Below, piece after piece: positions 1 through 64,000 of a stretch of 64,000 bases of DNA. The DNA comes from Hemileia vastatrix (Eukaryota; Basidiomycota; Pucciniomycetes; Pucciniales; Zaghouaniaceae), in assembly GCA_030280995.1 (NCBI GenBank), contig JASXTE010000011.1, positions 2,634,001-2,698,000 of the forward strand, given 5' to 3'. A program made the position numbers and the translations under genes. How positions within the stretch are numbered: the first letter of the stretch is position 1; the number at the start of each line of letters is the position of its first letter. The notes under the pieces were generated by a model. That model worked only from the letters and a program-made list of their open reading frames with translations. It was not told the DNA's origin and searched no databases.

Positions 1-933
1 TGTCAAAAATATGACCCTTGTCACTAGGATTTTTTAATCAAGAAAAGGGGTAAAAGGAAAATGGGTTTTATTTCTGTGAAAAATTATAACAAAATCATTT
101 AAAGTTGTGGGAATAACAGAACCTGTGACTTATAACAAGTCTTAAAGTGAATGAGTTTCCAACAAAAAAGGTATTCATGTCAAGTACCAATATTTCTGTA
201 ATCAAGTATAGGGAACCCCAGCAGAATAATTTCCATTATAGCAGGGAGAAAACAATGAAAGAGTGAAATAGACTCATTTAATTGATGAGGTAAGTGGATT
301 ATAAAGGTTTTCCGAGATAAAATATTGTTTCCCTTTAGATTTTTGTATGGTGGGACAAATTTGGCATTGACAATGGGTGCAACTTTGAAATCTCAACAGA
401 AGAATCAATTTTCATCCAACACTCATACAGAAAGTGAAATTTAAAAATGGCCAAGACACCCAAATCTCAATTTTGAAAAAGAATGATTTTATTTTAAATA
501 TTTTTGTAGAAAAAGAGCCCAATACACCAGGTGAAAATCTAGAGTTGACCTTTTATTCTTATCATAATACTTAGATTGACCTAAATTAGTATGGGAAACT
601 TTCAGCCAGTAACTTATGGAACATATGGAATTTGGATTGATTTTATTTTTTTACTTAATAATTACTTAATAATTAATGAGAATATTACAATATTATATAT
701 TTAATATTTTTATTTAATTAAGTAATGTATCTCAGAAAATTATTATATTATTTTATTTTATTGCTGAAAATTAAAATATTATTATAATTATATTTTTTCA
801 CTAAATTATTTAAGATAAATTGAATTAATTGTGGCAAAATTTTATATCTAATTCCATTGTAGTTACTGGGGCTCAGATCTTACTTGAAGCTGGATAGAGA
901 GGGGCCAGAGAGAGCAAGTGAGGGTCTTTGGTA
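1..933. other. AT-rich intergenic DNA
   Basis: No reading frame, RNA gene or element end can be supported here. The sequence becomes extremely AT-rich from about 640 to 850, just outside the copia-1 insertion site. Confidence 0.6.
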
Positions 934-938
934 TTTCA
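934..938. repeat. Target-site duplication, left (TTTCA)
   Basis: The five bases abutting the left LTR are repeated exactly at 6497-6501, after the right LTR. Confidence 0.9.
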
Positions 939-1625
939 TGTAAGACAAGGACTTAGGGCAGCAATAGTAATCCCAAGTAAGCAGGTGGATGAGCTCAAGG
1001 GAGTACGAAGCAGTAAATACCTTAGGGCAGCAATAGTAATCCCAAGTAAGCAGGTGGATGAGCTCAAGGGAGTACGAAGCAGTAAATACCTGCAGGAGTC
1101 GTTGGTTAACTATTATATTGCAAGTGGACTAGACAGTTTGTATAGGATAAGACAAGGAAAGTGTAAAAAGTACCTTAGGGCAGCAATAGTAATCCCAAGT
1201 AAGCAGGTGGATGAGCTCAAGGGAGTACGAAGCAGTAAATACCTAAGGATCATGAGATAGAGGATAGTAAATAACGGGAAGGAGGAGAGAAAGATAAGAA
1301 ATACACACCTGCAGGAGTCGTTGGTTAACTGAGGAAATATAGTAGTCGATAGACCCTATTTAACCTCAAGAGACCAATGACTACTGCAGGTGCGATGATT
1401 AGTTACATGTAGTGGGTTGATTAATTTCTAATTAATGTGGTAAGCAGAGAGAAGTAGATACGCTCAAATGCGTGATCTAGCAGAAAAAGCTATTACTAAA
1501 CATTTTCGTGATGGGTGTAAATACAAGGGACAGTTATGCAGGAATTGCTAATAGGAGTGTAATTACTAAGTGCCAAAAGGTGAGAAGACAAAAAGGGAGG
1601 AAAAGTCATTGCGTCAATTCTAACA
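939..1625 (-). repeat. 3' LTR of copia-1
   Basis: This 687-bp LTR is the 3' LTR in the element's minus-strand orientation. It holds the last codons and the TGA stop of the polyprotein, which lie about 20 bp inside the LTR. It also contains three copies of a roughly 69-bp repeat and two copies of a shorter motif beginning CTGCAGGAGTCG, near 1089 and 1309. Confidence 0.95.
953..1243. repeat. Three copies of a 69-bp repeat inside the LTR
   Basis: Copies begin at 953, 1022 and 1175 with TTAGGGCAGCAATAGTAATC and run to AGTAAATACC. The first two are head to tail with a 69-bp period, and the third lies 84 bp after the end of the second. The partner LTR has the same arrangement near 5824-6115. Repeats in an LTR are often promoter or enhancer units, but that role is inferred here. 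Confidence 0.9.
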
Positions 1626-4600
1626 CCCTCCTGTCTTGTGATTTGGGAAGCAGTAATCCACAAGAGTTGAGGAATGTCGTAAGGGTTTTTCCTGGAGTAG
1701 ATTTCGTGAGGCAGTCGGCAAGCATTGAGGAGGTCGGAGTATACGGAATTTCGATATTACCAAGTAGAACTTGTTCCCGAATCCAGTGGTATTGTACTTC
1801 AATGTGTTTTGTTCTTGCTTGAAATATGGGATTTTGAGAGAGTGCTATGGCGCCTTGGTTATCTCCATACAAGGTCAGAGGGCAAGAGATTGGAATATTG
1901 ATTGATTCGAAGAGATGTTTGAGCCAAATGGCTTCTTGTCCAGCAGTAGTACAAGAACGATATTCAGCTTCTGAAGAAGAGAGTGCAACAGTAGGTTGTT
2001 TTCTGGATTGCCATGAAATGGCACCACCGTTTAGGAGGAAAAGATATCCTGTGGTGGATCTACGGGTACTGGGACATCCAGCCCAATCTGCATCGGCAAA
2101 ACCAGTAGGATTTGACCATGAGAAATGACCTTGAGGATGGAGGGATGAGTCCAGTTGTGAGTAGGTAAGAGAGAGATCTTTGCTTCCAGCTAGGTACCGA
2201 AGAACGTGTTTGAAAGCTATCCAATGAGGGATCCCGGGTTGTTCGAGGTGCTGAGATAGTTGACTCACTGAGAAGGCCAGATCGGGTCTAGTAAATTGTA
2301 CCAGGTAATTGAGGGACCCAATGGCTCGTCGATAATTGATTTTGAGGTTGTTGAAATTTTGGATCTCTGCTGGAGTAGCCGGGATAAGATGATCATGAGG
2401 AAGAAGTGGTGTTGCCACTGATTTGCAAGAGGCCATATTGTATTCTTTGAGTAGATTTACGATGTATGAGGGTTGAGAGAGGCTGATGGTCCTTTGTTGA
2501 CTGTCGTGTGTGATTTTCATACCTAGGAAGTAGGAGAGGGGGCCGAGAAATTCCATGTTGAATCTTTCTTTGATTTTACCTTTGAATTGGGTTAGATCTT
2601 TACCAAATACAGCCAGATCGTCCACATGGAGGTAAACAAATACAGGATTATCAGTGTTTTTTGAGAAAAATAAGCAAGGATCGGCACTAGAGGGAAACAT
2701 ATCGATGGCAGAGAAAAAGTTGTTGATTTCTTTTGACCAACATCGGGGTGACTGCTTGAGACCATAGATGGATTTCCGCAATTTTAGTATTGGGTTGGTG
2801 ATCGAGGAAGGTGTTGCAACACCAGAGGGAATTCTCATATACACGTCTTCCTCTAACGTCCCATGAAGAAAGGCCCCCTTTACATCCATATGCTCCATAC
2901 TATAGTTATTTTGGATGGCAAGAGCTAGGAGGATGCGAAAGGTGGTGAGCCGGCCGGTTGGAGCAAAAGTCTCGAAGTAATCGATCCCTTCTTGTTGTAA
3001 GAACCCTTGGGCACATAAACGGGTCTTGAATTTCGCGATACCTCCATCTTTGGTTTCTTTGACAGTAAAGACCCATTTTGCGCCGATGGTTTTGACTGCA
3101 GTGGGCTTCTCTATAACTTCCCAGACACAGTGGGTATCCATGTTCTCTAACTCGGTCTTAATCGCATTGGACCAGGCATCTGACTCGAGTCCAGTGATTG
3201 CCTCATTGAAGTTCCTAGGTATGGGTACTTCAGTGGCAAGTGGAGTTTTCGTGGATAGGAGTGACCTGTCAGGGGGTCGGCAAGTGCGAGGATAATTTAG
3301 GATGTTATTTGGGTTAATGTCAGAGGAGATTTCCTGCGACGGGGGAACATCATCAGGAACATGGGTGAACCTGTCACATACTGGAATGCGCTTAGGTCTA
3401 ATGAGTTCCAAAACCTCTTCATCATCCTCAGACTCGGAGTTGGGAGTTGAGTTGGATGAGATCCCATCTGATGGAGCATCTGGTGATGGGTTTGACATTG
3501 ATGCCTCATCGTTACTGTCAGGTTCAGGGGAGTCATGAGGTAACCCGGTGGTTAGGAGGTTGTCTTCTGTTAGGGGAGGAAAAGGAAAAAGCTGATTTGT
3601 AACAGTTGACTGCCGGATTTTTAGATAAGGGAATTCTTCCTCATTGAAGACAATGTCATGAGAATATGAGATGTTATGGGTTTTAGGGTCAAGTAGCCGG
3701 TAGGAACTCAGTGTCTCATCGTAACCCACAAGGATATACAGGTGTGAAGATGAGTCAAATTTACCTTTGCGCAATTTTTTTGGAATGAGTGCATAAGCGC
3801 TACATCCAAAGGTTCGAAGGTGAGTAAGTTTAGGGGGAGTTCCATACAATTGCTCAAAAGGTGACTTCATGTGTTGAGTTTTAGTGGGAGTGCGATTGTA
3901 CAAGTATACAGCTGTGGTTACAGCTTCTGCCCAGAGTTCTGGGGGTAGGTTGGCGTGAAATAATAATGCTTTGGCTTTCTCTGTAGTGGTTCGGTTAGCG
4001 CGTTCAGCTACAGGGTTCTGTTTAGGAGTATATGGAGCGGTAATATGCATTTGTATTCCCTCACTCATCAGATAATTTTTAAACTCTTTATTGCAATATT
4101 CCCCTCCACCATCATTGACTAAGTGACAAATTTTTTTATTTAGTGCTAATTCAATAGTTTTCTTGAAATGTAGGAATGTTTGGAAAGTATCACTCTTATT
4201 TTTAAGGATATAAATGAACCGATATGACGTAAAGTAGTCAGTTAATTGAAAGTAATAGAGACTACCGCCAAGGGACGGGGGAAAGATCTTTCCGCTTAAG
4301 TCGGAGTGGATATATTCAAGAGGTCTTGATGCCTTAGGAAGGGAGCCAGGAAATGGTAAGGAGTGATGTTTTGCTTCGACACAGCTTTCACAGAATGGAT
4401 CAGTAGAGTCAGAAGGTTTGATCTGCTGATGAGTCTGCAGGTAGTCCATTACGGTTTTTCCCGGGTGTCTTAGTCTGTTATGCCAAATGGCAGAGGAGTT
4501 AGCAACTGAAAGAAAAGAAACATTAGCAGAGGGAGACTCACCAGTGAAAACGTCTTTGAGAACAAGTAAATCATCCTCAAACACTCCTCTCAGTCTGAAT

Positions 4601-5667
4601 CCAGACTTTGTGATGAGAGAGAAGTCGTTTCCATTGATGGTGAGTTCCATGCTTTTGAGTCTTTTTCGTAGTGCACCGAGACTAATGAGGTTTAGTTTTA
4701 GAGAAGGTACAAGGAGGCAGTTTTCCAGGGGAGTTTGCTGGTTGTGTGACCCGAGGATAAATGTTCCGAATCCTTCTGAGGGTACAGTACTTTTGTCCCC
4801 GAATGCGACAGATGATTTAGAGGGGGTAAATGAGCAGAAGTGTTCCATGGAATTGAAAATGTGTTGTGTAGCACCGCTGTCCAAGACAAAAATGTTGTTG
4901 GGGACACTAGCGAAAATTGAGAGGCATTCAGAGATTGTCGGTTGGACTGATGATAAGTCAAGGGGAGTCGGTGTTATTTTGACAGCTATATTGGCTTTGG
5001 CGGTTTCGGGTCTTTTGTTTCTTAGGTGAGGATGTAATTGAAAACATTCGGACTCCTGATGTTTGGTTTTGGGGTTGTGCTTACCACCAGTACAGATTTC
5101 GTAGTTTCGTTTTTCGGTGGTTTGAAAAGCTTTAGGCTGGTCATTCTGGGTTATGACTTTTTCCAAATTGTGGTTGTCGAGAGAATCAATGAGAGTTTTT
5201 ACTGTGATGGATTCTTTTTGAGCTTGGGCATTATGGAGAAGAGCATCTCGAAGTGAAGAGAATTCCTTGGGGAGTCGATAAAGGAAGTATGAGGCTAGTA
5301 AGTGTTCCTTTAATTCAATTTTAACGGCGACTAATTCGGCTTCGATGTTTTTTATGAGTTCAATATATTTATTAATGTCTCCTGGGTAGGAGACTAGGGC
5401 AAATTTTTGAAAGACTCGCATTTGGTTATTTTCACTCGAGGATTTATAATGGGACTCAAGATCAGACCATAGTTGGTGAGGGTCATTTTTATTTGCAATG
5501 GTCACAAAAAGTCTGAGATGGTAAGGGTTCATGAACTGGGTCATGAGGCCAGTCGCTTTTTGTTTGCGTAATTTAAACGGAGAGTGATCTGGGTCAGACT
5601 CAGAGGGAGTTTTAGCGTTGTTGATGACAATATCATAGAGGTTTTGTTGCATGAATATGCTCTCCAT
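1606..5667 (-). CDS. Copia-1 Gag-Pol polyprotein (1353 aa)
   Basis: A single intact frame encodes the whole copia polyprotein in the order gag, protease, integrase, reverse transcriptase, RNase H. The gag part spans about residues 1-225 and has a zinc-knuckle-like motif at C192, H197, H203 and C208. Protease is marked by LDSGATQH with D263. A pre-integrase zinc motif uses H396, H401, C426 and C429. The integrase triad D456, D519 and E555 has DD35E spacing. The reverse transcriptase has KARLxAQGF-like and YLHVDD motifs, and RNase H has FADADW, SSSEAEY and YGDNQGA. The chosen start is the ATG nearest the primer-binding site, about 130 bp inside the 5' LTR. The stop lies inside the 3' LTR. No frameshift separates gag from pol. 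Every catalytic residue I can identify is present. Confidence 0.95.
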   Translation of the reverse strand: MESIFMQQNLYDIVINNAKTPSESDPDHSPFKLRKQKATGLMTQFMNPYHLRLFVTIANKNDPHQLWSDLESHYKSSSENNQMRVFQKFALVSYPGDINKYIELIKNIEAELVAVKIELKEHLLASYFLYRLPKEFSSLRDALLHNAQAQKESITVKTLIDSLDNHNLEKVITQNDQPKAFQTTEKRNYEICTGGKHNPKTKHQESECFQLHPHLRNKRPETAKANIAVKITPTPLDLSSVQPTISECLSIFASVPNNIFVLDSGATQHIFNSMEHFCSFTPSKSSVAFGDKSTVPSEGFGTFILGSHNQQTPLENCLLVPSLKLNLISLGALRKRLKSMELTINGNDFSLITKSGFRLRGVFEDDLLVLKDVFTGESPSANVSFLSVANSSAIWHNRLRHPGKTVMDYLQTHQQIKPSDSTDPFCESCVEAKHHSLPFPGSLPKASRPLEYIHSDLSGKIFPPSLGGSLYYFQLTDYFTSYRFIYILKNKSDTFQTFLHFKKTIELALNKKICHLVNDGGGEYCNKEFKNYLMSEGIQMHITAPYTPKQNPVAERANRTTTEKAKALLFHANLPPELWAEAVTTAVYLYNRTPTKTQHMKSPFEQLYGTPPKLTHLRTFGCSAYALIPKKLRKGKFDSSSHLYILVGYDETLSSYRLLDPKTHNISYSHDIVFNEEEFPYLKIRQSTVTNQLFPFPPLTEDNLLTTGLPHDSPEPDSNDEASMSNPSPDAPSDGISSNSTPNSESEDDEEVLELIRPKRIPVCDRFTHVPDDVPPSQEISSDINPNNILNYPRTCRPPDRSLLSTKTPLATEVPIPRNFNEAITGLESDAWSNAIKTELENMDTHCVWEVIEKPTAVKTIGAKWVFTVKETKDGGIAKFKTRLCAQGFLQQEGIDYFETFAPTGRLTTFRILLALAIQNNYSMEHMDVKGAFLHGTLEEDVYMRIPSGVATPSSITNPILKLRKSIYGLKQSPRCWSKEINNFFSAIDMFPSSADPCLFFSKNTDNPVFVYLHVDDLAVFGKDLTQFKGKIKERFNMEFLGPLSYFLGMKITHDSQQRTISLSQPSYIVNLLKEYNMASCKSVATPLLPHDHLIPATPAEIQNFNNLKINYRRAIGSLNYLVQFTRPDLAFSVSQLSQHLEQPGIPHWIAFKHVLRYLAGSKDLSLTYSQLDSSLHPQGHFSWSNPTGFADADWAGCPSTRRSTTGYLFLLNGGAISWQSRKQPTVALSSSEAEYRSCTTAGQEAIWLKHLFESINIPISCPLTLYGDNQGAIALSQNPIFQARTKHIEVQYHWIREQVLLGNIEIPYTPTSSMLADCLTKSTPGKTLTTFLNSCGLLLPKSQDRRVLELTQ
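1626..1638 (-). other. Polypurine tract of copia-1
   Basis: On the minus strand a purine-rich run, CAAGACAGGAGGG, immediately precedes the TG of the 3' LTR. This is where plus-strand DNA synthesis is primed in LTR retrotransposons. Confidence 0.7.
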
Positions 5668-5795
5668 TCGGAATGCCTACAGTTGATAGTTGTCCTTGTC
5701 TAGGATGGGAACACCAGTAAGGTTTACGTCGGAGGTCTGCATGATTGAGTAGAGATAGTGAAAAACAATTGACTGGAATAAAGTAATGTAGACAA

Positions 5796-5809
5796 CTGGT
5801 CTCATAATC
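5796..5809 (-). other. Primer-binding site, elongator tRNA-Met anticodon arm
   Basis: Next to the 5' LTR the plus strand reads CTGGTCTCATAATC. This matches the anticodon stem-loop (CAU anticodon) of eukaryotic elongator tRNA-Met, so the element RNA is complementary to an internal part of that tRNA. Priming by a half tRNA is established for Drosophila copia and yeast Ty5, which use initiator tRNA-Met. Confidence 0.75.
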
Positions 5810-6496
5810 TGTAAGACAAGGACTTAGGGCAGCAATAGTAATCCCAAGTAAGCAGGTGGATGAGCTCAAGGGAGTACGAAGCAGTAAATACCTTAGGGCA
5901 GCAATAGTAATCCCAAGTAAGCAGGTGGATGAGCTCAAGGGAGTACGAAGAAGTAAATACCTGCAGGAGTCGTTGGTTAACTATTATATTGCAAGTGGAC
6001 TAGACAGTTTGTATAGGATAAGACAAGGAAAGTGTAAAAAGTACCTTAGGGCAGCAATAGTAATCCCAAGTAAGCAGGTGGATGAGCTCAAGGGAGTACA
6101 AAGCAGTAAATACCTAAGGATCATGAGATAGAGGATAGTAAATAACGGGAAGGAGGAGAGAAAGATAAGAAATACACACCTGCAGGAGTCGTTGGTTAAC
6201 TGAGGAAAGATAGTAGTCGATAGACCCTATTTAACCTCAAGAGACCAATGACTACTGCAGGTGCGATGATTAGTTACATGTAGTGGGTTGATTAATTTCT
6301 AATTAATGTGGTAAGCAGAGAGAAGTAGATACGCTCAAATGCGTGATATAGCAGAAAAAGCTATTACTAAACATTTTCGTGATGGGTGTAAATACAAGGG
6401 AAAGTTATGCAGGAATTGCTAATAGGAGTGTAATTACTAAGTGACAAAAGGTGAGAAGACAAAAAGGGAGGAAAAGTCATTGCGTCAATTCTAACA
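5810..6496 (-). repeat. 5' LTR of copia-1
   Basis: This LTR has the same length as its partner at 939-1625 and differs by six substitutions. In the element's orientation it should hold the promoter and transcription start. It carries the same triple 69-bp repeat. Confidence 0.95.
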
Positions 6497-6501
6497 TTTC
6501 A
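6497..6501. repeat. Target-site duplication, right (TTTCA)
   Basis: Direct repeat of 934-938, immediately outside the right LTR of copia-1. Confidence 0.9.
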
Positions 6502-7482
6502 CTGGAAAGTTAAGGGAATATTTTAACATTCATTTAAAGTAATTTATTTATTAAAACCTTGAATTTTGTTATTTTTTAATAAAGGTTTGATTTTTAATTA
6601 TTTTAATTATATCTTGTTCATTTTAATTTAACTCAACTCTTAATAGTATTTAAAGTTTCAATTTATTTTTTCTTAATTAAACAACTTTAAATTTGTTTTA
6701 TTTAATTTATCACTATTTTCATTGTTCTCAATAAATTTTTTTGACTTCAAAAAAATCACTTTTTACTTACATTCTATTATAAAAGGTGTTTCTTTATAAT
6801 TTTTTCTCATTCATTCCATTCTTATAATAATCAGGTAAATATTATCTCTTATTCAATAACCTTATTGAAATCAATTAATTAATTATTTATATTATTTTAA
6901 TCAATTCATTTTTTTTAATAAATTAAATACAATTATATTTTGATTTAATACAATCACTGTTCAATGAGATAAAAAATTTATAATAAAATATTAATTTTAC
7001 TCAATCTAGTAGCACTTAAGTATGATTACTACCTGCTTACTACTAAAAAAACCGTTTTTTTAATCCTTTAAAATACTTTTTATCCACCATACCCACTAAA
7101 ATAACAGACTGGAAAAATCTACAATAAATTAGTGGTTAATTTTCACAAAGATTTTTTATTCTTTAATTAATTTTTTTTGTGGAGTTACTCATAAATATAG
7201 AAAAAAGGTTCAAAAATAAATCAATCAGTTTTAGCCAAAATTAGTAATTTTGTACCATTTCTTATTTGTATATATATATATATTCTTCCCACTCTTTCAT
7301 TTAGAAAAACTCCCATCTGATCTATATATTTTTTCTGGTAACTGAGAATATTAATTTTTTTTACAAACTGATTTTAAATTTTTTTAATTTAGTTAAAAAC
7401 ATATTTATAGTTTTTAAAATTAGAAAAAATTCTAAGGAACCTGAAAATAGTTTTTATTTTAATCACCAGAAAAAAAACATGG
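6502..7482. other. AT-rich noncoding DNA
   Basis: Long A/T stretches and a short TA repeat near 7270. I see no coding frame, element end or RNA gene. Confidence 0.6.
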
Positions 7483-7657
7483 GCACCTGATAGCAGGTGC
7501 CAATCCCTATCTTTGACTTAACTCAATTTCAGCTCAGCCATAATTCTTCTAGAAAGACTTCACACTCAACAATAAGAACACTAGTTTGTGCAAAATCAAA
7601 TCAAATTTACTCTTAAATCAAAACTGAATATAGGGATAGGCACCTGCTAGCAGGTGC
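7483..7657. mobile_element. Small foldback element with palindromic ends
   Basis: The segment begins with GCACCTGATAGCAGGTGC and ends with GCACCTGCTAGCAGGTGC, and the second is a perfect 18-bp palindrome. The inverted repeat continues inward through CCAATCCCTAT and ATAGGGATAGG, giving arms of about 28 bp with two mismatches around an AT-rich centre. There is no coding capacity. It looks like a miniature inverted-repeat element. I could not identify a clean target duplication. Confidence 0.65.
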
Positions 7658-8360
7658 AACTTGATGTTTTTCAGTGATAGAGTGAAATAATTGTTTTCAA
7701 TGACACTCCTTCAAAAAAAGCAGTTCAAATCTGTTTGAATAATTTAAGAGTACTCCTAAACTCTTTAAATAGAATAAAAAATATTTTTATCTTCAAGGGA
7801 AACATTAAAAATCTTCAAAAAAAATTCAAACACTTTTTAACTGATGTAGAGGCATAATGGTCATTGCTGAGTTCCCAAATTTTTATTGGGTTAAAATCCC
7901 TCTCATTATCAAGGAGTCACTCATGATTTTTATCATCTAATTACATGTGCAGTATCATTGCTATTTGTCTTCTCTTGATTTTAAAGACTTCAAGTTGAGC
8001 TTATAAATTTGGTTCAAACAATATTTTTCAATGAATTAATCCACACCCTGCATAAAATGTGTCTAAAGCATTTTATTTTTCCTTGCAGAAAAATTCCTCA
8101 TAGTCCAGAGCTCAACTCCTTTAATTTTGTTGTAAAAATTGTTTCTTAGCTCCATGCTTGAAAATGTAAGATTTATTGTTGAAGTTAATGAAATGGGGGT
8201 ATGAGAATTATATTCTGAGTTACTAGTAAGAGTATTGTAGACTGAAGCCATGATAAAAAATTTAGAGTGCTTGGCCCATAACCTAAGAAAGGCTGTTCCT
8301 CAAAGTCATTCACACTACACACCAAGTAAGATATCACTGATGGGGATATCCAGCACAAGA
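7658..8360. other. AT-rich noncoding DNA between two inverted-repeat elements
   Basis: No frame with coding character and no repeat structure that I can support. Confidence 0.5.
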
Positions 8361-8690
8361 TAGGGATATTTTAGGGAGGGACATAAGGTCAGAATAATAA
8401 ATGTAAGAAAAGTAAGTTCAAGAAAAATAAGTGCAAGAAAAGTAAGTGTAAGAAAAATCATTTGCTACCATGAGATTTTTTTTTTCAAGGAAAAATTCTA
8501 AAAAAACAGAAAAAAATAAAAAAATGAAATAAAAAAATCATTTTCTTGGAGAAAAAAAAATAAAAAAACAAAATTTTCCATGGTTGCAAGATATTTATTA
8601 AACACTTATTTTTCTCATATATATTTTTTTGCACATATTTTTCACACACACATTTTTCTATCCTTATGTCCCTCCCTACAATATCCCTAA
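8361..8690. mobile_element. MITE-like inverted-repeat element (about 330 bp)
   Basis: The left end TAGGGATATTTTAGGGAGGG, continuing into ACATAAGG, is matched by the reverse complement of the right end, CCTTATGTCCCTCCCTACAA then TATCCCTA. The arms are about 28 bp with one or two mismatches. The inner halves are also loosely complementary: AAGTGCAAGAAAA-type repeats on the left and TTTTTTGCACATA-type sequence on the right. The whole could fold into a long hairpin. TA at both outer edges would suit a Tc1/mariner-type MITE, but that assignment is tentative. Confidence 0.65.
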
Positions 8691-9487
8691 CTTTTTCTGA
8701 AGAAAACCATAATAAATATCTCACTCAGTGAATTGTTTCAACACTATTGATAAAATATAAAACTAATGTCCTGAAGAAAGAAAGCGGAATAGAATCTTGA
8801 AAAAATAAAAAAATAAAATTTAGAAATACCACAATGTAATGGCAATCTAAATAAGTTGCAATTGATACACTTTATTTTTACTTGTCTTTATTTTATATTT
8901 CTATTAACTATGGATTGACAACTTATTATTGTTATTTTTTGTCTTCCTAAATGTAGGTATATCATTTCTGATCCAGGTATTAGAATTTTATGTTATTGTG
9001 CTCTTATGTTGCAATACATCACCTTTATTACATCTCTTTCCTTTTTTCCCTTCAGAAACAATATTATTGTTTTTACTTATTTTCATTTAATATTTCTTAT
9101 TAACTTCAGATTGGCGGCATATTATAAATATGTTTCATATTTCTAACTTTGAGCTTATTATTTCTGATCCAGCTTAAAACTTCTGAGAACCATTCACATC
9201 TTTTTATGGATTGGATAAGCAAGTTACCCAATATACTGAATTTGTCAAGTATTTTGTTAATGGAATGAAACCTTTAACACATTTGTATATTATTTATAAA
9301 AATTGAATTTAAAGTTACCAAAAAGTGAAAAATAAGTTTTCAGACAGAAACAACAGCATTATTTGAAAGAAAATAATTTGTGAATCATTCAGATAGAAAT
9401 AAAGAAAACACCTAGTAATTTAGTTAAGGAGTTTATAATATTAGACATGACAGAAGTAAAAGAAATAAAAATACATGAGAGACTCCT
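8691..9487. other. AT-rich noncoding DNA
   Basis: I see no gene. The left boundary of the copia-2 LTR lies at or near the right edge. Confidence 0.5.
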
Positions 9488-10152
9488 TTTAAACAAAAAT
9501 TATTGGTCTTTAAGTAAAGCATTCCTTTTATTTACTACAGTCTCTAAGGTCTCTCAATGTAATACTAAAGCTAGATATTAATTTCATTTCATTTTGTTCT
9601 GCATGTAGTAATTTCATTAAAATGTGAAGTGGAATTTAAATTATTTTGTAAATGAAAGGAGATGAATTCTCTTAATTATTCTGCATCTACTTTTATCATG
9701 TATCTCTTACTTTATTCTCAAAATTACTTCTCTATTATTTCTCATATTAACAATTCATTTTCTCTTTAGTTTCTCTTATTAAAGCACTGCTTCTCTCACA
9801 ACTTTTGTCTTTCTATATTTATTAAATTTTGTCCTTTACATATTTGGTTCAGGTATTTTATGTTTGTCTGCTCTTTAGCTGAAATAAAAATATCCTTTAA
9901 TAATCTATCTCTTACTTTATTCTCAAACTCACTTCTCTATTACTTCTCATACTAACTTAGGATTTTCTCTTTAGTTTCTCTTATTAAAGCAGTGCTTCTC
10001 TCAAGATTTGTGTCTTTCTATCTTTATTAACTTTTGTCATTTTCATCTTTAGTTCAGGTATTTTTTTTTATCTTATTAAAAAACTGCTTCTCTCAAGACT
10101 TGTGTCTTTCTATATTTATTAACATATGTTGCTTATACCTTTGGTTCAGTTC
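9488..10152 (+). repeat. 5' LTR of copia-2, with internal duplications
   Basis: This region matches, in the opposite orientation, the LTR at 35188-35537: shared blocks include TTAAACAAAA, CCTTTTATTTACTACAGTCT, the TCTCTTACTTTATTCT block and GGTTCAGTTCA. It is about 665 bp rather than 350 bp because a pyrimidine-rich block of some 150-200 bp is present two to three times (about 9690-9860, 9900-10050 and 10070-10150). The right end, CA at 10151-10152, lies three bases before the primer site. The left end is approximate because the terminal TG has decayed. Confidence 0.75.
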
Positions 10153-10155
10153 AAA

Positions 10156-10169
10156 AGGTTATGGGCCCA
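10156..10169 (+). other. Primer-binding site, initiator tRNA-Met anticodon arm
   Basis: GGTTATGGGCCCAG lies just inside the LTR. It is complementary to the anticodon arm of eukaryotic initiator tRNA-Met (CUGGGCCCAUAACC), as in Drosophila copia. It differs from the elongator-type site of copia-1. Confidence 0.8.
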
Positions 10170-10192
10170 GTGCCTTTTTAATTTACTCCAAC

Positions 10193-10741
10193 ATGGCTTC
10201 ATCACCAGTCAAAAACTCCAAAACCTCCTTCAAATACATTATCACTACTTTTCCAGAACCATTCATCACCTGTTCAAATATGAATTCACATTTCTACAAA
10301 ATCAAAAGGGTTAAAATCTTAAAAAATAAAAATTACACCACTTGGAAGAACCAGATGTACTATGCCTTAGGGATACCAAATCTTGACAAATTACTTCTCA
10401 GGACCATTACTCTCCCTACAGATACATCTACTCTTGAATTATTCAACTTCAAGAAGAAACAAACAGAAATGATCCTGCAAATTTTCCTTGAAAATAACAA
10501 TCATAAACAGTTTTTCCCAGATAATACCATCTTTGATCCTGCCAAAGTATGGGAACAAATTAAGGATCATTATGCCTCCACATAAGCAGAAAATTGGGCC
10601 AGTATCATAGCTGACCTGTTCAATATCCAGTTTGGAGAAAAAGACATCCTTTCCTCCATCAAAGATTTTAGCAGTACTCTCAAACTCCTTAAAGAAGTAT
10701 CTCCCTCTCTTTTTACTGGAGACACTCTTCAAATAGTTATT
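10193..10741 (+). pseudogene. Copia-2 gag, 5' half
   Basis: The frame from the ATG at 10193 encodes a copia Gag (UBN2-like) N-terminal region with TTWKNQMYYAL, KKKQTEMILQIFL and WEQIKDHYAS motifs. A close relative lies on the minus strand at 39040-39500. One stop codon follows DHYAST. The frame then reaches 10741, where it is cut between two codons by the large inverted-repeat element. It resumes at 34108 with VFYILHIIPKS, exactly as in the minus-strand relative. The longer open frame that starts upstream, near 10034, is LTR sequence and not protein. Confidence 0.85.
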
Positions 10742-10979
10742 CACCACAGGAAATTTGGGGGTGTATTGCTAGCAGTTCTCACTCTTTGAACTCCATGGTG
10801 ACCCTAATTTATGCCATGTATCAGACCTTCCATAAATGTCACATTGAGAATAAATTGGAGTCACATATAGTCTGAGCTTTGTCCTTGATTAAGGCCCAGT
10901 GTGCCCTACATTCAGCACAAGTTGATCCAACAAAACTGTAATTTGATCCCTAGTTTAGCAACAATTGAGCACACATTGA

Positions 10980-11420
10980 TCTAACATACACATTGTGCAT
11001 GTGTACTCAAAATACATTATTGATGCATATTGAAAATTCATAAATATTCATTACCAATTATGCATGCATACTCAACATGCAATTTGCATTATGCATAACA
11101 CATATTGCATATTGCATATTAAATATTGAATAATTCATGTTGCATATTGCATAAATCATAATGCATAATGCATAATTGATATTTTATATTGCATATTGCA
11201 TAATACATGTTTCATATTGCATAATGCATAATGCATAATGCATATTACATAATTCATATTGCATATTGTATAATGCATAATGCATAGTGCTTATTGCTTA
11301 TTGCATATTGCATATAGCATGTTGCATAATTCAAATTGTATATTGCATAGTGCATATAGCATATTATATATTGCATATTGCATGTGGATGCATAATGCAT
11401 ATGCAACATGAAATATTCAT
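10980..11420. repeat. Degenerate TGCATA/TTGCATAT low-complexity array
   Basis: About 440 bp of irregular repeats of TGCAT-containing words (ATTGCATA, AATGCATA, GCATATTGCATA), with no fixed period. It lies close to the left end of the large inverted-repeat element. Confidence 0.8.
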
Positions 11421-11893
11421 GCATACAGAATGTGAAAATTAACCTTCTAGTGAGAAAAGTGAAAAATAAGTCATGTGACCTATAATTTTGAAAAGGGAAA
11501 AGAGGAATGATGATTTAAGCTTTTTTTACAATCAACTTAGTTTTCATTATATTTTTAGAAAACATGCCTTGAAAAACTATATTGAAAAAACCCATATCCT
11601 TGGTGAGAAATTCTTCATCAAGTTTAAAAAGCAAATTTTAACTGTTAGCATTATCTATATAACTTCAAATATGGAAGACTCTATGTAGAAAACTAATATC
11701 CTCAGTAGTTTACTTATTTATTGTCCATCTCATTTTTATTCTCTGCATAAAGCTTTTGAGGAAAAAAATATGTAAGAGATATGTAAATTTTATCATGTCT
11801 ATGTGCCCCAAATTCAATGTGCCAAATTGTGTTAAATTATCATTTGTTGTATTTGATTTGTGTAATTTGGGTTGAATGCAAAATGAGATTTCC
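11421..11893. other. Noncoding DNA
   Basis: Only short open frames without recognisable motifs are present. I see no element ends. Confidence 0.5.
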
Positions 11894-12129
11894 AACTGGG
11901 ATGCAAAAAAGTTGGCATGCAATATGAAAATGAATATTGCATAATTAACAGTGGCATTCTAAACTTGCAATTTCACTGATAGATTTTCATACTCAGCTAG
12001 TAGTGTGGGGGAACTGGGATGCAAAAAAGTTGGCATGCAATATGAAATGAATATTGCATATGAAAACAGTGGCAAGCAAAATTTGCAATTCCACTCATGA
12101 ATTTTCATTCTTGACTAATAGTATGGGGG
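11894..12129. repeat. 118-bp tandem duplication
   Basis: Two head-to-tail copies begin AACTGGGATGCAAAAAAGTT at 11894 and 12012. Both continue through GGCATGCAATATGAAA, and both end with a related TAGTGTGGGGG/TAGTATGGGGG block. The first parts are almost identical and the second parts have diverged. Confidence 0.85.
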
Positions 12130-12881
12130 TTGGTAGCAGTGGTCAAGCAACCACTAAAAAATTTGTGCACTCATTTTTGAACAGAGGGTATCATGAGTGT
12201 AGAATTATGGAAGGTGACCATAATTTATTATTATTCCTTAATTTTATTGAATAATTTTGAATATTGAAAATGACTTTTGGTTAGTTAGTATTTGATCTAG
12301 CTGTGCCAGAGCCTTTCTCAATATTGATGTTACTCTTTAAAATTATTGAATATTTTCCATTATGATGATTTGATTCCAGTGCAAGTTAATGTTGGCTCTA
12401 TATTAGGGGGTATCAATCTTGACCAATCCGCAATTAATTTAATTGCAGATAAAAATGCTTATACCCCAATTATCTTCCGCAATTATTTTTTCTAATAATT
12501 GGGTTATTAGACACTTTATGTTTCAATGTTCACCTCTTATCTGACATTTTTCTATTCAATTTATCATAACCACATCTTGGACAACTTTCTGTCATAACCA
12601 CATGTTGCAAAACTTTCTGCCATAACCACATCTTGGACTACTCTCTGGATATGCCTTCTACCTTGCTGCGCACTCCCATTCTCATCCCATCCTGTTCATT
12701 CTATCCACTCAGAATTTCTCCCCATTTCATCTATTTGATTCTGCTCCTTTTCATCTCACTCTCTCATCTGCTTGTTTCTGCTCCTTGTCATCTTGCTATG
12801 TCATTTGCTTTTTTCTGCTCCTTATCATCTTGCTATCTCATCTGCTTGTTTCTGCTCCTTTTCATCTTTAATTATCTTAAC

Positions 12882-13948
12882 ATGCCTTGTCATCATAGAT
12901 CTTCTCAAAGGCAGCCATCACCCAGTTGTTCTTCAAATCCCACTACTCCCTCTTTCCCCCGCTCTGCTGAGAAATCCAAAATTGTTCAACTAAAGAAAGA
13001 TGATCATCTCATTCTTATCAACTGGCTAAAAACTAAATCTACCTATGAGTCATGTTTTGGTACTGAGTATACAACTAAAGTAGGATGGCCCCCCACATCA
13101 AAAGTTAATGGTTATCTTCTAATGGTCAACAAATTACGGAATAAGACTAAGGGAAGGATAGATCTTTTACCAAAACAGATGTCTGAATGCTTCAAGCATT
13201 ATCGAGCCAAGTACAAGAAGGCAAAGACTCTTTCATCTTCTACTGGTTTTGGTATTACTGACCTTGATATCAGTAAGGTCATCAAATCCATAGACAATAA
13301 ACTTGATTCTTTATGTCCTTAATTTAAAGAGATGGATTCTATTTTTGGAGAGCCAGCTGATGTTAATCCTACAAACATGTTGGATGGTGAAGATGCTATC
13401 TCCAAACATGATGTCAAAAGAAATCTTTTTCCTTCTTCTTTTACTCAAGCCTCCCCTCATTTAACTTCCTAAAATCAAGATATCTTTTCAATAGATCCTT
13501 ATGGAAATATTTACCAACCTGATCTAACCCAAGTATGTTTTTTTTCTTTTATTTTACCATTTCTTTTTTTTTACATTTTCTTATTTATAAATAGGCTGAA
13601 GAACTAATGCAGGAGCCACAATCAACTGAGTCTGAAGCCAGCAAAAATGAAGAGGAGGAAAATGTGACCTTTAACAAAAAGCAAAGGGCTTCAAGTAGTC
13701 TGAATTTCCATTCTCAAAGAAGAAGAAAAAGTTATATTTCATCTCAAACCCCTTTTTCTTCTATGGAAGAATTTTTGGAGAAACATGATGCTGGTAAGTG
13801 ACACCAAACCTCTTAATACTTTACTCTGCTTCTCTTCTACTTTTTGTTAATATTTTTTATCACTCTAGAACAAGTGGAAGTTGCTAAAGAGACTCTAAAG
13901 TTTGACTCACCTCAAACCCCCCCTACACCTAACTTATTGAATCAGTAA
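12882..13948 (+). pseudogene. Harbinger A accessory ORF1 protein, broken
   Basis: The likely structure is three exons, 12882-13532, 13595-13793 and 13869-13948, with introns having GTATGT/ATAG and GTAAGT/CTAG borders and matching phases. The product would be about 300 residues. Residues 40-150 form a conserved block (LINWLKTKSTYESCFGTEY, KSKVNGYLLMVNKLR, STGFGITDLD, KLDSLCP). I associate this with uncharacterised rust-fungus proteins linked to Harbinger elements, and a DNA-binding role like that of Myb-type ORF1 proteins would be expected. The C-terminal exons are acidic and then basic. Two in-frame stops, at about 13319 (after LDSLCP) and 13470, break exon 1. The start is uncertain: the frame is open further upstream through a pyrimidine-rich repeat that is probably 5' leader. 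Confidence 0.65.
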
Positions 13949-13985
13949 TGATTTGTTAAGTTAGGTGTAGGGGGGGGTTTGAGGT
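13909..13985. repeat. 27-bp inverted repeat (stem-loop) at the end of ORF1
   Basis: ACCTCAAACCCCCCCTACAC continuing to CTAACTT (13909-13935) is complementary to AAGTTAGGTGTAGGGGGGGG continuing to TTTGAGGT (13958-13985), with one extra G and a loop of about 22 bp. It spans the ORF1 stop codon, so it could act at the 3' end of the transcript. That role is inferred. Confidence 0.85.
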
Positions 13986-14130
13986 AGGTCTGAGGCGGTA
14001 AAGGGGGGGCTTAAGGGGGTCAAGGAAGGGGTAAAGAGGGGGCTTGAGGGGGCCAAGGAGGCGGTAAAGGGGGGTAAAGGGAGGGTATGGAGGAAGACAG
14101 GGAGGGGGGAAAGGGGGATGATGGAGGGTG
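13965..14130. repeat. G-rich purine tract
   Basis: About 165 bp of irregular GGTAAAGGGGGG- and AGGGGGTCAAGG-type units with many runs of four to eight G. It separates the two convergent genes of Harbinger A and has clear G-quadruplex potential on the plus strand. Confidence 0.8.
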
Positions 14131-14281
14131 AAAAAAAGATAGAACAAATAAAACAAAATTAGTCTAACCTTGAAAACCAAAAAAAGCACTTACAGGACAA
14201 AAAAAAAAAGAAAAGGAAAAAAATGAAAAAAAAGAGAAAAAATAAATTATTAGAAAGTAAAAAAATAAAAAAAATAAAAAG

Positions 14282-15110
14282 AATGACTTACCTGGAGAGA
14301 TGAGATGAGAAATAAAGGAATGAAATAGATGAATTGAAAATATTTGATGGATGTTTGAGGAGAGGTTAAAAAGGATATGAGTGATGAATGAAAAAAAACA
14401 CTGACAAAATATGTGATTTCATGTTGAGCTGGTGAAAGAAAACCAATGAGCCATCCAAAAAAAAGAGAAGTGCTTCCCAGCCTCTTAGCACCAAGGCAGG
14501 GGGTCAGCCCAACATGGGGAGGCCTGCCTAGAGGCGTCTGGAACACCCTGAAGCCAGAATACCACCAAAAACCTCCAATAAAGCCCAAAATACTTAGAAA
14601 AATCCTCCGCAACTAAAAAAACCCTTAAAACACATAATTAAGCTATGACAACATTGAGACATAAAATATAGAGCCAAATTAGCTCTAATTAATGGTACTA
14701 AGCACTTAACCCTAAGACTTAAGGTAAGCCTTTAAAACGCAAAAAATAAAATTAAACAGCTATCTTTTAGAAATGAAAAATGAGTAAATGACCCCTTAAA
14801 ACTTGGAATATGAAAAACATCATCAAAACATCAAATATAGAGAAAAACCAGGGCTATCCAATGGTAGTACTCACATACCTTTAGTCTCAATATTCACAGA
14901 ATAAACCTGAAAAACACTCAATTATTCAACCAATGCCAATTAAGACACACCAAAACAATGCCAAACAGAGCAAAAAAGGTGTCTGCCAATTTCAGAAGAC
15001 CACACCATAAATTCAAAAAAAATGAACTTCATCAAACAAAAATACAAAACCAAGTGAATAAAGTACACAAAGTGGAAATGGGGGGAGCACCAAAATAAAA
15101 TTTTAAAAGT
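14282..15110 (-). other. Segment shared by Harbingers A and B, with a 540-bp extra insert in A
   Basis: 14282-14462 and about 15000-15110 match 30103-30290 and 30290-30420 of Harbinger B in order and orientation. Shared blocks are GACTTACCTGGAGAGATGAG, CATGTTGAGCTGGTGAAAG and GTGAATAAAGTACACAAAG. On the minus strand the first block reads CTCTCCAG then GTAAGTC, a good splice donor, so the segment may be the 5' exon and promoter of a minus-strand gene. The 540 bp present only in A (about 14463-15000) contains a GC-richer stretch with loose similarity to the LTR at 17700-17820. I could not prove that it is an insertion. Confidence 0.55.
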
Positions 15111-15153
15111 GTTGTGAAGTGAAATGTTGGAGAGTGATTGGCAATATAATGGA

Positions 15154-16275
15154 TCATATTCCAGTTGATTGAATGTTTTGTGATTCAAGAGAGGGGAGAG
15201 CTGGTGCTGGTTCAGAATCCTCTTCTTCATAAAGATCGTTCCACTCATCCTTTAAATCAGCTAGGATATTGCGGAGTATAATGCAAGTCATGATCCAATG
15301 ATTTGAAGTTTTGATCTCCAATTATTTTTGAAATTGGATTCGGAGCTCCCAAAGACTAGAAAGTTGTCCCTTTAAAATACCTATAGCATGTTCAATCTGT
15401 ACTCTTGATTGGGCAAGGTGATAATTAAATTTAGTTTTGGGGTCATTTTCTAAGGTTGAACCACGGAAAGCAGGTATAATGTACTTCCCACTTGCATATG
15501 CTGAGTCTGCAAGGAGATACTGAGATTTGTCAAGGTATGAGTCTGGGGTTTTAGAAATCCTCATTCTTTGGAAGACGGAAGAGTCATGACATGATCCAGG
15601 GCAGCCACTGTGAAAAGCAATAAATTTTTTATTGACATCACATATAAGTTGAACGGCAATAGAGTATCTAGAAGGAAGATAAAAGGTTAGTTCATGAATG
15701 ATGAGATATATGTGAAGATTTTGAACAAACCTTTTTTTGCAATCAAAATAATGGTTCCCATCATGAGAAGGATTTTGACTCAAAGGTATAGTTGTGCCAT
15801 CAACAAAACCTACACAGCCAGGGAAACCTTTGGCTTGCGTTACTTGAGAGGATTCAAGTTGTTGTTCTGGAGTTGGCCAAGCAAGTGTTTGAGACTTGAG
15901 GGAAAGAATAGCAATCATACAGCGCTTGGTGTATAATATCACCGTACCATATCCTATGCTAAATAGATTATCCAAACGTCTTACAGCAGCACCAATTCCA
16001 TTTGAGCCGAAGCAACATAGTGCAACAGCAAGTTGAATGGCAGGATTACACTGTTTGTTATGGGAATTGTTATGAAAGATAGGATGTTCAGAGATGAGTT
16101 GATAAATTTTGAAGAAAGAATTGTGTGAAGTGCTAATTAGCTGAGTGAAGTTTAGTTGGGAAATGTTGAGAATGGAGCAGAGATCATATTGGGGATCATG
16201 ATAAAGATTTGGCCCCCTGGAAATTAGGTAACACTTTTTGGAAAGAAAACACAAATAGGCTAAGGCATCTTCCAA
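15154..16275 (-). pseudogene. Harbinger-type DDE transposase, nearly intact
   Basis: A DDE transposase of the PIF/Harbinger (HARBI1-like) family. On the minus strand the coding part reads down to 15325 and contains a 63-bp intron at 15668-15730 with GTTTGT donor, CTAAC branch site and CTAG acceptor. Removing it joins DCKKR to YSIAVQ. All three catalytic acids are visible: D in GFVDGTTIPL, D in LLADSAYA and E in RVQIEHAIG. A TAA at 15322-15324 interrupts the C-terminus. Translation beyond it stays in frame to a TGA at 15154 and yields the family-like tail NHWIMTCIILRNIL. No ATG precedes the first recognisable residues, whereas the copy in Harbinger B has one, so the start appears lost. Nuclear location and a role in transposition are expected for the family. 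Confidence 0.85.
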
Positions 16276-16647
16276 ATCAGAGTCAGATTTATAGTAGAGA
16301 ACTAAAATTAAAGTGATAGCATTAATAGTGGAGTGAAGTAGTCATCTAGTAGAGAGGCGCTTCATTCTTGTCAGTAGTATAGGTGTTAGTAGAAGTTTAG
16401 TTGATGAGTGGGAAGTGGGAATTTGCCACCAAATGTGCAGTTGGTGTGTGTAGATAGAAAAAAAACTCAAGTGTTTTCCACCAAAATTAAGTAGCATAGA
16501 GTGAGGAGAGACTTAAGGATGGCATCATAAATTATATGTCGTGTGACTTTCATAAAAATTCATCATGAATGTGATGAGTTTGGGATCAGGAATTAGGAAC
16601 GGAAATTGTGGTATAAGAGGCAGGATAATGCATTATCATGGATTCCT

Positions 16648-16675
16648 TATCCACTAGCCCCGGGGCTAGTGGATA
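16648..16675. repeat. Perfect 28-bp palindrome near the right end of Harbinger A
   Basis: The half-site TATCCACTAGCCCC is followed directly by its exact reverse complement, with no loop. A decayed version, CACTAGCCCCAATACTGGTGG, occurs at about 27340 near the left end of Harbinger B. Confidence 0.9.
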
Positions 16676-16764
16676 TGAATCTTCTACAATTAATAATGTC
16701 TGTTCCCGGGAAAAATAATTTCTGATCCCTAATTGTGGATCCCTGAACATTGATACTCCCTATT

Positions 16765-17455
16765 ATGACCATTGAAAAACAGAATTACCTGATCAAAATT
16801 ATTTACAGTCAGGAAAAAAATGTAGTGATTGTATCTGTTCACTTTCATTATAAGTGAAGGTTGGTTTAATTGTCATATTGACCTTATGACTGAAAATTGT
16901 GGTTCACAAATGTTCAAGTCTCTCACTCTTTGAATAATATTAAGAGTTGATAATAGGCATGGATAGTGCTCTAAAGTGAATATTGGCTTGTGGGATTTTG
17001 TTATCACTGAAAATACTTTACATATTTTTTAATCTTGTAATGATCAGTTAACCAATGGTGTGAACGCCAGTAAAAATATGGGTTGTGAATTAAAATCATA
17101 TTTAAATTTGATGAATGGATAATTGATCAACTCAGTAGCTCATGACATCTAGTAAAATATGTCAAAAACTATAGATGGTGCTGATTATTTTTCTTTCACA
17201 AATTGATAGTAGGGAAATGATGAACCAATGTTTTGGAGATGAACATGCTGGTATTATCAAGTCTTGTGGGTCAGAGATAGCATTTTGGGGTGATTTGTGT
17301 AATAAATTATATTTACAAAGTCTGTGTAATGCCCTATGATTGATATATTTATACGTGATCCATCAGGAAAAGGTATAAATAATGCAGATTTAAGGTTAAC
17401 TCTTAAAACCATTTTTGATGGAATAAAACAACTGATATAAAATAGGCCTAGACGT
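16765..17455. other. Noncoding sequence of the large inverted-repeat element
   Basis: I see nothing coding. It resumes after the gag-only retrotransposon at 22719, as shown by the ACGT duplication. Confidence 0.55.
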
Positions 17456-18215
17456 TGTGGTGATCCAAACCTGGGTAGGCCTTTGGAGTGCATATTTGGG
17501 GGTATTTGGTATGTAGGGTGTTATTGGGGTTATGGTGTTTTTAGTGGATTTTTTCATCTTTAGGTGATAGTTAGTAGTGTTTATGGAGGCTTAAGCAAGG
17601 TTCACTTATTATGTCTCAGCTTAATGTCCTTTATTTTCTCTTCATTTTGGTATTCCTATGGGTGGTTACCTTTTTTATTAGTGAAGTTATGGGTTTTTAA
17701 GGTTTTTATGGGTTGTATTGGTGTTTTGGGCCTAGAAGCGGCCTGCCCACCCCTAAGAGGAGGCCTGTCTTGAAGAGGGGTGACCGCCTGGGCGCTGGGG
17801 AAGCGCTAAAATGCACTTTTATGCATGAAAAAGGCTGGGAAAGCTGGATTTTGGGTGGGGAATTGGTAAGGGTGGTCTGTGCACTGGCTGTATGATGCGT
17901 GTGTGGGAAGATTTTTAGGGAAGAATCTTATCTCTTTACTCATCACCTCTCTGTTCCTCACAGTCTCATTGGCTGTTTTTTTGTTGGAATATATTACTGT
18001 TCATTTCAACTTTTTCTGGCAGTCTGTCTGGGACTATTATCCTTCACTTTTAAAGAGGTCAAGAGTGTTTAATTAGAGGGTCTAGCAAACAGATCTCCAA
18101 TTTTCTGCAAAAGGTAAATCTCACTTTTTTTCTAAAAGGACAGGGGATTTTCTCTCATGGTTTTCTCCAACTCCCTTGGTCAAGGCCTATAGCTAGTACT
18201 ATAGGATTGTCTACA
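17456..18215 (+). repeat. 5' LTR of the gag-only element
   Basis: TG...CA borders and a 760-bp length. A GC-rich middle (GGCCTAGAAGCGGCCTGCCC, then GGGGTGACCGCCTGGGCGC) stands out against the AT-rich surroundings and could be the promoter core. Confidence 0.9.
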
Positions 18216-18219
18216 TTTC

Positions 18220-18236
18220 TGGCACCCAACGTGGAG
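18220..18236 (+). other. Primer-binding site of the gag-only element
   Basis: TGGCACCCAACGTGGAG starts four bases after the LTR. It begins TGG, the complement of the CCA tail, so it matches a tRNA 3' end. This is the canonical mode, unlike the anticodon-arm sites of the copia elements. I do not assign the tRNA. Confidence 0.75.
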
Positions 18237-18454
18237 TACAAATTTGTTGGATTTTTGGAATCTCTGTTGATCTAGGCTTCTCTCTTTGGTGGATCTCCTT
18301 TGGTGGATTTTGAATTTGGTGCTATATCTCTTTGTGGTTAGTCTAGAGGTCTTCTTTTCTGTTGGATTTGGTCCCTCCTAGGTCTTTAAGGCTATTGGGG
18401 GGGACTTTGGCTATCTTTGGTGGAGATTGGAGGCTGTAACTTGTATATGCTAGG

Positions 18455-19838
18455 ATGGTTAGGATTCAGTCTTGGGATGGTTCAAAGTTTTTGGGGGAGG
18501 ATGCAAAGGGGTTTTTGGCTAGGTTTGAGGTTGCTGCTGAGATTGATGGGGCCTCACTGTTGGACATGGTTAGGCAAGTAATCTTTTTTCATTGGTAATA
18601 GGGAGGTGGAGAAGGAAGTTTCTGGTATGGCAGGATATAGGAGTCAGGACTGGGGAAAGTTGAAGATTGAAATGGTTAAAAGGTGGCCTGCTACTTTCTC
18701 AATGGTGGATCTTCATGGGATTGCTAGGAAGTGGGAATTGAAAGGTGGTGTAACTTCTCTTTCTCAGTATGGGGAATTTATGGAGGAGTTTTGGGAGGCA
18801 CTGGATTATCTGGTATATAATGATATATTACCACATGAAGATGGGGCCAAGTATGTATTTTGGAGTGCCATGGGTAGGGATGTAAAGGTGGAGGCTATGG
18901 AGATTCTTTTTAAGGCTGACTTGATGAAGACTCTTCCAAATGGGGAAAATAGGATTCCTGCTATGGCTCTTTTAAAGGAGGTTATTTTGGTATATTTGGA
19001 TGGTGTGAAGGATAGGGATGTGTAATCTGGAGAGGAAATACTGTTGGACAGAGAGGTTCAGAAGGCTGTGGTGGAAATTTAAGCTTCTGGGGAGGCATTG
19101 GAGCCATCAATTTCAGAAGATGATGATTCTGATGAAGTTTTTGAAGCTTATTTTTCTTTTCCAGAGGATACCATGGAAAATCAGGAATGTGTTTCACTGG
19201 ATGTTTTGGAGATGTATGCACTAGAGGATAAGTGTATTTCCTTAAGTTTGGATGAATTACGTGGGAAGGAGGATTTTTCTGGTCATGATGAAGGATTTTG
19301 GAATATTGAGAAGAAATCTGTGGTGGATGAATGGTTGTTGAGGGATGATTATTTTTATTTCTCAAGTTCAGATAGTGGCTTATTGGAGGAGAATGTATCA
19401 GTTGAATTTTTGGATGGACAGAAAGATTCTGTCTAGGATCTTTTTCTTATAGAGGAAGATTATTTTCAAGTGGTTCCCTCAAGATCAGAAGGTCTCTTCT
19501 TGGAGGAGGATTTTTATTTTTATGTTATGCATGTTATTCTGGAGAATTTTGCAGATTCTAAGCAAGATTCCTATAGGGAAGAGGAAAATTGTGATGTTTT
19601 AGATGTCACTGGTATGGAGGTTGATTTTAAAGATGTGGTAGAGGTTCAAGATGTTTCACAGGGTGGAGAATTCATTGATTCTGGTGATGTGAACTATGGT
19701 AGACTCAGTGTATGGAGGAAGATGGAAGATTTATTTGGAGGTCTGATGTTGGGGTATCAGCATTGGAAGAGGAGCATAGGGGGTTCAAGCCCTAGGGGCA
19801 AACTTATTGGTTTCAACCTGGGGTTTTCAACAATCTGA
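18455..19838 (+). pseudogene. Gypsy-like gag, broken
   Basis: The first part (18455-18598) encodes a gag N-terminus (SWDGSKFLGEDAKGFLARF, AAEIDGASLLDMVRQVIFF). It then shifts frame to 18606, where VSGMAGYRSQDWGKLKIEMV and GGVTSLSQYGEFMEEFW continue the Ty3/gypsy-type capsid domain. The same frame runs to 19838 with stops at 19023, about 19080 and 19434. The last 230 residues are strongly acidic and unlike ordinary gag. I see no zinc knuckle or protease. A structural role in packaging element RNA is expected for the family. Confidence 0.7.
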
Positions 19839-21969
19839 TTCCTCTGAAATGAAGATAAACTACTTAACTGTTTTGGTTTTGCTTAATTTGGCCTCTATGT
19901 ATTTGGTCAGGATTTTTTTGTTTTGTCCAATTCCTATCAGTCTCTCTGGTTCAAGTCTCTATATAAAAAAGAAAAAAAATCTTAGTATAATGAAGATGAA
20001 AGAAAAGAAAAATTCAAGTGAAGATAGGTATTTTATTTAAAAGAAAATGAAGATAAAAATGATGATCAATGGTTTTATCTAACCTCCAGCATGAGGTTAA
20101 ACTGAAAAATTTTATTTTTAAATTGAATTTTTTTGGCTTTCAAGAATTTTAATGGTTTTTTAATGGTTTTGGTTTTTTATGGGAGAAGATTTGTTTTGGA
20201 AAATCATTTTTTTGTTAGAAGGTACCCAGGGGTGGGGCTTCTAGATTTTATTTTGGAAAGTGTGGGGGTAACTGATGGGCTGGCTGCTCTAACAACAGTT
20301 ACCTCAGATTTTCTGTTTCCGATCCCTTCTCTTAATTTTGTTGAATTCTAGTATTGGCTTTTTTTCTTTAACAGGGTTTTAGTCCACTATGACGTTAAAC
20401 TGTAAATTCTTTTGGTGTTCAAGTTTTGGACCCCTCATGCTTATTGGGTTTTTTATTTTTGTTGGATGTTGTGTTTTTGTTAGAAAGTACCCAAGGGGGA
20501 TTCTATATTTTATTTTGGCAAATGTGGGGGTAACTGATGAGCTGGCTGCTCTGTAAAACAGTTACCCCAGAATGTCTGTTTAAAGTCTTTAGGTTTTTTT
20601 TCTAGTTGAATTCTAGTGTTTTTTTTTGTGATTCAGGTTTTTAGTCCTCTATGACTTTAAACTGGATTTCCTTGGATGTCTTTGGTGATTTTGGATTGGT
20701 GATGGATCACTGGTGGTCTCCCATCATTTTTACTTATTGGAGGGAGCCCACCCAGTGCTCTTTTCTGTTGACCTGGAGCTGGCTTTGCTATGTGGTTTTA
20801 GGTTGTTGGCTGTGAAATTGGTGGATTGAAGATTATTTTCTTTTTTCTCTTTTTTTCTTTTAATTTATTTATTGAGGCTATGTTTGTTCAAAGGCTCAAG
20901 ATAGGGCTCTGGCAATGTCTTTGGTAGAAGAGGAGGAGTCAAAATAAAAATTAAAAAATTAAAAAAAAATTTTAGGTGTGACCACATCAAGGTGAACTTG
21001 GATGTGGGTAAGGTATCATGGGATCAGCTCATCAATTGGCTGGGGGATACTATTTTATTTTGTTTTATTTGTTAAAGGAGGTTAAATGTTTTGGCTTTGA
21101 TGGTTTTTGGTTTGGGGATTTATGGGCTATATCTTCAAGATTTTTTTTTCTGAAATGTCCTTCAAGACTTTAAACTGATCTTTTATTTATGGGATATATC
21201 TTCATTTTTTTTTCTGGAAAGTCCTTCAAGACTTTAAACTGATATTTCAATTATTTGCTCAAGATTTTTTGATGGAAAGTCCCCCAAGACTATAAACTGA
21301 GGAATGGGAGGCAGGGTGAGGCTGAAGTTTAAAGGCAGAAGGATCCAAGGGGGAATGTCTGAGTTTTTTAAAGGCAAGTTTGGGGGTGACTGATGGGCTG
21401 ACAGCTATATATATAGTTACCCCAGAAGATTAGTTACTTCTCTAAATCTTTTTCTGGTTGATCTCAGGTTCTGGGTTCTGTGATTCAGGTTTTTTCAGTC
21501 CCCCAAGACTATAAACTGAGGATTTTTGGAGTCCAACAAGACTATAAAATGAGGGCTGTTAGTCCCCCAAGACTTTAAACAGAGGTCTGTTAGTCCCCCA
21601 AGACTTTAAACTGAGGGTTGTGAGTCCCCCAAGACTATAAAATGAGGAAATTTTTATACTGGTAGAAGGTTATAGTCAGGAAGACTGGTCAACTGGATAT
21701 CACTTTTCATTGTTAGAGCCTGGTACAGCCAGAGTTGGAATTCAGGAACAGAAGAAAGAGTTTTTTTTTACAGGGATAGATTGAATTTAAAGGCATGGTG
21801 CAAGAGAAGTTTTAAAGAAGAAGCTTGAAATGCTGGTTCAGAAGTTCACTTAGGATGGAATAGGATCTGGTGGAAGAGAGAAATGGGCTATTTGTAAAGA
21901 TTCTAGAGAGGTGTTTAAACATGGTTGTTGGCGAAGGAAGAATGGGGAAATTCTTGATTGGAGGGAGGA
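19839..21969 (+). repeat. Noncoding internal region with two families of internal repeats
   Basis: Three diverged copies of a roughly 190-bp block start near 20217, 20491 and 21338. Each holds GGGGGTAACTGATGGGCTGG-like sequence and a GTTACC(C/T)CAGA segment about 20-30 bp later, and each leads into a short motif of consensus AGTCCCCCAAGACTWTAAAC + TGAGG. That short motif occurs about ten times between 20380 and 21650, most densely at 21490-21650. No open frame survives here. Confidence 0.8.
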
Positions 21970-22718
21970 TGTGGTGATCCAAACCTGGGTAGGCCTTTGG
22001 AGTGCATATTTGGGGGTATTTGGTATATAGGGTGTTATTGGGGTTATGGTGTTATTAGTGGATTTTTTCATCTTTAGGTGATAGCTATTAGTGTTTATGG
22101 AGGCTTAAGCAAGGGTCACTTATTATGTCTCAGCTAAATGTCCTTTCTTTTCTATTCATTTTGGTATCCCTATGGGTGGTTGCCTTGTTTATTAGTGAAG
22201 TTATGGGTTTTCAGGGTTTTCAGGGTTTTTATGGGTTGTATGGGTGTTTTAGGGCCTAGAAGCGGCCCGTCTTGAAGAGGGGTGACGTCCTAGGCACTGG
22301 GGAGGTGCTAAAATGTACTTTTATGCATGAAAAAGGCTGGGAAAGCTGGATTTTGGGTGGGGAATTGATAAGGATGGTCTGTGCACTGGCTGTATGATGC
22401 GTGTGTGGGAAGATTTTTAGGGAAGAATCTTATCTCTTTACTCATCACCTCTCTGTTCCTCACTGTCTCATTGGCTGGTTTTTTGTTGGAATATATTACT
22501 GTTCATTTCAACTCTTTCTGGCAGTCTGTCTGGGACTATTAACTTTCACTTTTAAAGAGGTCAAGAGTGTTTAATTAGAGGTTCTAGAAAACAGATCTCA
22601 AATTTGCTGCAGCAGGTAAATCTCACTTGTTTTTCTAAAGGGAAAGGGGATTTTCTCTCTGGTTTTTCTCCAACTCCCTTGGTCAAGGCCTATAGCTAGT
22701 ACTATAGGATTGTCTACA
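21970..22718 (+). repeat. 3' LTR of the gag-only element
   Basis: This 749-bp direct repeat of 17456-18215 is preceded by the purine tract GGAGGGAGGA. It lacks the CCCACCCCTAAGAGGAGGCC part of the GC-rich block that the left LTR has. Confidence 0.9.
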
Positions 22719-22784
22719 ACGTCTGGTGCAAATTTTTTTGTCTAGGCATTAATCTTTATCAAACTAGTTATTACTAGGAATATT

Positions 22785-24428
22785 ATGAGTCAAATCATTT
22801 CTCACCACATTAAATATTGTGTGGACTGTTTAACAATATACTTGATTAATACTTGAATTCTAGAATATTGGCTTCCAGAAAGTACTTGACTGATAGTCAG
22901 ATGCACATTTGTGCAAGTCGGTGACATAAAGCATAAAGAAAAATGTAACAGGTCAAATTTATACATTAATAGGTTTTTGAACCTTTGAAAAGCATGGTTA
23001 TAAATTTTTTCCCACCTTTATTTTTGCTAAAGTATGTATTGATTAATAAATCAATCTGTTACTTAGGAAAAATTATTTAAAATGCAAATGTGAAGAATGT
23101 TGAAGCATTATTATTTAAAACTCCTATAATTTTCCTTAATCATTTCATTAAATGGCCTAAGTGAAGAAAATTCAGATATCACAGTTTCCACATATGTATG
23201 GGATAATATTTATCTTCTAATAATAAGATTATAATGAACTTGTCCTTACCAGCTTATTATCTATGATTAGGGTATTGTTGAATTTTGTGTGCCACATGCA
23301 ACTGGCAGAATGCTATACTTTGATCATAATAATAAAAGCATATTTGGCAGTTAGATATGTTTATTATATTTTAAGAAAACATTACTGTTTTATTTTCCAA
23401 AATTTAATGGCTTATTGCTATGTTTTTAATAAAATATGCTTTCCATTATATTATTTTTTTTAGGTAGTATTATTTTGTTTTACAAATAAATTGGCAAGAA
23501 TATTTTACCTTGAATAATGATAATTTAATAAAATGCATTTTTTAAATATAGGATTAATATCTTAAATAGAATTAAAAAACAGTGGTATCTGGCTTTACAT
23601 GGCACCAAGTGTCCTTCTGAGCATCGCCAGATGCTGAAAAAGATACTTTTATAAAGAATATCAGTAAGGGTATAAGTCTGTGAATGTTGGGTAGTTGTAA
23701 TTATTAAAGTGTCCTTCTCAGAAATGGACCATTAATAAGGTGGACACTTTAGGTTCAGTGAAATAGGATGGAAACGGTTTTGCTGATTTCCATAGTATTT
23801 GATTACTAGCTAACCATAAAAGTGAAGGTATTACAGACTTGGTCAAAAGTGTCCTTCTGAATGATGGTCTGATGCTCAGAAGGAAACTTTTATAATGCAC
23901 ATCATCTAGGTATTATATGTATACATATCTATTTTTTATGCATTATTAAAGTGTTCTTCTGAGTGTTGGACTGTCCTTCAGAAGGACACTTTTGACCAAG
24001 TCTGTATCACCTTCATTTTAATGTTTAACCAATGTTCCAGTACCAAGACTATTAAAAGAGCTCATGTCATTTACAGTACTTAAAGTGTTCACCTAAACAA
24101 TGGTTCATCACAGAGAAAGACAGTTTTATAAACTTTAAAGATAAAATGGTTGTATATAATACCTATATGATAAGCATTATAAAAGTGTCCTTCTGAGCAT
24201 CGGACCGTTGTTGAGAAGGACACTTCTGACCAAGTGTGTGACACCTTCACTTTAATAGTTAGCCAACAGTCAAATACCATGGACATTAGCAAAACTCTTT
24301 CCATCTACTTAAACATCACTTGAAGTGTCCTCCTAAAAAATGGTCTGGTTCTGAGAAGGACACTTTTAAATTTCAAATTATCTAGGTATTATATATATAC
24401 CTTAGTATCTTTTATAAATTATAAAAAT
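22785..24428. repeat. Hairpin satellite, higher-order unit 1
   Basis: About 1.64 kb. The first half begins near TCTCACCACATTAAATATTG, with CAGAAAGTACTTGACTGATA and AACCTTTGAAAAGCA later in it. The second half (about 23585-24380) is a string of inverted-repeat subunits of the form GTGTCCTTCTGAG, a roughly 15-base loop, then CTCAGAAGGACAC. These are spaced alternately about 100 and 135 bp, which makes a repeat of about 240 bp. A clear example is 24181-24230. Confidence 0.85.
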
Positions 24429-26084
24429 TTATTGTGCACACAATCAAATATTGTGTGGACTGGTTAACAAGATATATTTTTAAACCTATAACTCTTGATT
24501 TTAAGTTTCCAGAAAGTATTTGACTGATGATCAGAAACATGTTTGTGCCATTGGGTGATATAAAGCATCAACAAGGCTGTAAAAGATTCAAATTAAAAAT
24601 TAATAGATTTTAAAACCTTTGAAAAGCAAAAGTATTAATTTTTTTCCACCTAAATTTGTGCTAGATTAGTCATTGAGTAATTAATAAATGTTTTACTTAA
24701 GAAATAAAATATTTAAAATACAAATGTGAAGAATTTTGAAGAATCATTATTTTACAACTCCTAATATTTTCCTAAACTTTAAACATGTTAATAGCCTTAG
24801 TGAAGAAAATTCCGATAACACAGTTTTGACATATGTATAAGATAATATTTTATTTTTCTTTATATTAATATTATGATCTTTTTCTTACCAGTTTATTATC
24901 TATTATTGGGGTATTGTTGAATCTTTTGTGCCAAATTCATCTGTAAGAATGTTATACTTTGATCATAATAATAAAAGGATATTTGGAAGCTCAATGTATT
25001 TATTATATGTTAAGAAAATATTACTCCTTTCTTTTCATATATTATATGGCTTAATGCTCTTTTTTCATAATAATTGTGGGTTTCAATATTCTTTCCATTA
25101 TATTATAATTTTTTAAGGTAGTATTATTTTGTGTACCAAAGGAATTGGACTGATTTTTTTACCTTGAATAATAATAAATCAATAAAATGCATTTTTCATA
25201 TATAAGATTAATTTTTTAAATACAATTAAAAAAACAGTGGTATCTGGATTCACATGGCACCAAGTACCTATCTGAGAATTGTCTGATACTGAGGAAGACA
25301 CTTTTATAAAGTATATCAGTAAGTGTATAAGTCTTTAGAGCATGGGTAGCTCAAATTATCAAATTGTTCTTTTCAGAAATGTACCATTTCTCAGGGGGAC
25401 ACTAAAGGTTCTGTGAAATAGGATGGAAAGTGTTTTGATGATGTCAATGGTATTTGATTGTTGGCTAACCATAAAAGTGAAGGTGTTACAGACTGAATCA
25501 AAAGTGTCCTTCTGAACAGCAGTCCGACGCTCAGAAAGACACGTTTATAATGCATATTATCTAGGCGTTAAATGTATACATGTCTGTCTTTTATGCATTA
25601 TAAAAGTCTCCTTCTGAGAATTATACAGTCCTTCAGAATGACACTTTTGACCAAGTCTGTAACACCTTAAATTTAATGTTTAACTAATGTTCATGTACCA
25701 AGGCTATAAAATAAGTTCTTGTCATTTAAAATACTTAATGTGTTCACCTGAGCATTTGTCCATCACTAAGAAAGAAAAATTTATAAAATTTAATGATAAA
25801 ATGTTTATATATAATACCTATGTGATATTCAATAAAAAAGTGTCCTTCTGCGCATCGGACCATCCTTCAGAAGGACGCTTTTGACCAAGTCTGAAACAAC
25901 TTCACTTTAATGATAAGCCAACAATCAAATACCATGGTCATTAGAAAAACTCTTACCATCCTATTGCAAAGAACCCAAAGTTTCCACCTGAGAAATGGTC
26001 CATTGCTATGAAGGACAATTTAAAAAGGCATATCATCTTGGTATATAATGTATATATCTGTATCTTTTATGCATTATAAAAAAC
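24429..26084. repeat. Hairpin satellite, higher-order unit 2
   Basis: About 1.65 kb with the same order of landmarks as unit 1: AAATATTGTGTGGACTGGTT at 24450, CAGAAAGTATTTGACTGATG, then CAGTGGTATCTGG at 25235, followed by the hairpin string to about 26030. Similarity is visible by eye along its whole length but with many substitutions. Confidence 0.85.
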
Positions 26085-27559
26085 CATTTTACACCGGATA
26101 AATATTGTTTGGACTGGTTAATAAGATTCTTGTTTAAACCCTTCAATTTTTAATTATTGGGTTGCAGAAATTACTTGACTGATGGTAAGAAAATTATTTG
26201 TGCCAGTGTGTGGCATGCAGCATCAACAAGTTCATGAAAGGTCCATTTATTACATTAATAGGTTTTTGAACCTTTGAAAAGCAAGGGAAATATTATTTTT
26301 TCCTCACCTATATTTCTTCTTGAGTATGTATAGATTAATCAACCAATCTGTTTCTTGGGAAGAATTATTTTAAATAGAAATGTGATGAAATTTGGAGCAT
26401 TATTATTTTATTAATTTTTTGATTTTCTTAAATCATATTCATTTTAATGGCCTCAGTGATAAAAATTCAGATATCACACTTTTCACAAATGTATGGGATA
26501 ATATTTTTCTTTTCATAGTAATATAATGAGCTTTTCCTTACCAGCTTATTATCTATAATTGGGGTGTTGTTAAATCTTGTGGGCTAAATGCATCTGGCAA
26601 AATGCTATACTTTGATCATTAAAATAAAAGGATATTTGGCAGTTCAATACATCTATTTTATGTTAAGAAAATATTATTCTTGGTTTTTATATATTCCCAT
26701 GGCTTAATGCTTTGTTTTTAACAATAATTGTGTGTTGAAATATTTTTTCAATTATATTATTATTTTTGAGTTAGTATTTTTTTACATCAAAAGGTATTGG
26801 CCAGAATGTTCTACCTTGAAGAATGATAATTCAATAAAATGCATTTTTCAAATATGAGATTGATTTTTTAAACACAATTAAAAAAACAGTTGTATCTGGC
26901 TCTACATGACACCCAGTGTCCCTCTGAGAATTGTCTGGTGTTGAGGAAGACACTTTTATAAAGCCTATCAGTATGGGTATAAGTCTATGAAAGTTGGGTA
27001 ATTGTAATTATTAAAGTTTCATTCTCAAAAATTGACTATTGCTCAGGTGAACACTTTTGGTTCTGTGCAATGGGATGGAAAAGGTTTTGCTAATTTCTAT
27101 GGTATCTGAGTGTTGGCTAACCATAAATGTAAAGGAGTTACAGACTTGGTCAAAAGTGTACTTCTGAAGGACGTTCCAACACTCAGAGGGAAATTTTTAT
27201 AATGTATATCATTTAGGTATTATATGTATACATATCTGTCTTTTATGCATTAGGGGGTTTCAGTTCTGGCAAATCCGCACTTACAAATCTGCACTTAAAT
27301 TTGACCAAATCCGCACTTAAATAAGTGGGGATTTCCAAAACACACTAGCCCCAATACTGGTGGATTTCAAAATGAAATAAGTCACTTATTTCACTCAAAT
27401 CCGCACTTTCTCAACCAAAAGTGCTGATTTCACCATCAAGTCCCATTTCACTGATTTTTCAGAATCATCCCATTCATATGCAGCACTCCGCAGCATAACA
27501 CTTCATAACTCAAAACATCGTACATCACTTACATCTTCATATCATATCATATAAGAGTT

Positions 27560-28185
27560 ATGCCTTCCTCACTTTCAAATTGTGATAAATTACATAAAGC
27601 AATGACTTTCATGGCTCTTGAACTGCTCTTGGACTCTGATTGCGATTCTGATTCTGATCTAGAAGAAGATTTTGTCTTTTTATCAAAAATGGCCACGAAA
27701 AGTTACCTTCTTCCCAGAAAGCCTCAAGTACTTCATACCCCCAAGTACACCATCCAAACACTTCTTAAAATATCTACACCCAGTTTTAGACAGCTGTTCA
27801 GGACTTCTCAGGAATGTTTGCTTAAATTGCTTGAGCTTATTCAGGATCATCCCATACTTCACAATAATTCTCAAAAAGAACAACGACATCCTTCAATTCA
27901 ATTGGCCATCACACTATGTCGTTTGGGTTCAAATGGTAATGGAGACGCTTTAAAACGTTTAGAAAATGTCTTTGATTTAGGGTATGGTTCAGTTAACACT
28001 TATACCAAACAATGTATCACTGCCATCAACTCCTTGTAATCTCAACTTCTCACCTGGCCAACAAAAGAAGAGCGACTTGAATCATCTCAGGTTATGCAAG
28101 CAGAGGGCTTCCCAGGATGTATTGGTTTTGTTGATGGTACTGCTATTCCTTTGAGCCAGAAACTTGCTCAAGGTGGAAACAATTA
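27560..28185 (+). pseudogene. Harbinger transposase, truncated after the first catalytic Asp
   Basis: The frame from the ATG at 27560 is homologous to the transposase of Harbinger A (HPILHNNSQKEQRHPSIQLA, LCRLGSNGNGDALKRLENVF, GFPGCIGFVDGTAIPLSQ). A TAA at 28037 replaces the Lys found in Harbinger A. The homology ends at GGNNYFH near 28185, exactly where the exon before the intron ends in the other copy. The second Asp and the catalytic Glu are absent, so it cannot transpose by itself. It also shows the N-terminal start (ATG, then a D/S-rich stretch) that Harbinger A has lost. Confidence 0.85.
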
Positions 28186-28192
28186 CTTTCAC

Positions 28193-28425
28193 ATTCTCGT
28201 CAAAAATTTTCACCAAAATATTTACAAGTCAAAAAAATTCTATATCTGTTTTAAAAAATTGGCAATACTCTCCCCTGCATTTTATTGAAGCAAGGGGTGG
28301 ATATCACCAAAATTTTTCTAAGTCATAAATTTCACATGTCAGATTTAAAAATTTGGCAATACCCCCCCCCCTGCATTTTATTGAAGTAAGTGGTGGAAGT
28401 CATCTAAATTTAATATAATTACGTA
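28193..28425. repeat. Imperfect 120-bp tandem repeat
   Basis: Two copies share CAAAAATTTTC/CTAAATTT, TTTAAAAAATTGGCAATAC and CCCCTGCATTTTATTGAAG. They lie where the transposase homology stops. Confidence 0.6.
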
Positions 28426-28696
28426 AATTATTAAATAAATATCTAATATATATCACTTTCCCTAGTTTAAAGTAATGACAATCCCTCAAGCCAAAATGCA
28501 GATCAAATCTAGAAACAAAAGTTTGGGACTTTCCACAGGTATAGGCTAGAGGAACCCCATGAAACAAATAAATGTTATCATGATTACCATTTATACAACA
28601 CAAGGTCGTGGGCCCATTACTTTAGTTGAGGAAATTGATACATAAAAAATATTTATTAAAAATTTACAAAAAAATATAAAATTTTCAATGACAACT

Positions 28697-29317
28697 CTAA
28701 TCCCCATACTTTTTTGATCTAAATAAAGTTTTTTTAAATCGATTAACTTTACCTTCCTTCATTACCTTATTGATTCTTTGAATCAACTTATGACTGATTT
28801 GAAATGAGCAACCAAAATTTCTTAAATCTTGACAGGATTCCAAACCAGGAGGAGCTTTGGTCGTTTGATGATTATCCTTAGAAGAATTCCAAATAGTTTT
28901 GATGATACCATTTCCCAAACCAAAATCAATGATGCACCGGTGGTCTGGAAAATATAAACCATGTCATTTGATTTTAGCTGGAGATGGTATTGGTTGGCCA
29001 GTAATCGGTTTGATATATGAGAATATACCAAAAGTAAGAAAATTGGTGTCCTTGGTATCGGTGTGAATTTTATTGTGAAATCCAGAATGAGTGATAATAA
29101 CATTAGAAAATAAAAGATATTCGTGGCTGATATCTTCCCATTCGGAGCCACACCAATTCGGTTTTCCAACTTTGGTTGCAAGCTCATGATTTTTTTCAAA
29201 TGCTTTATTACAGTGCTTTTTGAGTGGAAGAGCAAGAAAAGAGTTAAAGGAAGGTAGAGTGTCCCATAAGCGAAAATCTTCATCTTTTTGAGCTTTAGTG
29301 ATATTCTTGAGCAACAA
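28697..29317 (-). pseudogene. TET/JBP-like 2-oxoglutarate/Fe(II) dioxygenase remnant
   Basis: One minus-strand frame of 207 codons, broken only by a TGA at 28964-28966, resembles the Tet-like oxygenase domain that is expanded in rust fungi. Matching landmarks are LFSNVIITHSGFHNKIHTDT (HxD iron ligands H and D), then FGIFSYIKPITGQPI, HGLYFPDHRCIIDFGLGNGI, NHQTT (distal His) and LRNFGCSFQIS (Arg expected to hold 2-oxoglutarate). All four active-site positions seem kept. The stop falls where a Gly codon (GGA to TGA) is expected. An upstream open stretch at about 29380-29580 (FPTNRFEFDSVVYEI, EVEPFSKF) may be an earlier exon. TET/JBP enzymes oxidise modified pyrimidines in DNA; a role for this copy is unproven. 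Confidence 0.7.
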
Positions 29318-30102
29318 ATATATGCCTATATAATTGAAATGCCTAGATAATAATCATATAAGAGTTTCAGAATCCTTATCCTCTAAATATGCAATATAAA
29401 AATGTGAAATAAGACAAGTGAAATTTAGAAAAAGGCTCAACTTCAAAGGTCAAAATCTCATAAACCACTGAATCAAATTCAAATCTGTTTGTGGGAAATG
29501 AAAGGTAGCCTTCAGGAGAATCTTCAGTAAAAAGAACATTAGATTTGAATAAACCTAACCCTAATTCCGAGTCTGATTTTCAAAATTTTACAAAAACTTG
29601 AAAAGTGGTAATGAAGATGAGATCAAAAGGAGTTTTATAAGTTCACTGTTATCCAGATAAGAGTCATACATATATTTAAGTATGAAGTTTTCATAAAAGG
29701 AATGAGATATCATATAGGCATGAAAAAATGGAGATGAAACTTACCTTGATTGAAAAGTAGGAAAAATAGAGTGAGAAAGATTGATGTTGGAATTGTGGGG
29801 AAATTGAATATGGAGTAAGTTAAATGCATAAAGAATGTGCAATGTATGTGTTTCAATGAAATGGAGCCAAAAAAAAGTGAAATAAGGGAAAGGGGGGATA
29901 ATGACCATGCCAAGGAGGGATGAAGAGTAGGGTGATGGAGCTAAAAAAGAAAGTAAAGAGGGAGAGAAAAAAAAGGTTAATTATACCATTGAAATCCAAA
30001 ATAACCACTTACAAAAAAATTTAGATAAAAAAAATAAAATAAACAGAAAAAAACAAAAAAATTATAATTAGTAATCAAAAAATCAAAAAAAAAGAATAAA
30101 GT

Positions 30103-30420
30103 GACTTACCTGGAGAGATGAGATGACAAAATGAATGAAACCAAATTGTTTGAGGGATGTTGGAGGAGAATAAGAAAAGGATATGAGGGATGAATGAAAA
30201 AAAAAATCACTGACAAAATATGCAATTTCAGAAAATATGCGATTTCATGTTGAGCTGGTGAAAGAAAACCAATGAGCCATCCAAAAAAAAAAATTTCACC
30301 GTAAATTCCAAAAAAAATGAATATGCAACAAACCAAATACCAACCCAAGTGAATGAAGTACACAAAGAGGACATTTGGAGAGTACAAAATGGTATGGGAA
30401 AGAAAGGGATGATGTGGCCA
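30103..30420 (-). promoter_or_regulatory. Probable 5' region of the oxygenase-like gene, shared with Harbinger A
   Basis: The block matches 14282-15110 of Harbinger A. On the minus strand it contains a good splice donor (CTCATCTCTCCAG then GTAAGTC) at about 30105-30123, pointing towards the pseudogene at 28697-29317. A promoter plus untranslated first exon is the simplest reading. No promoter motif is certain. Confidence 0.4.
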
Positions 30421-30727
30421 ACATGTGGTTTTGAAAAAAAAAATCATGAAAAAAGTGCTGATTTGAGGTCAGAACTGACACCCATAGAAAAAAGATTAAG
30501 AAGTAGAAGAAATAAGTAAAAAAGAATGTAAAAATGCCTGGTCAAAATATTGAAAATTTCAGGAAGGGGTGTGTGCCGAGGATTGATGGGTAGGTAGCGA
30601 GGAAGGTCAGTGTGTCACATGTGACAGGGATGGGGTAAGAAAGGAAGGGATGTTTTGTGGCCAAAATGTGGTTGTGAAAAAAACGGGAAAAAAGTGCTGA
30701 TTTGAGGTCATAACTGACACCCTTTTT
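30421..30727. repeat. Internal duplication of the Harbinger B subterminal region
   Basis: 30421-30487 and 30661-30727 share GTGGTTnTGAAAAAAA, AAAAAGTGCTGATTTGAGGT and ACTGACACCC with a 240-bp offset, so part of the terminal repeat is present three times near this end. Confidence 0.7.
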
Positions 30728-31286
30728 TGAAATAAGTGACTTTTTTGCAAAATTTAAGTGCTGATTTGGTTTAAATCCGCACTTAAGTTAAGTGCGGATT
30801 TGCCAGAACTGACACCCCCTATTATAGTTATTTCCTTCAGAAGAACACTTTTGACCAAGTTTTTAGAACCTTCAATTTAATGATTAACCAATTTTTAAGT
30901 ACCAAGGCTATTTAAAGAGCTCATTTCTTTTAAAGTACCTAAACTGTCCTCCTTATAAATGGTCCATCACTGGGAAAGACAATTTTATAAATCTCAAAGA
31001 AAAAATATTTATATATAATACATAGATGATATGCATCACAAAGGTGTCATTCTCAGATACAGACCATCCTTCAAGTGTATAATTTTGAGCAAGTATGGTG
31101 CACCTTCAACTTTTTGTTTAAAAAATAATCAAATACCAGTGCCTTTAAAAAAATTTCATGCCATATACTTACACATTTACTATAGTGCCCTCCTGAGAAA
31201 AAGTCTGTTGCTCAGAAGGACACTTTAAAAATTCATGTCATCATAGTATTATATGTATACCTATCATCTTTCATGCATTATTATCA

Positions 31287-33590
31287 TTAATTTCTCACCA
31301 CATCAAGTATTGTGTGTACTGGTTAAAAAGATACTTTTTAAACACTTTAATTCTAGATTATTGGCTTCCAGAAAGCACTTGACTGATAGTCAGAAACATG
31401 TTTGTGCAACTGGGTGACATAAAGCATAAAAAAGGCTGTGACAGGTCCAATTCATACATTAATAAGTTTTTTAACCTTTGAAAAGCAAGGGTATTAATTT
31501 TATTTTACCACCTATATTTGTGCTAGAGTATGTATTGATTAATCATCCAATCTTTTACTTGGGAAAGTTTATTTAAATTATAAATGTGAATAAATTTTGA
31601 GCATTATTATTTTACAACTCCATAGATTTTCCTAAATAATATTCATGTTAATGGCCTAAGTGAAGAAAATTCAGATATCACAGTTTCCACATATGTATGG
31701 GAAAATATTTTTCTTTTCATAACAATAATATAATAAGGTTCTCTTACCAGTTTATTATCTATGATTAGGGTATTGTTGAATTTTGTTAGCCAAATGCATC
31801 TGGAAGAATTCTATACTTTTATTATAATAATAAAAGGATGTTTGGCAGTTCAACATATTCATTATATTTTTAGAAATTGTAATTCTAACTTTTTATACAT
31901 TCTTACGGCCTAATGCTATGCTTTCAATAATAATTGTGTGTGTGCAATATTCTTTCCATTATATTATTAATTTTTGAGGTAGTATTATTTTCTGTTCCAA
32001 ATGAATTGGACAGATTTTTTTAGCTTAAATAATAATAATTTAATAAAATTCATTTTTAAAATATAGGATCAATATTTTAAACAAAATTAAAAAGAAACTG
32101 TGTTATCTGGACTTAAATGGCACCAAGTGTATTTCTGAGCATTGGCTGATGCTGAGGAAGACACTTTTATAAAGCATATCAGTAAGCTTATAAGTCTATG
32201 AAACATGGGTTTTTAGGACTATAAGAGTTTCCTTCTCAGCAACACTCAATTGCTCAGGTGGACACTTTAGGTTCTGTGCAATAAGATGGGAAGGGTTTTG
32301 CTAATTTCAATGATATTTTTTTTTCTAACCATAAAAGTGAAGGATTTAGAGACTTGTTTAAAAGTGTCCTTCTGAAGGATTGTCCAAAACTCAGAAGGAC
32401 ACTTTTATAGCACATATCATCTAGGTATTATATTTATAAAATTAATTCTTTTCTTCATTATAAAAATGTCCTTCTGAGTGTCAGACTGTCCTTCAGAAGG
32501 ACACATTTGGCCAAGTCTTTAAAACCTTCAATTTAATGTTGAACCAATGTTCAATTATCACCACTATTAAAACAGCTCATATCATTTACAGTACCTAAAG
32601 TTTTCACCTGAACAACAGTCCATCACTGAGAAAGACACTTTTACACTTTTTGATACATATAATGGTTATATATAATACCTAGATGATATGCATAAGAAAA
32701 GTGTTAATCTCAGAAGCAGATCATACTTCAAGTGTATAATTTTTTACAAGAATGGTGCAACTTTAGTTTTATGTTTAAACAATAATCAAATACCGTGGCC
32801 TTTAAAAAACCTCATTCCATCTACTTACACATTTCCTAGAGTGTCTCCATGAATAATTTTCCATTGCTGATAAGGACACTTTTATAACTAATATCAACTA
32901 GGTATCATATGTATACATATGTATCTTTTATGCAATATAAAAGTGTCCTTTTCAGTTGCAGACCGTTGTTCAGGAGGACACTTTAGGCAATGTGTAAATA
33001 GATGGAATGAAGTTTTACAAAGGCCATGGTGTTTGTTTATTTTTTAAATATAAAAGTGAAGGTGCATTAGAATTGTTCAAAATAGTTCACTTACAGGATA
33101 GTCTGTTGCTGAGAAGGGCAATTATTTAGTACCTATCGTATAGGTATTATAAATAATCAGTGCTACTTTTGTGCTTTATAAAAGTGTTGTTCTCAGTGTT
33201 GAACAATATTCCAAGTGGAAAATTTAGATACAGTGTATGATCTGAGCACTTTTACTTGTCTTGTTACTCAAAAGTTGACTAACCCTAAAGGTGAAGGTGT
33301 TACAGACTTTTCCAAATGTTTCCTTCTGAAGGAAAGTCCATTTCTGAGAAAGAAATTTTTATAATTCATATCTTATAGGTATTTTATGTATACCTACCTA
33401 TCTTTTATGCATTGAAAAGGTGTCCTTCAGAAGGACACTTTTGACCAAGTCTGTGATACCATTAATTTCATGGTTAGAATATATTGAAGTACCATGGCTA
33501 GTAAAAGAGATCATGTCATACGCAGTACATAAAGTTTTCACTTGAAGGGAACTTTTATAATTGATACAAGATATGTTGCACAGATATACA
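31287..33590. repeat. Hairpin satellite, higher-order unit 4, extended
   Basis: The first half repeats the landmarks (TTTCTCACCACATCAAGTAT at 31291, TTCCAGAAAGCACTTGACTG, AACCTTTGAAAAGCAAGG). The hairpin string begins near 32085 and runs to about 33560, nearly twice as long as in the other units. The extra hairpins are more diverged. Confidence 0.8.
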
Positions 33591-34104
33591 TCCAGACCAA
33601 CATTTATTCTAAAATTATCCTTCTTACCAATGAAAATATTTTTTGCAGTTAACGTTTTGCCATTATTAGATAGATCTCATGAGTTCTTTATATTCAACTT
33701 ATCACTGAATTCAAGTCATCCTTTTATTGGGAGCCCCTAAATTTTACATGATGTATCATCATTGAATTTGTTTGTTACTAATGAAGGATTTTCTATAATG
33801 AATACTACACGCAATTTAACTATATATGTAAATTAGAAGCTTGAATAATATGACACATTAGACTCAGTGCTTAATTTTTGAAAAACCTGGGTTAAAATTA
33901 TCTTCAATGTAACTTAATTGCTCTTATCAAGATGACTTCAAGTAAGGGTAAATCTGCTTTCAATTATTGACCAATTTTTTTTCAATTTTTTTAATTAGAT
34001 TTTCCAAAAGTTTACCAACCTACTCCCAACCATTTTCTGACCATTTCCTAACCATTTCAAAGGGGGAGAATAGCTAGCAGTTCACCCCCAAATTTCCTGT
34101 GGTG
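33591..34104. other. Right subterminal region of the large inverted-repeat element
   Basis: Noncoding. It contains several AACCATTT/GACCATTTCC-like repeats at 34030-34070, just before the terminal inverted repeat. Confidence 0.6.
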
Positions 34105-34107
34105 ATT

Positions 34108-35187
34108 GTGTTTTATATTCTTCACATTATTCCCAAATCCAACTGAAATATCCTAAATCTCATCTTCACTAATATTAAAGTCACAAAGAAGACTCCAACC
34201 ATTGACAAGGTATTAACTTAATTAGAAAAAGATTCAAAAAAAAGGAAATCTGATAATCCTAAATCCAGCCTAGCTTTCAAAATTAATAGAAAACCACTTT
34301 GCCTCAATGGAAAGCACAATTCTCTGGCACCATATTCCAAATCTAATTGCTTCCAACTTCATCTGTAGAAGATGGAGGATTTTTATCAAAGGAAAAAGGA
34401 ACAAGAAGGAAAAGCCCTAGCTGTTAGTTTGCCTAGAAATATCCCATTCCCTAGAAGTAATTGACAGTGGTGCCTCCTTTTTATTATTCAATTACAACTG
34501 TTTCTTTTTAAAACTGACTCCCACTACATAAACCCTACCCACTGCCAAAGGAATCCATATTAAGACACTTGGTATTTGAGCTTCAGTCTTCACCATTAGT
34601 TGTAACATATTCTCAATACCAAATGCACTTTATCTGCCCAAACTCCAATCCACCCTTATTTCAGCTGCTTGATTTCTCAAACAGCACTACAGCATTAAGG
34701 GGTGTGGAATTTATGCTAAATTGATGGATAAAGATAAAAATTTTGTCTTTCAGTGTGCCTTGGATGAATATATATGATTGTTTCTTCCACCAATAAGAAT
34801 ATAATCTGTTCTGTAACAGAAAAACCTTCCCTTTTAAATATTGACAATGAAATTGGTTACCTGAATAATTCTGTGGCAAAAATTATGTATCCATATTCAG
34901 ATTTCTCTAGACTAGCTTGTACGCCTTGTCTTTTATCAAAATCTCATATACTTCCTTTCTCTGGTAAATTTTATATTTCCAAAAAACCTCTTTAAATTAT
35001 TCACATGGACTTATGTGGTTTGATTTCTCCAGCATACAAAGGTGGTAGCAAATATTTTCTCAAGATTGTTGATTGATACTCCCAATTTAGAAGTTTATAT
35101 TTCCTTGACCTAAAGTCTGCTACATTTGAACACTTCTAAACACTCCTGAACCTCTCCAAAAATATTGTGAGAAAGCCACGTTAGTAT
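34108..35187 (+). pseudogene. Copia-2 gag (3' half), protease and integrase start
   Basis: The frame cut at 10741 continues here after one duplicated ATT. Gag has the motif LCLNGKHNSLAPYSKSNCFQ; the second His of this motif is Tyr in this copy. Protease follows in another frame with VIDSGASF, and the pre-integrase region has RLACTPCLLSKSH and HMDLCGLISP with the first integrase Asp. Stops and shifts occur throughout. The sequence ends at 35187, where a minus-strand copia of the same family is inserted. The missing reverse transcriptase and RNase H are not found on the other side. Confidence 0.85.
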
Positions 35188-35537
35188 TGAACTGAACCAA
35201 AGATGTAAACAACAAGTGTTAATAACAATAGAAAGACACAGGTCTTGATAGAAGCAGGGATTCTAATAAGAGAGACTAAAGAGAAAATCAAGAGTTAATT
35301 TGAGAAATAATACAGAAGTGAGTTCAAGAATAAAGTAAGAGATAGATTATAAAAGGAGATGCATAATAACAAAGAGAATGCATCTCCTTTTATTTAAAAA
35401 ATAATGTAGACTCTAATTCATATAATAATGAAACCACTAAATTACAAAAAAAATAAAAAGAAATTAATATATAGATTCAATATTACATGGAGAGATTTTT
35501 GAGACTGTAGTAAATAAAAGGAGCATTTTGTTTAACA
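35188..35537 (-). repeat. 3' LTR of the minus-strand copia
   Basis: In plus-strand reading it runs from TGAACTGAACCAAAG to TTTTGTTTAACA. It contains a perfect 16-bp inverted repeat, ATAAAAGGAGATGCAT (35349-35364) and its complement (35378-35393), with a TATAAAAG-like promoter element at its edge. It matches the longer LTR at 9488-10152 in reverse. Confidence 0.8.
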
Positions 35538-35539
35538 CC

Positions 35540-38500
35540 ACCCCTATGCTCAATGCTGCAAGTAAGATAAACCAATTGCACTACAAAATTTGTCATGTTT
35601 TTGATGTGGTAAGGATTTAGTTCAATTTTCAGCTAACATTTTTCTAGTTTCAATTTAATGTAACTTAAGTGCCTTGGAATCTAAAATTTTGCAAAGCCAG
35701 CAAATTTGCAGATTGACATGTCTGGTTATGTGTTGATACAGTGGGTTGTTGACAAAAGCAATTGTCTCTTGATTATTGTAATTCATGAAAGATGTATTTT
35801 GAGAATTTTTCAAGCTGGCACATAATTGAGTGATATATGCAAGATCTTGACCATTTTTGGAGATTGCACAATATTCAGCCTTGGTAGTAGAGAGAGCTAC
35901 AACTTGTTGTTTGCTTGACCTCCAACCAAGATATTTATTGTGAAAGACTAAAGCTCCAGTTGTTGATTTTCATACAGCATATGATACCCAGTCAGCATCT
36001 GAATAACCAGTGATATCTTTAGATGACAAACTTCCTCCAAAAGTGAGCCCAAAATTGCATGTTTTTTTGACTATTGTAGAAAATGTTTGAAATGGGAAAT
36101 ATGATCAAGGGAAGGATTTTTGAGGAACTAAGATAATGAGCTTGCAGAAAAAGCAATATATGGACAAGTACGTGAGACTAAATAATTCAAAGACCAATGG
36201 CATGTCTATAGTTGAAGGTACATGGTTCTTTTTTGGCAGGTTTAGGTACAAGTTTCGGATTAGTAACAAGAGGAGTTGAATCAGGGTGAAAGTCAGAAAT
36301 TTCATATTCTTGTTACATGCTATTGATGTAAAGAGTCTGCGATAAATAGAATTCTTTCTTCTCCCTATTCCTAGAAATTTTCATGCTGAGAATTCAGGAC
36401 CTCACCCTGATCATCCATTTCAAAAAAAATTTTTAATTGATTCTTGATTTTTCAGATGTTTTTGCTGTAAATGACCAGGTCATCAATGTGAATGAAGATA
36501 AAACAAGGATAATCTTCCTTAAAATCTGAAAAAACACATGGTTCAGCAGGATTAGGGGAGAAAACAATTGTTGCAAAGAAATCTTTGATGCATTTGTACC
36601 AGCACCTCGGACTTTTTTTGAGTCCATATAATGATTTTTGTAACTTTAAACAGGAATTAGGAGTGACGGTCCCATTAAACCCTTCAGGAATACAAATCCA
36701 AATATCTTCTTCAGGGATACCATGAAGAAAAGCTAATTGTACATCTATCTGATGGACCTCATATTTATTTTGCGCTGACAAAATTGACATTGTTAGAAGT
36801 AAAGCAAGACAGCCTGTGGGTGCAAAAGTATAATTATAATCAGTTCTTTCTGTTTGTAAGAACCCATGAACACAGAGTCAAGCTTTGAATCAAGATAAAT
36901 TTTAATTTCTGTCAGTTTTTCTTTCAACACCCAAACTGCACCCAGTAAGGACCTTCCTTCAAGAATAGGTACTATATTCCATAATTTGTGTTTCTCAGTT
37001 TAAGATAATTCAGAATTGATAGCACATTTCCACATTAAGTAATTAGATCCTGCAATAGCACAAGAAAAGTTTTTAGCTATATCACTAAAATCTACAACCA
37101 TTTTTCAATTGTTCAATCACAGCATGAATGAAGAGGGAGTATATTATCTATACTAATTTTACTATATATACTTTTACTAGAAAGTTGGTTTTTTGTAATC
37201 CAGGTGTAATGCCTTCCATCACTAGAAATACTAATATTGGATTCTGGAATGACTGTTGGACATGTATTTTTATATGGTTCAATGAGAGATTCTGTATTAG
37301 TAAGTGAGTTAGACAGTGCATTGATGTCATCAAAAATCAGAATATCAGGAAAAGGTTCTGGATTGATTATTTTAGAGGAAACTTGTTGAGAGAGAGTAAA
37401 GGAATTGTAGAGAAATCTCACATTGTGGGTTATAATGAATCAATCTTGACTGGGTGAATATATCATGTAGTTTTGATGACCATCAGCATATCCTACAAAA
37501 ATTCCCCTCTCTCCTGTTGATGAAAATTTAAAGAGATTCTGAGACTTAAGGATATTAAAGGCCACTACCCAACCTAAAACATGGATCTTACCATAATTTA
37601 CTGGTAATTTTAAATCACAAAACTCAATAGGAACTTTTCTATTGAGGGCAGAGGAAGGTTTGTGATTTAGGAGATAGTTAGAACTTGAAATAGCTTCTTC
37701 CCACAAGGTCCCATATAGCCCACAAGTTACTAACATAGCATGTGCCTTTTCAATCAGTTTTCAGTTTTCACTTTTAGAAAAAGGATTTTTCTGAGGATTA
37801 TAGGGGGATTTTGTCAGGTGAGTGATTCCTTTATTTTTGAAAAGAGTATTGAAGGATTCATTGACAAATTCACAACCATTGACAGTGACAACAGTTTTAA
37901 TGTGATTCTCACATTGTTTTTTGAGAGGTTCAGAAATGTTTTGAAGTGTTCAAATGTAGCAGAATTTTGGTCAAGGAAATATAAACTTCTAAATTTGGAG
38001 TATCCATCAACACTCTGGAGAAAATATTTGCTACCACCTTTTGATGCTGGAGAAATTGGACCACATAAGTCCATGTGAATAATTTCAGGAAGTTTTTTAA
38101 AAATATGAAATTTACCAGAGAAAGGAAGTCTATGAGATTTGGATAAGAGAAAAGGCGTGCAAACTAGTTTAGAGAAATATGAGTCTGGATACATAATTTT
38201 TGCCACAGAATTATTCAGGTAACCAATTTCATTGTCAATATTTAAAAGGGAAGGTTTTTCTGTTACAGAACAGATTATATTCTTATTGGTGGAAGAAACA
38301 ATCATATATATTCATCCAAGGCACACTGAAAGACAAAATTTTTATCTTTATCCATCAATTTAGCATGAATTCCACACCCCTCAATTCTGTAGTGCTGTTT
38401 GAGAAATCAAGCAGCTGAAATAAGGGTGGATTGGAGTTTGGGCAGATAAAGTGCATTTGGTATTTAGAATATGTTACCATAAATGGTGAAGACAGAAGTT

Positions 38501-39515
38501 CAAATTCCAAGTGCCTTAATATGGCTTCCATTGCCAGTGGGTAGGGTTTATGTAGTGGGAGTCAGTTTTAAAAAGAAACAGTTGTAATTGAATAATGAAA
38601 AGGAGGCACCACTGTAAATTACTTCCAGGGAAGGGGATATTTCTAGGCAAACTAACAGCTAGCCATTTTCCTTCTCGTTCCTTTTTCCTTTGATGAAAAT
38701 CCTCCATCTTCTCCAGATGAAGTTGGAAGCAATTAGATTTGGAATGTGGTGCCAGAGAATTGTGCTTTCCATTGAGGCAAAGTGGTTTGCTATTAATTTT
38801 GAAAGCTAGGCTGGATTTAGGATTATCAGATTTCCTTTGTTTTGAATCTTTTTCTAATTCATTTAATACCTTGTCAATGGTTGGAGTCTTCTTTGTGACT
38901 TTAAAATTAGTGAAGATGAGATTTGAGACATTTTGATAGGATTTGGGAATAATGTGAAGAATATAAAACACAACAACTGTTTGAAGAGTGTCTCCAGTAA
39001 AAAGAGAGGGAGATACTTTTTAAGGAGTTTGAGAGTACCTTAAAAATCTTTGATGGAGGAAAGTATTTTGTTTTCTCTAAACTGAATGTTTAACAGGTCA
39101 GCTATGATACTGGAAAAATTTTCAGCTGGTGTGGAAGCATAATTTTCCTTAATTTGTTCCCATAGTATGGCAGGAACAAAGATGGTATTATTGGGGAAAA
39201 ACTGTGTATGATTGTTATTGTTAAGGAAAATTGGAAGGATCATTGCTGTTTGTTTCTTCTTGAAAATGAATACTTCAAGATCAGGAACATCTGTAGGGGG
39301 AGTAACAGTCTTGGGAAGGAATTTGTCATGATTTTGTATCACTAGGGGATAGTAAATCTGGTTCTTCCAAGTGGTCTAATTTTTATTTAGGATTTTAAAC
39401 CTTTTGATTTTGTAGAAATGTTTATCCATATTTGGCCAGCTAATGGATCAATATGGAAAATTAGTGAAAATGTATTTGAAGGAGGTTTAAGAGTTTTTCA
39501 CTGGTGATGAAGCCA
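35540..39515 (-). pseudogene. Copia-2-family gag-pol, many stops and shifts
   Basis: Pieces lie in order along the minus strand. Gag (39515-38516) includes LCLNGKHNSLAPHSKSNCFQ. A protease region at about 38620 has the catalytic Asp replaced (YSGAS instead of DSGAS). Integrase follows at 38305-37814 (HMDLCGPISPASKGG) and 37736-37440 (LNHKPSSALNRKVPIEF). Reverse transcriptase at 36790-36452 has HQIDVQLAFLHG, KSLYGLKKSPRCWYK and FIHIDDLVIYS. RNase H ends near 35545. No continuous frame exceeds 163 codons, so it is dead. Confidence 0.88.
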
Positions 39516-39544
39516 TGTTGGAGTAAATTATAAAGGCACTGGGT

Positions 39545-39620
39545 TAGATCAATGGTTGAGAAGCCTGCTTGTATTAGGTGTTCATGTGTTTGACCCCCAT
39601 ACCAGGCACTATTTTTCTGT
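39545..39620 (+). repeat. tRNA-like segment, possible SINE head
   Basis: TAGATCAATGGTTGAGA resembles an RNA polymerase III A box and GTGTTTGACCCCC a B box, with normal tRNA spacing (about 35 bp). The acceptor arms do not pair, so it is not a functional tRNA gene. A tRNA-derived SINE or tRNA relic is possible; I see no poly-A-type tail or target duplication. Confidence 0.35.
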
Positions 39621-40021
39621 CTCTTCAAGCTCATATATGCTCTTCCTCTTGAGTCTTAGCTTTGCTATATTTCCTCAAACTCATACCAAGATAGCTGACC
39701 ATGGTCTTGAGTGTCCATTGTATACCTTCTCAAGTCTTTGCAAGCTTCAAGTTAATTGACCGGATCCCTGGAGATGGTCTTTAAACACTCTGGCTTTTGC
39801 TTGAAGATGACAGAAAACTGTTCAAGCACAGTCAAGGATGTTTCATGAGGAGCTACTGAGATCAGCACTGAAAAACAATATGCTTCCCAACAATAAAAGA
39901 AATCATGCCCAACATCCTGAGTAAGAATACATTAAGATCCAGATCCAAGTTAGGTGGAATCAGAGCAAAGTCCAATATATTACATTTTGCATATTCTCTT
40001 TTTAGATTACAGTCAAACTAG
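39621..40021. other. Noncoding DNA
   Basis: Possibly the body of the SINE-like unit. No other feature can be supported. Confidence 0.4.
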
Positions 40022-40023
40022 TA

Positions 40024-40284
40024 AACATTGAGACAAAAATGGAAAATTTTCAAAAATTTATTGACAGCCCAAAGGCTGAGCTGCAGTACTCTTTGACAGA
40101 ATCAGTTCAATTTATGAAAATTAGGTTGATTTCACTTTCAACTCAGATTCTGAAAAGCAGAAAAACTAGCAAGAAACCATTACGATTTCCAAAAAACAAA
40201 TGGCAGATTTCAAAAAAAAATATTTCAGCTCAACTTTTAGGCTGTCAATAAATTTTCAAAAATTTTCATTTTTGTCTCAATGTT
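40024..40284. mobile_element. Tc1/mariner-type MITE (261 bp)
   Basis: The ends AACATTGAGACAAAAATGGA and their reverse complement match over about 46 bp with few differences, down to TTATTGACAGCC. TA dinucleotides flank both sides (40022-40023, 40285-40286). There is no transposase. The long terminal repeats and the TA target fit a Stowaway/mariner-type MITE. Confidence 0.85.
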
Positions 40285-40286
40285 TA

Positions 40287-41125
40287 TGGGTTTAAATTTA
40301 TTACTGACAGTTCATAGACTCATTTTCTACTCTTTCCTTCATTACTATATTAGTGTGTGATTATATTAAGTTAAAATAATATAAAATATAGTTGAAATTT
40401 CAGAACTAAAGCAAAACCACAAGCTGCAGTAGGTGCAAAATCATATGAGAGATATTTTACAGATGGAAGAGTTCAAAATTTACTTACTTCAAGCACTAAA
40501 TTTATGCTTGGTATCCCATTGAATTGTTGTTAAGTACTCCACTGTGCCTCACCCACATGTATATAATCTAAAATAAATGAATAAAATAAGTTTAAGCAAT
40601 CTAAGATCAAAACCTCCATCTCATCAGATCCAATAGGTCATGGTCCCTTAAATGCTTCTACTGTGCATTTTTTTCCAGTTTTTGTTGGTTATTATTATAA
40701 TTTTTTTCTCTAAAATCTATTTTCTGTTGTTCATAAGTTATTATTTCTTTTCCTAGATTAAGTTTTTATTGGTCAAAAGTTATAAACCAGTTTCTGTTGG
40801 TTCCTTTTTCCTTTAAGTTTCTGTCTATTTATTTTCCATTGGTTATTTTATTTTATCTTTCATTTCTTCTTTTTATCTCCATTATCTACTTACCAAAAAC
40901 CCCAGGTTTTTCCTCTTACTATGACCTACTTTAGTTTGACAGAGACATCTGAATTTTTCCTTTAGTTTTTTTTCTTTTTCTTTTTTTCTTTTTACCTTTT
41001 CTTAATATAAAAAAAGCCAATACAACATATGGAAATCCCATAAGCAAAAAATTCTTTGAGAGAACTAGGAGCACCAAGAAGAGACTAGCTTGACACACTC
41101 ACATTCTGTCTCCTTCCCTTTCAAA
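40287..41125 (+). other. Pyrimidine-rich noncoding region, possible 5' LTR of the next copia
   Basis: A long T/C-rich stretch (40670-41010) with short repeats of TTTCTGTTGGTT type and an AATATAAAAAAAGCC element precedes the gag of the degenerate copia at 41126. An LTR is plausible but no partner copy exists in the window. Confidence 0.4.
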
Positions 41126-44100
41126 CCAAAATATTGAGTATGAGGAAGATGAAGCCAATGACAATGATACCATTGGAGGCTAAAAAACCAATGTAACATG
41201 ATGTGGATAAAGGGAAGAATGTAGGACTACTTCAGTTTCCCTAGAACACATCAAGGCCAAAATGAAAGATTGGAATCATACTCTCAGGTCAGATGGCAGC
41301 AAATATTGTGCATGGTACCAAAAATTGCAACTTGTCCTAGTTGATCACCTATATGAAAAAGATTTCTTCACTTTCTCTTGCCCAACAACCTACTCCTCCT
41401 GTGAAACACCTGGGAGATCAATACTTATTAATTCAGTCAGCAAAGATATTTGAAGAAAAATTCTATCAAAAAGACCTTTCAAGGTTTAATTTTCCTATGT
41501 GAATGATATTTTCAGAGATAATTCAAGAACAGCTCAACTAAACATCTACAAGAAGATACACTAGCTAAAACTAAGCTCTCACGCAAGCCCCACCTCATTA
41601 GTAACTCAAATCAGAGAGCTATTTAATAACTTTAAAGAAGAGGGCTTCAATTTTGATGAAGATTCTCTTTTCTCCATGCCTCTTCAATTGGCTGTCAAAT
41701 CTTACTCTCGTATTTAATTTGAAGTCAATTGGAAAGCCAAAAATTCAATGCAAAGTCTAAATGTTCCTCCAAACCCCACAATAATGATGAGAATTCTCAC
41801 TAATGCATGGGATCAACATCATCATTCTCAAGAAACAGATTCCCATTTCCAGGCTGCCATAGCAAAATTGTCATCATTCCAAGCCCCACATACAGATCCA
41901 GAAATGGATGTCAATGCAGCAACGCCCCTATTCTGCTGGAACTGCAATAATATTGGAAATATCCAAAGTTTTTGTCCCGCCCAAAACAGACCTGCAATGT
42001 TTCAGAACCACCTACATTTTCTCCAAATCAGTTTAAAGTGCACTATCTTTCAGTCAAATATCCTGTCCTCACTCCACCTTATGTTCCCACAAATCAACAT
42101 ATGTGCCACAAATTTTAACAAAATTGTTAAAACTCTAATCCTCAAGATCAAGAAGGTAAAATGGATTATTACTGGCCAACTTACCCAAAAAGATTACAAA
42201 AAAATGTTAAAAAAACAAACCAAGGCAATCTAAAATCATTGAAATTGATTATAAACATGAATCTTCTACAGCAGATTTCAAAAATCTGACTATATCAGAA
42301 TCATCACCACCTTCATACCAACCTCTCCCAGTTTTTGAGACTTGAACAACACATCATCTGACAAGCACCATACAAGATTTAGTTGATTTTGTTAAGCTTT
42401 GCACTCCACTCCCACTTCAAGTTTAAACTAACAATGTTAAAAAATTTATTAAAGGAAAAGAAACCTTACATTTTGTTGGACTGGGTGGGATGACTGTCAA
42501 CATTAGCAATATATATTTCTGTGAGAATTCTTCCTATACCTTAATCTCACCAGCAGCCCTAATCAGGGGAGGTGCTACAATAGAGTGTGACTCTGATCAA
42601 ACAGTTTATATTCATTATTCTGGACTCTGTGTACTATGAGCTGTATCTACAAACAGGAGATGGCTACTTCCCTGCCAAAAATCAAACAGTTCAAATAATA
42701 ATAATATAAATATGATTTCCCTTTCCACTAAAGTCCTTGAGCAACCAGAAATTTGCACATATCCTCAAGAAATAGACTGGTGTGTTTCTTTATCCAACCT
42801 TTCCAATAATATTTTAACCTTGAGCACAAATAAAAACAACAACTTGCTTTACTCTCACCACAGACTATTTGACCACACAAGCTTGCAAAAAACCAGAAAT
42901 TTAATATCTGCATCTATGGCTAAAGGTATTCTGCTATCAATACCTTTTGGAGAAATCAACTGTGACATATGAGAAATTTCAAAAAGTACAAAAACATCAA
43001 ATTTACCATCTAGAGAACAAAATATTGAAAAAATGAACATTTAAACAGCTGACTTAATTGGCCCTCTAGGAGAGGTCACTTACATTAATGGACTATGTGA
43101 ATTAACCATTTAAGACTGTTCCACCTTCTCCACTGAACTCCACATCTTAAAATTGAAAATTGAAACCCCTGAAAGAGTCAAATCTACTATCACACATCTA
43201 GAAAATCAAACAAAAGTGAGTGTGAAAGCATTTTGTTCTGACAATGGTAGAGAGTTTTTTAACAGAAATCTATCTGCCTTTTTTATCTCAAAAGGAATTA
43301 TACATGAACTATTCTTACCATAAAATCACAAACAAAACAGAAATATTGAATGTTAAAACAGTTCAGTATCTGATATGGGAAAAACTGTATTGCTAGACAG
43401 TGGCTTACATAAATTCTTTTGGGGATTTTCATACGAATGGGAAACATACATACAAAATAGACTTCCAAACCCTGTATGCAATTATTTCACACCTCTCAAA
43501 GCAATGTATGGTTATGCTCCACTGGCAAACATTTTCTGTCCTTTTGGCTCTACTGCATTTGTTCACATTCCCAAAGAAACCCAACTCAAACTTTACTTAC
43601 AAGCTAAGAAATGCTACCTGGTAGGTTTTCTTCAAGGATCCAAAGGATGGCTGTTTTGGAACATTGAACAAAAAAAAACTTACTGCCTCTTCATGGGCAG
43701 CATTTGAAAAAATTCCCACAGACAATCCAAATAAAATGTCCCTTGAAAACCTCATTCATACTGTCAATGTCTCTATGTGCAACTATCTATCAATTGCTAA
43801 TCTTGGAAACTTTACTGCTGAACATGTGATTAACAATCAAGAAAATCTGATAGACTCTATCAAACCAGCCTTTATATTCCTTTCATCTAGTTCCCCATGA
43901 TTTTATAAAGAAGCTATGAAACAACCAGACTCCAAACATTGGCATGATTCCTGTTTAGAAGAAATGGAAAAAATGAAAAGGATGCAAGTATGGGAAAAAA
44001 TAACACCACCCACATATTCCAGAACAACTGATGCCAGATGGGTAATTTCAGAGAAAAATGATGCTGAAGGTAATATTATTGAAATAAAGGCATGGTAAAT

Positions 44101-44235
44101 AGCAAAGGGCTTTAAAAAAATCCATGGAATATATTATCATGAAAAATTTGCACCCCCAGAAACATTCACCTCTCAATGCATTATTCTAACACTTGCTGCA
44201 CTCTATATTTGGCCAATCAACTCTTTTGATGTTTT
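41126..44235 (+). pseudogene. Degenerate copia gag-pol (family C), 3' truncated
   Basis: In order along the plus strand: gag (41262, SDGSKYCAWYQKLQLVLVDH) and a zinc knuckle with one ligand lost (CWNCNNIGNIQSFC, Asn in place of His). Protease and pre-integrase pieces follow (42470-42970). Integrase has FCSDNGREFF and ENRLPNP-like YIQNRLPNPVCNYFTPLKAM at 43450. The start of reverse transcriptase (43916-44230) ends at INSFDVFE. Its relatives at 46715-50290 share the family-specific VHIPKE/VHVHKE and GWLFW motifs. Stops occur every 50-150 codons. Confidence 0.82.
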
Positions 44236-44244
44236 TGAAATAGG

Positions 44245-44756
44245 ATCTATTTAGAAGTTTTCCTTTCTTATATTTTTATATTTAGTTTTTCATGAGATTC
44301 ACTTTATATCTATCTATTAATAAAATCAGCACTATTTCTTCTAAATACATTGTTGATAAACTCTTTATGCAAACTTAACTTAATGATACTACTCTAAGCG
44401 GATATATAGATGAGGAAATACTTTTGTAGCCCTCATCTACTTCTTCTCTTTTTATCTTTAGTTATCAATTGATCTTATTTTATCTCTAACTTACCTTTCA
44501 GTCTCTTGTCCTATTTCTGTCCCCTGTGTCCTAGAGTCCCACTTACCTGTTTTCAACTATTATCAGGTAATTATGTACATATGCTCTACTAAAGTAATTT
44601 CTAGTACTTTTATAACTTCTTCTCTTTTTATCCTTAGTTATCAAATGATCTTATTTTGTCTCCAACTTACCTTTAAGTCCCTTTTCCTATTTCTGTACCC
44701 TGTGTCCTTGTTGTCCAGTGTTACTAGAGTCCCACTTACCTGTTGCCTAATATTAT
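44245..44756 (+). repeat. Probable 5' LTR of copia-3
   Basis: Two copies of a roughly 170-bp block (TTCTTCTCTTTTTATCTTTA, then GTTATCAA and GATCTTATTTTGTCT) occur near 44441 and 44612. The region ends at a primer-site-like sequence. No second LTR is left because the 3' part of the element is missing. The left border is approximate. Confidence 0.55.
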
Positions 44757-44772
44757 CAGGATTATGGGCACA
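44757..44772 (+). other. Primer-binding site of copia-3 (tRNA-Met anticodon arm)
   Basis: AGGATTATGGGCACAG resembles the initiator tRNA-Met site of copia-2 (GGTTATGGGCCCAG), with two or three changes, and lies in the same place relative to gag. Confidence 0.6.
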
Positions 44773-44869
44773 GAAACCCTGCATCTTTAAAAAAAACTGG
44801 CTGCTCCTGATACTCTACTCTCCCTTGGAGATCCTGATGACTCAGATTCATTGTTCACATATACTACTA

Positions 44870-46700
44870 CGCCTGAATCTTCCACTGCCCCTCCAATTAT
44901 CTCTTTCATCCAAGACAAATCAAATTACTTCAATATATAAGGGATTGAGAAATTAAATAATAAAAACTATAGCTCTTGGAAGACTGACCTAAAATATGCA
45001 CTCACTGTTAGAAGCCTGGATCAGTTCGTTAATGAGGACTGTCCAGTTACCACAGATCTTGAATTTTTATCTATATTTAATATTTGTAAACAACAGACTA
45101 ACACTATTATTAAAATGTTCATGGGATGCGCAAATTAGCATAAATATATCTTGGAAGATGAAGCCATAGATCCAGAACAGTTATGGACACACATAGAGGA
45201 CCACTATGCTTCTAAATCGAGTCAAAATTTCTCTTTTATAGTTAATAAACTCTCTAAAATTAAATTTACTGAAGGCAATACATTTGAAGCAATGAAAAAT
45301 TTTCAATGCACCATTAAACTAATATGGGAAGTGGCTTTGTATCTATTTAAGGACAACATCTTATCATATATTATGGCCAATTACATTCTCAACTTACTCC
45401 CTGAATAATATCAGACCTTTTCCTCCATTTTAATAAGAAAATATGATATAACCAATAGCAGGCCAACTATAGAAAGTTTCTTTGCAGACATACAAACTGA
45501 AGTTTTCAGGCATAAAACTCTCAAAACCTCTAACTCATCATCTGGAGCAGTTCTAGTTTCAGGTACTGAAATTAAAAACTTCTACTCAAAAGGAAAACAT
45601 AAACCTCTGGCTCCTCATCCTAAATCCTCATGTTTTTAATTACATCCCAAAAAAAGAGATGAATTCCTAAAATAAAAAGGAGCAATAAAACAAGGTCAAT
45701 AATATCAATATAGCCTTATCCATATTTTTGGATATACCCCTCAAATTTTCCATCTTTGAAAGTGGTGCTTACTTCTCTATTTTCAACTCTCTGAACTTTT
45801 TCTCAGCCTATAAACCCTCAAAGCTATCATTATTAATGGCAAATGGAGATGAACTGATAGACCTTGGAAAAGGCAAATTCAAATTCTCTTCATCATCTGG
45901 CCACCTTTTTAATATCAAAAATGACCTTTATGTTCCCTCTGTAAAAGCAAATTTAATTTCTACCTTTTATTTACTTCTTGATGGTTGGAGTTTATTAAAG
46001 GAGAAATGAATCTTCAAAATAAAAGACAAAGATGAAACACATATTGAATGTGCCATTAGTGGACGCAGTATTATTTTTCCCTTGACTAACCTACCAATAT
46101 ACAACATATCTTATCACAATGAAAAAGATTTACAACTTCTCCATCATAACTACGGTCACCCAAATAATCAAATCATGAATCAGCTATTTCCAGGTTTGAA
46201 TTTCTCTAAATTTAGCTGTAAAACATGTGCTTCTGCTAAATCTCATATTTTACCCTATGTTGGCTCATTTCCCATTCCAGAAAACCCCCTTGATGTCATT
46301 CACATGGATCTATGTGGACCTATCACACCCAAATCAAAAGGGGGGAAAAATGATTTATTTCAGATTATCAACAGACACTCACAATATTGTCAGACCAATT
46401 TTCTAAATCTTAAATCTGAATCATTTGAAACTTTTCATAAAAATCAAATCCTTGTTGAAAATCAACTGTTGTGCTAAATAAAGTGTGTCATCTCTGATAA
46501 TGGTGGGGAGTTCACAAATAATTCCATCATAAATAAATTTAAAAATAAAGGAATCTTACATCTCTGAACCACTCCATATTCTCCTCAACAAAACCAAGTT
46601 TCCAAGAGAGGTAATCAATAAATAGTGAAGAAGGCAAAATGTCTGTTAATTGAGTCCAGACTGGATTGCTATTGGTGGGCTGAAGCTGCTAGCACTGCTA
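44870..46700 (+). pseudogene. Copia-3 gag, protease and integrase, truncated
   Basis: Gag (45151-45408: DPEQLWTHIEDHYASKSSQ) is followed by the GKHKPLAPHPKSSCF motif near 45590, with the first Cys changed to Tyr. Protease at 45728 has FESGAYFSIF, where the catalytic Asp is Glu. The pre-integrase region is at 46082 (HHNYGHPNNQ, SCKTCASAKSH). Integrase has HMDLCGPITPKSKGG and ISDNGGEF, while the third acid is Lys (QVSKRGN). The element stops at DCYWWAEAAST (about 46700), directly abutting a minus-strand copia. Confidence 0.85.
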
Positions 46701-46704
46701 CTTC

Positions 46705-49700
46705 AAATGTGAGTACAGGTCCTACATTTTTGGTCAGGATATCATCATTCTGCTCATCACCAGACACCCAATCTAAAACAATATTCTTCTTGTACAAATG
46801 TTCATTCACAAGGAAAAAATATTGGTCAGAATGTCTAGTACGTTTGTTTGAAGGGTTGTTCTTTGCTGAGGAAACTGCAGATTTATTATCACATTTAAGA
46901 GAAACACTGTCAATAGGACCACATATATCAGAGAGTAGGTTACGAATCCAAATTGCATATTTGGTGGCTTGACACATGGCAATTCATTCTGCAAAACAGG
47001 TTGAGTTGGCTACAGTTGATTGTTTTCTTGAGGACCATAAGATTGGGCATCCATTCAGATAGAGAATGTGGCCACTGGTGGACCTTGCCCATTCACCACA
47101 CCAAGAAGCGTCAGAATAAGCTGTCAGGGTAGGTTTACTTGATGAGTTTGGATATAGCTTCAGTTTCAAGTCCTTAGTAGCCTCTAAGTATCTGAGTAAT
47201 TGTGACAAAGCCAACCAGTGACAATCTAGTGGCTTGGAATAAAACTGGGCCAAAAAATTGACAGCAAATGAGAGATCAGGACAAGTTGAGATAGCTATGT
47301 AGTTCAGGCTACCTATAATTGACAGATATTGATTTGTTTTGATACCAGTATCCTCTGGTTTTGCTGAGTGAAGTTTTGCATCCATTGGGAGAGGTGTTTT
47401 ACACTTCAACCCACCTGGATTGTGATCAGCAAGAACTTTATCAATCAAACTGTGACAATCTAGCTCAAAACCCTTCTTTACCCTTTTTACATTCATACCA
47501 ACAGTTCCATTCAAACCTTCCAACCACTTTACCTCCAGCCCCCCATTCAGCCCTCTTTCCAACTTTTCCAAAACCTCATCACTACTGCCGGTAACTATTC
47601 GATCATCAACATGTAGCCATACAACTCCTGTTGAAGATTTATCCTTCAAAATATAGAGGCTGGAGTCATATTGGCTAGCGCAGAATCCAAGAGACTTGAG
47701 TTTATCCGCTATATGAAGCCACCAACATCTAGCAGCTTGTCTAGTACCGTATAATGCCTTGTGAAGCTTGAGAACATTACCAGGTTTTGTCAGATTCATA
47801 CCAGGAGGAGGTTCAATCCATAAGTCTTCCTTTATATCACTATGTAAGTATGCCGCTGTAACATCAAAAGATCTTACTTTCCATCCAAACATTGCCGCTA
47901 GAGTTAGCAAGATCCGTTGAGAAGAAAAAGTTGCTGTTGGAGAAAAGGTTTCTTTGAAGTCAATGCCTTCACGTTGTTTGAAACCTTTAGCAACAGACCT
48001 AGCTTTGAACCTTATTGGTACTTCTTCTTGAGAGTGTTTGATGGAAAAGACCCATTTGCCTTTCAGGGGAGCAGCATTTTCAGGGAGGGATACCTCTGAC
48101 CATACTTTGAGGCATGACATATTATCCGTTTCAGCATGGCAGGCCAACTTCCATTCCTCAGCTTCAGAAGATTTCATTGCCTGAGGGAAAGTGTTGGGAA
48201 TTGGGATTAGTGATTGTGCTGTAGCTGCTTGTATTGCAATAATATTTGAATCTTGCTCATCAATAGTTTGTTCAGTGGTAAAGTCCCCAAAAGAAAGTGG
48301 GTTAAGAATTTATTCTAGTGAACCCTTTGAAAGTGGGAGGGTGGGAGCTTGATGAGAGGTTTTGTGAGCTTCAGGATTGCCTGTTGGGAACATGGCCATT
48401 TCTGACTCAAACATTCTGCCAGACTCTTCATGCCAAAATAACCAGCCATAGTTGGTTTGTGAGTAACCTACAACTTTACATTCAAGTGCTCGGTTATCCA
48501 ATTTGGTCCTTACCTCCTTATGAACATGTACATAAGCTTTTTCTCCAAAGATTCTCATGTTATGAAAATTGGGGCGTGTACCGTAGATTATTTCAAGGGG
48601 TGTAGATTCAGTTATTTTGCTATTAGGTAGTCGGTTGTGTACGTAAGATGCCCATTTGTATGCTAAACCCCAGAAACTCTTTGGAAGATTACTAGCCAGC
48701 AGAAAGGTCCGTGCAATATCACCTACAGTTCTATTGAAATGTTTAGTGGTACCATTTTGTTCAGCATGATAAGGCATGGTTACTTTGTGCACTGCACCAA
48801 TTGAAGATAAGTATGATTTCATTGCATTGCTATGAAGCTTGCCCCCATCTGTTCTTAATACTAGCAAATTCATTCCAGTGACATTAGTTAGCTTGTTATG
48901 GAAAGTTTTAAAGGCTTCCATTGCATCACTTTTACTTTTGAGAAGGAAAACTTCACCATAAGTAGAAAAAGAATCTCTGAAAAGTGTAGCCCACTTGTAC
49001 CCACCATTGACTGTTGCATCTTTGATTGGTCCTATCAGATCTCCAACTACAAGGAATAATATAGATTCAGGTGCAATTTCACGTTGTGCAGTCGTTTTTC
49101 TCACACTTTTTGCAATGGCGCAGTTGGTACAGTCAATTTTACCCTTAGGGCATTCAGATGGTAAGCCAAGTCCAAGGTTCAAGTTGATCAGCTTCTTGAG
49201 TACTCACTCACTAGTGTGGCCTAGTTTGCGGTGCCAGTCCAAGAGAGATCCTGAAGCAGCATACAGGCGATGAATAGAGGCAGAGTTTACATCATTGATA
49301 AAAAGATTTGACAGTGAATGTGTGGCATTGGAGTATTTTGAATGAGAATTCATTACTAAAGGGGCAGGTTTTTCACATTTAATTGTATTTACAATCCATC
49401 TTCTACCATCTAAATCAATGTTTCCTGTAAGGATCTTGGCACCATTATGTGTAAGTACAATTTCTTTCTCAGATGACATTGAAAATTTAAATCCAGCAAT
49501 AACCAAATCAAAGAGAGAGAGATTAAAGTCCTCCTAGCTTGAGGACAGAAAAAGACATTTTTAAGAATAACGGGGCATCCTATTCCTACAAGTTTGACAT
49601 CCCCAGTTCCAGTGATAAAGGAGGGAGGGCCATTAGTCGCCACTTTAACTGAGATATGTGGTGATATAGGTTTAAAGTTTAATAGGATACTCACATCTCC

Positions 49701-50290
49701 TGTGACATGGTGGGTGGCTCCTGAGTCTAAAATAGCTTCAGTTCCAGAGAGTGAGGTTTCCATTTGCCATTCAAGGCTTTTCAAATCAATATGGTTAATC
49801 GATGTTGACAGTGCCTCCATTGCAGTTGAATCGATTTCAACAAACTTGTCCTCCATATCAGCTAATTGTATCTTCACTTTTCCTTTTGGATCAAAAGAAG
49901 AAGGTGAGTTCTTATTCAATTGGGTTATTTTCTGTTGAAGGTCGAAGTACATCTTGAGTGCTGGATTGAAGAAAGTGGATCTTGGGTTGTAAGGACAATC
50001 AGGCTGCATGTGTTTTGTTGAATTGCAATCATAGCGCCAGCGCTGAGCATTGGGTGGTCTGTATGAATCAGTCGCTCATTGTCTTTCATTTCCCCGTTTA
50101 AAAGCTTGCAAATCAATATTCGAGACATTTAATGAGGTGTCAGCTTGATTTACCATGGAAATGTTTGTTTCAGTGTTTAACATTTCAGTGAGGAAGTCAT
50201 CAGGCGATAAAGGAGAGGAGATTGTTTTTGCCTCTATAGCTCGGCTGACATCTGTTGAAAGGTTGGCCAAAGAAGATGGCAATAGAACCT
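46705..50290 (-). pseudogene. Copia gag-pol (family D), truncated at both ends
   Basis: The best preserved of the dead copia copies. On the minus strand: gag C-terminus (50282-50010) with a damaged knuckle RYDCNSTKHMQPDC, protease ILDSGATHHVTGD (about 49735), and integrase (49182-48310) with GDLIGP and RTDGGK but Lys in place of the third acid (TTKHFNRTV). Reverse transcriptase/RNase H (48177-46984) has FSPTATFSSQRILL, VWLHVDDRIV and YSDASWCGE. A TGA after NSTCFAE at about 46983 replaces a Trp codon, and the frame then continues to 46705. No LTR is present at either end. Confidence 0.9.
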
Positions 50291-51109
50291 GAGAGTATTG
50301 CCTTGAGCGAATCCCAGGTTAAGATGAAGATAACCTGTAAGATGTGCGTCAGTAACGTTGCTCCGAGAAGAATCGGAGCTAGTCAGACACACATTCTACA
50401 GTCTATATACATGGATCACGTGGTAGTTAAGTTAATATAACAGGAATGAGATGGAATATAAGGAAAAGCAAAGAGTAAAAAATTAAATACACCTGCCTTT
50501 ATTTGGGGAGTTGAACCATTGATTCTGAGACCGATCCCCAATTATTTTGAGGGTCCACCCCATAAGCGATTGCAAGAATGATCTGAAATACTTTGGAGTG
50601 ATACTGGGACCAAGACTAGGAAACTCAAATCAAAGACTTCTGGCACTGAATTGCGTCTCCAGTCTAAATTGATTGTATTTAATCATGATTATAATCCTTA
50701 TATCAAACATCCTGTGGTTTAAACGAAAATTTCCCAACATTCTTCACCGCCTAGAAATGGCGCGCTAGAAGATACAGCTAATCCTGGAAAGCTTACGGTT
50801 ATTTTGCATTCCATTCCCAGACAAAATCATGAATTTGGGTCAGCTGACCTATGCTTTTGGCGGGAGATGAGAGGCAAGTCAACCGCAAGCTTTCCAGGAT
50901 TAGCTGTATATCAAAAATAGAGAAATCATTTGCGCCACTTGCACGCACACGAACAAATGCGAAGACTGCCAATTCATTCCTACCTCTCCGAATTGCGTTG
51001 GGCGGTCAGCTTGTTCATTCTGGACCTAATCTCACACTGTCTAGATTTGCCTTTCAATCCCCATGAAAAAGATTATGTTTCTTACCTTTTACTATAAATT
51101 ATACCTTTT
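50291..51109. promoter_or_regulatory. Upstream region of the host gene, with a long inverted repeat
   Basis: The base composition is less AT-rich than in the flanking repeats. It contains CACGTG at about 50417, a short stem GCTCCGAGAAGAATCGGAGC at 50361-50380, and the inverted repeat described separately. Small open frames lie here (for example 50851-51066), but I see no support for calling them exons. The transcription start of the gene probably falls in this stretch. Confidence 0.45.
50771..50910. repeat. Inverted repeat with 29-30-bp arms and nested central palindrome
   Basis: The left arm 50771-50800 (GATACAGCTAATCCTGGAAA then GCTTACGGTT) is matched by the reverse complement at 50881-50910 with one mismatch and two extra bases near the outer end. 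The 80-bp spacer contains a perfect 12-bp palindrome, GGTCAGCTGACC (50838-50849), almost at the centre. It could be a cruciform-forming regulatory site or a small foldback element. Confidence 0.85.
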
Positions 51110-54100
51110 TTGCCACCTCTTTTGCCCATCAGTCTTTTTGGAAGCCGCATTTTCATATACAGTTTGCTTTACCGATATCACAATTTTCTATCTACAATGT
51201 TATTGCATCTCATATTTTCCTTTTTGAAGACCTTATTTCAGATTTTCATGGATTTTATGAGCGTTGCTATAGATTTTTTTCTAGTTCTAGCTATAGTTTT
51301 GCTATTTCAGAGAAACTTCCCAAGTGAACCCGACTCTGATTTAGACTGTGAGTCGGCGCCAAGCAGCCCGTTGGCCGTGTCTGAAAGCGCTCCCCTCAAC
51401 CTTCCCCTTCCTGAGGGTGAGGGCCGTTCTTCCAAACTTAATATTCCTGTGTCTGATGACACGGTCACTGGGCGCCCTCAACTGATCCCGAGGCGTTCAT
51501 GTTTGAAATTGTCGTCTTCAAAGACTTCTGCGCGCTGGGCTCATCAGCCAATCCTTAGAAGTGATATGATCTCAAAAGGTGCTAGTGAGTTGTATAGTAT
51601 TTTTAATTACTCTTAATTGATATGTTTAGGATTGAGAAAACATACTCAACCCATATTTTTGTTGGCTGAAGTAGCTTCCAATAAAGTTATTATGAAAGAA
51701 CTTAATGGATTCGGCCAAAGTAAGCGTGAGCAGGGTCCTAAGATTCAAGAAGATCTTCACCCAGTAAGTTTGGTTCCAACCTATTTTATCTTGGAATCCA
51801 TATACTTTATCAACGATGTATTATATTATCATGCAATTAACAAAAAGTCGTCAAAAATTTCTGTTGGCCACAACAATTCTTCACCCCTTTGCAATGATAA
51901 AGTCACAAAACGAGCTAGTATGTTGTCTAGTGTTCTTTGTTACTCTTACTTGAAGTGTAAACGTCGAGAAGTCATAATCAACCCTTATTTTTTTTGACTG
52001 TGGTAGCTGTTAGTGAAACGAATGTGCAAGAGCTCAATGGGTTCTCCAAAAAAGACCCTAAGCGGGGTGGCAAAGAGCGAAAGTATAATCACTGTGTAGG
52101 TTTTGTTCAAATGTACATTTATCATCTTGTGATTTGTTTACCTGTGCAATGTGATATAATCGCATCCATTTATAGAATAAAAAGACTCCACCTGCTGCTT
52201 CTTCCGAGGAGCTTGACGAAGAGTTTTTTCGACGATTGAATGAAATTAAAGCAGCACGTCCACTTTCTAGCATCTACGTAAGCCTTATAGCTTTATTACT
52301 CTATATCACATCTTGTTTGAGATTTATATATAAAAGTTTATATACTGATCTATTTATCTATGTCACACAATAATGTCTTGGTAGTACCGGACTGCTCATA
52401 TACCTACTGCACCATATCTTGCGATTCAGGAGGCCCGCCGTCGCCAAGCTAATCGTAAAAACACTGGTACATTCTCAAGATCAGCTAGAAGAGAGTCTCG
52501 AAATAGGAGAAATCAGTCTTCTCATCTCTCTCAGGGCCCGAATAATACGCAAGATAGTGCAAGCCTAAATTCAAACGAGGCACTTTCTATTGCCCTTGAG
52601 GGATCTCGCAGGCTGATTATTAGAAAACGATGCGCTGATTCGGAGGAAATTGATCATCGCATCACTAAGCGGTTTAAATTGGACGATTGCGAAGCTTTGC
52701 CAAAGGCAGAATCTTCAGATTCTGAACCAAAGGCAGATGCAGAGGCAAAGGCAGAACTTGCAATCGAACCAGTACCTGAGTCTCCGCTTTTGATTTCGGA
52801 ACCAGCGCGATGGCAAACATCACCTCCCTCTCTGTGCGTACCTCTTCCCACGGCTACTTCTGGTCCCATCTTGGATTTGCTGCCTGTGGATTTGCCACCG
52901 CTAATTCCCGAGGAGCAAGCAATACCGTGCAATTTTATCGCTGCACCAAGTTTGGACTCTTCACCAAAGATTCAGACATCTTTTTCTTCGAGTCAAATGA
53001 CTGTTAACGGGGGCATTAATCTGAACCTCACCCCTGGCGCTAGTGCTGTGGACACAGAGCCCCATCATATCATGGAGGATGTAATATCCAGGGGTCAGAG
53101 ACCTGACATGGTGATTAAAGATGTAATGGAAGAAGGGGATGAGATATCCGAGGACCAGATGCCTGATATGGTGATTAAAGATGTAATGGAAGACGGGGAC
53201 CAGATACCTGATATGGTAATTAAAGATGTTATGGAAGAAGGGGATCATATATCCGAGGACCAGATACCTGATATGGTAATTGAAGATGTAATGGCAGATA
53301 AGGATGTGATATCCGAAGATCACGTACCTGATATGGTGAAGGAAGATAGGGATGTGATATCCGGGAATCAGATACCTGATACGGTGATGGAAGATGTTGT
53401 AATGGAGGATGTTACAATGACGGATGTCATGGAGCAAGCGGTAGCAGGTGGCACCACGATACTGGATCGAGATGTGAGTTTTTCATTACAATTGATGGTA
53501 TAAATCGCTGATTCTGACATCCAAGTACAAAATCATCATTTCTAGACTGTTTGGGGAAAATATTCGAACTTTTCCCAAACGAACTTCACTTCAGAGGCAG
53601 CCAACAACTCGGCGTATACTTCGGAGAATGTTCAAACGCCAACTTGGTTTCATCCTGGCCAATTTGGATTTGATGCCTCTGGAATCATGGCTGCACCTGA
53701 AGTGGCTTTCCATCCTGTCACTTATACCGCTCTGGGGGGTGACAAATTTCAGCATTTTAATGAGAGTTCTACCGTTTGGACCTCGGGTAGTGGTCATCAA
53801 TCACCACCTCTGGCCCTAAATAATGGTACCCCATTACCGACAAAGCTCACCAATGACCCTCCGGTTGTATCTGTATTTGTACCAAATGTAGATCAGGGTT
53901 ATTCTCATTTCCCAGAAAATCCTTCGGCCGTGATCTCGGGTAATGGTCACGATTTAACTCTTCCCACTCCTGATGTGTTCACGCCGAACGCAGCAATGTA
54001 CACCGGCGCCCCTCCTGCAGTGTCTGAATTGGCACCACATATTGATCATGCGCGTTCCCATTTTCAACACAATACTGTCGCATTGATCTCTGGTGGTGAA

Positions 54101-55360
54101 TATCAAGTATCTCTTCCGGCTCCAGATAATAGCATCCCACCGATGTCAGCTATCCCGAGTGAAGCTCCGACTGCGCTTGTAGACACATCAAGTAAAGACC
54201 AAGTGGCTTCTGGCTTTCAAGACAATCCCGCAAGCTCTATATTAGCGAGTGACCATCGGGTATCTTTTCCGGTTTCAGATCTGTCTAATCCTCCAACTAC
54301 GCTTGATACAAGCGATACACCTGCCATACCTGCTTGTCCACCAAGTATAGACCAGGTGGCTTCTGTTTTTCAAGAAAATCCTGCAAGCTCCATGTTAGCT
54401 GGTGATCTTCAGGTATCTTGTCCGGTTTCCGATCTTGCCAACCGTGTAACAACGCTTGATGCAAGCGATACACCTCCCTGTCCACCAACTTATGACCTTT
54501 CTCATTTTCAATGTGAAGAAAATCATGTGAGCTTTAACTTAGTCAGTGACTGTCAGGTAACCCAGGCCCCAGATGTTGAGACACAACTGCCTGCTTCTGA
54601 TCTCACTCACGTCAATGTTGGAGCTGGTAACTCACAGTCGGGTGGTTTGGACAGTACTCCACCAACAAGAAATTTGTTATCGGAGATGTTTTCAAGTTTG
54701 GCCAGTGAGCCTGGAGCGAATGAAACTCCAGCATCAAATACCGCTTTGTATGCTCCTGTATTACAGTCAGCTATACAATATGCCCAGGAGGTTCTTGGAG
54801 ATGTGATGGGGGCGATAATCGGGGTCGACGCGCCGGGCGATGAAGGTGACATGACTAAACACGTCATGGAAAACCAGCGCCAGTTGACGCCTCCGGGGTT
54901 CAATTCTGACTTTGAACAGAATCAACTATTATCTCCCTTACGTCTTCTTTCACATGGGCATGACGATGTAGAGCAAATAATTCCCATATATCCTGAAGAT
55001 GCAGGTTCTCCAGAAGCGATTCCGATATTTTTGGGTGACTTGGGTGGTTCTCCAGAGGCAGTACCGATCTTTCTGGGAGATTCAAGCGGCTCTCCTGAGG
55101 CTGTTCCAATATATCTGGAAGGGCCAGGTCATTCGACAGCTTCTCTGCCAAGTCGATCCTCCCCTCCGGCGTCGGCTTTTGATTCCTTGCTTGAATTGAG
55201 ACTTGCCATGCCCTCAGTACAGGAATCCGTGTCTTCACAAGGTGGCTCCAATGCAACGGTGGTTATCTGCCCGTTTTCAAATTCAGCTCTCCCATCTAAC
55301 AATGAAGCTGAAAGCAATGATGATATTCTGTCTAAAGGTATATCATCCATCCGACTCTAA
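51110..55360 (+). CDS. Repeat-rich host protein of unknown function, seven exons
   Basis: Exons that keep one frame: 51110-51584, 51675-51763, 51848-51917, 52007-52095, 52176-52277, 52385-53473 and 53546-55360, giving about 1242 residues. Introns are 72-107 bp with GTGAGT, GTAAGT, GTATGT, GTAGGT, GTAAGC and GTGAGT donors. The start is the least certain part: the first 60 residues are very hydrophobic (AIDFFLVLAIVLLF) and may be a membrane anchor, or intron sequence ending at TTTCAG near 51313. Exons 1 (end) and 2 are duplicated as exons 3 and 4. Exon 6 has an Arg-rich stretch (QEARRRQANRK), an RKR...KRFK bipartite nuclear-signal-like segment and acidic repeats. Exon 7 is Ser/Pro/Asp-rich with longer repeats. 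I recognise no domain. It does not resemble the surrounding transposons, and its intron phases are consistent, so it is probably a real gene. Confidence 0.72.
53070..53440 (+). repeat. Coding minisatellite in exon 6
   Basis: About six units encode variants of DQIPDMVIKDVMEEGDHISE. Units differ in length (roughly 13-25 residues) and sequence. The repeats are acidic with regularly spaced Met, Val and Ile. They read as open frames on the opposite strand too, which is a by-product of the repeats and not a gene. Confidence 0.9.
53860..54610 (+). repeat. About 50-residue tandem repeats in exon 7
   Basis: Five to six diverged units follow the pattern DQVASxFQENPASSxLA, then a V(S/T)xPxxD block and a TLDxSDTP-like tail. 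The two central units (about 54190-54480) are close copies and the outer ones have drifted. Confidence 0.85.
54990..55135 (+). repeat. Three 16-17-residue repeats in exon 7
   Basis: Three successive units of GSPEAVPIFLGD(L/S)(G/S)G type. Confidence 0.9.
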
Positions 55361-55924
55361 GCGCCAGGTACACTTTGTCCCATAACTGGCCAATTCCTCC
55401 ATCCTGACATTTTGTGTTTCATTAAGTGTTTGTAAACTATGGAGGGCAAAAATTTGTTTCAATATTGTAGCTCATCGAGTGCACATTGTAAAATTTTCTT
55501 TTCTTCTTTCTTGTATCACTTAATATTGTAGATTTTTTTTGAGGTTGGGTATTTTTCTTTCGAATACATTCCACTTTTCTGATGTAAAGCTGGGACAAGT
55601 GTACATACAATCACGCCTTTAACCTTTTTTTGTGATATTTTTAAACATCTTCTTAAGTTTTTTCTTTTAATTTGCTTGATGTTCTGCAATTTCTTGTGCG
55701 GTTAATATCTAATTTTTTGAGAAAAGCCCGCGACTCGTTAGCAGAGGTAGTTTTTATATATAGAGAGATGCTTTATATGGCATCATATGTATGCTTTGTG
55801 ACTTAAGACAAGCACTTAAAGATTGTATGTCAAGAGCATTCAAAACAGATCTTTAGAGCATGGACAGTGGCCTGTAGCAAGTCTGCGACCAATATTTTTT
55901 TATCACTACTCTCTCAATAAATAT

Positions 55925-55928
<4 letters not shown>
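55361..55928. other. 3' flank of the host gene
   Basis: T-rich sequence that probably holds the 3' untranslated region. I see no further coding frame. CAGTGG at 55865 looks like a Tc1 end but has no partner. Confidence 0.45.

Positions 55929-55969
<41 letters not shown>
55929..55969. repeat. 41-bp poly-T tract
   Basis: An uninterrupted run of 41 T. A second run of about 26 T lies at 56558-56583 inside the Tc1 pseudogene. Lengths of such runs are error-prone in assemblies. Confidence 0.85.
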
Positions 55970-55970
<1 letters not shown>

Positions 55971-56230
55971 TATTCTGGTGTAAAAGCATGTTTCAAATCA
56001 ATCCAACATATTATCAATACAAAAAAACAATAGTAACATAAAAAAAAAAAAAATCAAACCCAAAAAGCAAATTTTTCAGCTACCCGAAACAATTTTTTTT
56101 ACCCAGATGAAATACATACCATTAGATAGCTGAGACATTATAGAATGTCTCCCCAAAAGGAATTTGAAAACAATTTTTTTTTTTTTTTGAAAAATAAAAA
56201 AAAGTTCCCCTCCCCCATGCCCATTAATAT

Positions 56231-56557
56231 CTACCAACAAGTTGATCCGCCATGATTATCAATAACCATTTGAATTCTCGCAGGTATTGGAGCAATGAGG
56301 TTTTCCAGTTCCAAGGCTGGGTAGTCTTCCCAAGCTAGCAGCAATGCTTCTTGCATCTCTTTGATGTTTTTAGGTTGATATTTTTCTTGCACATTACACT
56401 TGAGGCTTTTCCAAACATTTTTGATAGGGTTAAGATCAGGAGATATAGGTGGCCATTCAAGTTTCTTGATTTTATTTTTTAATTGAAATAAATTGGTGAC
56501 ATAAGCTTTGTGGACAAGCACATTGTCCTCCATGATTGTTAATGTGTGCTTGGGGTC

Positions 56558-56588
<31 letters not shown>

Positions 56589-57290
56589 AAGGTATAAGAT
56601 TATTTTTATAGACATTTTCAATGAAATTGGCTGCTTTTTGCTGTTTAGGAGGAAGAAAAACGAGCAGTAGTTTTGTAGTGTTGAAAAATGCTCCCCAGAA
56701 CATTGTAGAAGTCTGGACACTCTTGAATGTGGGTTGGAGGCAATTTTCATCATACTTTTCAGATTTGGTGCACCAAAACAATGTGCCTGATGACCTCTTT
56801 CCCATTTCAAAGGAAGATTCATTGGTCCAAATTAACTTGTTCCAATCACTAGCAGTCCACAAAGCATGATTATGAGCAAATTGAAGCCATTTTGCCTTGT
56901 GAATTTCATTTAGATACAGTCTCCTTGCTACAACACATTTGTGATACCCAAGACCATGAATACTTTTACAAACAGTGAAAGTTGAAACTTGAGTGGTTAG
57001 TAAATTTAGAAATGACATAAAGTTTCTCTTTTCAAATACTGCTGACAACTCCAGACTGCTGTTAAAGATCACACAAGTGGAGTTTTGGTGGATGGCCAGA
57101 ACAGGGAGTAGCTTCAATTGTTCCAGTATCCTTAAAATGCTTAAGCAAGGTAGAGACAGTTGAGTGAGGTAGATTAAATATTTTACATATTTTCTGATTT
57201 GGAACCTCCCCTTTAAACAGGCCAAGAATTTGCCATTGTACTTCCTGCAAAAGTTGTGTATTTTATGCCCCATCTCTTGACATCTATGAA
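56231..57290 (-). pseudogene. Tc1-like transposase, dead
   Basis: Minus-strand pieces in different frames. A helix-turn-helix region (57250-57062: NQKICKIFNLPHSTVSTLLK) is followed by the catalytic domain (HKAKWLQFAHNHALWTASDW, then IWTNESSFEMG) and the C-terminal part (MEDNVLVHKA, LEWPPISPDLNPIKNVWKSL). The expected DD34E triad is damaged: the first Asp is Asn (TNES) and the Glu is Lys (NPIKN), with the 34-residue spacing kept. A poly-T run at 56558-56583 interrupts the reading frame. I could not find a pair of terminal inverted repeats; the upstream end may have been removed where the gypsy LTR begins at 57307. Confidence 0.88.
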
Positions 57291-57306
57291 ATAATGGGAA
57301 GATAAG

Positions 57307-57604
57307 TGTTAAGACCTAGGAGGGCGGGCTACTACTAGCACTAACACTAGCCAGAGAAAGGACTGAATATGCTGATACAGCAGTGAGACAAACTAGACTG
57401 ACTATGTTGAGACTGCCAACAGTGAGGGTTATAACTACAAGAGACTAAGAAGTAACTGGATTACTAAATAAGTTTTCCAATGAGGAGTACCCCACAACAC
57501 TTACCCCATAAAAACCCCTTATGCAATATCCCTTTCTTTTTCCTATTACAATTCATAGCACCCCCAGCACTCCTCCTCCTCACCTCTCAACCCAAATCCT
57601 AACA
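57307..57604 (-). repeat. 3' LTR of a gypsy chromovirus remnant (298 bp)
   Basis: In plus-strand reading it runs from TGTTAAGACCTAGG to CAAATCCTAACA, with TGTTA/TAACA short inverted ends. On the minus strand it directly follows the pol stop codon and a purine tract (GGAGCGCAGGGGGAAGGAGG). No 5' LTR is present. Confidence 0.8.
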
Positions 57605-59640
57605 TTACACCTCCTTCCCCCTGCGCTCCTTCTCAAAATCCTTAACCTTTCTATTAGCATTATCTAAGTTCTCTGCTGGCTCCCAACTATCTCCTACTCC
57701 GTAACCTTTCTAGTGCACCAGATACTGAACCTTTTGTCTGTGAGCCCGCTTAACAATACTTGTTTCTAGTTTAAAGTCCTCTTCATTTCCAACATGGACT
57801 GGCATCTGTGGTTCTTCTGGGCACCCTGGTATTGTGTCTTGAATCTTTGTGAGTAAGGAGATATTGAACACTGAGTGCACTTGTCTAATTAAAATTGGTA
57901 GTTCAAATTCATATTCTGAGTCAGATATCTTGCACTTGACCTTAAACGGGCCCACCTTCTTGTGATCTAGCTTGGCTCTTGGCTGTAATGTAGTAAGGAA
58001 TTGTTAGCTAAGCCAAACCTTACCACCTACCTGTTGCCCCAAATGTTGAGTCTTCCCTTGATCATTGTGGCCATTCATTGACTGATGGTATAGATTGAGA
58101 ACTGCTTCTAATTCCTGCCATATACTCAACAATTTCTGAATTTGTTCTTCAGCTTCTGGAAATTTCAACATTGATGGGGTACCAATTGAGAATGTTGGGT
58201 GGTATCCATAGTTGGCATAGAAAGGTGACTTTCCAGTTGCCACACATGTCTGGTTGCTGTATGAAAATTCAGCCAATAGTAGCAGCTGCACCCCACCATC
58301 TTGCTTACAGTTAATGAAATGGAACAGGTATTTTTCAATTGCCTTTTTCACTATCTCAAATTTCCCATCTGTCTGCAGATTCCACTCTGTTGAAAAAATG
58401 AACTTAATTTCAGTTGCTTCTACATAGCCTTTAATAGCTTAGATTTAAAAGTAATTCCCCTATCTGATACTATACTATCAGGCAATCCATGTAACTTCCA
58501 GAATTGTGTCACCATTATGTCTGCAATCATCTCTAATGTAACCTTTATAGTAGTGGGGACAAAGTGCACCATCTTAGTGAAGCATTCATCTACTGTGAGG
58601 ATAGCATTCTTTCCTTTTGACTTGGGTAACTCCAATATCAGGTTGTAAGAGAGTTCCTTCCATGGCTTCTTGGGTATGCTTAACAGGGCTAGTAGTATGG
58701 CTGTTGGGATGACCTTATTCTTTGGCAAGAGTCGCATGCTGCTACATAGCTCTTGAAATATGCCTTCATGGACTTCAATTAAAAGTTGAAATTCACCAGC
58801 TCCACCGTCTTCAGCTGTCCTAGGTGTCCTTCTATTGGAGAGATGTGCCTTGGTTTGACCACCTGACTCTTGAGATTTTCATAATTTGGCACCACAGTCC
58901 TCCCATTCCAATACAGTGCTTCTCCTTCCAGGAAATACACCTCCAATACTTTCCTTAACAATACCTCCTTAAATAACAGTGCCTTCACCAACTCCTGTAC
59001 TCCTCATCCTTTTCTTGCCCCATCCTTACCCATTCCATCAAATCCTCATCCAATAATTCCACCTCATCTAGGATTACCCCCTCTTCAAGGTTCCCCTTCA
59101 ACAAAGTTGAAACAACAGTATGTAGCTGGTTTGGTTCTAGGCACAAGTCAGGGCACATTGATAGTGCACCAGGTTTTCAATTTTTATTCTCTGGTCAAAA
59201 TGGCACAACAAAATTAATACTGCTTAGTAGCTTTGCACAATATGCTTGCCTGCAAGTCAACTTTTTTGTGGTAAAATGGTTTCCAAGTTTTTATGATCTG
59301 TGTAGATGATAGCTTGTAAATGGTGCGTTCCCCCATCCAAGAAGTGGTACCATGTCTTTAAAGCTTCTACAAGTCCCAATAGCTCCTTATCATATATTTC
59401 AGAGCTCAGTTCAGTGCCTAGAAGTGTTTGTGACACATATGCTACTTTTTGTAAGACATTTTCAGCATCATATTGGGATAATATAGTGCCTACTGAAAAT
59501 TCTGAACAATCACATTCCAGAAAAAATGGCTTTAGTAAGTCTGAGATTTCAAGAAGGAAGGATTTCACAAATATCATTTTCAGTAAATCAAAAGTGTCCT
59601 GTTGGATACTTGTCAAATTGATATAGGCTTCCTTCTTAGT
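57605..59640 (-). pseudogene. Ty3/gypsy chromovirus pol, 3' part
   Basis: On the minus strand, from right to left: the RT/RNase H join (59640-59257: FLECDCSEFSVGTILSQYD, KELLGLVEALKTWYHFLDGG, TDHKNLE), and integrase (58737-58004) with LTVDECFTKMVHFVP, VSDRGITFKS and a QTDGKFE remnant of the third catalytic site. A GPF/chromodomain tail follows (57955-57605: QVHSVFNISLL, then VQYLVH, stop, KGYGVGDSWEPAENL). The TAG in the chromodomain replaces Trp. Gag, protease and most of the reverse transcriptase are absent. The order of domains and the C-terminal chromodomain identify a chromovirus. Confidence 0.88.
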
Positions 59641-62600
59641 GAGGTTGTGAGGTGGGCAGCAGATGTGAGAATAGTTTTCAATAAAGCAGCAGGGTAGAAA
59701 GAGAGTTCTATAAATACTAAGATATAAACACAATCTGATATGGTTTAGTTCTCCTTTAAAAACAAATTTAAAAAGAAGTGTCTGCCACTCTAATTTATAA
59801 AGGCAGTGAATAAAAACAGGTATGTAAGTGTTGGTAAGAGAAAAGAATAGTAGAAACAATTTTATATAAGGGACTAAAGAAAGGATATATTTTAATACAA
59901 GTAATCTACTGATAGCTAGATTTATTCTCAGTAAGTGCTGGCATTCTCAGTCATTCTAACTTTTGAAGCACTCTCTCTAATACTATCGTTACTGTAGTAA
60001 TAAAATAACTCTAAAGCGCTACTTCTGGATATTTACACCCACTATGCACACAAAAAAATAATAAATATATATATTTATTTATCTCTAATATAATTATTCT
60101 ATCTCTAAAAATATATATTTATACTTTTTTTCTTGTTATTTTGTTTGATATATGGATGTATATCTACATTGTAGAAAGATTCTTACAGTTTCCTTTCTGT
60201 AAGCAGATTCCAAGAAAGTTGGATAAAAAAAAGAAAAACCTGTCCCTTTAAGTAAAATATGGGTACAAAATTAACTAAGATAATAATTCTGATTGATATA
60301 AAATGACTAGTTGAACAATTAATTTAGACAGTTTTGAGATGATGAATTGGTGTTCTCAAAGAATGGATGAAGAAATACAACAATGAAATTGTACTAGAAA
60401 AGTTATTTAAATGATTGAATTAATATGTTTTTAATGAAAGTTTTTATTTTTGATAAGAGATGTTAAAATAAAGTCCCTGAAGATGAGAGGTTTATAATGC
60501 TACCCTATATGTATATATTTATGAGTTGTTATATAAAATTTATGAAATGTTATGTAAAAGTGTTATTTTTAGAAGGAAATTACAATTTATGAAATATTGA
60601 AATATATGTGATGATTCTTGTTAATATTTGTTATTGGCTGTATCTCTAATTTTGATTCTACAGGCTTTATATGCATAGTAGTTCACATGCCCTATTTTCC
60701 CTTGCCGGAGAATCCTGGAGGTCATATGGAGATTGTATGAACTTCTGGACTCAATTAGAACCTTAAAACCTTAATAAAAACTCTACAAAAATTACGGATG
60801 ATAGAAATGCTTCTCCTTTAAATTCCCAACTAATTTTTTGTAGCTTGTGCAGCCTTATTCACTTATCTAAAATTCATGAAATTTAAGCAAATTATCAAAA
60901 ATTAAAAAATAATCAAAAATAATTTATAAAATTATCAAAAGTATTAGAAAAATAGTAAAAATTCTAAGAAAATTTCCAAAGTTTTTGGAGACTCCTAGAA
61001 TTCAATTCCTTGCACACTTAGACCTATACTTATATTTCTTGGTACTTTAATAATTGTTTTTTTAACATGTATATTTGACCCATTTTAAAAATATAACTAT
61101 CCTTTATTTTAAAATAAAATCATAAAAAATTAGATTGGCTTTCCAATCTTTAAAATAACCATCCCAAACCATCCTCAAAAAAATTCTTAGTGTCCTAATA
61201 ATCTTTAGAATTCCACAATGTCTCTTATTGTCAGTGTATGCTAGTATTTAAATATGATTTAATAGTAAATATTAATAATCCTACTACTTATTTAAAAATG
61301 ATTTATTGATTAAACCTCAGGGGAAGACTAATAAAATAGTTATGCTCAATATTAACTCACAATATCTGGATTGGTGCAGGCTAGTGGTGGAAAATAGGTT
61401 AATAAAATATAATTATAGCTAATACAAAGATGATATCAATTTATAAATGCTTTAAAATATATTTTTATATGATAATAATTGTTTTATAATGTTTTTTTTG
61501 AGTTTTAATAAGTAATTAATGTCCAATAACCTTTCAAATCCTCCCTTAATTATACTAAAATCTACTGGAGTGCACAGACCTTCAATACAGATGATGTCAC
61601 TGCTCTCCCCAGAAATTACAGCACTGTGAGGGCTCATAACTTCCCCATGGCATTCACTTCAAGCAGTTTAAACACCCAGATCTCTAGTAAGGACCCTACA
61701 TCACAAACCCATACCATAAATAGAGAAAACAGATAAAATCAGATACCATAAATAAACAGGTAAAATAACTCACCCAAAGAGTATAGAATAAAACTATATT
61801 AATATAAAGGAGCCAAATCAGCTGTCCAAGCCCCCAATAACATTCCCAAGCATCCATATTAGCCCAGTAGTCATATCCCAACACATAAATCCGTGAAAAT
61901 CCATCAAAAGAAGCAGATTAAGTTGTCAAAACTGGATATATGCAACTGGAAAAGGTGTATATGTTTGTGTAGGTGTGGAGAGTCCATTGAATACATCCAT
62001 ATGGTCTAAAATAAGCAAAAAAAGCTTATAGGCTATTTACAGGTTAAAACCTGCTTATAGACCTATATATCAATAATATATGTCGGCTGGTTGTCTAGAA
62101 GAAGGAGAATAAGAGGGAAAGATGAAGAGGAGAAAAAGGAAAATATAAAGAAAAGGTTTTATAAGAGATGAAAGAAATTAAATTAATAAAATAATTGAGT
62201 TATTTAAAAGAGATGCAACGACTATTTCATAAGATTGACACAACATTGAGGTTTTTTTATTTATAATTTATTTATTTTAAGTCAGTACTATCTTCAATGC
62301 GCGGCAAACAATTACTATTATAAATAGAATTACTGTAACCTTAGAATATTTATTTACTGTTTAAATTAGACTTATAATACTAATAAAAATAAAATAAACG
62401 TGCTGTATATATTAAAAAAATATGTTAAAAGTTGAGTGTAATAAGTGATGAGGCTACAGGGGATTACCCAAGGCCTTTATATAGGCAAGGGGCCCTCTGA
62501 AGCGTCATAATAAAGTATATGCAAAGAATAATAAAAACATAATAACAAATAACTGATTTTGAGTAAGTTTAAGGGGAAATATGACACAATTAACTAAGAC

Positions 62601-63940
62601 ACATGAGTTAGAGCCCAAATATCCACCAATTTAAACCCAAACAGTTACCATAAAATTAGTGAGTAAATAAATAATTTTGACACAAATAAAAATGATTAAT
62701 TTAATTTAAAACATGTCTTATAATCTTTTAAATAATAACCAATTTAAATGAAACATGAAAATAAAGTTATTTAACACATAAAAAAATGTAATTAATTAAT
62801 TTAGTATAAAAAATGAGTAATAAATTAATTTAATTACTTTTATTAGTGTAATAATTATTTCAAATTAAAACAAATACTTATTATAACAAAATTATTTATT
62901 TTAAAAATAAAACATTAATAATATATTTAAGAAAGTGTTTTAACTTGTTTAATACTTTGATGACATAATTACAAATCAAAAAAGTGCTCAATATTATTGT
63001 TTGATAACATATGTAAGATTTTATTTAATATATAAATTTAATTAATTAATTTAATTACATTATAAGTTTATTTTATACTTACAATTATAATATATGTTTA
63101 AAATTAATTAATTATTTCTTTATATTTATTAAATACATAAAAATGCGCCATAATTTATAGAATATAACATTTATTATGCTTAATTTAAATGTATATAGAA
63201 TTTATATAATAATAAAATTAATATAATACTTATTTTACTTATATTCAATAAAATACTTATATAATTTCATTATGCAATATAATATTAATTTATATACATA
63301 ATAAGCATACTTTTACGCCCTCTTTTGGTTCCAGTAAGTTGACATAACATTTACTGGGCTCCTGGTATAGCCTGGCTGACAATATAACTACATATTTCAC
63401 TGAATATGAGGTTTATGCATACATATAAGCTTATTTATGTCTATAATTACTTATTATCACTTAAGATAAGAATATTATGAATCCATTAGCATCTTAATAA
63501 TTATTATATGTCTATGGATAAGCTATTAAAATTTATATAAGTCAATTAATAGTGTAATAAATATACATATAAGCATTATAATCATATGTATAAGAATTTT
63601 AATGAAAATTTTAACCTATAAGCTTAATGTCATTAAGGTTATCTTATTTAAAGAATAAGAAATATTCAGTCCTGTGAATAAATAAGCTGAAACTCCCTCA
63701 CCCATAAAAAACAATAAAAGATGCTAAGACATTTTAATTAAAAAGTAAGGAGTGGATAGAAAGATAATTTAAACATTTCTATATTACATACACCACACAA
63801 TATGGGGGGCTGACTTTCTAGAAAGTCTGCAACCTTGGACCCAAACTCATCCCAGATTGAACACACAGTGAGCTATTGACAAAGGAGCCATACAATCAGG
63901 GATGAACACCACTCAGCCAAAAAGTTTTAGGTGGGTGTTA
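59641..63940. other. AT-rich DNA without recognisable genes
   Basis: More than 4 kb with only short frames lacking motifs. A slightly GC-richer patch at 62450-62520 and a short CCAGTAA...TTACTGG stem at 63330-63355 are the only local structure I see. Confidence 0.6.
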
Positions 63941-63946
63941 AAGTAG

Positions 63947-64000
63947 AGTTCAGTATGGGTTCAGTATAAGTTCAGTCTGAGTTCCATCTGAATTCCATCT
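63947..64000. repeat. Short tandem repeat of about 11 bp running off the window
   Basis: Units such as GTTCAGTATGG, GTTCAGTATAA, GTTCAGTCTGA and GTTCCATCTGA follow one another to the last base, so the array probably continues beyond the window. Confidence 0.75.

What the first reader, a model, noticed from the sequence alone, without database searches (positions are those of the whole stretch)
10742..34104. A 23.4-kb inverted-repeat element sits precisely inside a copia gag codon sequence
The two halves of one gag gene, 23 kb apart, join in frame when the intervening DNA and one ATT are removed, and the join matches an uninterrupted relative at 39.0 kb. The inserted DNA starts and ends with the same inverted 22-bp sequence (similar to 39 bp). 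So a very large unit was mobilised with a 3-bp target duplication, yet I find no transposase of its own. It may be a giant non-autonomous cut-and-paste element, possibly CACTA-like, whose body is a satellite.
Basis: partly seen in the sequence, partly recalled or inferred. Interest (0 to 1): 0.9.

Follow-up and report, generated by a model that had tools for sequence, protein, structure and literature searches.

The report
Rust-fungus jumping element with satellite body
This is a large, gene-free cut-and-paste jumping element, apparently of a rust fungus, whose body is mostly a tandemly repeated satellite; its ends recur thousands of times in the genome, and a related longer family carries a transposase, a chromatin-remodeller-like gene and an array of similar palindromes.

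Summary
10742-34104 is bounded by a 22-bp perfect terminal inverted repeat (about 50 bp at 88%) and an ATT duplication, inside a gag that is continuous in a relative at 37.9-39.5 kb. The window's own genome (747.6 Mb) holds 3158 matches to that end within two mismatches (reversed control 0). A complete sibling (15,325 bp, TSD TAT) has no ORF over 106 aa and the same plan: left end, about 7 satellite units of ~1.65 kb, right end. It also shows that the window copy is inflated by two PIF/Harbinger-like elements (4.36, 3.57 kb) and an LTR retrotransposon (5.26 kb); the element proper is 10.2 kb. CAC...GTG ends and 3-bp duplications fit CACTA/EnSpm. A related family (1140 ends within one mismatch; 3 of 22 bases different) has a tnp2 transposase and SNF2-type ATPase (3 of 3 copies examined) and, in 2 of 3, an array of 46-bp palindromes with the arms (AAAAGTGTCC...GGACACTTTT) and 102/137-bp spacing found in the window's satellite. 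New variant of a known kind.

The parts
10739..10741 (.). left copy of the 3-bp target duplication (ATT)
   Evidence: alignment to uninterrupted relative 37906-39543
10742..10790 (+). left terminal inverted repeat, CACCACAGGAAATTTGGGGGTG, with near-palindrome GTATTGCTAGCAGTTC (10763-10778)
   Evidence: 22 bp perfect and 49 bp at 87.8% to 34104-34056; 3158 genome-wide matches within 2 mismatches, control 0
10791..12405 (+). left-type subterminal region of the element: CATATTG-like 7/14-bp array (about 11057-11400) and two 118-bp repeats (11894-12129)
   Evidence: shared at 85-91% over about 1.5 kb with five other ends and with the C26 sibling
12406..16760 (.). nested PIF/Harbinger (PHISTA-like) element 1, ends GGGGGTATCAAT.../...CTCCC; not part of the outer element
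   Evidence: ends match the TIR of nested element 2 at 26 of 33 and 21 of 33 (the latter alone is at chance level); empty site in C26 sibling
12570..13322 (+). ORF of nested element 1 (250 aa, no Pfam hit; accessory protein by position, a guess)
   Evidence: region matched at 84% inside the nested stretch of the C631 copy
15325..16341 (-). transposase ORF of nested element 1 (DDE_Tnp_4)
   Evidence: PF13359 E 2.2e-18; best relative in Puccinia coronata, 49%
16761..17455 (+). outer element, continuation of left region
   Evidence: contiguous with 12405 and with 22719 in C26 sibling
17456..22718 (.). nested LTR retrotransposon (LTRs 17456-18215 and 21970-22718, 90.5% identical; ACGT on both sides)
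   Evidence: absent from C26 sibling
22792..27252 (+). satellite body of the outer element, ~1655-bp units with 46/47-bp palindromes AAAAGTGTCC...GGACACTTTT
   Evidence: same body in C26 sibling
27253..30819 (.). nested PIF/Harbinger (PHISTA-like) element 2, TIR GGGGGTGTCAGTTCTGGC; partial transposase 27509-28285 (+) and TET/JBP-like ORF 28967-29353 (-)
   Evidence: empty site in C26 sibling
30833..33546 (+). satellite body continued (7175 bp in all, about 4.3 units)
33547..34055 (+). right-type subterminal region; 11-bp repeats GAAATGGTTAG/GAAATGGTCAG/AAAATGGTTGG (reverse strand, read by eye) next to the TIR
   Evidence: sequence; right end incl. satellite shared at 80-90% over about 1.5 kb with four other ends
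34056..34104 (-). right terminal inverted repeat
34105..34107 (.). right copy of the target duplication (ATT)
63791..64000 (+). start of a 261-bp MITE of a related family (continues 51 bp past the window), ends CACCACACAATATGGGGGG / CACTACACAATATAGGGGG, palindrome GACTTTCTAGAAAGTC, ATA on both sides

Best explanation
A non-autonomous CACTA/EnSpm transposon. Shown: terminal repeats; 3-bp duplications in four of four examples where both ends were read (one is the related 261-bp MITE); thousands of like ends; a gene-free satellite body in a full sibling; and a related tnp2-bearing family with the same end design and, in two of three copies examined, a palindrome array of the same geometry. Inferred: a tnp2 transposase made by the longer family (or a closer, unseen one) binds the terminal and palindromic repeats of gene-free copies and moves them by cut and paste; the palindromes, whose arms and 102/137-bp spacing are kept while the DNA between them gives no BLAST match, act as arrayed protein-binding sites, as subterminal repeats do in plant Spm (recalled); unequal exchange in the array sets the unit number and hence the element length.
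For: CAC...GTG termini and ATT/TAT/AAT/ATA duplications; rust EnSpm families are described with 5'-CAC..GTG-3' and 3-bp TSDs (PMC12730594, section 3.1 read). 3158 ends, control 0. Sibling C26: 15,325 bp, no ORF over 106 aa, about 7 satellite units against about 4.3 in the window. 24 frames of the nested-free core gave no Pfam family at E<=0.1 but one SprT-like hit at 0.094, below its cut-off. Of 30 exact ends fetched (of 53 listed; two are the window's own), 9 have palindromes inside and 0 of 30 in the outer 1.5 kb. Partner: three copies whose similarity starts at the TIR (within 3 bp), each with SNF2 and tnp2 regions (Transposase_21 E 4.1e-15 in the C338 copy). Palindromes: 28 in C338, 27 in C26 sibling, 17 in the window insert, 5 in C631, 2 in L044-L045, 0 in the other 40.6 kb of the window, 0 at the other Plavaka locus, 0 in 20 shuffles; spacings 100-105 and 134-140 recur in C338, C26 sibling and window. 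Of 18 transposase places of that subfamily on contigs covered by the listing, 10 have an exact partner end upstream within 25 kb in the right orientation, 6 at 6.71-6.82 kb; random 0.3% (contig lengths partly approximate).
Against: The partner's TIR differs at 3 of 22 bases; its left end looks (by eye) like the right-type, not the left-type, end of the window element; its right end was not found in 26.7 kb. BLAST finds no match at all at E<=0.01 between the partner's array and the C26 satellite. One of the three partner copies (C34) has no palindrome in the 19 kb fetched, and the C26 partner copy has two of its 27 outside its left end, so the palindromes are not strictly confined to one element. 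12 of the 30 sampled ends have neither a CATATTG array (6 or more) nor palindromes within 1.5 kb. Copies differ by several to over 20%, so present activity is not shown.
Confidence: 0.85

Rival explanations
1. The unit is a giant PIF/Harbinger element moved by the DDE_Tnp_4 transposase inside it (a 3-bp TSD would fit).
For: DDE_Tnp_4 ORF 15325-16341 with relatives in rusts and a second partial copy at 27509-28285.
Against: Both lie inside their own GGGGG...CCC ends and are absent from the C26 sibling, which is an empty site for both; outer ends are CAC...GTG.
Confidence: 0.04
2. The satellite is a host satellite that the element captured, rather than an expanded form of the family's own palindrome array.
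For: The window-type satellite and the partner's array give no BLAST match; two palindromes lie just outside one partner copy; captured satDNA in a CACTA element is reported in Chenopodium (PMC8978399, passages seen).
Against: Same 10-bp palindrome arms, 46/47-bp length and 102/137-bp spacing in the partner element; 0 of 30 ends have a palindrome on the outer side.
Confidence: 0.2
3. The gene-free family is moved by a different, closer CACTA member with a CACCACAGGAAAT[C/T]TGGGGGTG end that was not seen, not by the SNF2-bearing family.
For: 35 of the 47 one-mismatch ends listed are the CTG variant, 2 bases from the partner's end; the partner shows no CATATTG-type end in what was read.
Against: No such member was found, but only one family model was searched and its count is a lower bound.
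Confidence: 0.35
4. Assembly error joins unrelated gag halves through repetitive DNA.
For: Left and right gag halves differ in identity to the relative (86% and 93%).
Against: Similarity runs up to the junction on both sides, TIR and duplication sit exactly at the join, and the same ends recur with duplications elsewhere.
Confidence: 0.02

Closest known systems
CACTA/EnSpm elements of rust fungi (Kojima 2025, PMC12730594; abstract, sections 3.1 and 3.4, legends and term passages seen)
   Same: 5'-CAC..GTG-3' ends, 3-bp TSDs, Plavaka/EnSpm-like transposase (in the partner)
   Different: the families described there encode proteins, some a TET/JBP dioxygenase; here the element is gene-free with a satellite body, and the partner carries an SNF2-type ATPase ('SNF2' and 'satellite' occur 0 times in that text)
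CACTA Jozin of Chenopodium with captured satDNA (PMC8978399; passages seen)
   Same: CACTA element with a tandem satellite array, near its 3' end
   Different: monomer of about 171 bp in an element with a transposase domain; here ~1.65-kb units form about 70% of a gene-free element and share palindromes with the partner
Tetris foldback transposon of Drosophila virilis (PMC4079207; search listing only)
   Same: DNA transposon linked to a satellite through internal tandem repeats
   Different: a foldback element (long inverted repeats, recalled); here TIRs are about 50 bp
Enlarged En/Spm of Chondrus crispus, 16-20 kb (cited in PMC6431247; passage seen)
   Same: size of a CACTA element
   Different: those have 4-5 ORFs; this one has none

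Membership tests
CACTA/EnSpm (CMC) | termini 5'-CAC...GTG-3' | tested here: met
CACTA/EnSpm (CMC) | 3-bp target site duplication | tested here: met
   ATT (window), TAT (C26), AAT (C631); related MITE ATA; 4 of 4 with both ends read
CACTA/EnSpm (CMC) | subterminal repeat arrays | tested here: met
   11-bp repeats at right end (by eye), CATATTG array at left, palindrome array
CACTA/EnSpm (CMC) | tnp2 (Transposase_21/Plavaka) transposase in the element or an end-sharing partner | tested here: inconclusive
   none in the element; present in a related family whose end differs at 3 of 22 bases
CACTA/EnSpm (CMC) | transposase acts on these ends | not testable with these tools
   needs a binding or excision assay
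PIF/Harbinger (PHIS) | own DDE_Tnp_4 transposase | tested here: not met
   belongs to nested elements absent from the sibling
PIF/Harbinger (PHIS) | GG...CC type termini (recalled) | tested here: not met
   outer ends are CACCACAGG
PHISTA (nested elements 1 and 2) | Harbinger-type transposase, TET/JBP gene (TET+ families), TA duplication | tested here: inconclusive
   element 2 has PF20515 and a partial transposase; element 1 has the transposase and no TET among its three ORFs scanned; TA flanks both TIRs, but the empty sites suggest a longer duplication
Foldback elements | long inverted repeats forming much of the element (recalled) | tested here: not met
   TIR about 50 bp

The most novel reading that the evidence does not exclude
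A transposable satellite: selection has kept an array of 46-bp palindromes at 102/137-bp spacing as the cis-acting handle of this CACTA family, and gene-free copies that amplified that array into kilobase-unit satellites spread through the genome as parasites of a partner that encodes both a tnp2 transposase and an SNF2 remodeller working on such arrays.
Probability: 0.35. Interest if true: 0.75.

Novelty: new variant of a known kind. Interest (0 to 1): 0.55.

Why it matters
It gives a route by which kilobase-unit satellite arrays are dispersed as insertions, in a genome with more than 3000 such ends, and shows a transposon family carrying an SNF2-type ATPase. The palindrome spacing shared across arrays that otherwise give no BLAST match is a concrete, testable cis-element for how large gene-free CACTA copies are recognised.

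Tried and rejected
Harbinger ownership of the outer unit: rejected by the sibling. Chance: rejected. A hidden transposase in the core: 24 frames, none. Exact TIR in viral contigs and genome contigs (prokaryotes): 0 each. Copia ORF search to name the species: best named relative is Puccinia striiformis at 36%, so the genus is not settled. The other Plavaka-type group: the one locus read (C2, L060-L061) has no such TIR within 6 mismatches and no palindromes, and 0 of its 4 places on listed contigs has a partner end upstream: a different family. Right end of the partner: not found in 26.7 kb at up to 7 mismatches. Genome-wide counts of the palindrome, of SNF2, of the tnp2 protein and of PF02992 were asked and never answered. 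Paper searches in which I saw no SNF2-bearing CACTA and no rust satellite-bodied EnSpm: (openly licensed papers only; listings, mostly not read; one search listed 10 of 74).
Full report
Observation. The gag of one copia copy (10166-10741 and 34106-35173) is split by 23,363 bp relative to a second copy on the reverse strand (37906-39543). The join is gap-free apart from ATT on both sides, and the insert starts and ends with CACCACAGGAAATTTGGGGGTG in inverted orientation, about 50 bp at 88%. The frame runs on across the join, though stops lie in both halves and the relative's gag is in two ORFs.

What the 23.4 kb contains. Two stretches looked like a transposase at first: DDE_Tnp_4 at 15325-16341 (E 2.2e-18) and a half copy at 27509-28285 (49% to the first); 28967-29353 matches the TET-like 2OG oxygenase family PF20515, E 1.2e-15. 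These sit in two nested PIF/Harbinger-like elements at 12406-16760 and 27253-30819, which resemble the TET-bearing PHISTA lineage described for rust fungi (PMC12730594, sections 3.1 and 3.4). The right end of the first matches the second's TIR only at chance level (21 of 33); its limits rest on the empty site in a sibling. An LTR retrotransposon lies at 17456-22718, LTRs 90.5% alike. Without these 13.2 kb the unit is 10.2 kb, 7.2 kb of it satellite. The 24 reading frames of that core gave no Pfam family at E<=0.1 except SprT-like at 0.094, below its cut-off. Stop-to-stop ORFs of 60 aa or more: 20 against 14.1 on average in 50 shuffles, maximum 23.

Host. The closest named relatives of the nested transposase are Puccinia and Austropuccinia proteins (49% and 43% at best), so I take the genome for a rust fungus or close kin; species unnamed. 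The held assembly has 747.6 Mb in 791 contigs, the window being C34:2634001-2698000.

Other copies. The 22-bp end occurs 1585 + 1573 times within two mismatches, 0 + 0 for the reversed control. The listing shows 53 exact ends, of which 30 were fetched (two are the window's own): 9 carry the CATATTG array (6 or more repeats), 9 others carry palindromes, 12 neither within 1.5 kb; on the outer side palindromes occur in 0 of 30. Five ends match the window's left end at 85-91%, and four its right end with the satellite at 80-90%, over about 1.5 kb; others match over shorter stretches or less well, down to 72%. The first 250 bp are on average 95.9% identical among eight left-type and 93.0% among eight right-type ends that I chose.

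A complete sibling. C26:7212275-7227599 is 15,325 bp with TAT on both sides, no ORF over 106 aa, and the same order: left region, about 7 satellite units, right end. It is contiguous where the window copy has each of its three nested elements. A second pair, C631:39493876-39509104, is 15,229 bp with AAT on both sides; it holds a 7-kb nested stretch (2155-9120 in the fetched piece) that matches both the transposase and the TET regions of the window's nested elements, and only a short palindrome array (5). A third left end (C34:22549309) was followed for 17 kb and no exact TGTGGTG end was seen. At 63791 a 261-bp MITE with CACCACA/CACTACA ends, a GACTTTCTAGAAAGTC palindrome and ATA on both sides shows a miniature relative.

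A transposase-bearing relative. A Plavaka-model search gave 30 places in two groups. One of the larger group, C338:10078712, lies 6.76 kb inside an end CACCACGGGAAATCAGGGGGTGAACTGCTAGCAGTTC. Between them are two adjacent ORFs of an SNF2-type ATPase (PF00176, E 1.6e-25 and 1.9e-18) and an ORF without a family; the transposase ORF is Transposase_21 (E 4.1e-15). Two more copies (C34:30411560, C26:55565566) begin their similarity at that end, 96-97% alike, with SNF2 and transposase in the same order. The C26 copy also has the later ORFs and the array; the C34 copy departs after 7.8 kb and shows no palindrome in the 19 kb fetched. In the C26 copy 2 of 27 palindromes lie outside its left end. The end occurs 563 + 577 times within one mismatch, control 0; this set may overlap the 3158. 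Ten of 18 transposase places of this group on listed contigs have an exact end upstream within 25 kb, six at 6.71-6.82 kb; random 0.3%; 0 of 4 in the other group; 8 of the 30 places lie on contigs that the truncated listing did not reach. The right end was not found in 26.7 kb.

The link. Downstream of the transposase the relative has a tandem array of about 239 bp period built on 46-bp palindromes AAAAGTGTCC...GGACACTTTT, spaced alternately 102 and about 137 bp (28 found). The satellite of the gene-free copies has palindromes of 46/47 bp with the same arms and, among others, spacings of 100-102 and 134-140 bp (17 in the window insert, 27 in the C26 sibling), with 0 in the remaining 40.6 kb of the window, 0 at the other Plavaka locus and 0 in 20 shuffles. 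The two arrays give no BLAST match at E<=0.01. That shared geometry is the best evidence that the satellite is the family's own array, enlarged.

Reading. The element is a non-autonomous CACTA/EnSpm transposon with a satellite body. Ends, duplications, copies, sibling and absence of recognisable genes are shown. That the SNF2/tnp2 family moves it, and that the palindromes are binding sites, is inferred. A closer partner may exist, since the ends differ at 3 of 22 bases and the left-type region has no counterpart in what was read of the relative. The unit count differs (about 7 in C26, 4.3 here), consistent with unequal exchange, not proof of it. Satellite arrays within a CACTA element are reported in Chenopodium (PMC8978399, passages), hence a new variant of a known kind.

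Noticed in passing
12404-12411, 16754-16765, 27250-27257, 30813-30824; L039/L040: Comparison with the empty sites in the C26 sibling suggests that the two PHISTA-like insertions duplicated more than TA (ATTA/TATTA, or TTA with an asymmetric end), unlike the TA duplication reported for PHISTA (by eye).
   Followed up: partly
35187-39543 with 9510-10741 and 34106-35173: The second copia copy (reverse strand, LTR-like end near 35187) abuts the break of the interrupted copy at 35173, so the split copia seems to have been hit by its own relative too; identity between the copies is patchy (86% left, 93% right).
   Followed up: no
939-1625, 5810-6496 and 1609-5676: A copia-type element with 99.1% identical direct repeats around an open 1356-aa ORF: apparently a young insertion.
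   Followed up: no
C579:21546989-21622660 and C579:32868352-32947114: Two pairs of exact ends in facing orientation 75.7 and 78.8 kb apart: either chance neighbours or very large copies; not fetched.
   Followed up: no
L041/L042 (C631 copy), joined positions 2155-9120: A 7-kb nested stretch matching both the TET and the transposase regions: looks like a fuller version of the two PHISTA-like elements of the window.
   Followed up: partly
L058:4808-5761 (-), L059:939-2176: Further ORFs of the SNF2/tnp2 element conserved between copies; the first has no Pfam family, the others were not scanned.
   Followed up: partly
10763-10778, 34068-34083, 63812-63827: A palindrome just inside the ends varies in a partly paired way among ends (GAACTGCTAGCAGTTC, GAACTTCTAGAAGTTC, GACTTTCTAGAAAGTC); ends with palindrome arrays keep only 4-7 of 8 pairs.
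   Followed up: partly
L065:100 and 237 (before the left end at 767): Two 46-bp palindromes 137 bp apart lie just outside the left end of one SNF2/tnp2 copy, perhaps a neighbouring element.
   Followed up: no
56231-57315 (-): ORFs that look like a Tc1/mariner-type transposase (recalled from reading the sequence; no search run).
   Followed up: no
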